A stretch of 64,000 nt of DNA from Pedobacter cryoconitis. GTDB taxonomy: Bacteria; Bacteroidota; Bacteroidia; Sphingobacteriales; Sphingobacteriaceae. A model generated the notes under the pieces. That model saw only the letters and a program-made list of their open reading frames with translations, made no database searches and was not told the DNA's origin. A program made the translations under genes and the position numbers. Positions 1 to 64,000 of the stretch are shown here, piece after piece. Position 1 is the stretch's first letter. Each line of letters starts with the position of its first letter. The DNA lies in assembly GCF_014200595.1 (NCBI RefSeq), contig NZ_JACHCG010000001.1:992001-1056000 (forward strand), read 5' to 3'.

Positions 1-261
1 TACCAGGATTATAGACGGTGATAAGTGATGTCGCCATTTTTCAATTTCCAGGTTACCTGTCTTATGTAAAATAAGGTCTGTAATAACTGAGTAAATTAAA
101 AACCCTCCGGCCCATATGAAATAGCTCTTGTAGGATACAGGCTTGTTCAGGTAAAAAGCTTGTGAACTTATTTTTTTGTTTCGGATTAGTGTTGTAATAA
201 CAATAAGTACAATTATAAAGGGTAAAATTCTTAGAATAGCAGATCTGATTTCTTCACTCAT
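1..261 (-). CDS. Partial membrane protein, probable CPBP-type intramembrane protease (N-terminus only)
   Basis: An open frame runs on the minus strand from an ATG at 259-261 to the left edge with no stop, giving 87 residues. It starts MSEEIRSAILRILPF and has a hydrophobic segment at about residues 9-25 and another at about 49-63 (IWAGGFLIYSVITDLI). The spacing and the stretch ending EIEKWRHHLSPSIILV resemble the N-terminal part of Bacteroidota CPBP (CAAX-protease-like) proteins, whose catalytic EExxxR motif would lie beyond the edge. The family call is therefore inference; that it is a membrane protein is visible. It reads away from the biosynthetic cluster and is probably not part of it. Confidence 0.5.
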   Translation of the reverse strand, partial: MSEEIRSAILRILPFIIVLIVITTLIRNKKISSQAFYLNKPVSYKSYFIWAGGFLIYSVITDLILHKTGNLEIEKWRHHLSPSIILV

Positions 262-849
262 GAGTATTTATTATAAGTTGTTTAATAAAGATTTATTGCT
301 TGGAAATCAACATGATAATTCCTTGTTCCGGTAAAAGTATGATTTTTGATATTTAAATATTTCAGTTTCAAATGAAACGTTCACCTCAGGCAATCGTCAT
401 TTGGTGTAATAATAAACGTAATTATTTTTTTATTATTTAACTTTAATGCATCTATTGGTTATTGAGGTTAATTATTGTTTTCTTGAAAGTTATAAAAAAA
501 AATATCATTCTTGTAAGTGGTTGATCCTGTATGTTTCTGATAAATATAAAGCTTAAAGATAATTTACGAGCAATGATAGTTTTAAAGCTTTTTTAATTGT
601 TGAAATCTTCTGGATTGTATTAAATTAATATGAATTATTACTAATATTTTATGTTTTTTAATAGCATCTGGAAGTTGCTGAATATTAAAAATTTTAAGCA
701 CTCAACTATAATTAGGAGCCATTATAAACTGTTTTCTGACTTGTTTTTATTCCTGTTGATATAATCAATTAATGATATTAGGTTGATTTTATATTAATAT
801 GTGTTGCTTTATTTTATATAAAATTTTAATAAAATAAATTGTTTCATGT
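262..849. other. AT-rich intergenic region, no gene seen
   Basis: This 588-bp gap separates the divergent partial membrane gene from the sigma-factor gene. It is very AT-rich, and I see no convincing open frame, tRNA or repeat array. I found no perfect TTG-N19-21-TAnnTTTG promoter reading towards the sigma gene. The region probably marks the left boundary of the gene cluster. Confidence 0.5.
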
Positions 850-1476
850 ATGGTGAGATTAAAAGGGAGCGATCTAAAACATATCTGGAAATCTTTTACA
901 ATAGCAGAGAGAGAAGGCGATTTTTATACAATATATTCGCATTATCATCATTATCTTAGTTTAATAGGGTATAAGCGTAGTTTTCGTGAAGACTCAGTTA
1001 ATGATGCGATTAATGATGTTTTCTTGTATCTATGGGAAAATAAATCTGCTCTTCAGAATGTTAACAATCATCATAATTATATTGTAACCTGTTTTTTGAG
1101 AAAATTATATCGCAAAAGTATAATTGATCCGGAAGAAGTGACCGGCTTGCTTGATGTACCTATTGCACTCCTATCTCCCTCTGTAGAAGATCAATATATC
1201 CAAAAAGGTGTGAGTGCTACAGTGATTCAGATCGTTAAAAATCACATCAACCAGCTTGCTGACAAACAGCGGAACATGGTTTATCAGAAATTTTATCTTG
1301 GTTTATCTTATCAGGAAATAGCAATTGCGAACAAGGTTTCTATCAATACCGTTTACAATACTATTTATAAGGCGATTGATAAACTGAAATCGACAATTAC
1401 TAAAGAGCAGGAGGCCTATCTTTTGATCGCAATCGGCACAATGATTTTATTTTTATTATTTTTTCAAATACACTAG
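850..1476 (+). CDS. ECF-type RNA polymerase sigma factor with a C-terminal membrane helix
   Basis: This 208-residue protein has the two-part layout of extracytoplasmic-function sigma factors. Region 2 lies at about residues 25-90 (including NDAINDVFLYLWENK) and region 4 at about 130-182, a helix-turn-helix containing LSYQEIAIANKVSINTVY. Residues 189-207 form an almost purely hydrophobic segment (LLIAIGTMILFLLFFQ), so the protein may be tethered to the membrane by its C-terminus, which most ECF factors are not. The gene for a short FecR-like anti-sigma protein begins 46 bp downstream. The pair lies directly upstream of the Dap and NRPS genes and is the best candidate for their transcriptional control, but no target promoter motif is identified. 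Confidence 0.85.
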   Translation: MVRLKGSDLKHIWKSFTIAEREGDFYTIYSHYHHYLSLIGYKRSFREDSVNDAINDVFLYLWENKSALQNVNNHHNYIVTCFLRKLYRKSIIDPEEVTGLLDVPIALLSPSVEDQYIQKGVSATVIQIVKNHINQLADKQRNMVYQKFYLGLSYQEIAIANKVSINTVYNTIYKAIDKLKSTITKEQEAYLLIAIGTMILFLLFFQIH

Positions 1477-1522
1477 TGAAAAAATAAAGTTTTCTGCTCT
1501 ATTAAGAAAAATAATTAATCAG

Positions 1523-2023
1523 ATGTCAGAAAAATATTTGAATGAATTGTTGACAAATGAGACATTCATTAATTACTGTTTAAACAGGAATGAGCAAGAT
1601 GTCAGAGACTGGGAAAACAGGATAAAAGAGAACCCCGGAACAAAGGCAAGTCTTGAAGAGTTGAAAGCGATTGTTCTTTCAATGGGGTATCATGCAGGAG
1701 AAAAAGCAGTAGAGCAGAATTATCTGAAATTGCGTGCATTGATCAACAAGGGATATGCTATGAAAAAAAGGTATATACTTTTCCTCTTTTCATGGATCAG
1801 CTCAGCAGCAGCAATAATCATTCTGCCTGTTATATTCGTTTTTTATGGACTGACAAATGAATCTATTGAGCGTAAGATCAATGCAGTCCGGTTCCTGGAT
1901 ATCTATTCCGTTAAGCATTATAAACTCCATAAACCGGCAGGCCACCCGGAAAATTCTTTAATATACTCAGCTAAATATCGCCCTGACGACTACGTAATTA
2001 TGAATCAGGTTGGAAGCGATTAA
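1523..2023 (+). CDS. Short FecR-like anti-sigma factor
   Basis: This 166-residue protein has a cytoplasmic N-terminal part (about 1-80). It carries the features of FecR-type anti-sigma domains: NETFINYCL, a conserved W in a VRDWENRI helix, and an acidic/basic helical stretch. One membrane helix follows at about 84-108 and then about 55 extracytoplasmic residues. Ordinary FecR proteins are roughly 300-400 residues with a large periplasmic FecR domain, so the sensing part is missing or replaced by a tail of unknown fold. Its place right after the sigma gene supports a sigma/anti-sigma pair. The signal sensed is unknown. It could alternatively be a remnant of a longer FecR gene, though the frame is intact and ends cleanly. 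Confidence 0.65.
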   Translation: MSEKYLNELLTNETFINYCLNRNEQDVRDWENRIKENPGTKASLEELKAIVLSMGYHAGEKAVEQNYLKLRALINKGYAMKKRYILFLFSWISSAAAIIILPVIFVFYGLTNESIERKINAVRFLDIYSVKHYKLHKPAGHPENSLIYSAKYRPDDYVIMNQVGSD

Positions 2024-2073
2024 GTAAAAACGAAAATATAAATTATCACATCTCATCTTTAAACTACCTACCT

Positions 2074-3051
2074 ATGTTAAAAGAACTAGAAAAGCTGGCT
2101 GCCTTTATAGGTAATACGCCTCTTATTGAATTGAAAAACAACGATGCCAATCTATTTGCGAAGTTAGAATACAATAACTTCTCTGGCAGCTCGAAGGACA
2201 GAGCTGCATTCAGTATTATTTATAACGGTATTAAATCAGGGAAAATTTCAGAAAATACTACAATTATTGCATCCAGCTCAGGCAATCTTGCTATTGCTGT
2301 AGCATCCATCTGCAAAAGATTGAAATTACGGTTCGTTCCTGTAATCGATCCGAATATTAATTCATCTTACGAAACATTGCTCAACCTGATGTCTCACCGT
2401 GTGGTCAAAGTGACTGAGCGGGATCATACAGGCGGTTATCTTTTGACCAGGATTAACGTGGTTAACGAACTACATGCAGTCACACCCGATTCTTTTATAG
2501 CAGATCAGTACGGTGACCCCAATAATTATAAAGGCTATTACGGGCTTGGAGAAGAAATTATTTCCTCTTTTGAAGAGCTGGACTATATTTTTGTTGCTGT
2601 AAGTTCCAGCGGTGCCATCACTGGTATTTCAGATTTCATCAAAAAGAACAAACCGGAAGTGAAAATTGTAGGCGTTGATGTAGAAGGTTCCGTCATCTTC
2701 AGTGACAAACCTGTTAAACGCTATATCTCAGGCATAGGCGCAAGTCAGATCCCTCCGATCATGGAAAATGCAATCATTGATGATGTGGTAATTATGTCTC
2801 AAATGAGTATTATCAGAGGATGTACTGAACTGCTGAATGAGCAGGCAATTTTTGCCGGGGCATCATCCGGAGCGGTTTATCTGGCTGCTAAAAACTATTT
2901 CAGATTTAATGATATCGAAGAATCAAAGGCTACCTCTCTGTTAATTTTTCCAGATAAAGGCCATACCTATTTAGATACCATTTATAACGAAGAATGGGGT
3001 AACCAATTGGCTGCCAAATTAAATGAAGAAGTTCTTTCCACTAATTTTTAA
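2074..3051 (+). CDS. SbnA-like N-(2-amino-2-carboxyethyl)-L-glutamate synthase (Dap pathway step 1)
   Basis: This 325-residue PLP enzyme belongs to the cysteine-synthase fold. GNTPLIEL is at 13-20, the PLP lysine K41 is in SGSSKDR, the substrate loop SSSGNL is at 67-72, and the phosphate-binding SSSGAITG is at 177-184. The length and the GIGASQIPPI stretch match the SbnA subgroup more than CysK. In staphyloferrin B biosynthesis SbnA joins O-phospho-L-serine and L-glutamate, and the product is cleaved by SbnB to L-2,3-diaminopropionate. The SbnB-like gene starts 17 bp downstream, which strengthens the call. The expected role is supply of Dap to the NRPS that follows. A plain cysteine synthase is less likely given the partner gene. 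Confidence 0.85.
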   Translation: MLKELEKLAAFIGNTPLIELKNNDANLFAKLEYNNFSGSSKDRAAFSIIYNGIKSGKISENTTIIASSSGNLAIAVASICKRLKLRFVPVIDPNINSSYETLLNLMSHRVVKVTERDHTGGYLLTRINVVNELHAVTPDSFIADQYGDPNNYKGYYGLGEEIISSFEELDYIFVAVSSSGAITGISDFIKKNKPEVKIVGVDVEGSVIFSDKPVKRYISGIGASQIPPIMENAIIDDVVIMSQMSIIRGCTELLNEQAIFAGASSGAVYLAAKNYFRFNDIEESKATSLLIFPDKGHTYLDTIYNEEWGNQLAAKLNEEVLSTNF

Positions 3052-3068
3052 GCTGTAAAATAGAAATC

Positions 3069-4040
3069 ATGTTATATCTGAATGCAAATAATATCAATGA
3101 GATTGGTTTTAATTGGGAACAATTAACAGCAGTAATTAAGGATGCCGTCATACAACTTCACGCAAATGATTATTCACAGCCAATTAAACCATATTTGAGA
3201 TTTGGAGATCCTAAAAACAGGATTATTGCGATGCCAGCATATATCGGCGGGAAAACTCCCTGGGCTGGAATTAAGTGGATTGCCAGTTTTCCTGATAATA
3301 TTTATAAGAATAAGCTCAGAGCAAATTCTGTGACTATTTTGAATGAGCATGATTCGGGAATACCACGTTGTATTATTAACACAGCTACAGTAAGTGCAAT
3401 CAGAACTGCGGCTGTATCTGGTCTGGTAGTCAAAGAATTTCTAAAAGGATGGACCAGTGACCGTAAATTAATCATTGGGATTAACGGTTTTGGCCCTATA
3501 GGTCAGATGCACCTGAGAATGATTACTTCAATTTTAGGAAATCAGATTGATAAAGTTCTGATCCACGATCTCAATCCAATTGATAGAAATACTATTTTAA
3601 GTGAGGTTCAGGATAAAGTATCAGTTGCCGCAAATTGGGAAGAAAGTTATCAGGAAGCAGATATATTTATAACCTGCACAGTTTCTGATGCGCCATATAT
3701 TAATATCTCCCCTAAAAAAGGCTCTCTCCAGCTCAACGTATCTCTGAGAGATTATACTGTTGACATGAAAGATTTTATGGATATTATCATCGTTGATAAC
3801 TGGGAAGAAGTTTGCAGGCAGAATACTGATATTGAAAACATGCATAAAGAAAAAGGGCTGCTGGAAAGTGATACACTGACGATAGCCGAAATAATCAATA
3901 AAGGCATTTTGGAAAAAAGATCAGCTGCGGCTGTGGTGATGTTCAACCCAATGGGGATGGCTATTTTTGATATTGCAGTAGGAGGGTATTATTACCACGA
4001 AGCAATACATCAGAATATGGGTTTTCCTCTGCCGGATTAA
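3069..4040 (+). CDS. SbnB-like ACEGA dehydrogenase, ornithine cyclodeaminase family (Dap pathway step 2)
   Basis: This 323-residue protein has the ornithine cyclodeaminase / mu-crystallin fold. A conserved GIKW lies at about 67-70 and IRTAAVSG at 111-118. A Rossmann nucleotide loop GINGFGPIG is at 137-145. In the staphyloferrin B pathway SbnB uses NAD to split N-(2-amino-2-carboxyethyl)-L-glutamate oxidatively into L-2,3-diaminopropionate and 2-oxoglutarate. It follows the SbnA-like gene by 17 bp, so the two are surely co-transcribed. The pair makes a complete Dap route right before the NRPS genes. On its own the family could be an ornithine cyclodeaminase or alanine dehydrogenase; the call rests on the pairing. 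A strong stem-loop follows the stop codon. Confidence 0.82.
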   Translation: MLYLNANNINEIGFNWEQLTAVIKDAVIQLHANDYSQPIKPYLRFGDPKNRIIAMPAYIGGKTPWAGIKWIASFPDNIYKNKLRANSVTILNEHDSGIPRCIINTATVSAIRTAAVSGLVVKEFLKGWTSDRKLIIGINGFGPIGQMHLRMITSILGNQIDKVLIHDLNPIDRNTILSEVQDKVSVAANWEESYQEADIFITCTVSDAPYINISPKKGSLQLNVSLRDYTVDMKDFMDIIIVDNWEEVCRQNTDIENMHKEKGLLESDTLTIAEIINKGILEKRSAAAVVMFNPMGMAIFDIAVGGYYYHEAIHQNMGFPLPD

Positions 4041-4046
4041 TCATAT

Positions 4047-4090
4047 AAGCTATATATCCACCAGAACCAGGTATCGTGGATATATAGCTT
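4047..4090 (+). terminator. 15-bp perfect stem-loop after the Dap genes
   Basis: Positions 4047-4061 and 4076-4090 are perfect reverse complements (15 bp) around a 14-nt loop, starting 7 nt after the SbnB-like stop codon. There is no T-run afterwards, so it is not a textbook intrinsic terminator. It may stop or attenuate transcription, or protect the 3' end of the sigma/Dap transcript from exonucleases, setting different levels for Dap enzymes and NRPS. Confidence 0.5.
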
Positions 4091-4132
4091 AAACCTATTC
4101 AAAAATGTCTCTCATTCATTTACTTCCTAAAC

Positions 4133-4213
4133 TAAATAATGTCATCCGGACCCTACGGCCGCTTGCTGTAACCAAATGCTGCGCTGCCGGACCTCTGCTA
4201 TGTTCATTATTTA
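4133..4213 (+). promoter_or_regulatory. GC-rich structured leader candidate before the first NRPS gene
   Basis: Inside an AT-rich intergenic stretch lies a core of about 60 bp with markedly higher GC content, bounded by a 9-bp inverted repeat (4133-4141 with 4205-4213). The core contains further complementary pieces: TCCGG near 4145 with CCGGA near 4191, and GGCCGC near 4158 with a bulged GCG..GCC. It may be a structured 5' leader of the NRPS mRNA or a short intergenic palindromic repeat. I do not recognise a known riboswitch. No TAnnTTTG promoter is seen between 4091 and 4269. Confidence 0.3.
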
Positions 4214-4269
4214 ATGCTAACTGTCTTTATAAACCCTGAACAGTTGCACTCTAAAATTACCCGTAAATT

Positions 4270-7200
4270 ATGTCAATTAATAAATCTCCGCTTCACCCAG
4301 CACAAAAAGATGTTTATCTGGACCAATTGATAAACGTAAGTAATCCTTATTATAATATCGGAGGGTATACCAGGATTATAGGGCCATTGATCAAAGCCAC
4401 ATTCATTGCCGCAGTCAACTCAGTACCTGAAGTATTTGATGCTTACCGGATGAGGTTTGATATTGATGAACATACACCTCAAATCTATTTTGACCATTCA
4501 TACCAGCAGCTGGAAATCAAAGAACTTGATTACAGCATGTATAAAGATGGAGAAGAGCTATTGCAGGTTTGGATGAAAGAGCAGTTCAGCAAACCATTTG
4601 AAATTAAAAAAGATAATGTCCTTTTTGAACATTACCTGGTTAAATTAAAAGACGAAGAACATTTATATTTCTATAGATATCATCATTTGATATCTGATGG
4701 ATTCGGTTTGTCCTCACAAAACCGTTATATAGCTAAAAAATATAGTGCATTAATCAATAATGAAGACGTAGATTTCACTTATCTCTCTTATCAGGACGAA
4801 GCTGTAAAAGCGGACAACTATTATCATTCTGATGAATATGCGGAAGAAGGAAAGTACTGGAAAGATAAGATTGAGAAAAAACCGCAGCAACTATTACAAA
4901 GAAGGTTTTTAGACAGCAGTCAGGAGCAAAGGAGAAGTGAAACTGTAGTAGTAAACCTGTCACCAGAAGATATTACGCTGCTTGAAGACTTGCAGAAAAA
5001 AACAAAATCGAGTATTCAACAGCTGACCATTGCTGCCCTGATGATCTATTTTGGCAAGACCTCTGATAAGCAGGACTTCATTTTTGGTACTCCCTTACAT
5101 AAAAGAAAAAATAAAAAAGTTCGTGATATCGTCGGAATGTTTACTGGTATTCTTCCTTTTAAAGGAGTCTATCAGCCAGACCTTTCTGTCGATGAACTGA
5201 TTAAACATATTACGACTTCTCAACGGGAAGATTACCGGTATAGTAATTATCAGATAGGGGATTTAAGTCGTTATTTCAAAATAAATGCAGCAGAAGAATA
5301 CCTGCTGGAAGTAGTAATCAACTACGCGATTATTGATTTTGCACTCGATTTTGGAGAAGGCATGCAAGCCGGATTTTATGAACTTCCGAGTGGTTATGGC
5401 CGTTATCCGATTGAGATCTGGTGGAAAGATTACGGGAAGCAGCAGCCTTTACAGTTAAGTATTGATTATCAGCTCCAGTTTTTCTCCGCTGAGGAAATGG
5501 AGCTGGTTGCACATCGGCTTTTGTTTATTCTGAAACAATTTAGTACACAGCTGGATCATAAATCAAGTGCAATAGAAATCATCCCTCCATCGGAATTACA
5601 GTTAATGGAGCATTTCAATGACGTAAATGTTCCTTATCCGGATACAAAGAATCTGGTAGAGATCTTCACCGGGCACGTCTTCGCAACACCTGAGAAAATT
5701 GCGCTACAATTAGAAAATCAGCAATACAGCTATAAAGAACTCAATGAAAAGGCTAATCAGCTGGCACATGAGCTTCAGGCAAAGGGCGTAACTACCGACA
5801 CCCTGGTTCCGGTATGTTTTGACCGCTCGCTGGATATGGTTGTTGCTATTTTGGGGATCATGAAGGCTGGTGCTGCTTATGTACCAATTGATCCGGGGTA
5901 TCCTGAAGACAGGATCAGCTATATGCTGGAAGATACAGGGGCAAAAATAGTGGTCACAACCTCTGCATTGGCAGAAAAATTTAATACTGTTGAACTGATT
6001 CAGCTTGATGCTGACAAGGAAGCTATTGAAACACAATCGCTTCTTAATCCGGAAAATAAGATCCACGCAAGTGATATGTCTTATGTGATTTATACTTCAG
6101 GATCTACAGGTAAACCCAAAGGGGTAATGGTAGAGCATGGAGGAATGTTGAATCACCTGTATGCAAAAGTCAATGATCTGGAACTCAATAGTAGTTCTAT
6201 TGTTGCTTTTACAGCTTCCTATACTTTTGATATCTCTGTATGGCAATTGTTTTCTGCCATGTTATGTGGTGGAACGACCATTATTTATACTTCCGCGCTT
6301 ATTCTGCAACCCACTGAACTGATCCGTGCAATTGACAAAGATAAAGTTACGATCTGGGAAGTGGTGCCTTCTTATCTTGCTGCGGTATTGCAGGAACAGT
6401 TTGTTGCGTCATTAACTGCCCTAAAATATCTGCTGGTTACAGGTGAAGCGGTAAGCCAGCCGGTATTGGCGCAGTGGTTTGAACACGCTTTTTATGGCAG
6501 GATTCCGGTAGTTAATGCTTACGGGCCAACAGAAGCATCAGATGATATTTGTCATTACATGATGCACGATACCCCGGTAAGCACGAATGTGCCACTGGGA
6601 TCGCCCATACAAAACACGCAATTATATATCGTTGACAATGACATGCAGTTATGCCCGATTGGAGTACCGGGTGAAATTGGTGTTTCTGGTATTTGTGTGT
6701 CAAGGGGTTATTTGAACCGTCCTGAGCTGACCGCAGAAAAATTTATTAAACACCCTTTTGATCCCAATTCAGAGTACCGCATGTACCGTACCGGTGATCT
6801 TGGCCGGTGGCTGCCTGATGGTAATATTGAATATCTTGGCCGTATTGATGACCAGGTTAAAATCAGGGGTTTCCGTATTGAACTGGGTGAAATCGAAGCT
6901 GCATTACAACAATGCGATGAAGTTATCCAGGCAGTGGTTTTGGTGAAAACAGACGATAATGGTCATAAGCGTTTAGTTGGTTATGTGGTCGTAAACAGTG
7001 ATTTCGATAAAGAACGTGTGGTATTACGTCTGAAAGAAAAACTGCCTGAATACATGATCCCAACTTTCTTTATAGAGATGGACAGTTTGCCATTGACAGC
7101 TAATGGTAAAGTAGACAAAAAAGCATTACCAGATCCTGACGCAGCAGCTTTGCTAACTACAGCTTATGTAGCACCAAGAAATGAAACAGAGCAGGAACTG

Positions 7201-8840
7201 GCGAATATCTGGCAGGATTTGCTGGGTGTACAGCGTGTAGGTATCTATGATAATTTCTTTGAACTGGGGGGGGATTCAATTACAACAATACAGGTGTCAA
7301 GCCGTGCAAGAAGAGCTGGAATCAGCCTGCAACCACGGGACTTGTTTATGAATTACACCATTTCCTCCCTTTCTACTTTATTAGCTTTACAAGTCGTTTC
7401 AACTGCACAGGCTGCACAGGAATTTTTGACTGTCAGCAGTGGTTTACTACCGGTACAACAGCATTTCTTTGAAGCGCAGACTGAAGATTTTTCGCATTAC
7501 AATCAACATCTGCTATTAAAGGTAGCTAAACAAATCAGTCAGGAAAAATTAGCGGCAGCTATCAACGAACTGGTAAAATATCATGATGCGCTGCGTTTCT
7601 ATTATCACAGGAAACAGGAGCAGACTGCACAGGTTTATGGTAATTATGAAGTATTGCTTGAAACAGCGGACTTTTCAGGATCGGCCGGAGATTTAGCGTT
7701 GATTACTGCTGATTACCAGCAGGGCTTAAATCTGGAAAAAGGTATTCTAATGCGTGCTGTGTTTTTGCAGACGCCTGCAAATGAATCACATCACCGCTTA
7801 TTGTTAGTGGTTCATCACCTTGCCATTGATGGGGTGTCATGGCGTATTTTGCTTGATGACCTTACCCTGCTTTTAGAACAGCAGGAAACCAGATCTCTTC
7901 AGGAAATTGCAGGTGATAAAACGAGTGCATATTATCAGTGGTATAATGCATTAAAAGCATATGGTCAGGAACAACGGTTGTTAAATCAGTTGCCTTATTG
8001 GGAAAATTCAGTACAGCAGTATATACCGCTGCGTACCAATAAAGATACCCAACTAATAGCAAGCACAGTTGATACTGGTACTTTTAAAGTAAGCCTGAAT
8101 AAAAAACATACGAAACAATTACTGCAAGAAGTTTCCCAGGCTTATTATACGGAGATCAACGATATATTACTCACTGCGCTTGCCATTACGCTTTCGGACT
8201 GGAACGATAACCAGAAAGTTTCCATCGGTTTAGAAGGTCATGGACGTGAAGATATTTCAGAACAAATAGACACCAGTCATACTACAGGCTGGTTTACCAG
8301 TTTATACCCGGTTTTACTGGACGTCAAAAAAGGTACAAATACAGGTTTTATCCTGAAAAATATAAAAGAACAATTAAGACAGGTTCCGGAAAAAGGAATT
8401 GGTTTTGGGGTATTGAAATATCTCAATAAAGCTGATTCTTTGCAAACCCGTGATCCATGGGATATTGTATTTAACTATTTGGGTAAACTGGATAATAGTG
8501 TGAACGATGATGCGGTAATTAGTCCGTTATGGGAAACATTTGCGCTTTCGGCTTCCGCTGATTATCCTTTAAGAGAGAAAATAGCTGTAAATGCGATTAT
8601 CAGACAAGGTGTATTGGAAATTCAATGGGATTATAGTACGCTTCATTTTAATAAAAAGAGTGTAAAAGAGCTTGCAACGGCTTTTGTTGCTGCGCTGGAA
8701 GAAATTATTATTCACTGTGTGGCTCAGAAAGCACCATCGCATACCCCGGCAGATTATGAAATGGGAGAGGTGATCAGTGTGGCCGAACTGGATGAATTCC
8801 TGGCAGAAACTATAAATGGTTCACCAAGAAAAGACCAGAT
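4270..8840 (+). other. NRPS module 1: Cs-A-T-E, diamino acid (Dap or Dab), D-configured
   Basis: The starter C domain presumably N-acylates the first residue with a fatty acid; no acyl ligase gene is in the window. The A domain has YTSGSTG near residue 608 and FDISVW near 653. Pocket residues read against GrsA numbering are D-I-W-E-V-G-A-D-D-K. Acidic residues at 278, 330 and 331 suit a side-chain amine, as in the Dab-type codes I recall. The neighbouring Dap genes favour Dap. The E domain has HHLAIDG near 1182 and EGHGRE. Confidence 0.7.
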
Positions 8841-11800
8841 TGAAGGTTTGGCCAGGTTAAGCGGGTTACAAGAAGGGATGTTGTTTCATGGTCTTTATGA
8901 TGGTGAGGCGGGAACTTATATCCAGCAGTTTTATTGTACACTGGAGAATCTTGAGGTGAACAAATTCGTAAAGAGCTGGCAGAATCTGATCAGTCAGCAT
9001 AGTATTTTGCGCAGCGGGTTTTACCATGATGTGTTCAGTGTGCCTGTTCAGTGTATTTACAAAGCAGCAGAAATCCCGGTTACCTTATTAGATTACCGTC
9101 ATTTAAGCAGTACTGAACAAGAAAATGCGATCCGTGAATTTGAGGCATCAGATCGTTTACAGGGTTTTGATTTTACGGTTTTACCATTGATGCGTCTGTG
9201 TTTGATCCAGCTGGGTGATCACAACTATCATATGATCTGGAGTTATCATCATATTCTTTTGGATGGCTGGTCTCTTCCTATCATTCTGGAAGAATTATTA
9301 CGCGCTTATGAATCAGAGGTAACAGCAACAGCTCTAACAGTTTTACCTAATGCGCGTTACGACGATTATATCAGATACATTTACCGCAAGGATAAAGATA
9401 AAGCCAGTAATTACTGGCGTAAATATATGGAAGGCGTAAGTGAGGGCACCTTACTGAATTTCATCAGCGCTACAGCAGACCGCAATAAAGGAAAAGGTGT
9501 TTATGAAAAGGTAAAACTACACATTGATAGTACGTTTACGGCTTCCCTGATGCAATTTACCCATCGCAATCATATTACCCTGAATACTTTAATGCAGGGG
9601 GTGTGGGCATATTTGCTGCATCGCTATACTGGCAAAACTGAGGTTACTTACGGGGTTATCGTATCTGGCAGACCAGAAGATTTGCCGGGTGTAGAAAGAG
9701 GGGTAGGGATGTATATCAATACGCTTCCATTACACATTGCAGTTGATGAAGACCAGTCTTTAACCGGTTGGTTACACGCATTACAGATCAATCAGCTGGA
9801 AAGCAGAGAACACCAGTATACAACCCTCAATGAAATACAGCGTTTATCAGCTATTTCAGGTGATATCTTTGATAGTTTACTGGTTTTTGAAAATTATCCG
9901 GTTAGTAAAGTACTGAACGAAAAGCCATGGCAATTGAGTTTGGAAAACATTGGATTGCATGAACATACCAATTATCCTTTCAATATAGTCATATTGGCCA
10001 CAGATACGATTCAGATTGATTTTGGCTATAATTCAAGCTTATTATCTCCTGAATATGCTGCTTCTATTTCTGCACACTTTGAGCAGGTGTTACAGCAGTT
10101 CGTTACAATTGGACAAGGCTTGTTATCGTCGGTAGAAATACTATCAAATCAAGAGCGTAGCCTGTTGCTGGATGTATTTAATGATAGTTCAAGCCAATAT
10201 CTGCAACCAGCATTGACTATTATAGATGCTTTTAACGAGCAGGTAGTCCTGACACCAGAAAATACAGCGATTGTTTATGGATCAGCTTCATTGACTTACC
10301 GTGAATTGGATAAACGTTCTGAAGCGCTTGCACATACTTTGATCAGTAAAGGTTTACAACCTGGGGCATTGGTTCCGGTAGCGACGAAACGGAGTCTGGA
10401 TATGATGGTCGGTATCCTGGCTATTTTGAAAGCAGGAGCAGCCTACGTACCTATAGACCCGGATTATCCACAAGAAAGGATTTCATTTATGCTGGAAGAT
10501 ACAGCAGGCAAAATAGCCATCACTACTAGTGAATGGCTTCCGCTGTTGACCAGTTTAGCTCCTGATCTTGAATTTATTTGTCTGGATAAAATAGAATTAA
10601 CCGCTGTAGAAACCACTGTTCAGGTGAATACAACTGTCCCTGATAGTCCTGCTTACGTGATTTATACCTCAGGTTCAACAGGTCAGCCAAAAGGGGTAGT
10701 GGTGACGCAGCATAATGTAGTAAGTTTGGTAAAAGATATCAGTTATGTTGAATTAAACGAACATGATGTCTTGCTGTCAACCGGCTCACCTTCCTTTGAT
10801 GCGACTACTTTTGAATACTGGGGTATGCTGCTGAATGGCGGAAAACTGATTCTTTGTCCTGATGACAGCTTGCTCGACAGCAGCTTGTTAAAAGAACAGA
10901 TACGTTTACACCAGGTGACAAAAATGTGGTTCACTTCGAGCTGGTTTAATCAATTGATCGATACCGATATCAGTGTCTTTGAGGGGCTTTCAACTGTATT
11001 GGCTGGTGGAGAGAAATTATCAGATGAACACGTATTTAAAATCAGGAAAACCTATCCTGAGCTCATCGTGATCAATGGTTATGGCCCTACAGAAAATACG
11101 ACTTTCTCGCTTACATTTACGATTGATGACAGGGGCAGTATTCCGATTGGAAAACCATTGGATAGCCGTTCTGCCTATATATTAGATGCACAATTGAGAT
11201 TATTGCCAGCAGGCGTACCCGGTGAAATATACCTGGGAGGTGCTGGTTTATCTCTTGGGTATCTGAACCGTCCTGAGCTGACGGCAGAAAGATTTATTGA
11301 TCATCCTTTTAATAAAGGGGAGAAAATATATAAAACCGGAGATGTTGGCCGCTGGCTTCCGGATGGCAATATTGAATACCAGGGGCGTATAGATGATCAG
11401 GTGAAAATCCGTGGTTATCGTATCGAGCTTGGGGAGATAGAAAATGTCTTACAACAAAGTGAGCTGGTGAATCAGGCCGTAGTGCTGGTCAAAGAAGAAA
11501 ATGGGACTAAACGTCTGGTTGGTTATGTTGTGCCAGAAGGTGAATTTGACAGAGATAACATTGTTGATTTTCTGAAAAGCCGTTTACCAGAATATATGAT
11601 CCCTGCGCTATGGGTAGCGCTGGATAAATTACCGCTGACCAATAATGGTAAAGTCGATAAAAAAGCCTTGCCAGATGCAGATACGGGTTCGCTGTTTACA
11701 GGAAACTATGAAGCTCCGCGTAATGCGATGGAGCAGGATCTGGTTACGATCTGGCAGGATTTACTGCGTATTCCAAGCGTAGGTATTCATGATAATTTCT

Positions 11801-14800
11801 TTGAACTTGGAGGTGATTCTATTATTACAATACAGGTTGTCAGCCGTGCTAAACGAATGGGCTATAACCTGCACCCGAGGGATCTGTTTATCTGTCAGAC
11901 GATTGCAGTACTAGCTGCTGTTCTTGTGAAAAGTGAAGCTGAGGCTGGCTCTTTAGCAGAACAGGGGATTTTAAATGGTCACAGTGGTTTACTTCCCGTT
12001 CAGCAATGGTTTTTTGAAATTGCTGATCAGACAGAATCTCATTTCAATCAGCATGTTTTACTGACTATTGCAAAAAATATTGCTCAGGATACAATAGAGG
12101 GGGCTATCCGTACATTGGTTCAATACCATGATGCCCTTCGTTTTACCTACCATTCCAATGAAACCGGACTGGTACAAGAATATGGTACCTATAAAGGTCA
12201 GCTTGATATAGCAGATTTAAAATCGGTTAAACCTGAGCGATTACAGGCAGCCATTTTGCAAACTGCCGAAGAATACCAGCGCAGTCTGGATATTGAAAAA
12301 GGAATATTATTCCGTGCAGTACTGATTCTGACAGCAGAAGAAGTACAACAACACCGTTTGCTGATTATCGTGCATCACCTTGCAGTAGATGGCGTTTCAT
12401 GGCGCATATTGGTTGAAGATTTACAATTACTGCTCGAAAATGGTGCTGATCAATCCGTAGAAGAAGTATTAGGCCAGAAGACCAGCTCTGTTCGTCAATG
12501 GTATGATGCATTGACAACTTATGCTGAAAACAATGATTTAAACACACAATTAAGCTATTGGGAAAAAACAGTACAGCAGGCAGGTCAGTTAAAAACAGAT
12601 TTTGATTACCCGGGTATAGTTACTTACGGTGATACCACCAGCCAGGTATTGAAATTAAACAGCAAACAAACACGTCGTCTTTTACAAGAAGTACCTAAAG
12701 CTTACCATACAGAAATTAACGATATTTTACTGTCTGCATTAGCCATGACTTTGACTGAATGGAACGGGAATGAAACCGTTACAATCAAAATGGAAGGTCA
12801 TGGACGTGAAGACATCGCAACAAACATTGACACCAGTCGTACCATAGGCTGGTTCACAAGTTTATATCCGGTATCTTTTGAAATAGCACCAGACCTGCTT
12901 GCGGATGGTGTAGTGAAAAGTGTGAAAGAACAATTACGCCAGGTTCCAGGAAAAGGCCTCGGTTATGGTATTCTTAAATATATCAGCAAAGAACCATCGT
13001 TACAGCATTTTAATGGCGATATCGTATTCAACTACTTAGGTCAGATGAATAATATGCTGGACAGTCATGGAATTCTGGGTACAGCAGAAGAGGAGGCGGG
13101 AACACCAGTTGGTCTTGCTTTCAGGATGCCTGATAAACTTTATATCAATAGTATCATTAAAAACGAGGAACTGGAAATAGACTGGAGATACAGTCATTAT
13201 CATTTCTCCTCAGCAAGTATTCAGCATTTATCGGCGGCTTTTATTGCTAACCTGGAAACACTGATTGACCATTGCGTTTCTTGTACAGAAACTACTTTCA
13301 CGCCTTCAGATTATGGCCTTGGCCATGTAATCAGCTTCCGTGAACTGGATGCATTTTTAGCTGATGGAAATCGTAAGAAACAAATAGAAAGTATTTATCC
13401 GCTGAGTGGATTGCAGGCAGGTATGCTTTTCCACGGACTGGCAGATACTCAGACTGGTTCTTATGTAGAACAGCTTACGGCCGATATTACTGCCCTGAAC
13501 GAACAATTGTTTGCACAGAGCTGGGAATATCTGCTAAAACAGCATACGATATTAAGAAGTGCTTTTTATTACGATGTTTTCAATATCCCGGTACAATGTG
13601 TATTGAAGGAGGTTAAATTGCCAATTGAGGTGCAGGATTACCGTGGACTCAGCAAAAAGGCACAGCAGAAAGCCATTCAGAAATACACAGCTAATGATCG
13701 TGTCCGTGGTTTTGATTTTGCAGAAGTGCCGTTAATGCGGATCTGCCTGTTCCGTTTGGCAGACAATGCGTACAGGTTATTGTGGAGTTTTCATCACATC
13801 CTGTTGGATGGCTGGTCATTACCAGTATTGATAGAAGAGCTTTTACAAACTTATGAGTCGTTAAGCAATGCTCAGCCAGTTTTAAGCGCAGCAGAAGATC
13901 GTTATGAAAACTATATCCGTTATATTAACCGCCGTCATCAACAGGAAGAAAAAGAATACTGGTTTAACTACCTGAAACCGCTTACCGAAAGCAGTAAACT
14001 ACCATTTATCAGGACAGCTGCGGAACAAACTAAAGGTGACGGACAATTTAAAATAGAGACTATACAACTGGATAAAGCAGTTACGGCAAGTCTTACTGCT
14101 TATACACAACGTAACAGGATTACCCTGAATACGCTGGTACAAGGTGTTTGGGCCTATTTATTACATCAGTATACCGGTCGTGCCGATGTAGTTTATGGAG
14201 TTACTGTATCTGGCCGTCCCGAAGATCTGGCAGGGGTTGAACGTGCAGTAGGGATGTATATTAATACACTTCCGCTATTTACGCAGATCGAACCTGCTCA
14301 GGAAGTCTCCGTATGGTTGCAGCAATTGCAGGCCGGTCAATTACGCAGCCGTGAATTCCAATACTCCGCTTTGAATGAAATTCAGCGTCAGAGTTCAGTT
14401 TCAGGCGAATTATTTGATAGTATCCTTGTGTTTGAAAATTATCCGGTAGATGAGGTTTTATTAGCTCAATCCTGGAAATTACAATTAACCGGAGCAGATG
14501 TAAAAGAGCAGACCAACTATCCGCTCAGCATTACGGTGATGGCAGCAGAGGAGATCAATATCCGTTTTGAATATAATACAGCATTATTGAGCGGTGCTGA
14601 TGTAAAAAGAATGACCGGGCATTTTGAAACTGCACTGTTCCATATCATTACACAGAAAGCACCAAAACTTGAAAATATAGGTATACTGACCGCCGAAGAA
14701 AAACGAGGGTTAATAGAAGACGTGAATTCTAATAAATTCAGTTATGATGCAGAGCAGACTATCGTTAGTCTTTTTGCAGAACAGGTGTTACAATCTCCGT

Positions 14801-17800
14801 CAGCAACTGCGGTAATCTTTGAAGGGGAGCAGCTGACTTATGCTGAGCTGGATGAGCTTTCCAATAAACTGGCTCATAAACTAATTGATTTCGGCATTAA
14901 AAGAGGTACACTCCTCCCATTATTTATAGAACGTTCCCCTGAAATGATTGTGGGTATTCTTGGAGTACTGAAAGCTGGAGCTGCTTATGTACCTATTCAT
15001 CCGGATTACCCGGCTGAAAGGATTGCTTTTGTTCTTTCGGATATTGCGGCACCATTAATTTTGAGCAGTCGCGTGAGTTCTGGGTTTTTGCCTGAAAGTG
15101 AATTACCAGTTATATTACTGGATAACAAATTATTGTCAGAAGGTACTTCAACAGCACCTATTCAGGAATACTATCCGTCAGATCTGGCCTATGTAATCTA
15201 TACTTCGGGCTCCACCGGGCAACCTAAAGGTGTACTGATCGAACATCGCGGTGTGGTTAACCTGATCAGTTACCAGGGATCTAAATTTGGTATTGATCAG
15301 ACAGACCGGATTCTTCAGTTCTCTAACTATAATTTTGATGCTGCTGTAGAACAGATTTTCCTTGCGCTATTTAATGGTGCAACACTGGTCGTGCTGGACG
15401 AAACTACCCGTTTAGACCCGTCTGCATTGGAAAACCTGTTGCTGAATGAGCAAATTACACACCTTCATGCTACGCCAGGTTTCCTGGAAACTATTAATGC
15501 AGGCAATTACGGAGGATTAAGACGTGTAATCTCAGGTGGTGAATACTGCCGCGTTTCACTCGCTGAAAAATGGAAACCGTTCGCCACATTTTATAACGAA
15601 TACGGGCCTACTGAAACTACAGTAACGGCGCTTGAATATCAATATCCATCATCTTCAGCAGCAACCGGACAAGATAGTGTACCAATTGGCCGCGGTTTAG
15701 GGAATATCCGCACTTACCTGCTGGATGCACAATTGCGTCCGGTTGCAGCCGGAGTTGCCGGAGAGCTATATATCGCAGGTGTACAGGTGGCAAGAGGTTA
15801 CTTAAACCGTCCTGAACAAACTGCTCAGAGTTTCCTTGCAGATCCGTTTGTAAGCGGAGAGCGCATGTATAAAACAGGTGATATCTGTAAGTTACTGCCA
15901 GATGGAAATATAACTTTTGTGGGCCGTAATGACGAGCAGGTCAAAGTCCGTGGTTACCGTATCGAACTTGGTGAAATAGAAAATATTTTAGAACAAAATA
16001 GCCAGGTTTCACAAGGGGTGGTATTGGCCAAAGCAGACGATCAGGGCAATAAACGCCTGGTAGGTTATGTTGTTCCGGCTGATGGTGACCTGTTTGATAA
16101 AGAAGAGCTGGTTGCCTTCCTGAAAACCCGTTTACCAGAATATATGGTTCCGGGCTGGTGGGTAGTTTTAGCTCAGCTACCACTTACAGGCAATGGTAAA
16201 ATTGATAAAAAGGCTTTGCCTGATCCAGATGCAAATGATCTGGTGGCACAAGAATATGTTGCTCCTGCAAATCAACTGGAACAAACGCTGGCTGTAATCT
16301 GGCAGGAGTTATTGGGATTAACGCAAGTAGGTGTTCATGATAATTTCTTTGAACTGGGAGGTGATTCTATTATTACCATCCAGGTAGTGAGCCGTGCCAG
16401 ACGCGCGGGTTACGGATTAAATCCCCGTGACTTATTTACCTGTCAGACCATTTCGCGTCTTGCCGCATTCATGGATTTAGCACAGGAAGTCAAAGTTGTT
16501 GCTGAGCAAGGCACTTTAAAAGGAAACAGTGGACTATTGCCTATACAGCAATGGTTCCTGGAAACAGAAACTGATTTGCTTTCCCATTATAACCAGCATA
16601 TAGTTTTAACAGTTGCTAAAAATATCACTGCTGAACAATTACAGAGCGCACTTGATAAACTGGTGAATCATCATGATGCGCTTCGTTTTGCTTATCATTT
16701 ATCAGCAGGGGGCTGGGAACAAACTTATAGTGATCAGCAGTCAGAAATCAAAATCTTTGACTATACACAAAATGAAAAAGAATGGTCAGAAGCGATTCAA
16801 ACCAATCTGGATCTTTTGCAGGTTCAGGTCGCTATAACAAAAGGTAACTTGTTACAGGCAGCCTTATTAATTGCTCCTGCTCATGCGCCAGCTAATCAAT
16901 TACTGCTGGTTGTGCATCACTTAGCCGTAGATGGTGTATCATGGCGTATCCTCACAGATGATCTTGAATTGTTGCTGCAACAGGAAGATCAGCCTGTTTT
17001 AACTGTATTAGGCAATAAAACAAGTTCTGTCCGTCAATGGTACCATACGATGGCAGCCTATGGCAAACGTACAAATCTGCTGAACCAGGAAGCATATTGG
17101 AAAAAAACTAAGCAGGAATTAGTTCCGCTGCTTACTGATTACACCTTTAATGAGGCTATAACTATAGCTGATATACAGAGTTATACAGTAAAATTAGGCA
17201 GTAGCGCAACTTCAAATCTATTGAAGGAAGTACCTAAAGCCTACCACACCGAAATTAATGATATTCTGTTAAATGCACTGGCACTTACAATTGCATCACA
17301 CAATAATAATAACAAGGTATTGGTGGGAATGGAAGGTCACGGCCGTGAAGATTTAGCAGCAGATGCCGATACCAGCCGTACCGTTGGCTGGCTGACCAGT
17401 ATGTTCCCTGTTTTACTTGAAATAGAAACCGGAGCAGGTAAAGGACAGCAGCTTAAAAATATCAAAGAACAATTAAGACAGATACCGGGCAAAGGAATTG
17501 GTTACGGTTTACTTAAATACATCAATAAAACTGAATCCTTGCAGGGAAAAGATTCGTGGGAAGTGTTATTTAACTACCTCGGACAATCAGGTCAAACCGC
17601 AGCTGAAGGTTTATATACAGTGCCGCGATGGGAATTATTTGGTTCATCAGCAGGCAGTGATTTCCCGGTTGAAGGAAAGCTGGCTGTCAATAGTATGATT
17701 ATTGAGGATGAACTGGTCTTATACTGGAGTTACAGCAGCCGTCATTTCAATGCAAAAACTATCCATCGGCTGGCGGCAGATTACCTGTCCCACCTCGAAG

Positions 17801-20800
17801 ATATTATCAAACATTGCACTGCAAAAGGTACAGCTTCATTTACGCCCTCTGATTATGGATTGGGTGAGGTGATCAGTTATAATGAACTGGATCAATTTCT
17901 GGATGATGATTATAATGGTAAACAAAGGAAATTGCAACTGGAAAGTATTTCCCGTTTGAGTGGATTACAAGAAGGTATGCTGTTCCATAGTCTTTATGAT
18001 CAAAATGCAGGAGCATATATTCAGCAGTTTACCGGCGAACTGAAAGATGCAGACATACCTGCTTTCATACAGAGCTGGCAACACCTCTTAAAACAACATA
18101 GTATTTTAAGAAGTGCATTTTATTACGACGTATTCCAGGTACCGGTTCAATGTGTTTACAAAGAAGCACAGATCCCTGTGGATCAACTGGATCTGCGCGC
18201 TTTAAATGCTGAGCAGCAAGAGCTGGCTGTTCAGGAATATAAGAAGGAGGATCTTATAAAAGGCTTTGACTTTATCTCCGCTCCACTGATGCGTATTTGT
18301 CTGATTCAGCTGGAGGAGACCCGTTATCAATTCTGCTTAACTCATCATCATATTTTATTAGATGGCTGGTCAATGCCAGTATTGATGGAAGAACTGCTGA
18401 CTAACTATGAATACCTGGTCCATAAAAAAGCTATACCAGTTGTCGCAGAAGACCGTTACGAAAATTATATCCGTTACATAGAGCGCCAGGATAAAGAGGA
18501 CGCAATTGCTTACTGGCGTAATTATCTTGATGGCTTGGAAGAAGCAACCTTACTTCCTTTCATCAATAACTTATCAGATCGTACCAAAGGTAACCGCGGA
18601 TACAGGGAAGAAATCTTCCAGCTTGATGCTGAATTTACAGCACGTTTAATACGTTATGCACAGCAAAACAGGGTGACAATTAATACCCTGATGCAGGGGG
18701 TCTGGTCTTACCTGCTTTACAATTATACAGGTAGAAAAGATGTTTCCTTTGGTATTGTGGTGTCTGGTCGTCCGGAAGATTTACCGGGAGTAGAAAGTGC
18801 AATCGGAATGTATATCAATACTTTACCGCTTCACGGTCAGATTGATTTATCACAGGATATTGCGGAAGGATTACAGAAAATACAAGAACAGCAACTGGAA
18901 AGCAGGGCTTACCAATATACCAGTCTGAGTGAAATTCAACGCCTGTCTGGTATGACCGGAAACCTGTTTGATACGCTGATGGTCTTTGAAAATTATCCGG
19001 TTAGCAAGGCTTTAGAGGCACAACCCTGGAGTTTACAGCTCAATAAGCTGGATGTTGGAGAACAGCATACCAATTATCCTTTAAGTATCATTGTGATGGC
19101 TGGCAAAGAAATAGCTATCCATTTCAGTTATAATGACCTGTTAGATGAAAATTATATCAAGTTAATAGCCGGTCACTTTAAGCAGGTACTCCATCAGGTA
19201 GTTTCTTCAGGAAAGCTGAATTTCGGCGATCTCAACCTGCTGACTAAGTGCGAACAAGAACAATTATTAAATGATTTCAATGCCACGGGCATTTCGCCAC
19301 TACCAGTTCAGACTGTGGTTACCCGTTTTGCAGAACAGGCAGTGTTGCAGGCTGACCGCCCGGCTATTATCGCTGGGGCAGTTTCGCTGAGTTATAGGGA
19401 ACTGGATGAGCAATCTTCTCGTTTTGCGCATTATCTGGTTGAAAAAGGGGTGACCACAGGAACTCTGGTGCCGGTTTGCGAGGAAAGATCTGCTGGTATT
19501 ATTATCTCTATCCTTGCGATTGCTAAAGCAGGTGGGGTTTATGTTCCCATTGATCCGGGTTATCCGGCAGAACGTATCCAGTATATGTTAGCAGATACCG
19601 GCGCAACTTTACTGATTGCCAATGAGAAAGTATCAGCTGGTTTGCCAGTGATCAAAAATCTGGAATTGATTAACCCTGAAAAGCTGAAGCTGGAAGATTA
19701 TCCGGTTACAGCACCGGTTATCCCTGTTGATTTGGCAGATCTGGTTTATGTAATTTATACTTCAGGATCTACAGGTCAGCCAAAAGGTGTACAGATTACC
19801 CATGCCGGGCTTTCTAATTTAGTCAGCTGGCATCTGGAACGTTATGAATTAAACAGTGAAAGTAAAACTACCGCGGCAGCGGGGATCGGTTTCGATGCTT
19901 TCGGCTGGGAAATATGGCCTGCATTGAGTGCAGGTGCTGCATTATATATTATTGATGATGAACAAAGATTGTCGCCATCGGGTTTAGCAGCTTATTATCT
20001 TCAGGAAGGTATTACGCATAGCTTCCTGTCTACGATTTTAATCCCTGAATTTATAGCAGCAAGCAGGAACCGTTCATTAGCCTTAAAATACCTGCTTGCA
20101 GGTGGAGATAAATTAGCCGCCGTCAATCTTGATGGTCTGGGTTACCAGATAGTGAATAACTACGGACCAACAGAAAACAGTGTTGTGACTACCAGTTACG
20201 TGCTTTCAGCTGCGGATGGTGAAACTGCGCCTCCAATTGGTATCCCGGTGAGCAATACACAATTATATATTGTCAATGCAGAGAACAAACTAAGCCCGGT
20301 TGGTGTAGCCGGGGAATTGTGCATAAGCGGTGCCGGTTTAGCTAAAGGCTATCTGAACCGTGAAGAACTGACCAGAGAGAAATTTACAGTTAACCCATTC
20401 GACCAGAACCAGGAGGTGAAAATGTACCGCAGTGGTGATTTGGCACGCTGGTTACCAGATGGAAATATCGAATATCTGGGGCGTATAGATGATCAGGTTA
20501 AAATCCGTGGTTACCGTATAGAATTAGGGGAGATCGAAAATGTACTTCAGCAAAATCCAGCAGTCAAACAGGCTGTAGTATTGGCTAAAGCAGACGGCAG
20601 AGGTAATAAGCAATTGGTAGGTTATATTGTGCCAGCACACGTTTTTGATAAAGAAAGCCTGATCAGTTATCTGAAAGACAGGTTACCAGATTATATGGTC
20701 CCTGCATTATGGGTTTCCTTAGAAAAACTGCCAATGACCAGTAATGGTAAGGTAGACAAGAAAATGCTGCCTGAAGCAGATGTAAACAGTTTGCTTAGTT

Positions 20801-23800
20801 TGAACTACGTTGCACCACGAAATACAGCAGAACAAACACTGGCAGAAATCTGGCAGGAGTTGTTGCGCGTAGAACAGGTGGGTATCCATGATAACTTCTT
20901 TGAATTAGGTGGGGATTCCATTATTACCATACAAGCCGTTAGCCGTGCAAAAAGAGCTGGTTTAGAATTCCAGCCAAAAGATTTATTCGTTCACCAGACT
21001 ATTGCCCGTTTAGCGGCGCTTTTACAAGTCGCTAAAGCGCAGCTGGTTAAAGGAGAGGAAGGCACCCTATGCGGAAACAGCGGATTGCTGCCTATACAGG
21101 CATGGTTCTTTGAGGATGGCGGTACCGTAACGTCTCATTTCAATCAGCAGATTCTATTAAACCTGGATAAGCAGACCGATACTTCAGTACTTGAAGTGGC
21201 GGTCAAACAATTGATAGCTTACCATGATGCCCTGCGTTTTGTTTATGAGCGAACAGCAAATGGCTGGGAACAGCGTTATGGAGATTATAGAGGTAAACTG
21301 AAGATTACAGATCTGACACAGACATCTGCTCATCTGGTGGCTGATGCGATTACGGCTGAATGTAATCTTGCACAAAGAAGTCTGGATATTGAGCAGGGGA
21401 TCTTGATCCATACTGTTTTGATGCAGACACCAGAAAGCGAAACTTATAACCGTTTGCTGGTTGTGGTACACCACCTTGCAGTAGATGGCGTTTCATGGCG
21501 GATCTTTTTAGAAGATCTGACTTCATTACTGCAAACACCACAACAAGGATTAACTGCTGCTAAAAGCCATTCTTACAGACAGTGGCAGGAATCGCTCATG
21601 GCTTACAGCAATAGCCGCAGCTTGTTGGCTCAGGAACCTTACTGGAAAACAGCCGTAGAACAATACATCCCTTTAAAAACAGAAAAAGAAGATGGAGGTG
21701 AAATCAGCGCTGCGGACACTGCAAATTATGTAGTTACTTTAGACACTAAACAAACACAGCGTTTGTTGCAGGAAGTTCCAAAAGCATACCATACTGAAAT
21801 CAATGATATCCTGCTGAGTGCACTGGCGCTTACTTTGTCGGAATGGAATCAGGAAAGTAAAGTATCTATTGGTTTAGAAGGTCACGGACGTGAAGACATT
21901 GATGCGGAAAGTGATATCAGTCATACGATTGGCTGGTTTACTACGCTTTATCCAGTATTACTGGAAGTTGGAACAGCAAGAGGACCAGCTAATGTCATTA
22001 AAAATATTAAAGAGCAATTACGCCGGATCCCGGTCAAAGGGATCGGTTATGGCGTATTGAAATATATCAACAAGACTGCATCCCTGCAAAGCAAAGATCC
22101 ATGGGATGTGGTCTTCAATTACCTTGGACAATGGGACAATGCCGCGGGTGGAAACGGGCATTTATCAGCTGCTAAAGAAGACACTGGGGCTACAGTAGGC
22201 AACGATTTCATTTTCCGTGATAAACTGGCCATCAACAGTTCAGTTCGCAATGGCGAATTGGTTATTGACCTGGGTTACAGTACCAAACATTTTACTACAG
22301 CAGGAATTCAGCAAATAGGGGAGTCTTATCTTTCTTATTTACAAACCCTGATTGATCATTGTGCAGCGCAAACTACCACTATTTTTACCCCTTCAGATTA
22401 TGGATTGGGTGAGGCAGTGACTTATCAGGAACTGGATAACTTCCTGGATGGAACTTATCTTCAACAAACACGCAGAAACCAGGTAGAACGGATTTATCCA
22501 TTGAGTGGTTTGCAGTCTGGTATGTTATTCCACGGTCTTTATGATGGTGAAGCGGGTAATTATGTAGAACAATTTACCTCAGTTCTTCATCATGTTGATG
22601 AAGCAATTTTCATGAAGAGCTGGGATTGGGTGATGCAAAGACATACAATTTTGCGCAGTGCATTCTATGCTGATGCGTTTAATATCCCTGTGCAATGTGT
22701 TTATAAAGAGGTAGCCATGCCGTTAACGGTTTTTGATTATCGCGCTATGGATGCGTTGACACAAGAAACGACGATTCAGCAATATGCTGCTGCCGATCGT
22801 TTAGGAGGTTTTGATTTTACAACGGCTCCGCTGATGCGTGTTTGTCTGTCAAAACTGGACAATAACCGTACACATTTGCTTTGGACGTTCCACCACATTT
22901 TACTGGATGGATGGTCTGTGCCGATTTTATTACAGGAATTACTGGAAGTTTATGAAGCGCTGGCAACAGGTAAGGTGGCACCTGTCTTCACCGAAGATCG
23001 TTATGAAGACTATATCCAATATATTCAGCAGGATGATAACGGAAAAGCAGCAGCACACTGGAAAAATTATTTACAGCATATCACAGAAGGCAGTTTACTT
23101 CCTTTTGTAAATACCACAGCAGACCGTACCAAAGGGATCGGAGTTTACAGTCTGGAAAAATTAGTTGTTAATGCGGAAAAAACGGCGCTTTTAGCTGCTT
23201 ATGCACAACGAAATCACATTACCCTGAATACCTTAATGCAAGGTGTATGGGCTTATTTATTAGCACAATATACGGGTCGGAATGAAGTTACTTATGGGGT
23301 AACCGTATCAGGGCGTCCGGAAGCATTACCGGGCATAGAAAATGCTGTAGGTATGTATATCAATACGTTGTTGTTGGCGGCCACAGTGAATGATTCTCCG
23401 CTATCAGATTGGCTGCAAGCTATACAGGCGGCTCAACTTGATAACCGTGAATACCAGTATACCCCATTAAATGAGGTGAAACGCTGGGCTACTATAGAGG
23501 GAGAATTGTTTGACACTTTGTTGGTCTTCGAAAATTATCCTGTCAGCGAAGTTTTGGCTGCACGTACCTGGAAACTGCAATTGGATGATGCTGAGATTAC
23601 TTCGCAAACCAATTACCCTTTATGGCTGGTAATTATGGCCGGAGCGGAAATCAATATCCGTTTTGAATATAATACTGGTTTATTGGATGAAAAACAGGTG
23701 AACAGGATTGCTGGTCATTTCGATCAGGTCTTATTGCAACTCGCAAATGCTGATGTGGTTACAGCTGATGATCTTGTTTTATTAACGGAGAAGGAACTCG

Positions 23801-26800
23801 ATGAACTTGTTTTATTTAACAGTAAAGCCGTTCCTTATGCTGAAGAAGAAACCTTTGTCAGCCTGTTTGCCGCACAAGTTGTCCGCACGCCTGGGGCAAC
23901 TGCACTGGTTTATGAAAATGATGCGGTGACTTACCAGGAATTGGATGAACGCACTAATCAGCTTGCGCAAATGCTGCAAAGTAAGGGGATAGGAGCAGGA
24001 TCATTTGTGCCATTATGCATCGAACGTTCACTGGATATGATTGTCGGGCTGATTGGTGTCTTAAAAGCAGGCGCCGCCTATGTGCCGGTTGATCCTGATT
24101 TCCCACAAGACAGAATTAACCATATGCTGGCTGACACTGCTGCAACGGTCATTGTGACCAGCAGTGCTTGTCTGAATTTATTAATCGAAAGCAATGCTGA
24201 GGCGATCATACTGGATACTGCTATATTAACAAATTATCCGGTTACTGCGGTAAACAAGCCTATTGATGCCTCCAGTCCGGTATATATAATTTATACTTCC
24301 GGAAGTACAGGTAAATCAAAAGGAGTAATCCTGACGCACCGTAATCTCACAGATTATTTAGCAGGATTACAGGATGCGCTTCCGATAGCAACATGTCTTT
24401 CATTTGGTTTGATGTCCAGTATCGCAACCGATCTTGGAAATACAGTATTGTTTACCGCATTCCTGAATGGTGGGGCTTTACACGTCTTTTCTAAAGCTGC
24501 CATTACAGATCCATATCAGCTGAAAGCTTATCTGGCTGAGCATCCGATAGACTGTATCAAAATTGTTCCGTCACATTGGAAGGCGCTTTCGATGCCTGAT
24601 TTCTTACTGTTGCCAGAAAAGCTGCTCATTTTTGGAGGAGAAGCACTTTCGGCAGAGTTGATCAATAAAATCAGGGCTTACGGCAGTAACTGTACGCTGG
24701 TTAATCATTACGGGCCTACAGAAACTACGATTGGTAAACTATTACATATCGTGAAAGATGGGTATGCTTACCAGGAAAACATTCCGGTTGGTAAACCATT
24801 TTCTAATACCAAAGTATATGTAGTGAATGCCAGCGGACAATTATGCCCTGTAGGCGTACCGGGTGAACTACTTATTGGAGGACATGGGGTTGCTTCAGGA
24901 TACCTGAACAATGCAGCGTTATCCGCTGAGAAATTTATCAATGATCCATTCTCCGATACCAGCGGTATTCGTTTCTATCGTACAGGAGATACCGTTAAAT
25001 ATTTAGCTGATGGCAATATCCTGTTCATCGGACGTGGTGATGATCAGGTTAAAATCAGAGGTTACCGTATAGAACTTGGAGAAATAGAAAGTGCACTCGC
25101 CGGATGTACCCAATACGTTCATCAGGCGGTTGTACTGGCAAGACCTGACAATGCAGGTAATAAACGCCTGGTCGGTTATATTGTCCCTAAAGGTGATTAT
25201 AACAAGGATGCGATTGTTGCCTATCTGAAAAACAGGCTGCCGGATTACATGATTCCGTTGCTTTTTGTGGAACTGGAAAAACTTCCGCTCACTGCTAACG
25301 GGAAGGTTGATAAACGTGCTTTACCAGAGCCTGATGTCAATAGCCTGTTAACGAATGCTTATGTAGCACCGCGTAACGAAACAGAAAATGTACTGATTGC
25401 CATTTGGCAGGAAGTTTTACGCCTGGATAAAATAGGGGTACACGATAACTTCTTTGAGCTGGGGGGAGATTCAATTATTACGATTCAGGTAGTGAGCAGA
25501 AGCAGAAGAAGCGGTTATGTATTGTCACCTAAAGATATATTTACCTGTCAGACTGTTGCCCGTTTATCGGCACAACTTGCTGTACAGGAAAACAATAAAG
25601 TAAATGCAGAACAGGGAACACTCTCAGGAAACAGTGGATTATTACCAATCCAGCAAAAATTCCTGAATAGCATTAATCCTGTTAAATCATTCTATAACCA
25701 CCATATCACCTATGCAATAAATAAAGACGTTGCTATAGCAGACTTATCAGCAGCAATCTCTGAGCTTGCCGTTTACCATGATGCGGTTCGTTTTGCTTAT
25801 CAGCAGACAGCAGCAGGGTGGGAGCAGACTTATACTGCTCAGCATGTGGTGCTTGAAGTTATTGATCTACAAAATAAAGAAGCAGGAGAATTCGATCTGG
25901 CATTGGCTAAGCATACTGCACATTACCAGGAAAGCCTTGACCTTGAAAAAGGTATTTTATTCCGTGCGGTGTTGTTTTTATCGCCATCAGCAGACCATCA
26001 GCTACTTTTTATTATCCATCACCTTGCAGTTGACGGGGTTTCATGGCGTATCCTTTCGGATGACCTTGAATTGCTGTTACAGCATCCAGGACAACCAGCT
26101 GCTGTGGTATTAGGCGCTAAAACAAGTTCTTACCGTCAATGGTATGCTGCTTTAGCAGCTTATGGCAATAGCCGTGGTTTACAAGGACAGCAGGGTTATT
26201 GGGAGCAGAATTCGCGCGGTTATGTGCCTTTACGGACTGATCATAAACCAGAAACAGCGATTACTATCTCGGATATGGATACGGTAATGGTTCAACTGGA
26301 TAGTTCAGCAACCAGCAAACTGCTTCATGAAGTTTCATCAGTTTACCATACAGAAATCAATGATCTCTTGTTAAGTGCACTGGCGCTTACTTTAGCTGAC
26401 TGGAACAAGACTTCAAAGGTTTCGATCGGACTGGAAGGTCATGGTCGAGAAGAAATTACCCGGGATATTGATACCAGTCGTACTGTGGGATGGTTTACTA
26501 CTATTTACCCTGTGCTGCTGGAAACTGGAAATGATTATGGTCAGGTCATTAAACAGGTCAAAGAAACATTAAGACAAATACCTGATAAAGGATTGGGTTA
26601 TGGCGTACTGAAATATATCAATCAGTCTTTACGGGCTGATGATCCATGGGATGTACAATTCAATTACCTGGGACAAGCTGGTGGAAAACAGGTTACCGGT
26701 AAAATGGCACATCCGGGATGGGAAACCTTTGGTTCGGCAATGGGCAATCAAACCCCTGTTTCTCAACCACTATCTGTCGCCGGGATTATTCAGGATGATC

Positions 26801-29800
26801 AACTCGTACTTTACTGGAGTTACAGCAACAAACATTTCCATAGCGAAAGCATAGCAGAAATGGCTGCGGCATATCTTGAAAACCTGGAATCGTTAATCAA
26901 ACATTGTATTGAACAGCAGGAGGTAAATAACTATACGCCTGCCGATTTTGGATTAGCAGGTGAAGTAAGCATTGAGGAATTGGACCAGTTTCTGGACGAA
27001 AACTTTGAAGGCAAGCCGCGCAGAGCACAAATAGAAAGTGTTTACAGGTTGAGTGGTTTACAAGAAGGAATGCTGTTCCATGGAATATTTGATGCACAGA
27101 CCAGCTCTTCTTATGTAGAACAGTTTTCAGGAGAGTTAACCGATCTGGATACGGATGCTTTCATCCAAAGCTGGAACTACTTGCTGAAACAACACAGTGT
27201 GCTTAGAAGCGGGTTTTATGCCAATGCTTTTGCTATCCCGGTTCAGTGTGTTTACAAGGAAATTGAAATGCCGGTTACACTGGTTGATTATAGTGACAAA
27301 ACTGCTAAACAACAACAGAAGGCTATCCGTGATTATGAAAAAGCAGACCTGAAAAAAGGGTTTGACTTTACCACGGCCCCGCTGATGCGGATCTTCCTGA
27401 TGAAGCTGAGTGCGACTAAATACCAGCTTTGCTGGACGTATCACCACATTTTAGTGGATGGATGGTCTATGCCGGTATTGATGGGAGAATTGCTGAAAGC
27501 CTATGAATTATTATCGGCGGGTAAACAATTACCTGTACCAGCAGCAGACCGTTATGAAGATTATATCCGTTACATCGAAAACCGCGATGCGGCCAAAGGA
27601 GAAGATTACTGGCGCAATTATTTAGCAAATGTGAGTGAAGGTACCTTGTTGCCGTTTATTAGTGCAACAACAGACCGGAATAAAGGAATAGGCGTATACA
27701 GTACCCATCATCTGGTGCTGGATACGGAAACGACTTCCCGTTTGTCAAAATATGCACAGCGTCACCGTATTACGATGAATACGCTGGTACAAGGTGTCTG
27801 GGCTTATCTTTTATATCGTTATACCGGTCGTACTGAAGTAACCTATGGGGTTACCGTATCGGGAAGACCTGATAATTTACCTGGTGTAGAACGTGCAGTA
27901 GGGATGTATATCAATACATTACCGTTCCGTGCACAGCTGGATGAATTACAAACTGTAACCGCATGGTTGCAAAATATCCAGGGAGAACAGCTGGAAAGCC
28001 GTGAATATCAGCATATCGCATTGAACGAGATTCAGCGCTGGGCGGGTATTCCGGGAGATCTTTTTGACAGTTTACTGGTCTATGAAAATTATCCAGGTAA
28101 CCCGATTACTACGCCGTCGCTTAGTTTACAGGTTGATCAGGTAAGAAAAGAAGAACATACCAATTACCCTCTTGGTGTAGCCGTAATGGTTGCACAAGAA
28201 ATCACTGTATATTTCAGTTATAATACTTCATTACTCACTAAAGGGTATATGGAGGCTATTTCAGGACATTTTGAACAGGCCATTACGGGCATGACCAGTG
28301 CAGATAACCTTTTGTTGAAAGACATTGAAATACTTTCTGCCCCTGAAAAACAGCAATTGATTCATACTTTTAATGCGACTGCTTCAGCTTTCCCTGGATC
28401 CTGTACAATTATCGATCAGTTCAATGCACAGGTGGCGCGTACACCAGATGCTCCTGCATTTATTACAGATCAGGTGACCATGACTTATCAGGAGCTGGAT
28501 CAGCAGGCAGGCCGCCTGGCAAATTACCTGCGTGATCAGGGAGTCGGTGCAGAAACACTCGTCCCATTATGTCTGGAAAGATCTCCTGAAATGGTGATCA
28601 GTATTATGGCAATCCTGAAAGCAGGGGCAGCCTATATACCGATAGATCCTGATTATCCGCAAGATAGAATCCGTTTCATGCTCGAAGATACTGCTGCTAC
28701 CATAATGATCAGCAGTAGTCAATGTGCCGCTTCATTACCCGCCGATGGTCTTAAAGTTATTCAGCCGGATATTGAATGGGAGCAGATTAACAAATATGAC
28801 TCCGTTACTGAAGTTACGCTAAGTCCGGATAACCTGGCTTATGTGATTTATACTTCTGGTTCTACAGGTAAACCAAAAGGTGTACTGATAGAACACAGAG
28901 GCGTAGTGAGCCTGGCTTTAAGTCAGCAGCACGCACTGTATCTGACCGAAGGAACCAGATGTTTGCAGTTCGCTTCTTTTGGTTTTGATGCATCCTGCTA
29001 CGAAGTATTTAATACCCTGCTAAGCGGGGGGATCCTGATCCTGCCACAAAAAGAAGACTTACTTTCTGAGGAAAGTTTTGGGGCTTTTGTGCAAAGACAT
29101 GGGGTAGAGGTCGTTCTTTTACCGCCATCTTATCAGCATATTGTTAAAGACGTTCTGGGGCCAATTACTACAATTATCTCAGGAGGTGAGGCGCTGAACA
29201 GGGAGGATGTGCGCTATATCAGTGCTAAAGGGGTACGGGTGCTGAATGCCTATGGCCCTACAGAAAATACGGTAGTGACTACGCTGACCGACCAGCCTAT
29301 ACAAGAAGATAATGTGGTAGTGATCGGGAAACCGATAGCCAATGTACAGACCTATATCAGGGCCGAAAACGGACAATTATGTCCGGTAGGTGTTGCCGGT
29401 GAGCTCTGTGTGGGCGGGGTTGGTGTTGCCCGTGGTTATCTGAACCGTGCGGAATTAACAGCTGAAAAATTCATTGCAGACCCTTATTCAACTCTGAAAG
29501 GTGCCCGTTTATACCGTACAGGTGACCTTGCACGCTTCTTGCCGGATGGTAATATCGAATACCTGGGCCGTATTGATGACCAGGTAAAAGTGAGAGGGTT
29601 CCGTATTGAATTAGGTGAAATTGAAGCAGAGCTGCAATTGTGCAGGCTGGTCAATGCAGCTGTTGTAGCGGTTAAACCGGATCTGAATGGAAACAGCAGA
29701 TTGGTCGGTTATATTATTCCTGAGGGAGAATTTGATAAGGAGGCTATTATCGCTTACCTGAAAGAAAAACTACCGGAGTATATGGTGCCGGCTATATTGC

Positions 29801-32800
29801 TGCCTATAGCAAAAATACCTTTGACGCCTAATGGTAAGGTGGATAGAAAAGCCCTTCCACAGCCAGACAACGATGCTTTAACAACAGGTAACTATGTGGC
29901 ACCGCGAAATACACTGGAAGAAAAAATTGCAGTCATCTGGCAGGATTTACTGTCTATATCAAGAGTAGGTATACATGATGACTTTTTTGAACTTGGTGGT
30001 CATTCGCTGCTTGCGATGCGTATTATTTCAGCGCTTCGTAAAACATTACAAGCCGAGATAACAGTCAAAATCCTGTTTACACATAAAACAATAGCTGCAT
30101 TAGCGGTTTACATCAGCGGACAAGCTCCGCATACCGCGAGAACGGCTATTGAGAAAAAAACAAGACCTGAGCATATTCCGCTCTCTTTCAATCAGGAAAG
30201 ATTATGGTTTATCGATCAGCTGGAAGGAAGTATTCATTACCATATCCCTGCTGCATTGAGATTAAAAGGGCAGCTCAACAGGGTTGCGCTGGAACGGGCC
30301 ATATGTCAGCTGGTTAACCGTCATGAAGTATTGCGTACTGTCATGCTTGAAGAGGATGGAAAAGCCCGTCAGCATGTAATGGGAGAGTATTTATGGCAAT
30401 TACAGGTGACCGATCTTATTCATCAGCAGCAAGACTCCTTGCAGGATGATATCCGTAAACTAATCATGAAGCCATTTAACCTGGCTACAGACCATATGCT
30501 GCGTGCAAACCTGATCTTACTCGATACTGAGATTTCGGTATTAGTGCTTACGATGCATCATATTGCTTCTGATGGATGGTCGGTAAGTATCCTGGTGAAT
30601 GAGCTTGCAGCTTATTATGAGGCATTTACTTCTGGTAAAGCACTTGAATTACCGGAGCTGGCCATTCAATATGCAGATTTCGCAATCTGGCAAAGGGAAC
30701 AACTGACACCGGTATTACTGGAAAAACAGTTGAATTACTGGAAAAAACAATTGAGCGGAACAGAGGCTCTTCAGTTACCCTCAGATTTCCAGCGTCCGGC
30801 AATGCAAAGTAAAAATGCTGCCAGTTATGCTTTTGTCCTGAAACCTGAAATGCTGGAACAACTTCACGCACTTTCACGTCAGCAGGATACCACGTTGTTT
30901 ATGACTCTGCTGGCTGTTTTCAAAATATTGCTGTCACGTTATAGCGGTCAGGAAGATATTTGTGTAGGTACTTCGATTGCAGGCAGGGTACAGCAGGAAA
31001 CTGAAGACCTGATTGGATTCTTTGTGAATACATTAGCCCTTCGCAGTCATCCTGATCAGGATGTTTCTTTCCGGACATTTGTTCAGCAGGTCAAAGAAAC
31101 TACACTGGATGCTTATGAAAATCAGGAACTTCCATTTGAAAAAGTAGTGGAGGCAGTAGTGAAAGAAAGAGATCTGAGCCGTACACCTTTATTCCAGGTG
31201 ATGTTTGAGTTACATAATACGCCTGAAATGCCGGAATTGAGCCTTGGAGAGGTCGTTGTTTCCTCAGAGGATATTGATGCGGCTACTGCTCAGTTTGATA
31301 TGACGTTTAACCTGCTGGAAAGTAATGGAGAGTTAAATGGATATATCACCTATTGTACCGATTTGTATAGTGAAGCGACAATTGAGCGTCTGAGTATACA
31401 TTTTGAAACTTTGCTGAATGCTGTTATTACCTCTCCTGATAGTCTTTTAGGCCAGCTTTCTATGCTTAGCAGTACAGAACAGGAACAACTGCTGAAAACT
31501 TTCAATCATACAGAAACTGCTTATCCGCAAGATCAGACTGCAATAGGGATTTTTGAAGCACAGGCTTTACTGTATCCTTCTTCAACTGCTTTGGTTTTTG
31601 AAGATACAGTTTACACTTATCAGGAATTAGACGAGCGTTCTAATCAGCTTGCGGGTTATCTGCGCAGCAAAGGAGTTTCCATTGATATACTAGTCCCAAT
31701 TTGTTTAGCGCGTTCAGCGGAGATGGTTGTAGCGATTTTAGGAGTCCTGAAAGCAGGCGGAGCTTATGTTCCGATTGATCCGGGTTATCCTGAAGACAGG
31801 ATTGCTTTTATGCTGGAAGATACCAGCGCTTCAGTTGTAATCACGACCAGTGATTTGAAAACAAGTATCGCGGCTTTTGCTTCAGTGGATACGGTTTTAC
31901 TGGATACCGAAAGGGAGAAAATCAGCACATGGGCAATTAGCCGTCCATTGAATCCTGCCGGGCCTGGCGATCTGGCTTATGTGATTTATACTTCTGGTTC
32001 TACCGGCAAACCAAAAGGGGTAATGGTGGAGCATGCAGGGATGCTGAATCACCTTTATGCTAAAATCAATGATTTACAATTAACAGCAGAAACGGTCGTT
32101 GCCTTTACTGCTTCTTATACTTTTGATATTTCCGTTTGGCAGCTGTTCTCCGCTTTGCTTTGCGGAGGTAAAACAGTGCTCTATTCTTCAGAAAGAATTC
32201 TGGAGCCAGCGATTCTGATTGATGCAGTGGAAGCGGACGGAATTACAATCCTGGAGCTTGTTCCTTCTTATTTAAATGCTGTTTTACAAGAGCATACATT
32301 AGCTCACTTAAACAAATTGTCTTACTTGCTGGTGACAGGAGAGGCGGTAAGCCAGCCTTTATTAGCGCAATGGTTTGCCCATCCGCACTATGGCCGTATC
32401 CCGGTAGTCAATGCTTATGGGCCTACTGAAGCATCGGATGATATTTGTCACCACATCATGTACGAGACCCCTTCAAGGATCAATGTTCCGGTAGGTAAAC
32501 CAGTACAGAATATGCGTATTTATGTACTGTCTGCCAGTGATCAGCTTTGCCCTGTGGGGGTACCGGGTGAAATTTGTGTTGCCGGGATCGGGGTATCCAG
32601 AGGTTACCTGAACAGATCAGAGCTGACTGCTTCACGTTTCGTGGATACACCATTTGAGGCCAAAGGCAGGATGTACCGTACCGGAGATCTGGGGCGCTGG
32701 TTACCGGATGGGACAGTTGAATATCTGGGCCGTATTGATGACCAGGTCAAAATCCGTGGTTTCCGTATCGAGCTTGGAGAGATTGAGAATGTATTACAGC

Positions 32801-35800
32801 AGCATGAGGCGATTGTGCAGGCTGCGGTGATCGTCAAAACTGATGAAAGTGGAAACAAACGTTTAGTAGCCTATGTGGTTGCAGAAGGTGTTTTTGATCG
32901 GGAAGTTACGGTAAGCTGGTTGAAAAATCATTTACCGGAGTACATGGTTCCAGGTCTTTTTGTTGCCATGGATGAGTTGCCTTTAACGGGTAACGGGAAA
33001 ATAGACCGTAAAGGTTTACCTGATCCTGATATGGGCACTTTACAGACAGGTGTTTATACCGCTCCGCGCAACGAACAGGAAACTATTCTTGCTGAGATCT
33101 GGCAGGAACTCCTGCATATTCCCAAAGTAGGGATTTATGATAACTTCTTTGAACTGGGCGGAGATTCAATTATTACGATCCAGGTAGTGAGCCGTGTACG
33201 CCGTGCCGGTTTCAGCCTGCATCCGCGTGATCTGTTTATCCATCAGACCATTGCAGGTTTGTCTGCTTGTATGGCGGCAGCAGCAGAAAGTGCGTCATCA
33301 GGAGAACAAGGTTTACTGGAAGGGGAGAGTGGTTTACTGCCAATTCAACAACACTATTTTGAATCAGGTAGTCAGGAATTGTCTCATTATAACCAGAGTG
33401 TTTTCTTAAGTATCGATAAAAGCATCACCTCATCAAGGTTAAATGAAATCATCAGCCAGCTGGTTGCTGCACATGATGCCCTAAGGTTTACGTATGAGCA
33501 CACAGGAGAGGGTTGGAGACAGGTGTATGGGGATTATGCAGGGTCACTGGAGATAAACGATCTGAGGAGCTTAAAATCGTCAGAACTGGCACAAACTATT
33601 GCTGCACACAATGACAGGTATCAGGCTAGTCTGGATATTCTGAAAGGAACACTTTTACGTGCTGTACTAATCCTGACTCCGGATACCACACCACAAAACC
33701 GCTTATTGCTCGTGGTTCACCACCTTGCAGTAGATGGTGTTTCGTGGCGTATCCTGCTGGAAGACTTTGAACAGTTGTTAGCACAAAAACCATTACCAAA
33801 ATATAAGACAGCTTCTTACCGTCAATGGCATCAGGCATTACTGAATTATAGTACTAAAAACAGCGTGCAGCATCAACGTGGGTACTGGGAAAATGTGGTC
33901 GCTGCGGCTAAGCCAATGCGCACGGTTCATACTGTTAAAAGAGCAGTAACCGGCGCGGAAATACAGCAGCATAATACGAAGCTGGACGCCTTGCGCACCC
34001 GCCAGTTATTGCAGGATGTACCTCGTGCATACCATACTGTAATCAATGATTTATTACTAACTGCGCTAGCACAGACTTTAGTCACTTGGAATAAACATTC
34101 CACTGTAGTGGTTGGTTTGGAAGGGCATGGCAGAGAAGACTTTATTCCGGGTATTGACATCAGCCGTACCGTGGGCTGGTTCACTAGTTTATACCCGGTT
34201 ATGCTGTCTGTTTTGCCGGATGCAGCGGCTGGTTTACAGTTGAAACATGGTAAAGAACAACTTCGCTTAGTTCCTGATAAAGGTCTGGGTTATGGAATTT
34301 TAAAATATATAGACAAGGTTCAGGCCCTGCAAGGGACAGATCCATGGGAAGTGGAGTTCAATTATCTCGGACAACTGGATAACCTGGTGAAAGAAGAAGA
34401 CAATTCACTGCTGTCAGGTGCTTCGGAATCTTCGGGTAAAGCGATCTCTGGCAGTCATCCTGTCAGGGAACTATTGTCAATAAACAGCCTGATACAGGGT
34501 GGTGAATTGCAGGTGAACTGGAGTTTTAGCAGCTTGCATTTTACACCGGAAGCCATCGCAGAAATGTCATCGGCTTACCTGGAAAATCTTGAAAATCTGA
34601 TTGCACATTGTATCACTACAGAGACTCCGGTATTCACTCCTTCAGACTATAATCTGGGAGAAGAAATCACCAATGAAGAACTTGATAAATTCCTGGATGC
34701 AGACCACCATGGTTCGCCCCGGAAATTGCAACTGGAAAGTATGTCGCGTCTGAGCGGTTTGCAGGAAGGAATGCTTTTCCATAGTTTATATGATGATCAT
34801 GCGGGTGCCTATATCGAACAATTTACGACGGTGCTGACCGGCGTTGAACCAGAAATATTTGCAAGAAGCTGGGATCAGTTACTGCGAAACCATAGTATCC
34901 TGCGCAGCGCATTTTATTACAATGAATTCAAAATACCGGTGCAATGTGTTTACCGTGAGGTGAAAATACCAATGCATGTGGTGGATTGCAGTAAAATGAG
35001 TAAAGAAGAACAGGAGCAGTACATTCATAACTATGAGCAGGCCGATCGTTTACAAGCCTTTGAGCTGACCGCAGCACCGCTGATGCGTATTCACCTGATC
35101 CGTATACAGGAGAACCGTTACAGGTTATTCTGGACTTACCATCACGTATTGCTTGATGGTTGGTCACTTGCAGTCTTGCTGGGAGAGTTACTTCAGGTTT
35201 ATGAGCAGCTGGTTACTGGTCAAACCGGGCTGGCAGCTTCTGAAGACCGTTATGAAGACTATATCCGCTACATTGAGCGTCAGGATAAGGAAGAAGCAAC
35301 CACTTACTGGAAAGAATATCTGGATGGTCTGGATGAACCAAGTTTACTGCCTTTCATCAGTGCGACCGCAGACCGTACCAAAGGAATTGGGCTGTATAAA
35401 GATGAAAGCCTGCACCTTGACCGGGAAACTACGTCCAGGATCACCCGTTATGCACAGCGTAATCACATTACCCTGAATACACTGATGCAAGGGGTATGGG
35501 CGTACTTATTATCCCGTTATACCGGAAATAAAGACGTGGTATATGGTGTGATTGTTTCCGGACGTCCGGATGACCTGGCAGGCGTAGAACAAAGGGTAGG
35601 TATGTATATCAATACCTTGCCTTTACGTGCTTCTACAGCTACCTTACAACCTGTTTCAACGTGGTTACAAGAGATTCAGGCAGATCAGATCAGCAGCCGT
35701 AACTACCAGTATACGACTTTAAATGATATTCGCAGATGGTCTGCGGTGTCGGGAGAATTATTTGATAGTTTGCTGGTCTTTGAAAACTATCCTGTAGATA

Positions 35801-37878
35801 AAGTCCTGTCTGCAAAATCATGGAAACTCGAAACAGAAAGTGTCAGTATGAACGAACAGGGCAATTATCCGCTGAGTTTGATCATAGGCACAGGTGAAGA
35901 GACAAATATCACCTTTAATTACAATAGTTCTTTGCTGGAAACTACTTATGCAGAAGCTATTGCCGGACATTTTGAAGCGGCGATACACTATATCATCTCA
36001 ACAGAAAATGCAACTTTAAATGACATTGAAATTCTATCTGCGGCCGAAAAATCTGAGTTGCTGAGCGGTGCAGACGACAATTCGTTTGCTTATCCTTTGG
36101 ATAAAACAATGACTGACCTTTTTGAAGAGCAGGTTTTAAGGACACCATCAGCAGTTGCGGTAGTATTTGAAGATAGAAAGCTGACTTATAGTGAATTGGA
36201 TGAGCTGGCCAATAAATTGGCGAATCACCTGATTCATATGGGGGCTGAGCGTGATATGATGATCCCGCTGTTTATAGAACGCTCTCCGGAAATGCTGGTG
36301 GGTATGCTTGCCATTATGAAGGCAGGGGCAGCTTATGTACCAATTCTTCCGGATTCTCCGGCAGAACGTACCGCTTATATCCTTTCGGATATAGCAGCAA
36401 CCATGGTGCTGAGCAGTATAGAAAGTACAGCCTTCTTACCAGCAACCGGTTTACCTGTTATCTTACTGGATAACATTGAATCAGTATTCGCTGAATACCC
36501 GCTGGTAACCCCTTCAATTGAACGTCTGTCTACTGATCTGGCTTATGTGATCTATACTTCCGGTTCAACAGGCTTACCAAAAGGGGTACTGGTAGAACAT
36601 GGTGGGGTAGTTAATCTGTTAAGCTACCTGGGCGAAAAATATACTATAGACCACAGAGACAGGATCCTGCAATTTTCTAACTATAATTTTGACGCTTCGG
36701 TAGAGCAAATCTTCCTGGCTTTATTCAATGGAGGTACAGTGGTACAGCTGGACGAAGCAACCCGTCTGGACCCGTCAGCACTTGAAAATCTGCTGATCCG
36801 TGAAAAAATCACGCACATAGATGCAACTCCCGGGTTCCTGGAAACTATGAATGCAGGGAGTTATGGCGGGCTTAAACGTATCGTTTCAGGTGGAGAATAC
36901 TGCCGCGTGTCACTGGCAGAAAAATGGAAACCTTATGTCGCGTTTTATAACGAATACGGGCCAACAGAAACTTCAATTGTAGCGATCAGGTATACCTATC
37001 CTGCAAATGATGTACCGCATCAGGATGGGGTTCCGATTGGCCGTCCTGTAGGCAATACCAGGGCTTATCTGCTGGATGAACAATTGCGCCTGGTTCCTTC
37101 GGGGGTAACAGGAGAGCTGTATATCGCTGGTGTACAGGTGACCAGAGGTTATCTGAACCTTCCTGAACAAACCGCGGCGAATTTCATGGCTGATCCTTTT
37201 ATAAGCGGAGAACGCATGTATAAAACAGGGGATGTCTGTAAGTTACTACCAGACGGTAACCTGACTTATGTTGGCCGTAATGACGATCAGGTAAAAATCC
37301 GCGGTTTCAGAATTGAATTGGGTGAGATCGTGAATGCGCTGGAACAGAGTAGTCTGGTTGCACAGGGGATTGTGCTTGCAAGACAAGATGATCACGGGAA
37401 TAAACGCCTGGTAGGTTATGTAGTTCCTGAAAACGGAACTTTTGATCAGGATGGTGTAGTGACGTTCCTGAAGAGCAGATTGCCTGATTATATGGTGCCT
37501 GCCCTTTGGGTTGTGCTTGAACAATTGCCGCTGACCAGCAATGGTAAGATCGATAAAAGAGCCTTGCCTGATCCTGATATGAACGCCTTGACAGCCAATG
37601 AATATGTTGCCCCAGGAAATGAAATTGAACAGAGCCTGGCTGTGATCTGGCAGGAATTGCTTGGACTGGCACAGGTTGGCGTCAATGATAATTTCTTTGA
37701 ACTGGGCGGGCATTCCTTACAGGTGATGCGTATGATCTCAGCTATCCGTAAAGAAATGCAGGTAGAAGTATCCGTAAGGACACTATTTGAGCTCACAACG
37801 ATCGATGCACTGGCTAAATATATCAGTATCAATAATGATGACCTGGAAGACGAAGATTCCACCACAATAGAATTATAA
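4270..37878 (+). CDS. Giant NRPS, modules 1-8 of a lipopeptide assembly line
   Basis: A single 33.6-kb frame encodes 11202 residues (roughly 1.2 MDa by arithmetic). Domain order is Cs-A-T-E / C-A-T-E x4 / C-A-T / C-A-T-E / C-A-T. The eight phosphopantetheine serines are near residues 1003, 2517, 4033, 5550, 7068, 8579, 9633 and 11149. GGDS T domains precede the E domains and GGHS T domains (modules 6 and 8) lack them. C domains after E domains have the D-accepting HHILLDGWS look, while C7, after the E-less module 6, has HHIASDGWS. The first C domain (HHLISDG at 138-144) has the place and form of a lipid-loading starter C domain. The protein ends in an acidic tail (NNDDLEDEDSTTIEL) suited to docking. 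The next NRPS gene starts 33 bp downstream. There is no thioesterase here, so the chain passes on to the second protein. Confidence 0.95.
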   Translation: MSINKSPLHPAQKDVYLDQLINVSNPYYNIGGYTRIIGPLIKATFIAAVNSVPEVFDAYRMRFDIDEHTPQIYFDHSYQQLEIKELDYSMYKDGEELLQVWMKEQFSKPFEIKKDNVLFEHYLVKLKDEEHLYFYRYHHLISDGFGLSSQNRYIAKKYSALINNEDVDFTYLSYQDEAVKADNYYHSDEYAEEGKYWKDKIEKKPQQLLQRRFLDSSQEQRRSETVVVNLSPEDITLLEDLQKKTKSSIQQLTIAALMIYFGKTSDKQDFIFGTPLHKRKNKKVRDIVGMFTGILPFKGVYQPDLSVDELIKHITTSQREDYRYSNYQIGDLSRYFKINAAEEYLLEVVINYAIIDFALDFGEGMQAGFYELPSGYGRYPIEIWWKDYGKQQPLQLSIDYQLQFFSAEEMELVAHRLLFILKQFSTQLDHKSSAIEIIPPSELQLMEHFNDVNVPYPDTKNLVEIFTGHVFATPEKIALQLENQQYSYKELNEKANQLAHELQAKGVTTDTLVPVCFDRSLDMVVAILGIMKAGAAYVPIDPGYPEDRISYMLEDTGAKIVVTTSALAEKFNTVELIQLDADKEAIETQSLLNPENKIHASDMSYVIYTSGSTGKPKGVMVEHGGMLNHLYAKVNDLELNSSSIVAFTASYTFDISVWQLFSAMLCGGTTIIYTSALILQPTELIRAIDKDKVTIWEVVPSYLAAVLQEQFVASLTALKYLLVTGEAVSQPVLAQWFEHAFYGRIPVVNAYGPTEASDDICHYMMHDTPVSTNVPLGSPIQNTQLYIVDNDMQLCPIGVPGEIGVSGICVSRGYLNRPELTAEKFIKHPFDPNSEYRMYRTGDLGRWLPDGNIEYLGRIDDQVKIRGFRIELGEIEAALQQCDEVIQAVVLVKTDDNGHKRLVGYVVVNSDFDKERVVLRLKEKLPEYMIPTFFIEMDSLPLTANGKVDKKALPDPDAAALLTTAYVAPRNETEQELANIWQDLLGVQRVGIYDNFFELGGDSITTIQVSSRARRAGISLQPRDLFMNYTISSLSTLLALQVVSTAQAAQEFLTVSSGLLPVQQHFFEAQTEDFSHYNQHLLLKVAKQISQEKLAAAINELVKYHDALRFYYHRKQEQTAQVYGNYEVLLETADFSGSAGDLALITADYQQGLNLEKGILMRAVFLQTPANESHHRLLLVVHHLAIDGVSWRILLDDLTLLLEQQETRSLQEIAGDKTSAYYQWYNALKAYGQEQRLLNQLPYWENSVQQYIPLRTNKDTQLIASTVDTGTFKVSLNKKHTKQLLQEVSQAYYTEINDILLTALAITLSDWNDNQKVSIGLEGHGREDISEQIDTSHTTGWFTSLYPVLLDVKKGTNTGFILKNIKEQLRQVPEKGIGFGVLKYLNKADSLQTRDPWDIVFNYLGKLDNSVNDDAVISPLWETFALSASADYPLREKIAVNAIIRQGVLEIQWDYSTLHFNKKSVKELATAFVAALEEIIIHCVAQKAPSHTPADYEMGEVISVAELDEFLAETINGSPRKDQIEGLARLSGLQEGMLFHGLYDGEAGTYIQQFYCTLENLEVNKFVKSWQNLISQHSILRSGFYHDVFSVPVQCIYKAAEIPVTLLDYRHLSSTEQENAIREFEASDRLQGFDFTVLPLMRLCLIQLGDHNYHMIWSYHHILLDGWSLPIILEELLRAYESEVTATALTVLPNARYDDYIRYIYRKDKDKASNYWRKYMEGVSEGTLLNFISATADRNKGKGVYEKVKLHIDSTFTASLMQFTHRNHITLNTLMQGVWAYLLHRYTGKTEVTYGVIVSGRPEDLPGVERGVGMYINTLPLHIAVDEDQSLTGWLHALQINQLESREHQYTTLNEIQRLSAISGDIFDSLLVFENYPVSKVLNEKPWQLSLENIGLHEHTNYPFNIVILATDTIQIDFGYNSSLLSPEYAASISAHFEQVLQQFVTIGQGLLSSVEILSNQERSLLLDVFNDSSSQYLQPALTIIDAFNEQVVLTPENTAIVYGSASLTYRELDKRSEALAHTLISKGLQPGALVPVATKRSLDMMVGILAILKAGAAYVPIDPDYPQERISFMLEDTAGKIAITTSEWLPLLTSLAPDLEFICLDKIELTAVETTVQVNTTVPDSPAYVIYTSGSTGQPKGVVVTQHNVVSLVKDISYVELNEHDVLLSTGSPSFDATTFEYWGMLLNGGKLILCPDDSLLDSSLLKEQIRLHQVTKMWFTSSWFNQLIDTDISVFEGLSTVLAGGEKLSDEHVFKIRKTYPELIVINGYGPTENTTFSLTFTIDDRGSIPIGKPLDSRSAYILDAQLRLLPAGVPGEIYLGGAGLSLGYLNRPELTAERFIDHPFNKGEKIYKTGDVGRWLPDGNIEYQGRIDDQVKIRGYRIELGEIENVLQQSELVNQAVVLVKEENGTKRLVGYVVPEGEFDRDNIVDFLKSRLPEYMIPALWVALDKLPLTNNGKVDKKALPDADTGSLFTGNYEAPRNAMEQDLVTIWQDLLRIPSVGIHDNFFELGGDSIITIQVVSRAKRMGYNLHPRDLFICQTIAVLAAVLVKSEAEAGSLAEQGILNGHSGLLPVQQWFFEIADQTESHFNQHVLLTIAKNIAQDTIEGAIRTLVQYHDALRFTYHSNETGLVQEYGTYKGQLDIADLKSVKPERLQAAILQTAEEYQRSLDIEKGILFRAVLILTAEEVQQHRLLIIVHHLAVDGVSWRILVEDLQLLLENGADQSVEEVLGQKTSSVRQWYDALTTYAENNDLNTQLSYWEKTVQQAGQLKTDFDYPGIVTYGDTTSQVLKLNSKQTRRLLQEVPKAYHTEINDILLSALAMTLTEWNGNETVTIKMEGHGREDIATNIDTSRTIGWFTSLYPVSFEIAPDLLADGVVKSVKEQLRQVPGKGLGYGILKYISKEPSLQHFNGDIVFNYLGQMNNMLDSHGILGTAEEEAGTPVGLAFRMPDKLYINSIIKNEELEIDWRYSHYHFSSASIQHLSAAFIANLETLIDHCVSCTETTFTPSDYGLGHVISFRELDAFLADGNRKKQIESIYPLSGLQAGMLFHGLADTQTGSYVEQLTADITALNEQLFAQSWEYLLKQHTILRSAFYYDVFNIPVQCVLKEVKLPIEVQDYRGLSKKAQQKAIQKYTANDRVRGFDFAEVPLMRICLFRLADNAYRLLWSFHHILLDGWSLPVLIEELLQTYESLSNAQPVLSAAEDRYENYIRYINRRHQQEEKEYWFNYLKPLTESSKLPFIRTAAEQTKGDGQFKIETIQLDKAVTASLTAYTQRNRITLNTLVQGVWAYLLHQYTGRADVVYGVTVSGRPEDLAGVERAVGMYINTLPLFTQIEPAQEVSVWLQQLQAGQLRSREFQYSALNEIQRQSSVSGELFDSILVFENYPVDEVLLAQSWKLQLTGADVKEQTNYPLSITVMAAEEINIRFEYNTALLSGADVKRMTGHFETALFHIITQKAPKLENIGILTAEEKRGLIEDVNSNKFSYDAEQTIVSLFAEQVLQSPSATAVIFEGEQLTYAELDELSNKLAHKLIDFGIKRGTLLPLFIERSPEMIVGILGVLKAGAAYVPIHPDYPAERIAFVLSDIAAPLILSSRVSSGFLPESELPVILLDNKLLSEGTSTAPIQEYYPSDLAYVIYTSGSTGQPKGVLIEHRGVVNLISYQGSKFGIDQTDRILQFSNYNFDAAVEQIFLALFNGATLVVLDETTRLDPSALENLLLNEQITHLHATPGFLETINAGNYGGLRRVISGGEYCRVSLAEKWKPFATFYNEYGPTETTVTALEYQYPSSSAATGQDSVPIGRGLGNIRTYLLDAQLRPVAAGVAGELYIAGVQVARGYLNRPEQTAQSFLADPFVSGERMYKTGDICKLLPDGNITFVGRNDEQVKVRGYRIELGEIENILEQNSQVSQGVVLAKADDQGNKRLVGYVVPADGDLFDKEELVAFLKTRLPEYMVPGWWVVLAQLPLTGNGKIDKKALPDPDANDLVAQEYVAPANQLEQTLAVIWQELLGLTQVGVHDNFFELGGDSIITIQVVSRARRAGYGLNPRDLFTCQTISRLAAFMDLAQEVKVVAEQGTLKGNSGLLPIQQWFLETETDLLSHYNQHIVLTVAKNITAEQLQSALDKLVNHHDALRFAYHLSAGGWEQTYSDQQSEIKIFDYTQNEKEWSEAIQTNLDLLQVQVAITKGNLLQAALLIAPAHAPANQLLLVVHHLAVDGVSWRILTDDLELLLQQEDQPVLTVLGNKTSSVRQWYHTMAAYGKRTNLLNQEAYWKKTKQELVPLLTDYTFNEAITIADIQSYTVKLGSSATSNLLKEVPKAYHTEINDILLNALALTIASHNNNNKVLVGMEGHGREDLAADADTSRTVGWLTSMFPVLLEIETGAGKGQQLKNIKEQLRQIPGKGIGYGLLKYINKTESLQGKDSWEVLFNYLGQSGQTAAEGLYTVPRWELFGSSAGSDFPVEGKLAVNSMIIEDELVLYWSYSSRHFNAKTIHRLAADYLSHLEDIIKHCTAKGTASFTPSDYGLGEVISYNELDQFLDDDYNGKQRKLQLESISRLSGLQEGMLFHSLYDQNAGAYIQQFTGELKDADIPAFIQSWQHLLKQHSILRSAFYYDVFQVPVQCVYKEAQIPVDQLDLRALNAEQQELAVQEYKKEDLIKGFDFISAPLMRICLIQLEETRYQFCLTHHHILLDGWSMPVLMEELLTNYEYLVHKKAIPVVAEDRYENYIRYIERQDKEDAIAYWRNYLDGLEEATLLPFINNLSDRTKGNRGYREEIFQLDAEFTARLIRYAQQNRVTINTLMQGVWSYLLYNYTGRKDVSFGIVVSGRPEDLPGVESAIGMYINTLPLHGQIDLSQDIAEGLQKIQEQQLESRAYQYTSLSEIQRLSGMTGNLFDTLMVFENYPVSKALEAQPWSLQLNKLDVGEQHTNYPLSIIVMAGKEIAIHFSYNDLLDENYIKLIAGHFKQVLHQVVSSGKLNFGDLNLLTKCEQEQLLNDFNATGISPLPVQTVVTRFAEQAVLQADRPAIIAGAVSLSYRELDEQSSRFAHYLVEKGVTTGTLVPVCEERSAGIIISILAIAKAGGVYVPIDPGYPAERIQYMLADTGATLLIANEKVSAGLPVIKNLELINPEKLKLEDYPVTAPVIPVDLADLVYVIYTSGSTGQPKGVQITHAGLSNLVSWHLERYELNSESKTTAAAGIGFDAFGWEIWPALSAGAALYIIDDEQRLSPSGLAAYYLQEGITHSFLSTILIPEFIAASRNRSLALKYLLAGGDKLAAVNLDGLGYQIVNNYGPTENSVVTTSYVLSAADGETAPPIGIPVSNTQLYIVNAENKLSPVGVAGELCISGAGLAKGYLNREELTREKFTVNPFDQNQEVKMYRSGDLARWLPDGNIEYLGRIDDQVKIRGYRIELGEIENVLQQNPAVKQAVVLAKADGRGNKQLVGYIVPAHVFDKESLISYLKDRLPDYMVPALWVSLEKLPMTSNGKVDKKMLPEADVNSLLSLNYVAPRNTAEQTLAEIWQELLRVEQVGIHDNFFELGGDSIITIQAVSRAKRAGLEFQPKDLFVHQTIARLAALLQVAKAQLVKGEEGTLCGNSGLLPIQAWFFEDGGTVTSHFNQQILLNLDKQTDTSVLEVAVKQLIAYHDALRFVYERTANGWEQRYGDYRGKLKITDLTQTSAHLVADAITAECNLAQRSLDIEQGILIHTVLMQTPESETYNRLLVVVHHLAVDGVSWRIFLEDLTSLLQTPQQGLTAAKSHSYRQWQESLMAYSNSRSLLAQEPYWKTAVEQYIPLKTEKEDGGEISAADTANYVVTLDTKQTQRLLQEVPKAYHTEINDILLSALALTLSEWNQESKVSIGLEGHGREDIDAESDISHTIGWFTTLYPVLLEVGTARGPANVIKNIKEQLRRIPVKGIGYGVLKYINKTASLQSKDPWDVVFNYLGQWDNAAGGNGHLSAAKEDTGATVGNDFIFRDKLAINSSVRNGELVIDLGYSTKHFTTAGIQQIGESYLSYLQTLIDHCAAQTTTIFTPSDYGLGEAVTYQELDNFLDGTYLQQTRRNQVERIYPLSGLQSGMLFHGLYDGEAGNYVEQFTSVLHHVDEAIFMKSWDWVMQRHTILRSAFYADAFNIPVQCVYKEVAMPLTVFDYRAMDALTQETTIQQYAAADRLGGFDFTTAPLMRVCLSKLDNNRTHLLWTFHHILLDGWSVPILLQELLEVYEALATGKVAPVFTEDRYEDYIQYIQQDDNGKAAAHWKNYLQHITEGSLLPFVNTTADRTKGIGVYSLEKLVVNAEKTALLAAYAQRNHITLNTLMQGVWAYLLAQYTGRNEVTYGVTVSGRPEALPGIENAVGMYINTLLLAATVNDSPLSDWLQAIQAAQLDNREYQYTPLNEVKRWATIEGELFDTLLVFENYPVSEVLAARTWKLQLDDAEITSQTNYPLWLVIMAGAEINIRFEYNTGLLDEKQVNRIAGHFDQVLLQLANADVVTADDLVLLTEKELDELVLFNSKAVPYAEEETFVSLFAAQVVRTPGATALVYENDAVTYQELDERTNQLAQMLQSKGIGAGSFVPLCIERSLDMIVGLIGVLKAGAAYVPVDPDFPQDRINHMLADTAATVIVTSSACLNLLIESNAEAIILDTAILTNYPVTAVNKPIDASSPVYIIYTSGSTGKSKGVILTHRNLTDYLAGLQDALPIATCLSFGLMSSIATDLGNTVLFTAFLNGGALHVFSKAAITDPYQLKAYLAEHPIDCIKIVPSHWKALSMPDFLLLPEKLLIFGGEALSAELINKIRAYGSNCTLVNHYGPTETTIGKLLHIVKDGYAYQENIPVGKPFSNTKVYVVNASGQLCPVGVPGELLIGGHGVASGYLNNAALSAEKFINDPFSDTSGIRFYRTGDTVKYLADGNILFIGRGDDQVKIRGYRIELGEIESALAGCTQYVHQAVVLARPDNAGNKRLVGYIVPKGDYNKDAIVAYLKNRLPDYMIPLLFVELEKLPLTANGKVDKRALPEPDVNSLLTNAYVAPRNETENVLIAIWQEVLRLDKIGVHDNFFELGGDSIITIQVVSRSRRSGYVLSPKDIFTCQTVARLSAQLAVQENNKVNAEQGTLSGNSGLLPIQQKFLNSINPVKSFYNHHITYAINKDVAIADLSAAISELAVYHDAVRFAYQQTAAGWEQTYTAQHVVLEVIDLQNKEAGEFDLALAKHTAHYQESLDLEKGILFRAVLFLSPSADHQLLFIIHHLAVDGVSWRILSDDLELLLQHPGQPAAVVLGAKTSSYRQWYAALAAYGNSRGLQGQQGYWEQNSRGYVPLRTDHKPETAITISDMDTVMVQLDSSATSKLLHEVSSVYHTEINDLLLSALALTLADWNKTSKVSIGLEGHGREEITRDIDTSRTVGWFTTIYPVLLETGNDYGQVIKQVKETLRQIPDKGLGYGVLKYINQSLRADDPWDVQFNYLGQAGGKQVTGKMAHPGWETFGSAMGNQTPVSQPLSVAGIIQDDQLVLYWSYSNKHFHSESIAEMAAAYLENLESLIKHCIEQQEVNNYTPADFGLAGEVSIEELDQFLDENFEGKPRRAQIESVYRLSGLQEGMLFHGIFDAQTSSSYVEQFSGELTDLDTDAFIQSWNYLLKQHSVLRSGFYANAFAIPVQCVYKEIEMPVTLVDYSDKTAKQQQKAIRDYEKADLKKGFDFTTAPLMRIFLMKLSATKYQLCWTYHHILVDGWSMPVLMGELLKAYELLSAGKQLPVPAADRYEDYIRYIENRDAAKGEDYWRNYLANVSEGTLLPFISATTDRNKGIGVYSTHHLVLDTETTSRLSKYAQRHRITMNTLVQGVWAYLLYRYTGRTEVTYGVTVSGRPDNLPGVERAVGMYINTLPFRAQLDELQTVTAWLQNIQGEQLESREYQHIALNEIQRWAGIPGDLFDSLLVYENYPGNPITTPSLSLQVDQVRKEEHTNYPLGVAVMVAQEITVYFSYNTSLLTKGYMEAISGHFEQAITGMTSADNLLLKDIEILSAPEKQQLIHTFNATASAFPGSCTIIDQFNAQVARTPDAPAFITDQVTMTYQELDQQAGRLANYLRDQGVGAETLVPLCLERSPEMVISIMAILKAGAAYIPIDPDYPQDRIRFMLEDTAATIMISSSQCAASLPADGLKVIQPDIEWEQINKYDSVTEVTLSPDNLAYVIYTSGSTGKPKGVLIEHRGVVSLALSQQHALYLTEGTRCLQFASFGFDASCYEVFNTLLSGGILILPQKEDLLSEESFGAFVQRHGVEVVLLPPSYQHIVKDVLGPITTIISGGEALNREDVRYISAKGVRVLNAYGPTENTVVTTLTDQPIQEDNVVVIGKPIANVQTYIRAENGQLCPVGVAGELCVGGVGVARGYLNRAELTAEKFIADPYSTLKGARLYRTGDLARFLPDGNIEYLGRIDDQVKVRGFRIELGEIEAELQLCRLVNAAVVAVKPDLNGNSRLVGYIIPEGEFDKEAIIAYLKEKLPEYMVPAILLPIAKIPLTPNGKVDRKALPQPDNDALTTGNYVAPRNTLEEKIAVIWQDLLSISRVGIHDDFFELGGHSLLAMRIISALRKTLQAEITVKILFTHKTIAALAVYISGQAPHTARTAIEKKTRPEHIPLSFNQERLWFIDQLEGSIHYHIPAALRLKGQLNRVALERAICQLVNRHEVLRTVMLEEDGKARQHVMGEYLWQLQVTDLIHQQQDSLQDDIRKLIMKPFNLATDHMLRANLILLDTEISVLVLTMHHIASDGWSVSILVNELAAYYEAFTSGKALELPELAIQYADFAIWQREQLTPVLLEKQLNYWKKQLSGTEALQLPSDFQRPAMQSKNAASYAFVLKPEMLEQLHALSRQQDTTLFMTLLAVFKILLSRYSGQEDICVGTSIAGRVQQETEDLIGFFVNTLALRSHPDQDVSFRTFVQQVKETTLDAYENQELPFEKVVEAVVKERDLSRTPLFQVMFELHNTPEMPELSLGEVVVSSEDIDAATAQFDMTFNLLESNGELNGYITYCTDLYSEATIERLSIHFETLLNAVITSPDSLLGQLSMLSSTEQEQLLKTFNHTETAYPQDQTAIGIFEAQALLYPSSTALVFEDTVYTYQELDERSNQLAGYLRSKGVSIDILVPICLARSAEMVVAILGVLKAGGAYVPIDPGYPEDRIAFMLEDTSASVVITTSDLKTSIAAFASVDTVLLDTEREKISTWAISRPLNPAGPGDLAYVIYTSGSTGKPKGVMVEHAGMLNHLYAKINDLQLTAETVVAFTASYTFDISVWQLFSALLCGGKTVLYSSERILEPAILIDAVEADGITILELVPSYLNAVLQEHTLAHLNKLSYLLVTGEAVSQPLLAQWFAHPHYGRIPVVNAYGPTEASDDICHHIMYETPSRINVPVGKPVQNMRIYVLSASDQLCPVGVPGEICVAGIGVSRGYLNRSELTASRFVDTPFEAKGRMYRTGDLGRWLPDGTVEYLGRIDDQVKIRGFRIELGEIENVLQQHEAIVQAAVIVKTDESGNKRLVAYVVAEGVFDREVTVSWLKNHLPEYMVPGLFVAMDELPLTGNGKIDRKGLPDPDMGTLQTGVYTAPRNEQETILAEIWQELLHIPKVGIYDNFFELGGDSIITIQVVSRVRRAGFSLHPRDLFIHQTIAGLSACMAAAAESASSGEQGLLEGESGLLPIQQHYFESGSQELSHYNQSVFLSIDKSITSSRLNEIISQLVAAHDALRFTYEHTGEGWRQVYGDYAGSLEINDLRSLKSSELAQTIAAHNDRYQASLDILKGTLLRAVLILTPDTTPQNRLLLVVHHLAVDGVSWRILLEDFEQLLAQKPLPKYKTASYRQWHQALLNYSTKNSVQHQRGYWENVVAAAKPMRTVHTVKRAVTGAEIQQHNTKLDALRTRQLLQDVPRAYHTVINDLLLTALAQTLVTWNKHSTVVVGLEGHGREDFIPGIDISRTVGWFTSLYPVMLSVLPDAAAGLQLKHGKEQLRLVPDKGLGYGILKYIDKVQALQGTDPWEVEFNYLGQLDNLVKEEDNSLLSGASESSGKAISGSHPVRELLSINSLIQGGELQVNWSFSSLHFTPEAIAEMSSAYLENLENLIAHCITTETPVFTPSDYNLGEEITNEELDKFLDADHHGSPRKLQLESMSRLSGLQEGMLFHSLYDDHAGAYIEQFTTVLTGVEPEIFARSWDQLLRNHSILRSAFYYNEFKIPVQCVYREVKIPMHVVDCSKMSKEEQEQYIHNYEQADRLQAFELTAAPLMRIHLIRIQENRYRLFWTYHHVLLDGWSLAVLLGELLQVYEQLVTGQTGLAASEDRYEDYIRYIERQDKEEATTYWKEYLDGLDEPSLLPFISATADRTKGIGLYKDESLHLDRETTSRITRYAQRNHITLNTLMQGVWAYLLSRYTGNKDVVYGVIVSGRPDDLAGVEQRVGMYINTLPLRASTATLQPVSTWLQEIQADQISSRNYQYTTLNDIRRWSAVSGELFDSLLVFENYPVDKVLSAKSWKLETESVSMNEQGNYPLSLIIGTGEETNITFNYNSSLLETTYAEAIAGHFEAAIHYIISTENATLNDIEILSAAEKSELLSGADDNSFAYPLDKTMTDLFEEQVLRTPSAVAVVFEDRKLTYSELDELANKLANHLIHMGAERDMMIPLFIERSPEMLVGMLAIMKAGAAYVPILPDSPAERTAYILSDIAATMVLSSIESTAFLPATGLPVILLDNIESVFAEYPLVTPSIERLSTDLAYVIYTSGSTGLPKGVLVEHGGVVNLLSYLGEKYTIDHRDRILQFSNYNFDASVEQIFLALFNGGTVVQLDEATRLDPSALENLLIREKITHIDATPGFLETMNAGSYGGLKRIVSGGEYCRVSLAEKWKPYVAFYNEYGPTETSIVAIRYTYPANDVPHQDGVPIGRPVGNTRAYLLDEQLRLVPSGVTGELYIAGVQVTRGYLNLPEQTAANFMADPFISGERMYKTGDVCKLLPDGNLTYVGRNDDQVKIRGFRIELGEIVNALEQSSLVAQGIVLARQDDHGNKRLVGYVVPENGTFDQDGVVTFLKSRLPDYMVPALWVVLEQLPLTSNGKIDKRALPDPDMNALTANEYVAPGNEIEQSLAVIWQELLGLAQVGVNDNFFELGGHSLQVMRMISAIRKEMQVEVSVRTLFELTTIDALAKYISINNDDLEDEDSTTIEL
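8851..13370 (+). other. NRPS module 2: C-A-T-E, valine, D-configured
   Basis: The C domain begins LSGLQEGMLFH and carries HHILLDGWS. The A pocket reads D-A-F-W-L-G-G-T-F-K, one conservative change from the classical valine code DAFWIGGTFK. The T domain serine is near residue 2517 of the protein. The E domain has HHLAVDG near 2702 and EGHGRE, so D-Val is expected. Confidence 0.8.
13384..17930 (+). other. NRPS module 3: C-A-T-E, probably a basic residue, D-configured
   Basis: The A pocket reads D-A-E-H-I-G-E-V-T-K. Acidic residues at 239 and 322 recall lysine-type codes such as DAEDIGTVVK, but the exact string is not one I know, so the substrate could be Lys, Orn, Arg or another polar residue. 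The A domain is closely related to that of module 8. T serine is near 4033 and the E domain HHLAVDG near 4216. Confidence 0.5.
17940..22480 (+). other. NRPS module 4: C-A-T-E, leucine, D-configured
   Basis: The A pocket reads D-A-W-F-L-G-N-V-V-K, identical to a classical leucine code. The FDAFGWE motif and SFLSTIL stretch are shared with module 11. T serine is near 5550; the E domain has HHLAVDG near 5734. Confidence 0.85.
22489..27030 (+). other. NRPS module 5: C-A-T-E, aspartate, D-configured
   Basis: The A4 region is the atypical SIATDLGNT form used by Asp/Asn-type domains. The pocket reads D-L-T-K-I-G-H-I-G-K, one conservative change from the classical Asp code DLTKVGHIGK. The T serine is near 7068 and the E domain HHLAVDG near 7250. 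No aspartate hydroxylase is in the window, so plain Asp is expected. Confidence 0.8.
27040..30130 (+). other. NRPS module 6: C-A-T without E, hydrophobic residue, L-configured
   Basis: The C domain has HHILVDGWS near residue 7725. The A pocket reads D-A-Y-L-I-G-A-V-V-K, a hydrophobic pocket I cannot assign to one amino acid (aliphatic or aromatic). The T domain is GGHS (serine near 8579) and is followed directly by the LCL-type C domain of module 7, so no epimerisation is expected. Confidence 0.65.
30172..34730 (+). other. NRPS module 7: C(LCL)-A-T-E, diamino acid, D-configured
   Basis: The C domain (SFNQERLWFIDQLEGS, HHIASDGWS near 8763) accepts an L-residue, as expected after module 6. The A pocket is D-I-W-E-V-G-A-D-D-K, the same as modules 1, 10 and 12. 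The A-T part is nearly identical in DNA to that of module 10. T serine is near 9633; E HHLAVDG near 9817, with EGHGRE. Confidence 0.7.
31720..33240 (+). repeat. Near-identical A-T tract, copy 1 (module 7)
   Basis: This stretch of about 1.5 kb is almost identical at nucleotide level, including third codon positions, to 44275-45795 in the second NRPS gene. It covers most of the A domain and the T domain. Similarity falls off on both sides, and other module pairs here differ much more. Recent duplication or gene conversion is the simplest explanation. Boundaries are by eye. Confidence 0.85.
34735..37878 (+). other. NRPS module 8: C-A-T without E, lysine-like residue, L-configured
   Basis: The C domain carries HHVLLDGWS, fitting a D-residue donor. 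The A pocket reads D-A-E-D-V-G-E-I-V-K, close to the lysine code DAEDIGTVVK. The T domain is GGHS (serine near 11149) and ends the protein, followed by about 50 residues with an acidic end. The chain is handed in trans to module 9. Confidence 0.6.
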
Positions 37879-37911
37879 ACCTAAGAACCTTACCTAATAA
37901 AAAACATAATT

Positions 37912-40900
37912 ATGTCCAGTTTTAATTTGATTGATGTAGTAGAGCTGTTAAACAAAGCAAATAATGTCGGTATTAAGATTACACTAGATGATGACCGGCT
38001 AAAGATTAAGATGCGCAAAGATCAAGTGATAGATAGCAGTCTTTTGGAAGAGTTGAAACTAAGGAAAGAACATTTAATTACCTATTTCAAAAAGCATAGC
38101 GCCGCCACAGTTATCGCTGATGAAAATAAGATTGTACCCTTTGAAAGGGGTACAATCAAACATATTCCACTTTCATCTGGTCAGGAACGCCTTTGGTTCC
38201 TGGATCAGCTGGAAGGGAGTACAGCTTATCATATCCCGACGGTATTGAGGCTTAAAGGGAAGCTTGACCAGGGAGCATTGGAGTTTGCACTGAATGGAAT
38301 TGTAAACCGCCACGAGGTATTGAGAACTGTCATACTGGGAGAGGACGGAAAACCCTATCAGCATATTTTGCCGGAAAATAAGTGGAAACTGGTCGTTCTT
38401 GATGATCTGATCTACAAAAGTAGTCCAGAGGCCTTGCGTGCAGGGATTAAAGAACTAACAGATGCACCATTTAACCTGGCTGCTGACCATATGTTACGTG
38501 CTTACCTGATTGTGCTTGGCGCGGATGAATATGTGTTATTGGTGACTATGCACCATATAGCCTCAGATGGCTGGTCTACAGGAATTATTGTCAATGAACT
38601 GATCGAATTTTATAACGCCAGTACAGAAAAAAGACAGGTTCAATTACCTGTGCTCGAAATACAATACGCTGATTATGCGGTATGGCAGCGGGAGCAGGTT
38701 TCTCCGCAGGTTGAAAAATTCCATCTGGATTACTGGAAAAAGAAGCTGAACGGGGTGGCGACCTTGTTTTTACCTGCTGATTATCCACGTCCGGCGGTAC
38801 AGAGTTCAAGAGGTGCTGTCAGTGAGTTCAGTTTTGATCTGGCACTGGCAGAAAAGCTGCAAACGCTGTCCCGAAGCCATGATGCTACTTTGTTTATGAC
38901 CTTGCTGACCGCATTTAAGGTCTTGTTATACCGTTATACTGGTCAGGATGATATCTGTGTAGGTACGCCTACTGCGGGCAGGACACAGCAGGAATTAGAA
39001 GGTTTGGTTGGTTTTTTTGTCAATACACTGGCTTTACGCAGTGATCTGGGTGATAACCCTACATTTGAGGCTTTATTGCAACAGGTAAAAGATACGACGC
39101 TGAATGCTTATCAGCATCAGGATCTTCCTTTAGAGAAAATAGTGGAAGCTGTTGTCAAAGAGCGTGATCTTAGCCGTAACCCATTGTTTCAGGTTTGTTT
39201 CACTTTGCTGAATATCCCCGGGGACGGTGATTTGAAACTCCAGGATGTGGAACTTTCTGCCGAGCCAATGGAGCAGACTAAAATACAATTTGATTTCACA
39301 CTTACACTCCGGGAAACTGAGAACGGTCTGTCCGGGGCAGTTGAATACAGTACAGATCTTTATCGGGAAGAGACGATTTCACGTATGGTTGGCCATTTTG
39401 AGCTGTTATTACGAGCTATTGTAGCTAATCCGGTGACCAGGATCTGCGATCTGGAAATGCTGAGTACTACAGAAGAGCAATTGCTGCTTTCATTCAATGA
39501 AACAGCGGTTGACCATGAACTTGAACCAGGAACTACTTTGCTGGATGCCTTTGCAATTCAGGTTGAATACGCACCTGATGCCATTGCGGTTGTATTTGAA
39601 GAGCATTCTTTGAGTTATAAAGAATTAGATGAGCGGGCTAATCAGCTTGCACATTATCTGATTGTTAAAGGAGTAACCACAGAGACCCTTGTTCCTATCT
39701 GTTTAGGCAGGTCTCTGGAAATGATCATCGGGATTTTTGGTATTCTGAAAGCAGGAGCTGCCTATGTGCCTATCGATCCGGATTACCCGGCATCCAGGAT
39801 CAGTTATATCTTAGAAGATACTGCGGCCAGCGTAATTATTACCGATGGGAACAGTAAACCTAAATTACCACCGCTGGCAGATCATATTGAAGTGATTGCG
39901 CTGGATGAAGAATGGCATGAAATAGGTGCACATGTAAAAGGGCCGGTCAGCACCTCTTTAGCCGCCGAAAACCTGGCTTATGTGATCTATACCTCTGGTT
40001 CGACCGGAAAACCAAAAGGTGTGCTGATTGAACATAACGGAGTAGTTAACCTGGCCATGAGTCAGCGTAATGCACTGCGTTTAACTTATGGAACAAGATT
40101 CCTGCAATTTGCTTCTTTTGGTTTTGATGCCTCCTGCTACGAAGTATTTAATACTTTATTGAGCGGAGGCGTACTGGTTTTACCGAAAAAAGAGGATCTG
40201 CTTTCGGCTGAAAGTTTTGGGGCAATGGTTAAAAGGCATCAGGTTGAGGTCGTGACTTTGCCGCCTTCTTATCAGCATCTGGTGAAAGATGTGCTGGGGC
40301 CGGTGACGACTGTAGTATCTGCCGGAGAACCATTAAACCGGGAGGACGCCCGTTATATTAAAGCTAAAGGCATCCGTGTGATCAATGCCTACGGCCCTAC
40401 AGAAAATACCGTTTGTACAAGTTTAACAGACGAGCCGATCTTAGAAAATAATACGGTTGTTATTGGTAAGCCAATAGAAAATGTACAAGTTTATATTCAA
40501 GGTGAACAGGGTAGATTATGCCCTGTAGGTGTTGCAGGAGAATTATGTGTGGGTGGTCCGGGCGTGGCCCGTGGTTATCTGAAACGCCCAGAGCTGACAG
40601 CGGAGAAATTTATCCCTGATACTTATCTCCCTAAACCAGGCGCACGTTTATACCGCACAGGCGACCTTGCCCGATGGTTGCCCAATGGTCATATAGAATA
40701 TCTCGGTCGTATTGATGATCAGGTGAAAATCAGAGGTTTCCGTATCGAACCAGGTGAAATTGAAGCAGAATTACAATTATGTGAGCTGGTGAATGCAGCT
40801 GTGATTGCTGTCAAGCCAGATCAGAATGGAAATAACAGGCTGGTTGGTTATATTATTCCTGAAGGTTCTTTTGACAGAGAAGGTATCGTAGCCTATCTGA

Positions 40901-42710
40901 AAGATAAATTACCGGATTATATGATCCCGTCGATCTTGCTTCCACTGGAAACAATACCGCTTACGCCTAATGGTAAAATAGACCGGAAAGCCTTACCTGA
41001 ACCCACAGATGTGATCGTTTCTGTGAATGATTACGTTGCGCCACGTAACCCGATGGAGCAGACCCTGACTGCGATCTGGCAGGATTTATTAGGGGTGTCA
41101 AAAGTAGGTATTCATGATAACTTCTTTGAACTTGGTGGTGATTCTATTATTACTATTCAGGTAGTAAGCAGGTCGAAACGTGCTGGTTATGATCTTAACC
41201 CGAAGGACTTGTTTATATACCAAACGGTAGAGAAGCTAGCTGCATTATTGCTGGCCAGAAAAAGTAATGAGGTCACTGCTGAGCAGGGACAGCTTGTTGG
41301 AACAGCAGGTTTGTTACCGATCCAGCAGTGGTTTTTTGAAGCTACCGGACCAAACCCTTCACACTTCAACCAGCAGGTATTATTGAGTATTGATAAAGCT
41401 ATTGAACCTGCAATTCTGATTGCAGCAGTTGAACAGCTGGTTACTTATCATGATGCTTTGCGTTTTGCTTACAAAGCCGGAAGCCATGGCTGGGAGCAAA
41501 CTTATGGTCAGCATGCAGGTGCTTTGAAGATAGTTGACCTGCAAGAATTACCTGCTTCTCAATTGCTGGAAGAGATCACAGCAGTTTGTGAGCTGACGCA
41601 ACGTAGTCTGGATATTGAGCAGGGCATACTTTTTAGTGCAGTATTAATCCAGACTCCCGAAACAGATGCACATCACCGCCTTTTATTTGTTGGTCATCAC
41701 CTGGTTGTGGATGGGGTATCATGGCGTATTTTACTGGAAGATATTGGTTTGCTGATGGAACATCCTGATCAGCAGGCCAGCATTGTTTTAGGACATAAAA
41801 GCAGTTCTTATCGCCAGTGGCATAGTGCATTGGTTGATTATGGCCAGCGCCGCCGTTTAACGTGTCAGCAGGATTATTGGGAAAAGGTTACGGCCGCCTA
41901 TCATCCGCTGAAAACTGAAAAAGAAGAAAAAGGAATAGTGACGATCGCAGATACGGTTAACCATACCGCAACGCTGAATAGTGAGGCTACCCGCAGCTTA
42001 TTACAAGATACAAATCGTGCTTATCATACCGAAATCAATGATCTTTTGTTGAGTGCACTGGCGCTTACCTTAGCGGAGTGGAATGGCCATGGTCAGGTTT
42101 CTATAGGGTTGGAAGGACATGGGCGTGAAGACATTTTAAAAGATATAGATACCAGCAGAACGGTTGGATGGTTTACCAGTCTTTTTCCGGTTTTGCTGGA
42201 AGTGGAAGAGAATCAGGATCATGGTTCGTTGTTAAAAGCAGTAAAAGAGCAATTGCGCCAGGTTCCTGATAAGGGAATTGGCTATGGCGTATTGAAATAT
42301 ATTAATAAAACAGCTGCGCTGCAAGGAGCTGAGCCGTGGGACATCATCTTTAATTATTTAGGGCAGATGGATAACGCGGTCCATGCAGAAGAGGCATTGG
42401 ACGCTGCTGTTGAAAATACTGGGACAGCTATAGATGAGGCTTATCCTGTGAGAGAGAACCTGTCTGTGAATAGTGTGATTCAGGGAGGGGCGCTGCTGGT
42501 GACCTGGACATATAGCAATAAGCATTTTACAGCAGAAGGGATATCCCGGTTAGCTGAGCAGTATATGTCTCACCTGGAAGAATTAATTGGTCATTGTGCC
42601 AGCCAGATGCACGTTTCTTATACACCAGCCGATTACAACCTTAGCGGTCTGGTTACGAACGGGGAACTGGATAATTTTCTGGAAGAAGATTTCAATGGAA
42701 CTCCGCGAAG
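37912..42710 (+). other. NRPS module 9: docking-C(LCL)-A-T-E, aromatic residue, D-configured
   Basis: The docking domain is followed by a C domain with HHIASDGWS near residue 214. The A pocket reads D-A-Y-T-V-A-A-V-C-K, close to aromatic codes such as DASTVAAVCK and DAWTIAAICK, so Phe or Tyr is likely. The A domain is otherwise a close sister of module 6. T serine is near 1078; the E domain motif is HHLVVDG near 1262. Confidence 0.7.
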
Positions 42711-45700
42711 GATGCAGCTGGAAAGTATGTACCGCCTAAGTGGTTTGCAAGAAGGGATGTTATTCCATAGTATCTATGACGGGCAGGCAAGTGCTTATGT
42801 AGAGCAATTTACGGGGGAACTGACTGAGCTGAACGTGCCTGCATTTTTACAAAGCTGGCAATACCTGTTAGCGCATCACAGTATTCTGAGAAGCGGTTTT
42901 TACTATGACGTGTTTTCAGTTCCGGTACAATGTGTATACCACGAGGTAGAACTGCCTGTGACTATGCTTGATTATCGTCATTTGGATGAAAAGACACAAA
43001 AACAAGCAATCCAGGAATTTGAAGCAAATGCTAAACTGAATGGATTTGATTTTACAGCAGCTCCGTTAATGCGGATTACACTGACACGGCTGGAAGATAA
43101 CCGTTACCGTTTGCTATGGAATTTCCACCATATGTTGTTGGATGGCTGGTCGTCGCCGGTATTACTTGAAAAGCTATTGCTTGCTTATGAGGCACTTGCG
43201 GCGGGTAATCCATTGCCGGTCATTGCTAAAGATAATTACGAAGATTACATCCGCTATACAGAGCGCCGTGATCAGGAAGAGGAGGAATTATACTGGCGCG
43301 GTTACCTGAAAGGGATCAGCGAAGGATGTTTACTTCCTTTTGTAAGCACGACCATTAACAGAAATAAAGGGATTGGTGAGTACCGTGAACAGCCTTTAGT
43401 CTTAAATGCTGCTTTCTCAGCACAGCTTGCGCGTTTTGCGCAAAGACATCGGGTAACTGTGAATACACTGATGCAAGGGGTTTGGGCTTATTTACTGTAT
43501 CGGTATACAGGCCGTCCGGATGTGGTTTACGGAGTTACAGTATCAGGCCGTCCGGAAGATTTGCCCGGTGTGGAACGTGCAGTAGGGATGTATATTAATA
43601 CTTTGCCATTATATACGGTAATAGATGGCTCTGCTGGTATTATACAATGGTTGCAGGAGTTACAAATCAGCCAGTTACAAAGCAGAGAGTATCAGCATAC
43701 CCCTTTGAATGTTACGCAGAAATGGGCTATGGTAGAAGGTGATCTTTTTGATAGTTTACTCGTATTTGAGAATTATCCGGTTAGTAAAGTCGTTTCGGAT
43801 TCTTCGGATAATGTCGAACTGCAAAATGCAGAGATGCGTGAGCAAACCAATTATCCGCTCAGTCTGATTGTTTCCTCTGGCGCAGTGATTAATGTCGTAT
43901 TGAGTTATAACAGTACTTTGCTCGAAGATAACTATGTAACTGCTATTGCTGCGCATTTAGAGCAGGTGTTGAAACAAATACTGGTGCATGAGACTGGTAC
44001 CCTGGCCGATATTGAACTGCTGACTGTTGCAGAACAGGAACAACTGTTAAAGACTTTTAACCATACAGAGACTGCTTATCCGCAGGATCAGACTGCTATC
44101 GGGATTTTTGAAGCACAGGTCTTGCTTTATCCTTCTTCACCTGCTTTGGTTTTTGAAGATATAGTTTACACTTATCAGGAATTAAATGAACGTTCTAATC
44201 AGCTTGCGGGTTATCTGCGCAGCAAAGGAGTGGTGACTGATGTCTTAGTGCCGGTTTGTTTAGCACGTTCTGCGGAGATGGCTATAGCGATTTTAGGAGT
44301 CCTGAAAGCAGGCGGAGCTTATGTTCCGATTGATCCGGGTTATCCTGAAGACAGGATTGCTTTTATGCTGGAAGATACCAGCGCTTCAGTTGTAATCACG
44401 ACCAGTGATTTGAAAACAAGTATCGCGGCTTTTGCTTCAGCAGATACGGTTTTACTGGATACCGAAAGGGAGAAAATCAGCACATGGGCAATTAGCCGTC
44501 CATTGAATCCTGCCGGGCCTGGCGATCTGGCTTATGTGATTTATACTTCTGGTTCTACCGGCAAACCAAAAGGGGTAATGGTGGAGCATGCAGGGATGCT
44601 GAATCACCTTTATGCTAAAATCAATGATTTACAATTAACAGCAGAAACGGTCGTTGCCTTTACTGCTTCTTATACTTTTGATATTTCCGTTTGGCAGCTG
44701 TTCTCCGCTTTGCTTTGCGGAGGTAAAACAGTAATCTATTCTTCAGAAAGGATTCTGGAACCAGCGATTCTGATTGATGCAGTGGAAGCGGACGGAATTA
44801 CAATCCTGGAGCTTGTCCCTTCTTATTTAAATGCTGTTTTACAAGAGCATACGTTAGCTCACTTAAACAAATTGTCTTACTTGCTGGTGACAGGAGAGGC
44901 GGTAAGCCAGCCTTTATTGGCGCAATGGTTTGCGCATCCGCACTATGGCCGTATCCCGGTAGTCAATGCTTATGGGCCTACTGAAGCATCGGATGATATC
45001 TGTCACCATATCATGTACGAGACCCCTTCAAGGATCAATGTTCCGGTAGGTAAACCAGTACAGAATATGCGTATTTATATACTGTCTGCCAGTGATCAGC
45101 TTTGCCCTGTGGGGGTACCGGGTGAAATTTGTGTTGCCGGGATCGGGGTATCCAGAGGTTACCTGAACAGATCAGAGCTGACTGCTTCACGTTTCGTGGA
45201 TACACCATTTGAGACCAAAGGCAAGATGTACCGTACCGGAGATCTGGGGCGCTGGTTACCGGATGGGACAGTTGAATATCTGGGCCGTATTGATGACCAG
45301 GTTAAAATCCGTGGTTTCCGTATCGAGCTTGGAGAGATTGAGAATGTATTACAGCAGCATGAGGCGATTGTGCAGGCTGCGGTGATCGTCAAAACTGATG
45401 AAAGTGGAAACAAACGTTTAGTAGCCTATGTGGTTGCAGAAGGTGTTTTTGATCGGGAAGCGACGGTAAGCTGGTTGAAAAATCATTTACCGGAGTACAT
45501 GGTTCCAGGTCTTTTTGTTGCCATGGATGAGTTGCCATTAACAGGTAACGGGAAAATAGACCGTAAAGGTTTACCTGATCCTGATATGGGCACTTTACAA
45601 ACAGGCGTTTATACCGCTCCGCGCAACGAACAGGAAACTATTCTGGCTGAGATCTGGCAGGAACTGCTGCATATTCCCAAAGTAGGGATTTATGATAACT

Positions 45701-48700
45701 TCTTTGAACTGGGCGGAGATTCGATTATTACAATCCAGGTAGTGAGCCGTGCACGCCGTGCCGGTTTCAGCCTGCATCCGCGTGATCTGTTTGTTCATCA
45801 GACGATCGCAGGGTTATCGGTCTGTCTGTTAACCGCAGCAGAAACTGCATCATCAGGTGAACAAGGTTTACTGGACGGAGAGAGTGGTTTACTGCCAATT
45901 CAGCAACATTATTTTGAATCGGGGGCAGCAGAAATTTCTCATTACAATCAGGATGTACTGCTCTCTATTGATAAAAGTGTAACCACAGAGACTGTGTCTT
46001 CAGCGATCAGTCAGTTAGTTGCTGCACATGATGTATTGCGTTTTACCTATACGCAAACAGCTGATGGATGGAAACAAGCTTATGGCAATTATGCCGGAGC
46101 CCTTGAAATCAACGATCTGCGCCAAGTATCTTCCGAAGATTTGCCAGCTGTGATTGCTGCTAATAATAATCAATATCAAAGCAGTCTGGATCTGAAAGCG
46201 GGTATTGTATTACGTACTGTATTATTGTTAACTCCTGATACAGAAGAGAAAAATAGGTTGTTAATTATTGTTCACCATCTTGCAGTAGACGTAGTTTCAT
46301 GGCGTATCCTGCTCGAAGACCTGGAGTTGCTGTTAGCCAAAGAAGCACTTCCAGCTTATAAAACCGCTTCCTACCGTCAATGGTATCGGTCATTGGAAAC
46401 TTATGGCGCACGTCATGCTGTACAGCAGCAACGCCGTTATTGGGAAACAGCAGTCGCTGCTGCCAGGCCAATGCGTACAGTTAATGCATGGTCAGGAACT
46501 TTAACAGGCGGAGATATTGAACAGCACACGGTTACCCTGGATGCGGTACTTACCCGTCAATTATTGCAGGAAGTGCCCCGTGCTTACCATACCGTTGTTA
46601 ATGATGTCTTGTTAACTGCATTAGCGTTGACTTTAGCTAAATGGAACGATCATAATCAAGTGGTTATCGGACTGGAAGGTCATGGCAGGGAAGACTTTAT
46701 TCCGGGTGTTGATATCAGCCGTACCGTTGGCTGGTTCACTAGTTTATACCCGGTTATGCTCTCCGTAGCTTCTGATGCAGATTATGGCCTGCAATTGAAG
46801 AATGTCAAAGAACAACTTCGCCAAATACCAGATAAGGGTCTGGGATATGGTATTTTAAAATATATCAATAAGGCCGATGTCTTACAGGGAACTGATCCCT
46901 GGGAAGTGGAATTCAATTACCTTGGGCAACTGGATAACCTGGTTCAGGAAGAAGGAAATACGCTTTTGTCTGGCGCAACTGAATCTACAGGCAGTTCTGC
47001 CGCTGAAAGTCATCCGGTCAGAGAATTGTTGTCGATCAACAGTTTGGTACAGGGTGGGGAGCTCCGGATGAACTGGAGTTTCAGCAACCGTCATTTCACG
47101 CCGGATTCGATTGCGGAAATCGCAGCAGCTTATCTGGAAAATCTGGAAAACCTGATTAACTATGCTATTGCTGTAGAAATCCCTGTATCTACGCCATCGG
47201 ATTATAATCTCGGTGAAGAAATCACCAATGAAGAACTTGATAAATTCCTCGATGAAGATTATAACGGTGCTTCGCGTCGTTTGCAACTGGAAAGTATTTC
47301 AAGATTAAGCGGTTTACAAGAAGGGATGCTGTTTCATAGTTTATACGATGATCAGGCCGGAGCTTATAGCAAACAGTTCTCTTGTGAGCTGGTCACTCCC
47401 GATATTGATGCATTTGTGCAAAGCTGGTATGGCATATTAAAGCGTCACAGTATCCTGCGCAGCGGATTCTATTACAATGAGTTCAAAATACCTGTACAAT
47501 GTGTTTACCATGAGGTGAAAATACCAGTGGAAATATTGGATTGCAGTCAGCTGAACAAAACAGAACAGGAACAATATATTCGTGATTACGAATCGGCAGA
47601 TCTTAAAAAAGGCTTTGATTTTACAGCAGCACCATTAATGCGCATCTGTTTTATTAAACTCGATAGCGAACGTTATTATATGTTGTGGAGTCATCACCAT
47701 ATCCTGCTCGATGGCTGGTCTATGCCAATTGTGATGGAAGAACTGCTCACGAATTATGAAAATCTGGTTAGCGGAAAACCAATGCCTGTGCTTACGCCAG
47801 ACCGTTATGAAGATTATATCCGTTATATCGAACGTCAGGATAAAGAAGAAGCAACTTCTTACTGGCGTAAATATCTGGATGGGCTGGATGAGGCTAGCTT
47901 ATTACCTTTCATCTCCAACGCATCAGACCGTACAAAAAGCCATGGGGGGTACGGTGAAGAGGTCTTCCAGCTTGATGCTGAATTTACAGCGCGCTTAACA
48001 CGTTATGCACAGCAGAACCGGGTAACGATCAATACACTGATGCAAGGTGTATGGTCTTATCTATTATATAGCTATACGGGCAGAAAAGACGTCGCATTTG
48101 GAATTGTAGTTTCAGGACGTCCTGAGAACCTGGCTGGTGTGGAGAGTGCTGTGGGAATGTATATTAATACTTTGCCATTACATGGAAGAGTAGATTTAGC
48201 ACAGGATTTTGCCGCAGGATTACAGCAGATTCAAACAGAACAATTAGAAAGCAGGGCTTATCAGTACAATAGCCTGAGCGAAATACAACGTCTTTCGGGT
48301 ATAACAGGTGATTTGTTTGATACTTTGATGGTTTTTGAAAATTATCCGGTGAGTGAAACACTTAACGCGCAGCCCTGGAAATTGAGGGTGGAAAATGTAT
48401 CCTCAGAAGAGCATACCAATTATCCGTTAAGTGTGATTATCATGGCTGGAAAACAAATAGACATCCATTTTAGTCATAATAACCTGATTGGGCATACCTA
48501 TATCAAAGCAATAGCACATCATTTTAAAACAGTATTAGAGCAGATCGCTTCTTCAGTTAAATCACTTAAATTCGGAGAGTTGAATTTACTGACTACAGCA
48601 GAAGAGCAGCAGATTTTATATGATTTTAATGCGAAAAACATCTCTCTTTTACCAACTGAGACCGTTGTCGAACTTTTTGCGGCAGCCGCCGCAGCACAGG

Positions 48701-51700
48701 TAAACCGTGCTGCGGTAATTACAGGTACTGATTCATTAAGTTATCGTGAACTGAATGAGCAATCTTCACGTTTTGCGCATTATCTGCGTAAAAAAGGCGT
48801 AACCAAAGGTACTTTAGTCCCGGTTTGTCAGGAAAGATCAGCGGGTATTATAGTGACCATGCTGGCTATTATGAAGGCAGGCGGTGCTTATGTCCCTATC
48901 GATCCGGGGTATCCGGCAGAACGTATTCAATATATGCTGGCAGATACAGCAGCAAATTTATTGATCTGTAATGCTAAAATAGCAGCCAGTCTGGGTGTCG
49001 TTGAAGGTCTTGAAATCATTAATCCTGAGAGTTTTACGGATGAACTTAAACAGTATCCTGTAACAGCTCCTCTGATCCATATTGAGCTGCATGATTTAGT
49101 CTATGTAATTTATACTTCTGGTTCTACAGGACAGCCTAAAGGGGTTCAGATTACACATGCAGGGCTTTCCAATCTGATTAACTGGCATCATGAACGTTAC
49201 CATCTGACCAGGGATAGTAGAACTACTACAGCGGCGGGGGTTGGTTTTGATGCTTTTGGATGGGAAGTGTGGCCAACATTAAGTACCGGAGCAGCGCTTT
49301 ATGTGGTGGATGACGAACAAAGATTATCGCCATCAGCTCTTGCTGATTATTATATCGGACAGGGTATCACACACAGTTTCCTTTCTACAGTCCTGATTCC
49401 TGAGTTTATTGAGGCCAGCAGAAACCGTGAATCTGCCTTAAAATACCTGCTTGCAGGGGGAGATAAACTGGCTGCTGTGAATATGGAGGGTTTAACTTAC
49501 AAAATTATCAATAACTACGGCCCTACAGAAAATAGTGTCGTTACTACCAGTTATGAACTTTCACCGGCCTATGCTGAGACCGCGCCTCCAATTGGAATCC
49601 CGGTTAGTCATACACAGATTTATATTTTAAATGCTGCAAACGGGATCAGCCCTGTTGGTGTGCCTGGTGAACTTTGTATCAGTGGGGCAGGTCTTGCAAC
49701 CGGTTATCTGAACCGGGAATCACTAACTGCGGAGAAATTCGTGTCAAACCCGTTTAATACAAATTACGGAGGCCGGATGTACCGGAGCGGAGACCTTGCG
49801 CGCTGGTTACCAGATGGTAATATTGAATACCTTGGCCGCATTGATGATCAGGTTAAAATTCGTGGTTACCGCATAGAATTAGGGGAAATCGAAAATGTAT
49901 TACAGCAAAATGCAGCGGTGAAGCATGCGGTGGTCTTAGTCAAATCTGATGATCGCGGGCATAAACAACTGGTAGGTTATATCGTGGCTGAAGGTTCTTT
50001 TGATAAAGGAGAGCTGATTGCTTATCTGAAAGACCGTTTACCGGATTATATGGTTCCTGCATTGTGGGTGTCACTGGATCAGCTACCGTTAACCAGCAAT
50101 GGTAAGGTAGACAAGAAAATGTTGCCTGAGCCGGATATCAGCACATTGCTGACCAATAGTTATGAATCACCGCGTAATGCGACAGAAAAAGCACTGGTAG
50201 AAATCTGGCAGGACTTGCTTCGTTTGGAGCAGGTTGGTATTCATGATAATTTCTTTGAACTGGGTGGGGACTCGATCATTACGATACAGGCAGTGAGCAG
50301 GGCCAAAAGAGCTGGTTATGAATTCCAGCCGAAGGATTTATTTGTACACCAGACTATTGCCGGGTTATCTAAATTATTACAAGAAAGAGAACACCTTGTT
50401 TCTTACGCGGAAGAGGGCTTTTTAAGTGGGACAAGTGGATTGTTACCTATTCAGCAATGGTACTTTGAGTTGGAAACACCTTCGGTATCACACTTTAATC
50501 AGCACGTGCTTTTAACAGTCTCCAAGCAGATCGCGGTAACTATAATCTCTGATTCGATCTTGCAGCTGGCTGATTACCATGATGCTTTAAGGTTTACTTA
50601 TCTTAAAAAAGAAGACCATTGGGAACAGGAGTACGGAACCTATACCGGAGCATTGGAAACAATAGACCTGAGCGCGCTGGCCACAGCTGATGTACCTGCT
50701 GCGATTAAACAAGCTGGTGAAATTGCACAACGCAGTCTGGATATTGAACAGGGAATTATTTTCCGTTCCATCTTGTTTTTAACCCCTGGAGAAGATCAGG
50801 ATAACCGTTTATTATTGGTTGTTCATCACCTTGCAGTAGATGGTGTTTCATGGCGGATTTTACTCGAAGATCTTGGACTGCTGATTAAAGAGCCGGGTAA
50901 AAAGGCGGTGGCAGTTCTGGGCAGTAAAAGTGCTTCGTACCGTCAATGGTATACCGCGCTGGAAGGATATGGACAGACGATTTCCAAACAGCACGCTTAC
51001 TGGATGGATATTGTTAAACATTATGTTGCATTACCTGAAGACCATAATTATACAGGACATTTGACACTGGCAGATATGGGCACCAAAGTAACCCGGCTGA
51101 ATAGTGCAGCTACTCAGCGCTTACTGCAAGAAGTACCACAAGCTTATCATACAGAAATCAATGATATTCTTTTATGTGCACTGGCGCTGGCTTTATCCCA
51201 GTGGAGTGGTATTTCCCGGATATCCGTTGGACTGGAAGGACACGGCCGGGAAGATATTATGGCTGGTATTGATACCAGTCGTACGGTAGGCTGGTTTACG
51301 AACCTGTATCCTGTATCGCTTGAAACAGAAACAGGCAGGGATATTGGTTATGCACTGAGATCCATTAAAGAACAATTAAGGAAAATACCAGCAAAAGGAA
51401 TAGGCTTTGGGGTATTGAAATACATAGAGAAATTAGTTGCACTGCAACAGAAAAGTGCATGGAATGTGGTGTTCAACTATCTTGGACAGCTGGATAATAT
51501 GGTGAGTGAACAGGGAGAAATTGGTATGGCCAATGAGCAGGCTGGCGACAGTGTTGCAGACGATTATCCATTAACTGATCAATTATCCGTAAATACGATG
51601 ATCCAGGGTGGTGAATTATTGCTGGACTGGAGTTATAGTACCAGGCATTACGATGTGGCCAGTATCGATAAGCTAGCTGACTTGTATATGGAGAACTTGC

Positions 51701-54700
51701 AAAATCTGATCGGCCATTGTGCGGAACAGGTTTTACCGGCCTTTACTCCGTTTGATTATGGTTTAAATGGCTTGGTTACGGTAAATGAGCTGGATAAATT
51801 CCTGGACGAAGCTTACCTGGGTAAGCCACGAAGGGCACAACTGGAAAGTATTTACCGTTTAGGCGGTTTACAGGAAGGGATGTTATTCCATGAGTTGTAC
51901 AATGAACAAGGTGCATTTACAGAACAGCTTTCCTGCGATCTGATGACCCTGCAAACGGATAAGTTTATCCGCAGCTGGGAAATTCTGATCAAGCAACATA
52001 GTATTTTAAGAACAGGTTTCTACCATGATGCGTTCTCTATACCTGTACAATGCGTTTATAGAGAGGTTTCCCTTTCGGTAAATCTGCTTGACTACCGTGG
52101 TCTGAGTCCAGCAGCTCAGGAACAGGCTATACAGGAATATGAGCATAGAGATCGTATCCAGGGGTTTGATCTGAAAGCAGCCCCATTGATGCGGATCTGT
52201 CTGATACAACTTTCGGATGTGCATTACAGAATGCTTTGGAGTTTCCACCATATTCTGCTGGATGGCTGGTCGGTTCCGGTCTTGTTAGCTGAACTGTTTG
52301 CTAATTACGAACAACTGGAAGCGGGGAAACCGATAGAAGAACAACCAGCAGATCGCTATGAAGACTATATCCGTTATATAGCACAGCAGGATAAAGATCA
52401 AACCGCAGCTTACTGGCGTAATTATCTGGCGCCTGCCGAAGAAGGATGTTTACTTCCTTTTGTTAGTGCAACGGCAGATCGTACCCGTGGTGTGGGTATG
52501 AAAGAAGGAATAATTAAGTTCGATGCTGCATTGACCGGGCTGATTTCAAACTATGCGAAACAACAGCATTTAACAGTTAATTCATTGATGCAGGGTGTAT
52601 GGGCATATCTTTTATACAGATATACCGGTCGGGCTGATGTCATTTATGGGGTTACTGTATCCGGACGTCCTGAAGATTTGCCGGGTATTGAAAGAAAAGT
52701 GGGGATGTATATCAATACATTACCTCTTTATATCAACTTAGATCAATCGGCAGATATCAATAGCTGGCTGCAAAAAATACAACAAGGGCAACTGGAAAGC
52801 AGGGAGTATCAATATACTACGCTGAATGATATTCAGCGGCTGACAAGTATCAAAGGCGATCTTTTTGATACCTCTATTGTTTTCCAGAATTATCCTGTCA
52901 GCGAATCTGATCTGCAAAAAGGCGGAGGACTTGAAGTGAGTGATATTGTTGTACATCCGCAAACCAATTATCCACTCACAATTAACGTGATTACAGGAAG
53001 AGAAACTAATCTGCTGTTTGTTCACAATGAGGAATTACTGGATACAACGGCTGTGGATATGATGATGGGGCATTTCAAACAAGTGCTGCTGCAACTGGTA
53101 GAAAAAGGAGTGAAAACCTGGAAAGAAGTCGAACTGATGACTGCTCAGGAGCAGGAGCAGTTGCTGGTTACTTTTAACAATAAAATAGTTGCTTATCCTG
53201 ATACGCAGACACTGGTTGATTTGTTATTGCAACAAGCAGCGCTTACGCCTGATGCGCCGGCAATTGTGTTTGAAAACACGATCTGGTCTTACCGAAAGCT
53301 GGATGAGGCTTCGGGGAAACTGGCTAATTACCTGCGTAGTAAAGGCGTGAAAACTGATATGCTGGTTCCAATTTATCTGGAAAGGTCGGCCGAAATGGTG
53401 GTTGCTATTCTGGGTGTAATGAAGGCAGGAGGTGCTTATGTGCCGCTTGATACGACCTATCCGGCAGAAAGGATCAGTTATATATTAAAAGATACTTCGG
53501 CTGCAATCGTGATCACTACCGGAGATATAAGTGAGCGGATTTATACGGTATCAGATGTGCCGCTGGTTTTACTTGATCAGGATATTGCAGTGATTAAAAG
53601 GTATCCGTCTGCTATCGCAGCTGGAGAGATAAAACCTGGGGATCTGGCTTATGTTATTTATACCTCAGGTTCTACCGGACAGCCAAAAGGGGTAATGGTA
53701 GAACATGCTGGTATGCTGAATCACCTGTATGCCAAAGTTAATGATTTGCACCTTAATGCAGAGAGTGTGGTTGCTTTTACAGCTTCTTATACTTTTGATA
53801 TTTCGGTATGGCAGATCTTCTCCGGGCTGTTAAGCGGAGGACATACGATTATTTATCCTTCACAATTGCTGCTGCAACCGGCGGCATTGCTTGAAAAAGT
53901 GGAAGAAAACGGGGTAACCATTTTAGAACTGGTTCCTTCTTATCTGACTGCTGTGCTGCGGGAAGAGCTGACAACTAAGCTGGAGAAACTGCAATATCTG
54001 CTGGTTACCGGTGAAGCAGTCAGCCAGCCATTGCTTGCACAATGGTTTGGACATCCTGATTTTGGACGTATCCCGGTAGTGAATGCTTATGGGCCTACAG
54101 AGGCTTCGGATGACATTTGTCACTATATAATGTACGAAACTCCTGTTCAGATCAATATACCACTGGGTAGTCCGATACAGAATTTACAGGTATATGTGCT
54201 GAATGATGAGCTGAATCTTTGTCCGGTAGGGGTGACTGGCGAAATTTGTGTTGCTGGTATAGGTGTTTCCAGAGGTTATTTAAACCGGGCTGATCTGACT
54301 GCCGCGAAGTTTATTAAAAATCCATTTAATGCAGACAGTAAAATGTACCGGACAGGTGATCTTGGCCGCTGGCTGGCTGATGGAAATATCGAATACCTTG
54401 GCCGTATTGATGATCAGGTAAAAGTCCGCGGGTTTAGAATTGAGCTTGGAGAGATTGAAAATGTCCTGCAACAATATGAAGAGATCAATCAGGCAGTTGT
54501 TGTGGTTAAAGACGACGCAAACGGAAATAAACGTCTGGTAGCTTATCTGGCTGTAAACCCGGCATACCATAAGGATTCAATGCTGAACTGGTTAAAAGGA
54601 GTTTTACCGGAATATATGGTGCCTTCGTTCTTTATCACGCTCGAAGAACTTCCATTAACACCTAACGGAAAGATAGACAAAAAAGCGCTGCCTGATCCGG

Positions 54701-55833
54701 ATACCAATGAGCTGCTGGCTACAGCTTATGTAGCTCCCCGTAATCATTTACAAGGAGAACTGGCAGAGATCTGGCAAAATATGCTGGGCATCCCAAGAAT
54801 CGGTATTTATGATAATTTCTTTGAGCTTGGCGGGCTTTCATTGCTGGTGATTGGTTTGGTTTCTGTGATCAAAAAGGAAATTGGTGTCAAAGTTCATGTC
54901 AAAGATATTTTCAATTATCCAACCATACATGAGCTTGCTGAAGTCATTAATCTGCGTACAGAAGATCCCGATATAGCAATACAGCCTGATGCACAGCTAT
55001 ATAGTGATCATGTCGTCTTATTAAATGATGGCCCGCTTTCATTTCCTGTATTTATGCTGCCGGGAGCGGCTGGGGTTTGTGAGGTGTACAGTGCTTTAGG
55101 GCAGTCGCTTAATGAAACCTGTGCCCTTTATGGATTGCAGATGCCGGGGGTATTTGAAGGAGAGGCTCCTGAACATGAGCTGTCAGTGATTGCTGCCCGT
55201 AATATTGGATGGATGAAAGAAGTACAGCCTGTTGGCCCGTACCGTTTTATCGGGCACTCACTGGGAGGAATCATGATTCACGAAATGACCAAACAGCTGG
55301 AAGCTGCCGGAGAACAGGTACAGACAGGGATTATTCTGGATAAAGACACCACTACGGAAAGTTCATTTCATGGAGGCGATGACAATGGGGAAACCCTTTT
55401 CAGGCTGGCCATGCTGGTATTTGAACTGGGAAATATCGTAACTAAACCTTATCCTGAATGGATCTGGAAGCTGAAAGAGGGATTTTCTTTAGCAGACAGA
55501 GAAGAAATAATGCCGGTAATTACTTCAATTGTGATGGAGAATCTTGGAAATAACAAGCATTATACCAGCTTTATTTTAAGGATACTGAACCTGGTGATCA
55601 GCAATGCTTTTCTGGAATATACAGTTAAGGAGCAGATTAATGCAAGCCTTTTAATTGTAAAAGCTGAACAGACGCCATGGGAGGAAAATAGCGGAAGCCT
55701 GGGCTGGGAAGCCTTTGCAACTGCAACGCAGGTTATTACTGTGCCGGGGGATCACGATTCACTGGTAGGAAATGATAACGTACAGGTATTGGGAGCTGAA
55801 TTAACAGCGTACTTGCAACAATTTAAGGGATAG
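37912..55833 (+). CDS. NRPS, modules 9-12 with docking domain and terminal thioesterase
   Basis: A 17.9-kb frame encodes 5973 residues in the order docking-C-A-T-E / C-A-T-E / C-A-T-E / C-A-T-TE. Residues 1 to about 55 form a TubC-type (beta-hairpin) docking domain ending in a KLRKEHLITYFKK-like helix. Phosphopantetheine serines are near 1078, 2604, 4121 and 5643. The thioesterase (about 5700-5973) has GHSLGG with the nucleophile near 5783 and a GDHDSL histidine near 5948, so it can release the chain by hydrolysis or cyclisation. The first C domain is of LCL type, fitting an L-residue from module 8. It follows the first NRPS gene by 33 bp and precedes an ABC exporter gene by 61 bp. Confidence 0.95.
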   Translation: MSSFNLIDVVELLNKANNVGIKITLDDDRLKIKMRKDQVIDSSLLEELKLRKEHLITYFKKHSAATVIADENKIVPFERGTIKHIPLSSGQERLWFLDQLEGSTAYHIPTVLRLKGKLDQGALEFALNGIVNRHEVLRTVILGEDGKPYQHILPENKWKLVVLDDLIYKSSPEALRAGIKELTDAPFNLAADHMLRAYLIVLGADEYVLLVTMHHIASDGWSTGIIVNELIEFYNASTEKRQVQLPVLEIQYADYAVWQREQVSPQVEKFHLDYWKKKLNGVATLFLPADYPRPAVQSSRGAVSEFSFDLALAEKLQTLSRSHDATLFMTLLTAFKVLLYRYTGQDDICVGTPTAGRTQQELEGLVGFFVNTLALRSDLGDNPTFEALLQQVKDTTLNAYQHQDLPLEKIVEAVVKERDLSRNPLFQVCFTLLNIPGDGDLKLQDVELSAEPMEQTKIQFDFTLTLRETENGLSGAVEYSTDLYREETISRMVGHFELLLRAIVANPVTRICDLEMLSTTEEQLLLSFNETAVDHELEPGTTLLDAFAIQVEYAPDAIAVVFEEHSLSYKELDERANQLAHYLIVKGVTTETLVPICLGRSLEMIIGIFGILKAGAAYVPIDPDYPASRISYILEDTAASVIITDGNSKPKLPPLADHIEVIALDEEWHEIGAHVKGPVSTSLAAENLAYVIYTSGSTGKPKGVLIEHNGVVNLAMSQRNALRLTYGTRFLQFASFGFDASCYEVFNTLLSGGVLVLPKKEDLLSAESFGAMVKRHQVEVVTLPPSYQHLVKDVLGPVTTVVSAGEPLNREDARYIKAKGIRVINAYGPTENTVCTSLTDEPILENNTVVIGKPIENVQVYIQGEQGRLCPVGVAGELCVGGPGVARGYLKRPELTAEKFIPDTYLPKPGARLYRTGDLARWLPNGHIEYLGRIDDQVKIRGFRIEPGEIEAELQLCELVNAAVIAVKPDQNGNNRLVGYIIPEGSFDREGIVAYLKDKLPDYMIPSILLPLETIPLTPNGKIDRKALPEPTDVIVSVNDYVAPRNPMEQTLTAIWQDLLGVSKVGIHDNFFELGGDSIITIQVVSRSKRAGYDLNPKDLFIYQTVEKLAALLLARKSNEVTAEQGQLVGTAGLLPIQQWFFEATGPNPSHFNQQVLLSIDKAIEPAILIAAVEQLVTYHDALRFAYKAGSHGWEQTYGQHAGALKIVDLQELPASQLLEEITAVCELTQRSLDIEQGILFSAVLIQTPETDAHHRLLFVGHHLVVDGVSWRILLEDIGLLMEHPDQQASIVLGHKSSSYRQWHSALVDYGQRRRLTCQQDYWEKVTAAYHPLKTEKEEKGIVTIADTVNHTATLNSEATRSLLQDTNRAYHTEINDLLLSALALTLAEWNGHGQVSIGLEGHGREDILKDIDTSRTVGWFTSLFPVLLEVEENQDHGSLLKAVKEQLRQVPDKGIGYGVLKYINKTAALQGAEPWDIIFNYLGQMDNAVHAEEALDAAVENTGTAIDEAYPVRENLSVNSVIQGGALLVTWTYSNKHFTAEGISRLAEQYMSHLEELIGHCASQMHVSYTPADYNLSGLVTNGELDNFLEEDFNGTPRRMQLESMYRLSGLQEGMLFHSIYDGQASAYVEQFTGELTELNVPAFLQSWQYLLAHHSILRSGFYYDVFSVPVQCVYHEVELPVTMLDYRHLDEKTQKQAIQEFEANAKLNGFDFTAAPLMRITLTRLEDNRYRLLWNFHHMLLDGWSSPVLLEKLLLAYEALAAGNPLPVIAKDNYEDYIRYTERRDQEEEELYWRGYLKGISEGCLLPFVSTTINRNKGIGEYREQPLVLNAAFSAQLARFAQRHRVTVNTLMQGVWAYLLYRYTGRPDVVYGVTVSGRPEDLPGVERAVGMYINTLPLYTVIDGSAGIIQWLQELQISQLQSREYQHTPLNVTQKWAMVEGDLFDSLLVFENYPVSKVVSDSSDNVELQNAEMREQTNYPLSLIVSSGAVINVVLSYNSTLLEDNYVTAIAAHLEQVLKQILVHETGTLADIELLTVAEQEQLLKTFNHTETAYPQDQTAIGIFEAQVLLYPSSPALVFEDIVYTYQELNERSNQLAGYLRSKGVVTDVLVPVCLARSAEMAIAILGVLKAGGAYVPIDPGYPEDRIAFMLEDTSASVVITTSDLKTSIAAFASADTVLLDTEREKISTWAISRPLNPAGPGDLAYVIYTSGSTGKPKGVMVEHAGMLNHLYAKINDLQLTAETVVAFTASYTFDISVWQLFSALLCGGKTVIYSSERILEPAILIDAVEADGITILELVPSYLNAVLQEHTLAHLNKLSYLLVTGEAVSQPLLAQWFAHPHYGRIPVVNAYGPTEASDDICHHIMYETPSRINVPVGKPVQNMRIYILSASDQLCPVGVPGEICVAGIGVSRGYLNRSELTASRFVDTPFETKGKMYRTGDLGRWLPDGTVEYLGRIDDQVKIRGFRIELGEIENVLQQHEAIVQAAVIVKTDESGNKRLVAYVVAEGVFDREATVSWLKNHLPEYMVPGLFVAMDELPLTGNGKIDRKGLPDPDMGTLQTGVYTAPRNEQETILAEIWQELLHIPKVGIYDNFFELGGDSIITIQVVSRARRAGFSLHPRDLFVHQTIAGLSVCLLTAAETASSGEQGLLDGESGLLPIQQHYFESGAAEISHYNQDVLLSIDKSVTTETVSSAISQLVAAHDVLRFTYTQTADGWKQAYGNYAGALEINDLRQVSSEDLPAVIAANNNQYQSSLDLKAGIVLRTVLLLTPDTEEKNRLLIIVHHLAVDVVSWRILLEDLELLLAKEALPAYKTASYRQWYRSLETYGARHAVQQQRRYWETAVAAARPMRTVNAWSGTLTGGDIEQHTVTLDAVLTRQLLQEVPRAYHTVVNDVLLTALALTLAKWNDHNQVVIGLEGHGREDFIPGVDISRTVGWFTSLYPVMLSVASDADYGLQLKNVKEQLRQIPDKGLGYGILKYINKADVLQGTDPWEVEFNYLGQLDNLVQEEGNTLLSGATESTGSSAAESHPVRELLSINSLVQGGELRMNWSFSNRHFTPDSIAEIAAAYLENLENLINYAIAVEIPVSTPSDYNLGEEITNEELDKFLDEDYNGASRRLQLESISRLSGLQEGMLFHSLYDDQAGAYSKQFSCELVTPDIDAFVQSWYGILKRHSILRSGFYYNEFKIPVQCVYHEVKIPVEILDCSQLNKTEQEQYIRDYESADLKKGFDFTAAPLMRICFIKLDSERYYMLWSHHHILLDGWSMPIVMEELLTNYENLVSGKPMPVLTPDRYEDYIRYIERQDKEEATSYWRKYLDGLDEASLLPFISNASDRTKSHGGYGEEVFQLDAEFTARLTRYAQQNRVTINTLMQGVWSYLLYSYTGRKDVAFGIVVSGRPENLAGVESAVGMYINTLPLHGRVDLAQDFAAGLQQIQTEQLESRAYQYNSLSEIQRLSGITGDLFDTLMVFENYPVSETLNAQPWKLRVENVSSEEHTNYPLSVIIMAGKQIDIHFSHNNLIGHTYIKAIAHHFKTVLEQIASSVKSLKFGELNLLTTAEEQQILYDFNAKNISLLPTETVVELFAAAAAAQVNRAAVITGTDSLSYRELNEQSSRFAHYLRKKGVTKGTLVPVCQERSAGIIVTMLAIMKAGGAYVPIDPGYPAERIQYMLADTAANLLICNAKIAASLGVVEGLEIINPESFTDELKQYPVTAPLIHIELHDLVYVIYTSGSTGQPKGVQITHAGLSNLINWHHERYHLTRDSRTTTAAGVGFDAFGWEVWPTLSTGAALYVVDDEQRLSPSALADYYIGQGITHSFLSTVLIPEFIEASRNRESALKYLLAGGDKLAAVNMEGLTYKIINNYGPTENSVVTTSYELSPAYAETAPPIGIPVSHTQIYILNAANGISPVGVPGELCISGAGLATGYLNRESLTAEKFVSNPFNTNYGGRMYRSGDLARWLPDGNIEYLGRIDDQVKIRGYRIELGEIENVLQQNAAVKHAVVLVKSDDRGHKQLVGYIVAEGSFDKGELIAYLKDRLPDYMVPALWVSLDQLPLTSNGKVDKKMLPEPDISTLLTNSYESPRNATEKALVEIWQDLLRLEQVGIHDNFFELGGDSIITIQAVSRAKRAGYEFQPKDLFVHQTIAGLSKLLQEREHLVSYAEEGFLSGTSGLLPIQQWYFELETPSVSHFNQHVLLTVSKQIAVTIISDSILQLADYHDALRFTYLKKEDHWEQEYGTYTGALETIDLSALATADVPAAIKQAGEIAQRSLDIEQGIIFRSILFLTPGEDQDNRLLLVVHHLAVDGVSWRILLEDLGLLIKEPGKKAVAVLGSKSASYRQWYTALEGYGQTISKQHAYWMDIVKHYVALPEDHNYTGHLTLADMGTKVTRLNSAATQRLLQEVPQAYHTEINDILLCALALALSQWSGISRISVGLEGHGREDIMAGIDTSRTVGWFTNLYPVSLETETGRDIGYALRSIKEQLRKIPAKGIGFGVLKYIEKLVALQQKSAWNVVFNYLGQLDNMVSEQGEIGMANEQAGDSVADDYPLTDQLSVNTMIQGGELLLDWSYSTRHYDVASIDKLADLYMENLQNLIGHCAEQVLPAFTPFDYGLNGLVTVNELDKFLDEAYLGKPRRAQLESIYRLGGLQEGMLFHELYNEQGAFTEQLSCDLMTLQTDKFIRSWEILIKQHSILRTGFYHDAFSIPVQCVYREVSLSVNLLDYRGLSPAAQEQAIQEYEHRDRIQGFDLKAAPLMRICLIQLSDVHYRMLWSFHHILLDGWSVPVLLAELFANYEQLEAGKPIEEQPADRYEDYIRYIAQQDKDQTAAYWRNYLAPAEEGCLLPFVSATADRTRGVGMKEGIIKFDAALTGLISNYAKQQHLTVNSLMQGVWAYLLYRYTGRADVIYGVTVSGRPEDLPGIERKVGMYINTLPLYINLDQSADINSWLQKIQQGQLESREYQYTTLNDIQRLTSIKGDLFDTSIVFQNYPVSESDLQKGGGLEVSDIVVHPQTNYPLTINVITGRETNLLFVHNEELLDTTAVDMMMGHFKQVLLQLVEKGVKTWKEVELMTAQEQEQLLVTFNNKIVAYPDTQTLVDLLLQQAALTPDAPAIVFENTIWSYRKLDEASGKLANYLRSKGVKTDMLVPIYLERSAEMVVAILGVMKAGGAYVPLDTTYPAERISYILKDTSAAIVITTGDISERIYTVSDVPLVLLDQDIAVIKRYPSAIAAGEIKPGDLAYVIYTSGSTGQPKGVMVEHAGMLNHLYAKVNDLHLNAESVVAFTASYTFDISVWQIFSGLLSGGHTIIYPSQLLLQPAALLEKVEENGVTILELVPSYLTAVLREELTTKLEKLQYLLVTGEAVSQPLLAQWFGHPDFGRIPVVNAYGPTEASDDICHYIMYETPVQINIPLGSPIQNLQVYVLNDELNLCPVGVTGEICVAGIGVSRGYLNRADLTAAKFIKNPFNADSKMYRTGDLGRWLADGNIEYLGRIDDQVKVRGFRIELGEIENVLQQYEEINQAVVVVKDDANGNKRLVAYLAVNPAYHKDSMLNWLKGVLPEYMVPSFFITLEELPLTPNGKIDKKALPDPDTNELLATAYVAPRNHLQGELAEIWQNMLGIPRIGIYDNFFELGGLSLLVIGLVSVIKKEIGVKVHVKDIFNYPTIHELAEVINLRTEDPDIAIQPDAQLYSDHVVLLNDGPLSFPVFMLPGAAGVCEVYSALGQSLNETCALYGLQMPGVFEGEAPEHELSVIAARNIGWMKEVQPVGPYRFIGHSLGGIMIHEMTKQLEAAGEQVQTGIILDKDTTTESSFHGGDDNGETLFRLAMLVFELGNIVTKPYPEWIWKLKEGFSLADREEIMPVITSIVMENLGNNKHYTSFILRILNLVISNAFLEYTVKEQINASLLIVKAEQTPWEENSGSLGWEAFATATQVITVPGDHDSLVGNDNVQVLGAELTAYLQQFKG
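42721..47280 (+). other. NRPS module 10: C-A-T-E, diamino acid; E domain motif altered
   Basis: The C domain has HHMLLDGWS. The A pocket is D-I-W-E-V-G-A-D-D-K. The E domain retains both histidines (2788-2789), the aspartate (2793) and EGHGRE, but the invariant glycine of HHxxxDG is valine (HHLAVDV, codon GTA at 46291-46293). Whether it still epimerises is uncertain. The next C domain is D-accepting in type, which suggests activity is retained. Confidence 0.7.
44275..45795 (+). repeat. Near-identical A-T tract, copy 2 (module 10)
   Basis: Partner of 31720-33240. The C domains in front of the two copies are of different type (D-accepting here, LCL in module 7), and the E domains behind them have diverged. 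Only the A-T part has been homogenised or moved. Confidence 0.85.
47290..51840 (+). other. NRPS module 11: C-A-T-E, leucine, D-configured
   Basis: The A pocket reads D-A-W-F-L-G-N-V-V-K (leucine), as in module 4, with which it shares FDAFGWE. The C domain has HHHILLDGWS. T serine is near residue 4121 and the E domain has HHLAVDG near 4305 with EGHGRE. Confidence 0.85.
51850..55833 (+). other. NRPS module 12: C-A-T-TE, diamino acid and chain release
   Basis: The C domain has HHILLDGWS. The A pocket is D-I-W-E-V-G-A-D-D-K, but this A domain is more diverged than the module 7/10 pair. The T motif is GGLSLL instead of GGDS or GGHS, with the serine (5643) kept. A single thioesterase follows with GHSLGG. 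With no E domain the last residue should stay L. Confidence 0.75.
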
Positions 55834-55838
55834 GAAGA

Positions 55839-55866
55839 ATATAGCCCGCTGTGAGGCGGGCTATAT
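55839..55866 (+). terminator. GC-rich stem-loop between NRPS and exporter genes
   Basis: Positions 55839-55849 and 55856-55866 are perfect reverse complements (11 bp, GC-rich core) around a 6-nt loop, starting 6 nt after the NRPS stop. No T-run follows, so it may act as a partial terminator, attenuator or mRNA stabiliser rather than a full intrinsic terminator. Confidence 0.5.
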
Positions 55867-55894
55867 CAATAAACAATTTATAAAAGCTTATTAA

Positions 55895-57658
55895 ATGCAG
55901 AATTCTACATCCGTTAAAGATATTAAGGGTAATTCTCTTAAACCATTATTTCGTTTATTCCATTATGTAAAACCATATTGGCTGGAATTTAGCATTGGGC
56001 TGTTCCTGCTGATGATCGCCAGTGTATCCGGCCTGGCGCTGCCTAAGTTGCTTGGACAATTAATTGATGGTGGCAAACAGGGAATAGATTCAGGGGCAAC
56101 GACCTACATTGGGTGGTTGTTATTGGGCATTCTGATTATCCAGGCTATATTCTCTTTTTTCAGAGTGGTACTGTTTGTAAATGTTACCGAAAAAACATTG
56201 GCTGCTTTACGCCAGACTGTATACAGCCACCTGGTGAAAATGCCGATGCGTGTTTTTCTTCACAAACGTGTAGGGGAGCTGAGCAGCAGGATTTCGGCAG
56301 ACATTACGCTATTGCAGGAAATTTTTAACAATACGCTGGCAGAAATGGTCAGACAGCTGGTTATTATCGTTGGTGGTTTGATCTTATTGATGATTACTTC
56401 GTTTCAACTGACAGTTTTTATGTTGCTGTTATTACCTGCTATGGTCGTGCTGGCTGAGGTATTTGGCCGGTTCATCAACAAATACGCGATGGAGGTACAG
56501 GACAAAGTCGCAGCTTCTAATACCATTGTGGAAGAAACATTGCAGGGTATTTTTAGTGTAAAAGCCTTTGTAAGCGAGTTCTTCGAGATAAGCCGTTATC
56601 GCGGGCAAACGAATGAAATGGCCAGACTGGGGATGAAAGGCGGGAAGTACAGAGGTCTGTTTGATTCTTTTGTGATCGTCGGTATTTTTGGTACACTGGT
56701 CGCTGTGATCTGGCGGGGGGTGACTACGGGGGTGGCTTCAGGAGAACTTATTTCCTTTTTACTTTACTCTGTATATATTGCCAGCTCAATTACTGGTTTA
56801 GCAGAAGTTTATACTGCTTTACAGAAAAGTATTGGAGCTACTACCCATCTTTTTGATTTGCTGGAGGAACCGGTAGAACTACTTACAGACTTTAAAACCA
56901 TAGCACCGGAAAATCAATTGCATGGGAAGATTAATTTCAGCAATATCCATTTTCATTACCCCACAAGAGAAGATATCAATGTATTACAGGGCGTATCTTT
57001 CGAAGCTTCTTCCAATCAGAAAGTGGCTATTGTAGGTTCAAGTGGTGCTGGTAAAAGTACAATTGTGTCTTTATTGCTGAGATTGTATGATCCGGTAAAA
57101 GGAGGGGTGTTTTTCGATGATAGAGACAGTGCAGCTATTCCTTTATCAGAGCTCAGGGCACAAATTGCTGTGGTTCCGCAAGATGTTTTTCTTTTTGGCG
57201 GTACGATTGCAGAAAATATCGGCTATGGTAGAAAAGGGGCTTCTAAAGATGAGATTATTGCAGCAGCAGAAATGGCCAATGCCTGGGAATTTATTCAGCG
57301 TTTCCCGCTTGGACTAGAAACAATAGTAGGAGAACGTGGGATACAGCTTTCTGGTGGGCAGCGTCAGCGGATTGCGATTGCACGTGCGGTATTGAAAGCT
57401 CCGCGTATTTTGATATTAGATGAAGCAACGTCTGCATTGGACTCAGAATCAGAGCGGTTGGTACAGGATGCTTTAGATAAACTGATGGAAGGACGTACTT
57501 CTATCGTGATTGCGCATCGCCTGGCTACGGTAAGACAAGCTGATAAAATTATAGTGCTTCATAAAGGGCAGATTGTAGAAGAGGGGACTCACCTTGAACT
57601 GGTTGGCGTTAGCGGAGGGTTATACAAGAACCTGAGTGAAATGCAGTTTACAAACTAA
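55895..57658 (+). CDS. MsbA-like ABC transporter (fused permease and ATPase), probable peptide exporter
   Basis: This 587-residue half-transporter has an N-terminal membrane domain (about 20-320, several hydrophobic helices) fused to an ATPase domain. Walker A GSSGAGKST is at 381-389, the Q-loop glutamine at about 429 (PQD), the signature LSGGQ at 485-489, Walker B ILILDE at 505-510 and the H-loop histidine at 541. It should work as a homodimer in the inner membrane, flipping or exporting a lipophilic substrate. Position right after the NRPS genes on the same strand suggests export of the finished lipopeptide and self-protection. Homologues also flip lipid A, so a housekeeping role cannot be excluded from sequence alone. 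It ends only 4 bp from the convergent kinase gene. Confidence 0.88.
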   Translation: MQNSTSVKDIKGNSLKPLFRLFHYVKPYWLEFSIGLFLLMIASVSGLALPKLLGQLIDGGKQGIDSGATTYIGWLLLGILIIQAIFSFFRVVLFVNVTEKTLAALRQTVYSHLVKMPMRVFLHKRVGELSSRISADITLLQEIFNNTLAEMVRQLVIIVGGLILLMITSFQLTVFMLLLLPAMVVLAEVFGRFINKYAMEVQDKVAASNTIVEETLQGIFSVKAFVSEFFEISRYRGQTNEMARLGMKGGKYRGLFDSFVIVGIFGTLVAVIWRGVTTGVASGELISFLLYSVYIASSITGLAEVYTALQKSIGATTHLFDLLEEPVELLTDFKTIAPENQLHGKINFSNIHFHYPTREDINVLQGVSFEASSNQKVAIVGSSGAGKSTIVSLLLRLYDPVKGGVFFDDRDSAAIPLSELRAQIAVVPQDVFLFGGTIAENIGYGRKGASKDEIIAAAEMANAWEFIQRFPLGLETIVGERGIQLSGGQRQRIAIARAVLKAPRILILDEATSALDSESERLVQDALDKLMEGRTSIVIAHRLATVRQADKIIVLHKGQIVEEGTHLELVGVSGGLYKNLSEMQFTN

Positions 57659-57662
57659 GCGG

Positions 57663-59621
57663 CTATTTCCTTTTTAAAGTGAAAAAGAATTCAGAACCTT
57701 CGCCAATTACACTTTCTACCCAGATGTTTCCTTCATTGGCATTAATAAATTCCTTACAGATAACTAGGCCGAGACTCGTTCCTTTTTCATTATTTGTACC
57801 CATTGTACTTACATTATTTACGCTAAATATGGATTCTAAACGTGAAGGCTCTATCCCGATTCCGCTATCTTTGAACTGGCAAATGACCTGGTTGTTCTGA
57901 TAAGCCCGTACCGCTATATGGATAGTTCCCCCAACCGGGGTAAACTTTATTGCATTGGACAAAATGTTGCGGACCAGAAAATCCAGATGATCTGCGTCAC
58001 AAAAAACACGCAGATCTGGTTCTATATCCTGTTCGATAGAGATTGATTTCTGGGCAGCCATTTCCTTCAGCAGCAAAACATTGCGCTTAATTTTCTTTTC
58101 CGGACTCACATCGCCCTGGTTGATCATGATACCTTTTAATTGCATTTGTCCCCAGCGCAAAATAAGATTCAGTGTTTCTAGTGTAGCATTACACTGTAAT
58201 TCCAGTTTACTGAGCATGAGCGACTTTTCTTCGTCAGATAACCAGCCTCTGTTGATTAGTACGAGAAGGTTGAGAATTGAAGCCAGCGGAGCTTTCAGGT
58301 CGTGTCCAAGAATTGAAAATAGCTTGTCTTTTACATTGTTCGATTGTATAAGATCTGTATTGGCTTTATTCATGAGCCGGTTCAAGTTCCTGATCTTAAA
58401 AAAGTAAATACCCAGGATCAGCATTAAGGCTGTACCGCCTGATATAATCCCGAACATAATTTTTTGTTCGAGCAGCTGTTGATTATTTACAAACTTCAGC
58501 TGGGCAACTTTAGCCTGAGATTTGGTGAGTTCGTATTGTGCCTGTAAATTAGATATTTTAAGGGATATATCCTTGAAGTAAAAACTATCAGCGATGCTAT
58601 ATTGCCTGGTTTTTGCCTGATAGGCAGCTTTGTAATCTCCTGATTTTTCATAGAGGGCAGCAATATGTGATAAGGCTTCAAGAATTTGTTTATTGGCTTT
58701 TTTAGTTTGTCCTACGGCCAGTGCTTGCTGAAGGTAATTTAGCGCCATTGCCCGGTTGGAAGTTCCATAACTTTCTGCCAACGCGATCAGGCTCTGGAAT
58801 TCCCGGATGCTATTACTGATCTTTCTGGATTTCAGTAAGGCTCCCTTTTGAAGCGCAATGGCTTTTGCTGTTGCTCCTGATTTTGCATATACCTGGGCCA
58901 GCCCGATGGTCAGGGAAATATTTAATCCCATCATCTCAGGATAATCACTTTGGCCGATGCCCTTTTCAAAGTAATAGATGGCCCTGGAAAGGTCACCGGT
59001 TTCTCTGTAGGCTGTTCCAAAGTTCAGGCAGGTGTTTAACTTCAGGCTTGAAAAGGGAAGTGTATTGCCGATTGCTTCAGCTCGCTTGTAATAAGAGATT
59101 GCACGTAAATAATCATGACGGAGAGCATATACTTCACCAAGAGTAATGTAGGATTCCATAATTCCACTCTTATCTTTGTTTTGCTCACTTATCTTTAATG
59201 CCTGAAGAAAATAAGGGATTGCGGTTACCGAACTGCCTTTCCTGTTTTCTACAACACCCAGCCGGATATTCTCCTTAATGATTCCTTTATAATTATTCAG
59301 GCGTTTGTAGATTTCAAGTGCTTCCAGATAACGTTGTCTGGAGGATACTGCATCCCCGGAATTATCATCGATCATGCCCATCTGGTTGAGCATCCTTGCC
59401 ATACCTTCTTCGTCCTTAGTGCTTTTTGCAAGCTTCATTCCAAGGTTCACAAAAAACAATGCAGAATCAGGTTTATCATAGCGGTAATGAATGACTAGTT
59501 TTTCGTAGGCGCTGATATCTGGTACAGAGGGGAGCAGCTTTACAGGTTTTTGGACACCATAAAGTATCTGAGCATAACATAATAGAAAAACACAGAGGAG
59601 GAACTTACGCAAAATTGACAT
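57663..59621 (-). CDS. TPR-containing membrane sensor histidine kinase
   Basis: This 652-residue protein has a signal peptide (about 1-22), a sensor part of tetratricopeptide repeats (about 60-345), a coiled region, one membrane helix (about 389-408) and a cytoplasmic kinase. The phospho-acceptor H440 lies in GHDLKAP, the N box in RNILSNAIKFTP (551-562), G1 in DSGIGI (585-590) and G2 in GTSLGL (614-619). This architecture is common in Bacteroidota. No response regulator gene is beside it, so it is an orphan kinase. It is transcribed towards the ABC gene with a 4-bp gap, so the two transcripts may overlap. A functional link to the peptide cluster is possible but not shown. Confidence 0.9.
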   Translation of the reverse strand: MSILRKFLLCVFLLCYAQILYGVQKPVKLLPSVPDISAYEKLVIHYRYDKPDSALFFVNLGMKLAKSTKDEEGMARMLNQMGMIDDNSGDAVSSRQRYLEALEIYKRLNNYKGIIKENIRLGVVENRKGSSVTAIPYFLQALKISEQNKDKSGIMESYITLGEVYALRHDYLRAISYYKRAEAIGNTLPFSSLKLNTCLNFGTAYRETGDLSRAIYYFEKGIGQSDYPEMMGLNISLTIGLAQVYAKSGATAKAIALQKGALLKSRKISNSIREFQSLIALAESYGTSNRAMALNYLQQALAVGQTKKANKQILEALSHIAALYEKSGDYKAAYQAKTRQYSIADSFYFKDISLKISNLQAQYELTKSQAKVAQLKFVNNQQLLEQKIMFGIISGGTALMLILGIYFFKIRNLNRLMNKANTDLIQSNNVKDKLFSILGHDLKAPLASILNLLVLINRGWLSDEEKSLMLSKLELQCNATLETLNLILRWGQMQLKGIMINQGDVSPEKKIKRNVLLLKEMAAQKSISIEQDIEPDLRVFCDADHLDFLVRNILSNAIKFTPVGGTIHIAVRAYQNNQVICQFKDSGIGIEPSRLESIFSVNNVSTMGTNNEKGTSLGLVICKEFINANEGNIWVESVIGEGSEFFFTLKRK

Positions 59622-59649
59622 AGCAGGATTACCAGGAAAGGACAGGCGC

Positions 59650-59657
59650 CAAAGATA
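59650..59657 (-). promoter_or_regulatory. Bacteroidota -7 element for the kinase gene
   Basis: Read on the minus strand this is TATCTTTG, a perfect TAnnTTTG, starting 36 nt before the kinase ATG. The nearest upstream TTG (59681-59683) is 23 nt away, a little wide for the usual 19-21 nt spacing. Confidence 0.5.
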
Positions 59658-59690
59658 ATAGTTTACGATAATAATGATACCAACTGCCTT

Positions 59691-59720
59691 TTGAAATTTT
59701 TGCCTTAAAGACTACTTTTG
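59691..59720 (+). promoter_or_regulatory. Bacteroidota promoter (-33 TTG, -7 TAnnTTTG)
   Basis: TTG at 59691-59693 and TACTTTTG at 59713-59720 are separated by 19 nt, an exact match to the primary-sigma consensus of Bacteroidota. The small secreted-protein gene starts 17 nt after the -7 element, so the leader would be only about 10 nt. Confidence 0.8.
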
Positions 59721-59737
59721 CGTAAACCTAAAAACAT

Positions 59738-60124
59738 ATGAAAAAAATCTTGTTAGCCTCACTTTTATCAATTGCCGGAATTTCAGGATATGCACAAACC
59801 TACCAACCTGTTACCAGTAAGAACAAAACCTATCTTGCGACAGTTAAAGGACTCAGCTATACCTATAAAGACGGAATTGTTACGTTAAAAAATAACGGCA
59901 ATTATAATTTAGGTACGGTTAGTATTATTGCCTCTTCTAAAGCAGACAGTACTTTGTTCGGGATTGCTTTATTCGAAGATGGACTGGATAAAGGAAAAAC
60001 AGTTAAAAGTGCTGTTTATTTTACTGCTGGTCTTGGAAAAGATTCACGTGAAATTCCTTTAAAAGAGATCGATCAGAAGAATTTGATACTATCTTTCGAT
60101 AAAGCAACCAGGGCACAACACTAA
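59738..60124 (+). CDS. Small secreted protein of unknown function
   Basis: This is a 128-residue protein with a clear signal peptide: MKK, a hydrophobic core and cleavage near GYAQ at about residue 19. The mature part of about 109 residues is rich in Lys, Thr and short beta-prone stretches and has no cysteines in the mature region that I can see. I recognise no domain. It has its own consensus promoter and stands alone between divergent and convergent neighbours. No link with the peptide cluster is evident. Confidence 0.75.
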   Translation: MKKILLASLLSIAGISGYAQTYQPVTSKNKTYLATVKGLSYTYKDGIVTLKNNGNYNLGTVSIIASSKADSTLFGIALFEDGLDKGKTVKSAVYFTAGLGKDSREIPLKEIDQKNLILSFDKATRAQH

Positions 60125-60132
60125 TTATAAAA

Positions 60133-60156
60133 AGGGCCTGTCAACTGACAGGCTCT
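60133..60156 (-). terminator. Intrinsic terminator for the cytochrome c peroxidase gene
   Basis: GCCTGTCA (60136-60143) and TGACAGGC (60146-60153) pair, with flanking bases extending the stem to 60133-60156. On the minus strand the hairpin is followed by a T-rich run, starting 7 nt after the peroxidase stop codon. On the plus strand no T-run follows, so it mainly serves the minus-strand gene. Confidence 0.75.
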
Positions 60157-60163
60157 GTGAAAA

Positions 60164-61933
60164 TTAAATACTGTTCAGACTCTTTATAAAAGCGATAAGG
60201 TTAGTTTTCTCTTTTTGGTTCAGATGCAGCGGTGCTGAGTCCAGCGTCTGGTTTGGCACTTTGATGCCTGCACCTATGCCGCCACCTTTGTTATAAAAAT
60301 CGATGACTTCTTCCATTGTACGGAATACGCCATTGTGCATGTAAGGTGCAGTCCGTGCACTATTGCGGACAGTTGTTGTTTTGAAAGCATGTTTGTTAAA
60401 ATCCCCGGATTGAATAGTGTATAAACCCAGGTCCGGGTCTATGCGTTTGCCTCCTCTTTTTTGCGGTACCCCGAGTACTTCAGCTTCCATCTGCATATAG
60501 CGAGGTGGTTGCACACCGTTAAAAAGCGGTAAGTAATGACAGGTTCCACAACGTGCTTTGCCCATAAATAAGTTGAAACCAACTATTTCTGCATTTTTCA
60601 AAGCGTGTTTATTCCCTTGCATATAAGCGTCAAAGCGGCTGTTCAATGCAGTTAGATTACGTATATAACCTGCCAGTGCATTCATGACTTCAGACGTGTC
60701 AATTCTTATACGCCCCTGTTGCGGGTAAGTAAGGCTAAACAGCTTGCGATAGCTGCTGTCTGACCAGAGTTTATTGATGGCAATCTTCATATCACCGTGC
60801 ATTTCCTCACGATTTTGTACTACAGCCATAACCTGGTCTTCAAGAGAAGGTGCCCGCATGTCATAAAACTGTGCAGGTTGTAAGGCCGCATTGATCAATG
60901 TTGGCGTATTACGCTGGATCATCTTTTTACCAGTTACATCCAGATTTTTCACGAGCCCATCGGTAAAAGCCAGTTTAGGGTTATGGCAGGAAGCACAGCT
61001 GCGTTTGCTATTACCTGAAAGTATAGGATCAAAGAACAGTTTTTTCCCTAAAACGATCTTCTCTGTGGTTACAGAATCCCCTGATTCAGCCGTGTAGGCA
61101 TTGCGGTTAAAAGCGTTAGCATCAAAAAGAGTTGCTGCATCCTGATTGAGCAGGCGGTTATAGCGCACATCCGGCATTTTTATCCCGGCCTTTAAGCTTT
61201 TGAGCGATCGGGTCAGCGGGTTCGCATAACGGATAATAAAATCGGCACGATCAAAAAGATCAAAAGCCACCGGGTGTTGCAGATCAGTAATAGCCGGATT
61301 AAATCCGGTCACCTCACCATAGCGACCAGTAACTTCCTGTAAACTTTGTAATGCTGTGGCCGACTCGGTAAAACATCTTTTTGACAATGGGTCATCGAAA
61401 TCATTGAGCCCAAGTGTTTCTATGCGAAAAACTTCCAGCTTTGCTGCGTCAAAAATCTGCCAGTTCTGCAAGTCTGCGTGTCGAAAATACTCCCGGAATT
61501 CTGTTGCATTGACTGCCAGCTGACTTAATAAATCTTCCAGTTCCTGTTTTTTATCCGGGGAAAAATGCGGAAAAATAATCTGCTCAATGACTTGTAACCC
61601 TTTGGGCTGGATAACCAGCCCGCTGAGTTCAGTTTCTGGTACAGGCGGGCCATTTACTTGCCTTGCGATAAGTGGCGCAAAATATTCTGTGGCCCACTCC
61701 AGCCGCTTATAGGCTAGCCGCACCTTACGGAAACGTTGTTGTAAAATCTGACTTTGGCTAATATCCAGTTTGGTCGTTTGCAGCAATTGAATTGCACCTG
61801 ATAAACTATCTGTCTGGCAAATTAATTGTTGTTTAATCTGCTCTGTACGTGCATCCTCTTGCCGGAGCGAAAGAAGAGGCACGACTAACAGTACAGAAAG
61901 GCCCAGAGTAACAAGTTTAGAAATCGAACGCAT
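60164..61933 (-). CDS. Di-haem cytochrome c peroxidase (CCP/MauG family) with helical N-terminal domain
   Basis: This 589-residue exported protein (signal-like segment about 5-23) carries two c-type haem motifs, CASCH at 313-317 and CGTCH at 462-466, in the spacing of the bacterial CCP/MauG family. It should act in the periplasm, reducing hydrogen peroxide or oxidising a protein or small substrate. Residues about 25-250 are a helical domain not found in classical CCP of about 330 residues. It looks distantly like imelysin-type helical domains, as in other long Bacteroidota homologues. Its start overlaps the end of the phosphoesterase gene by 17 bp, so the two are translated as a unit. The substrate is unknown. 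Confidence 0.87.
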   Translation of the reverse strand: MRSISKLVTLGLSVLLVVPLLSLRQEDARTEQIKQQLICQTDSLSGAIQLLQTTKLDISQSQILQQRFRKVRLAYKRLEWATEYFAPLIARQVNGPPVPETELSGLVIQPKGLQVIEQIIFPHFSPDKKQELEDLLSQLAVNATEFREYFRHADLQNWQIFDAAKLEVFRIETLGLNDFDDPLSKRCFTESATALQSLQEVTGRYGEVTGFNPAITDLQHPVAFDLFDRADFIIRYANPLTRSLKSLKAGIKMPDVRYNRLLNQDAATLFDANAFNRNAYTAESGDSVTTEKIVLGKKLFFDPILSGNSKRSCASCHNPKLAFTDGLVKNLDVTGKKMIQRNTPTLINAALQPAQFYDMRAPSLEDQVMAVVQNREEMHGDMKIAINKLWSDSSYRKLFSLTYPQQGRIRIDTSEVMNALAGYIRNLTALNSRFDAYMQGNKHALKNAEIVGFNLFMGKARCGTCHYLPLFNGVQPPRYMQMEAEVLGVPQKRGGKRIDPDLGLYTIQSGDFNKHAFKTTTVRNSARTAPYMHNGVFRTMEEVIDFYNKGGGIGAGIKVPNQTLDSAPLHLNQKEKTNLIAFIKSLNSI

Positions 61934-63233
61934 GGCTCAAAGGATCAGCTTGTTTATCACGGTTATTCAATGGCTTCAGGTCCCATCTCTTTTCAATAAA
62001 AGAGAGGATACTTACAGTTTCATAACTCGTATGGTCTACATAACCTTTCTTTGCAAAAGGTGAAATGATCAAGGCTGGTATACGTGTTCCAGGTCCCCAT
62101 TTATCAATTTGCGGAGGAGCTATATGATCCCAGAAACCACCATTTTCATCATAGGTCAAAATGATGACGGCATCTTTACCATTAGGGCCGTTCAACACTG
62201 CATTGATCAGTTCCACCGCATGGCTTTCTCCTCCGGTAATAGTCGATTCACCGGGATGCTCGTTCTCCAGTCCAATAGGTTTAATAAATGAAACCGCAGG
62301 TAATGTTCCTTTTTTCGCAGCATCCAAAAATTCAGTCTCATCTTTCAAATGTTCCTTCCGGCCTGGTGTCCCTTTGGCATAACGCGTAAAATAAGCAAAA
62401 GGCTGGTGATGAAAAGTGAAAGAAGGATCAGGTTTACCGGCAATAGCATTGTCCCAGCCGCCTGAGTACCATGCCCATGAAATGCCTTTGTCCGAGAGCC
62501 TGTCTCCAATATTAGGTCCGGTCTGTGTTGGTACAAGGAAAGCTGGATTTCCACCGGCCGGGTATAGGTTGATCGAATTAATTGTGTTCACAGCATAGCC
62601 GTCTGGTGTTACTGTACCATCTTTAATCAGTTTGCCGTTAGCATCTACTTGTGCTGTGATACTGGCAGGCGAATTAGGAAACAGGGGTGAGGCGGCAGCG
62701 ATCAGCCATTGGTGGTTCAGAAAGGAGCCTCCGAAAACGCTATGAAAGAAATGATCACATAGCGTATATTTTTTTGCAAGATCATATAAAGGCAGGTCTT
62801 TTGTGCGATAATAACCCATGGCGAAGCCTTTGGTGAAATTATAATGTGCATACTTATTCATTTTACCTCCGTTGATCTGCAATTGTTCCTGGTAAAAGCG
62901 GTGTGTCACATCCGGGCTCACCTGATCAGCAGCTATATACTGGTCAATGTTAAAATAAGTATTGGGCAGGTTTGTCGGGAAAGCGCTGCCGCGTGGAATC
63001 GGAGGTAAGGTGTGATAAGGTTGATCTGCCTGGTTTAGCTGAATAATATTTTCCTGTCTGGCCTGCGCCAGACCATCTGCACCGGGAAATTGCCCGTACA
63101 AATTATCAAAGCTGTGGTTTTCCATGTAAATGACCACAACGTGTTTCACCTTATTTATTTGCGCAAAAGCCGGTGCAGTTGCCAGACTGAAAACAGTCAG
63201 TAAAAGAAATGGGGTTTTGAGAATTTTTCTCAT
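61917..63233 (-). CDS. Secreted phosphoesterase (acid phosphatase / phospholipase C family)
   Basis: This 438-residue protein has a signal peptide (MRKILKTPFLLL to APAFAQ, about 1-25). It carries the family hallmark ENHSFDNLYG at 38-47, in which the acidic and hydroxyl residues bind the catalytic metal, and a later DENGGFWDH motif near residue 370. The family includes AcpA-type acid phosphatases and non-haemolytic phospholipases C; sequence alone does not settle the substrate. It is the first gene of a two-gene unit with the di-haem peroxidase. A role in phosphate scavenging or in cleaving lipid head groups is possible. Confidence 0.88.
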   Translation of the reverse strand: MRKILKTPFLLLTVFSLATAPAFAQINKVKHVVVIYMENHSFDNLYGQFPGADGLAQARQENIIQLNQADQPYHTLPPIPRGSAFPTNLPNTYFNIDQYIAADQVSPDVTHRFYQEQLQINGGKMNKYAHYNFTKGFAMGYYRTKDLPLYDLAKKYTLCDHFFHSVFGGSFLNHQWLIAAASPLFPNSPASITAQVDANGKLIKDGTVTPDGYAVNTINSINLYPAGGNPAFLVPTQTGPNIGDRLSDKGISWAWYSGGWDNAIAGKPDPSFTFHHQPFAYFTRYAKGTPGRKEHLKDETEFLDAAKKGTLPAVSFIKPIGLENEHPGESTITGGESHAVELINAVLNGPNGKDAVIILTYDENGGFWDHIAPPQIDKWGPGTRIPALIISPFAKKGYVDHTSYETVSILSFIEKRWDLKPLNNRDKQADPLSHAFDF

Positions 63234-63301
63234 AAAATATCGGACGAATATAAATGTAATTCATGATTGACTTGGTTATTGAAGGCTTTCTTTCCGATAC
63301 T

Positions 63302-63634
63302 TTATGGTGCGCCTGGCTGGAAACAGTGATGTGATATCAGCTGGTACCATGGCGTATGATATATGGCCGGAACTTGTGTAATAGGATGAAGTATGCCGTC
63401 AAATGAGCTGGTAACTATCTTTTCAGTAAGCATCCTGATCACAGCTACGTCTGCCAGCTGGTCGTGGTTGTCGTCTTTTTTCTTAATCTGACGTAGTAAC
63501 AGGCTCGAAGTGTGTGCTGGGTTTGCTTTGTAATTGTCGATGGAAGTGGCCTGATAGATCAGAAAGGGCCGTAGCAGAAACAGAAACACCCCGAGGGTGA
63601 AAATGAAAATGCCGATTCTGTTTTTGCGATCCAT
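63302..63634 (-). CDS. Small single-pass membrane protein of unknown function
   Basis: The 110-residue product begins MDRKNRIGIFIF from the ATG at 63632-63634. A TTG 24 bp upstream (63656-63658) would add 8 residues but is the weaker start. A membrane helix spans about residues 7-25, followed by a hydrophilic part ending in a His- and Pro-rich tail (YHTPWYQLISHHCFQPGAP). I recognise no domain. The phosphoesterase gene starts 68 bp downstream on the same strand, so they may be co-transcribed. Confidence 0.55.
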   Translation of the reverse strand: MDRKNRIGIFIFTLGVFLFLLRPFLIYQATSIDNYKANPAHTSSLLLRQIKKKDDNHDQLADVAVIRMLTEKIVTSSFDGILHPITQVPAIYHTPWYQLISHHCFQPGAP

Positions 63635-63776
63635 TCGTGAATGGAGGTGAAAGTACAATTTATTGTAGTCTTTTCCTAGCGGGACAGAATTCAGACTGCT
63701 AAATTGTTACAGGTACAATTCCTAATATAACTAATTCATTTACGGTTTTCCGGATTTATAATTCATGTGCTATGTA

Positions 63777-63784
63777 TAATTTTG
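63777..63784 (+). promoter_or_regulatory. Bacteroidota -7 element for the right-edge gene
   Basis: TAATTTTG is a perfect TAnnTTTG, 31 nt before the ATG at 63816. No clear TTG sits 19-21 nt upstream, so the -33 element is weak or absent. Confidence 0.5.
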
Positions 63785-63815
63785 CGTTAACTAAATAATT
63801 AAACCGATCTATATT

Positions 63816-64000
63816 ATGGCTTTATTGGACTACAACAGTGAAAGTGAATTCCCATTTTCGAAAAACGAAGTTTTTGATGCACTTTGTTTTGCTATTCCAT
63901 CTATTTCTGGACTTAAAGTTGCAAGTGCAGACAGAATGATTGGACGTATCCTTGTCAGAGGCGGGGTTAGCCTGGCTTCCTGGGGCGAGAACATTCCTAT
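63816..64000 (+). CDS. Partial gene of unknown function (N-terminus only)
   Basis: An ATG at 63816 opens a frame that runs to the right edge without a stop, giving 61 full codons. The start reads MALLDYNSESEFPFSKNEVF, followed by DALCFAIPSISGLKVASADRM and a glycine-rich GRILVRGGVSLASWGENIPI stretch. No signal peptide or membrane helix is seen. I recognise no family with certainty. A perfect -7 element precedes it. Confidence 0.6.
   Translation, partial: MALLDYNSESEFPFSKNEVFDALCFAIPSISGLKVASADRMIGRILVRGGVSLASWGENIP

Follow-up and report, generated by a model that had tools for sequence, protein, structure and literature searches.

The genome of Pedobacter cryoconitis encodes a complete NRPS of two proteins that very probably makes an N-acylated dodecapeptide, predicted to be cationic and most likely membrane-disturbing. 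The cluster lies in the stretch of DNA analysed here (64,000 nucleotides; hereafter, the window, to which all coordinates refer). Together with its relatives, it appears, with moderate confidence, to represent a family of acyl dodecapeptides, rich in Dap and in D residues, from Pedobacter and Chitinophaga in which modules and stereochemistry are fixed and residues are rewritten partly by copying of A domains within a cluster, A7 and A10 being homogenised separately in each lineage.

Architecture of the cluster

Two collinear NRPS genes encode 12 C, 12 A, 12 T and 9 E domains and one TE. The first C domain is of the starter type; an earlier note had listed it together with the A, T, E and TE domains, in counts that family profiles and motifs now bear out. 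Curated family profiles detect 21 condensation-superfamily domains in the window, which are resolved by motif into 12 C and 9 E, along with 12 AMP-binding and 12 PP-binding domains. The first protein consists of five C-A-T-E modules followed by C-A-T, C-A-T-E and C-A-T, and the second of three C-A-T-E modules and a final C-A-T-TE, with E domains in modules 1, 2, 3, 4, 5, 7, 9, 10 and 11. The motifs HHxxxDxxSW and EGHGRE are intact in all nine E domains, the LGGxS serine is retained in each of the 12 T domains, and the single TE motif, GHSLGG, lies at the end of the assembly line. The starter C domain, the collinear C-A-T modules and the TE by which an NRPS lipopeptide cluster is recognised are all present.

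4270-37878, + strand: NRPS 1, 11202 aa, modules 1-8
37912-55833, + strand: NRPS 2, 5973 aa, modules 9-12 and TE
4282-5601, + strand: starter C domain of module 1 (PF00668), in a clade with the initial C domains of two further clusters in the host genome (support 1.0)
55063-55833, + strand: thioesterase, release or cyclisation (GHSLGG; PDB 4zxh, 1.9e-13)
E domains (condensation-superfamily profile and motifs):
7444-8754, + strand: E1
11986-13308, + strand: E2
16534-17832, + strand: E3
21085-22398, + strand: E4
25639-26934, + strand: E5
33331-34647, + strand: E7
41305-42609, + strand: E9
45889-47160, + strand: E10, motif variant HHLAVDVVSW
50440-51732, + strand: E11

In the C-domain tree, the C domains that follow the nine E modules cluster together and are joined by the post-E C domain of a pedopeptin-type cluster. 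C7 and C9 come after modules lacking E and group with pedopeptin-type C domains that follow L modules. The tree agrees with the placement of the E domains, in favour of the proposed assembly line.

Flanking genes

850-1476, + strand: ECF-type sigma-like protein, possible regulator (Sigma70_r4_2, 2.1e-8; TIGR02985, 69.2 bits, below the cut-off of 126.4)
1523-2023, + strand: small membrane protein, no family match, putatively anti-sigma-like by position only
2074-3051, + strand: sbnA-like gene, putative first step of Dap synthesis (PALP; TIGR03945, 346.3 bits; best PDB match SbnA 5d84, 7.8e-65)
3069-4040, + strand: sbnB-like gene, putative release of Dap (TIGR03944, 313.6 bits; best PDB match 4m54, 5e-42)
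55895-57658, + strand: MsbA-type ABC exporter (ABC_membrane and ABC_tran; TIGR02204, 543.4 bits, below the cut-off of 780.4)

The Dap genes that had been noted before the NRPS and the exporter noted after it are found at those places, and the extent first given to the cluster (2074-57658) is correct; two more genes at 850-2023 may also belong to it, the sigma-like one, which is found upstream in five of the eight Pedobacter clusters, and the one for the small membrane protein, which is likewise present in five of the eight. The products of the sbnA-like and sbnB-like genes score just under the curated cut-offs for SbnA (346.3 vs 349.95) and SbnB (313.6 vs 326.9) and would be expected to work like these enzymes. 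An ABC exporter gene stands behind the TE in all eight Pedobacter clusters. The description of the pathway as self-contained holds for the Dap-type genes and the exporter, which are present in cis, but not beyond them: no acyl-activating gene is seen among the open reading frames of 850-57658, no MbtH was found in the host genome, and sbnB is located away from the cluster in two of the relatives (G014 and G127).

Pocket codes and the predicted peptide

5683-6714, + strand: A1, DIWELTADDK, Dap
10231-11265, + strand: A2, DAFWLGGTFK, Val
14773-15804, + strand: A3, DAEHIGEVTK, basic-type pocket, exact residue without a calibrated code
19327-20355, + strand: A4, DAWFLGNVVK, Leu
23866-24906, + strand: A5, DLTKIGHIGK, Asp
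28420-29442, + strand: A6, DAYLIGAVVK, hydrophobic, exact residue without a calibrated code; module without E
31552-32610, + strand: A7, DIWELTADDK, Dap
36121-37155, + strand: A8, DAEDVGEIVK, most likely Lys; module without E
39556-40581, + strand: A9, DAYTVAAVCK, Phe
44107-45165, + strand: A10, DIWELTADDK, Dap
48676-49710, + strand: A11, DAWFLGNVVK, Leu
53230-54282, + strand: A12, DIWELTADDK, Dap; module without E

The codes were calibrated on two clusters whose modules are collinear with structurally described peptides, namely the host's own pedopeptin-type cluster and a chitinopeptin-type cluster (G470), collinearity being the basis of both cluster-product links. The nine modules of the former fit Dap-Phe-Dab-Dhb-Thr-Dap-Leu-Val-Asp, as given for pedopeptins in PMC7979671 and PMC7947920, with a Thr code standing for Dhb. 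The 15 modules and five E domains of the latter fit the 15-residue chitinopeptins described in PMC9248904, in a comparison that leaves aside the configuration of hydroxy residues and includes one mismatch, a Ser-like code (DVWHISLIEK) at the module of the Ala place. G470 replaced the cluster of C. eiseniae Ak56 (G145), which, with eight A codes in view, is not chitinopeptin-like and was rejected as a Lys calibrator. The Lys domain of G470 is 50-56% identical to A3 and A8 of the window, and its Dap domain is 60-62% identical to the four Dap A domains. The code of A8 differs by one letter from DAEDIGEIVK, which occupies the Lys place of G470, and position 8 is accordingly read as most likely Lys. 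A literature search with DIWELTADDK and six shorter code strings yielded no match.

The predicted product is acyl-D-Dap-D-Val-D-(basic)-D-Leu-D-Asp-L-(hydrophobic)-D-Dap-L-Lys-D-Phe-D-Dap-D-Leu-L-Dap. Domain order and aligned codes together support well the D-rich, cationic acyl dodecapeptide proposed from first inspection, and the residues then read by eye agree with the aligned codes. Position 10, which had been left unlabelled, is predicted to be D (E10). For the four positions given as Dap or Dab (1, 7, 10 and 12), the calibrated codes narrow the prediction to Dap. The codes for Dap (DIWELTADDK), Dab (DIWQLTADDK) and Lys (DAEDIGEIVK) should aid the reading of other Bacteroidota clusters.

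Relatives with a fixed frame and varying residues

The same architecture is present in 8 of 145 Pedobacter genomes (the host included) and in 1 of 79 genomes of a Chitinophaga genus set. The module order is identical in all nine clusters, with domains 46-100% identical to those of the window. The predicted residue is constant at positions 1, 2, 3, 5, 7, 10 and 12 and variable at positions 4, 6, 8, 9 and 11. Inside each cluster, A7 and A10 are 91-100% identical, and in other lineages copies of A domains are found at positions 2 and 11, at 3 and 8, or at 4, 6 and 11. In the window, modules 7 and 10 share a tract (ends approximate) in which most 30-base blocks are 90-100% identical and one inner block is 66% identical.

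31468-33238, + strand: common tract, module-7 copy
44023-45793, + strand: common tract, module-10 copy

Some of the residue variation thus appears to arise by copying of A domains between modules of one cluster. If the nine clusters form a family as proposed, they amount to a natural domain-swap experiment on one scaffold with a predicted antibacterial product, and these natural variants provide a test set for the A-domain exchanges that a working assembly line tolerates.

Proposed biosynthesis and alternative readings

The SbnA/SbnB-like enzymes would supply Dap, and the starter C domain would attach a fatty acyl group to Dap1. Elongation would then follow the predicted order, with a Lys-like residue at position 3 and a Leu/Ile/Val-like residue at position 6, and the TE would release the peptide. 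Since the codes predict neither Ser nor Thr, closure as a lactam through the side chain of a diamino residue is somewhat more probable; the alternative is the closure known from pedopeptins, a lactone to a 3-hydroxyacyl chain. The ABC protein would export the product, which most likely disturbs bacterial membranes, as reported for isopedopeptins. Four Dap and two other basic residues outweigh a single Asp, and the product is therefore expected to be cationic. Its charge at pH 7 would be below the residue count, since the side chain of Dap is a weak base. Action on the Gram-negative outer membrane is suggested by analogy with pedopeptins and polymyxins.

Loading of Dab instead of Dap by the four DIWELTADDK modules is very unlikely. 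The two residues are close in size, similar pocket codes are associated with Dab in Pseudomonas, and the host genome encodes a Dab aminotransferase (dat, 447.6 vs the cut-off of 401.6); however, this gene is located behind the pedopeptin-type NRPS, whereas sbnA/sbnB-like genes adjoin the 12-module cluster. Furthermore, in the pedopeptin-type cluster the code at the Dab place is DIWQLTADDK, as opposed to DIWE(M/L)TADDK at the Dap places, and the chitinopeptin-type cluster has DIWELTADDK at its Dap place. Even less probable is a decayed or silent relic, given that both giant reading frames are open, the motifs are intact, and order and domains are conserved across nine clusters. Linear release, or a lactone to a 3-hydroxyacyl chain, is a substantial possibility to which we give somewhat less weight than even: in the tree, the starter C domain groups with its pedopeptin-type counterpart, and, with no hydroxyl residue predicted, a lactone could use the acyl chain only. 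Nevertheless, compared with the other TEs of the host, the TE shows 34% identity to the pedopeptin-type and 36% to the cryopeptin-type enzyme, so a shared release reaction cannot be assumed.

The cluster could also, more tentatively, make a set of cyclic lipopeptides (1253-1440 Da, amide-closed, uncharacterised) that PMC7947920 describes from Pedobacter isolates (clusters 7, 9-11 and 13), in which case the compound has been isolated although its structure is unsolved. The size class, the 2+ to 4+ ions, the suspected ring closure by a peptide bond, the acyl chains (C4-C8, or hydroxyacyl C8-C10), two core masses that differ by a Phe/Leu-sized step, and producers near P. cryoconitis or P. lusitanus, all as reported there, are compatible with this identity. 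Masses were matched both with wide residue choices (best 12 per core) and with code-limited choices. With Lys, Orn, Arg or Dab at positions 3 and 8, none of 224 predicted compositions matches the four published cores within 8 mDa, and the match was rejected for these residues; the predicted Lys/Lys/Val6 ring (1286.782) has only the integer mass in common with the published 1286.739. With Lys at both positions, the predicted ring lies near 1287 Da for Val and near 1301 Da for Leu at position 6, before the acyl chain is added. Gln at one of the two positions brings 10 of 350 compositions into agreement with two of the four cores (deviations of 2.1 and 6.4 mDa), but the cores 1244.655 and 1327.653 find no match in the code-limited comparison.

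Comparison with known systems

The literature searched contains no compound with the predicted residue order, nothing was retrieved for 'Pedobacter' with 'dodecapeptide', and among the recent Pedobacter NRPS and Dap papers listed, none names this product by its listing. This bears out the earlier failure to match the order to a known compound; the novelty is nevertheless smaller than implied, because nine clusters share the architecture and the family is probably already in print as the orphan NRPS-1. In the text of Liu et al. (2025; PMC12181424), NRPS-1 is multimodular, has no assigned product and is the most conserved NRPS of the set; its members include strain S3M1. The authors report no correlation between any MIBiG 2.1 reference and their Pedobacter NRPS clusters. 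Strain S3M1 carries the 12-module cluster (L001/G015), which quite likely belongs to NRPS-1; as S3M1 also has other NRPS clusters, we infer this identity from the common strain and the description in that text.

Among the closest parallels are the pedopeptins and isopedopeptins of the same genus, likewise cationic acyl peptides with a starter-type C domain (PMC7979671, PMC7947920); the pedopeptin-type cluster has the same Dap pocket code, and its codes for Phe, Leu, Val and Asp are also identical. In contrast, that cluster has nine modules and one E domain, against 12 and nine here, and pedopeptins, as described, contain one Dab, Dhb, Thr or Leu, and L-configured Dap, and are closed by a lactone to the 3-hydroxyacyl chain. 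The order in the window differs from the pedopeptin family order, Dap-X-Dab-Thr-X-Dap-D-X-Val-Asp. Pedopeptins and isopedopeptins act on Gram-negative bacteria, the latter including colistin-resistant ones (PMC7947920, PMC9659194), which would make a longer, more D-rich relative a reasonable antibiotic lead. The chitinopeptins of Chitinophaga share sbnA-like genes, an ABC transporter, and almost identical codes in the Lys and Dap modules, but are described as iron-binding peptides of 14-15 residues (16 modules in one cluster) with hydroxy-Asp, N-methyl-Val and a lactone via Thr (PMC9248904). Instead of the 14-16 modules, three Asp and ring-closing Thr of that group, the window has 12 modules, one Asp code and no Thr code. 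Polymyxins, with which pedopeptins are compared in PMC7947920, provide a further parallel. The predicted product is a further member of a known antibiotic class. Polymyxins are likewise cationic acyl peptides rich in diamino acids, but contain Dab rather than Dap and are made by other modules in another phylum.

Architecture of the assembly line

In the 6.35 Mb host genome, 12 modules are encoded on two long frames (11202 and 5973 amino acids):

4270..37878, plus strand: NRPS 1, modules 1-8
37912..55833, plus strand: NRPS 2, modules 9-12 and terminal thioesterase (TE) domain

Family counts within the window yield 21 condensation-type, 12 adenylation (A) and 12 carrier domains; by motif, 9 of the 21 are epimerisation (E) domains (modules 1-5, 7, 9, 10 and 11), which matches the tally of the earlier note (12 A, 12 T, 9 E). 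Position 10, to which that note had given neither D nor L, is served by a module with an E domain. The HHxxxDxxSW and EGHGRE motifs are present in all nine E domains and the serine is kept in all 12 carrier domains; in E10, Val replaces Gly in the first E motif, likewise in five of the eight Pedobacter clusters.

Predicted residue specificities

A-domain pocket codes were read off a MAFFT alignment and calibrated on two clusters:

G000:C1:1098000-1137999 (L049-L050; same genome): pedopeptin-type cluster, nine modules
G000:C1:1135431-1136669: Dab aminotransferase gene behind this NRPS (model score 447.6, cut-off 401.6)
G470:C32 (L069-L071; Chitinophaga genus set): chitinopeptin-collinear cluster, 15 modules, five E domains

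The pedopeptin-type cluster, about 48 kb past the window, has a single E domain, after module 7, and the codes DIWEMTADDK, DAYTVAAVCK, DIWQLTADDK, DFWNIGMVHK and DFWNIGMVHK (modules 1-5), followed by DIWELTADDK, DAWFLGNVVK with E, DAFWLGGTFK and DLTKIGHIGK (modules 6-9). These agree at every place with the 'cluster 2' order Dap-Phe-Dab-Dhb-Thr-Dap-Leu-Val-Asp in the available text of PMC7947920, with a Thr code at Dhb and, as in 'cluster 2' isopedopeptin analogues, at module 5; residue 7 is D in related pedopeptins and isopedopeptins (PMC7979671, part of the text). We infer that this strain makes 'cluster 2'-type peptides. Pedopeptin-type clusters with a Leu code at module 5 were also seen in two genomes of the Chitinophaga set (G456 and G506; L072-L076), and this family therefore also occurs in both genera.

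The modules of the second calibrator fit the 15-residue chitinopeptins as described in the accessible part of PMC9248904 (an additional Dap, N-methyl-Val, D-Thr, Lys followed by Dap at 9, a D-Leu/Ile/Val residue that varies at 10, Leu at 13, terminal hydroxy-Ile). In a comparison of configuration that covered the non-hydroxylated residues, its E domains agree with the D form reported for Thr, Ala, Ile, Lys and the residue at position 10 (PMC9248904). A Ser-like code occupies the Ala place, DAEDIGEIVK followed by E the D-Lys place, and DIWELTADDK the L-Dap place.

From both calibrators, the four DIWELTADDK modules of the window are accordingly assigned to Dap, and DAYTVAAVCK, DAWFLGNVVK, DAFWLGGTFK and DLTKIGHIGK to Phe, Leu, Val and Asp, respectively; A8 (DAEDVGEIVK), judged by its code, most likely loads Lys. 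The A3 pocket (DAEHIGEVTK) resembles that of A8, and these two are the window domains closest to the Lys domain of G470 (A3 55%, A8 53%, the other ten 46-50%). A3 and A6 (DAYLIGAVVK) are predicted by class, as basic and hydrophobic, respectively.

Starter domain and stereochemistry

A C/E tree was built from the window cluster, its relative in G088 and two further clusters of the window's genome, by architecture pedopeptin-type and cryopeptin-type. The first C domains of all four clusters fall into a single clade (support 1.0); the pedopeptin-type and cryopeptin-type products are acylated, according to the available parts of PMC7979671 and PMC12181424. Those C domains that come after E modules cluster together, including the one after the E domain of the pedopeptin-type cluster, and C7 and C9, which follow E-less modules, fall with those following L modules (support values pertain to the first-C clade only). 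Because C grouping tracks E placement, stereochemistry is encoded twice, in E and in C. The cryopeptin-type cluster (L051-L052) comprises five modules with the codes DPELMGAVTK, DAFWMGGTFK, DPEDIGAITK, DAFWMGGTFK and DAELTGAVFK.

Precursor supply and neighbouring genes

Two genes precede NRPS 1:

2074-3051: SbnA-like protein (score 346.3, curated cut-off 349.95; best solved relative SbnA, 5d84)
3069-4040: SbnB-like protein (score 313.6, curated cut-off 326.9; best solved relative 4m54)

The structure 4m54, deposited as a putative ornithine cyclodeaminase, is one that we take to be SbnB. Both proteins fall just below the curated cut-offs and are thus not formal members of these families; from their similarity, they would be expected to work like SbnA and SbnB. 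The exporter and the sbnA-like gene are present in all eight Pedobacter clusters, and sbnB is in cis in six. In G014 and G127, sbnB lies outside the cluster, some 190-200 kb away (G014:C1:2422635-2423603 and G127:C1:467457-468425), so that Dap supply is split there. In the available text of PMC9248904, sbnB is missing from C. eiseniae too, and sbnA/B are described as abundant in clusters of Bacteroidetes.

A search of the window's genome found no MbtH protein. Positions 850-2023 encode a sigma-like protein and a small membrane protein; kept upstream of the cluster in five of eight Pedobacter genomes, the two possibly represent a dedicated regulator. After the cluster, on the opposite strand (57663-63233, minus), genes for a TPR histidine kinase, a MauG-type di-haem peroxidase and a phosphoesterase-family protein probably lie outside it. 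Elsewhere in this genome (G000:C3; L053-L057), a very large NRPS locus includes an sbnA/sbnB-like pair of its own (43% and 56% identity to that of the window) and two consecutive modules with the codes DIWEITADDK and DAEHIGEVTK, in this order. P. cryoconitis S3M1 (L034-L036 and G015:C1:1361657-1362601) carries a second sbnA/sbnB-like pair after the exporter (sbnB partial at the stretch end) and, some 27 kb on, a further NRPS thioesterase on a 4592-aa frame; these are perhaps the 'fused' clusters mentioned in the available part of PMC12181424.

Distribution

Relatives of the terminal thioesterase include those of Pedobacter cryoconitis S3M1 and M2T3 and Pedobacter sp. PAMC26386. Among 145 genomes of the genus, at least eight, counting the window's own, have a frame of around 6000 aa with a thioesterase that shares some 64% identity or more with that of the window, and at least one of 79 genomes of the Chitinophaga set (G489; L062-L065) has a 12-module cluster of the same order; these counts are lower bounds, at most 15 or 29 candidates having been scored in NRPS-rich genomes. 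A family-wide draw of 399 genomes gave at least six matches at E below 1e-70, all in this genus, G095 and G134 not among the six. Domain order is identical in all eight Pedobacter clusters, one spurious motif in G095 being set aside. The A domains of G489 are 46-84% identical to those of three Pedobacter clusters, its stretch has 52.2% G+C against 41.3-48.9% in the Pedobacter stretches, and its sbnA/sbnB-like frames, called by their N-termini, come after the exporter-like frame.

Residue variation and probable A-domain copying

Across the nine clusters, residue type is constant at positions 1, 2, 3, 5, 7, 10 and 12 and varies at 4 (in G015 only), 6, 8, 9 and 11. Identity to the window falls to 48% for A6 (G088, G134), 51-55% for A9 (G014, G127, G016, G088, G134) and 47% for A11 (G016); the C and T domains of modules with divergent A domains are still 59-85% identical. 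In G016, A11 is 92% identical to its own A2 and A8 is 93% identical to its own A3, and A6 of G088 and G134 is 84-90% identical to A4 and A11; by these identities, some of the changes likely have a source within the same cluster. No such source was found for the module 9 changes (best own paralogue 50-65%) or those of G015.

A7 and A10 are 91-100% identical inside each of the nine clusters. Over 450 bases of DNA, identity is 88.7-100% inside each of the eight Pedobacter genomes and always higher than to the corresponding module of any of the seven others (all pairs 70.2-90.7%), and of 150 third codon positions none differs in G095 and 3-38 in the others. The G489 pair is 99.1% identical in DNA and 97% in protein, and there A3/A8 and A4/A11 reach 99% and 100%. 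The window tract spans about 1.8 kb (31468-33238 and 44023-45793); at its left edge, identity drops to 30-70% over some 100 bases, and at its right edge the fall is less even. In all nine clusters the pair has been homogenised independently, and we read these sequence patterns as recurrent gene conversion; similar homogenisation within assembly lines has been published (PMC9205934, PMC4256081, as far as the available texts go).

Predicted product and relation to known lipopeptides

The starter C domain would load an acyl chain, twelve extension steps would follow, TE would release the product and the ABC protein would export it. Four Dap and two basic residues are predicted against one Asp; Dap is only partially protonated at neutral pH. 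Since the predicted peptide contains neither Ser nor Thr, a ring, if any, would be closed through an amide with the side chain of a diamino residue or through an ester with a hydroxyacyl chain, the amide being slightly favoured.

No match to the 12-residue order was found in the searches made of open-licence papers, and this is a new cluster with no assigned product found there. One candidate product is the group of cyclic lipopeptides of 1253-1440 Da, thought to be amide-closed, which the available part of PMC7947920 places in active fractions with structures unsolved. Their size class agrees with the predicted product (PMC7947920) and, with Gln allowed, 10 of 350 compositions match two of four published core masses, at 2.1 and 6.4 mDa; with basic residues at positions 3 and 8, however, none of 224 predicted compositions matches, and we consider the identification rather doubtful. 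Assignment of the cluster to the NRPS-1 family, reported without a product from 7 of 15 strains, S3M1 included, in the accessible text of PMC12181424, is probable. By analogy to the isopedopeptins (PMC7947920, available part), we infer that the product would disturb membranes. Judged by its sequence, the cluster is real, intact and conserved, and of a known kind, that of the cationic lipopeptides of Bacteroidota.
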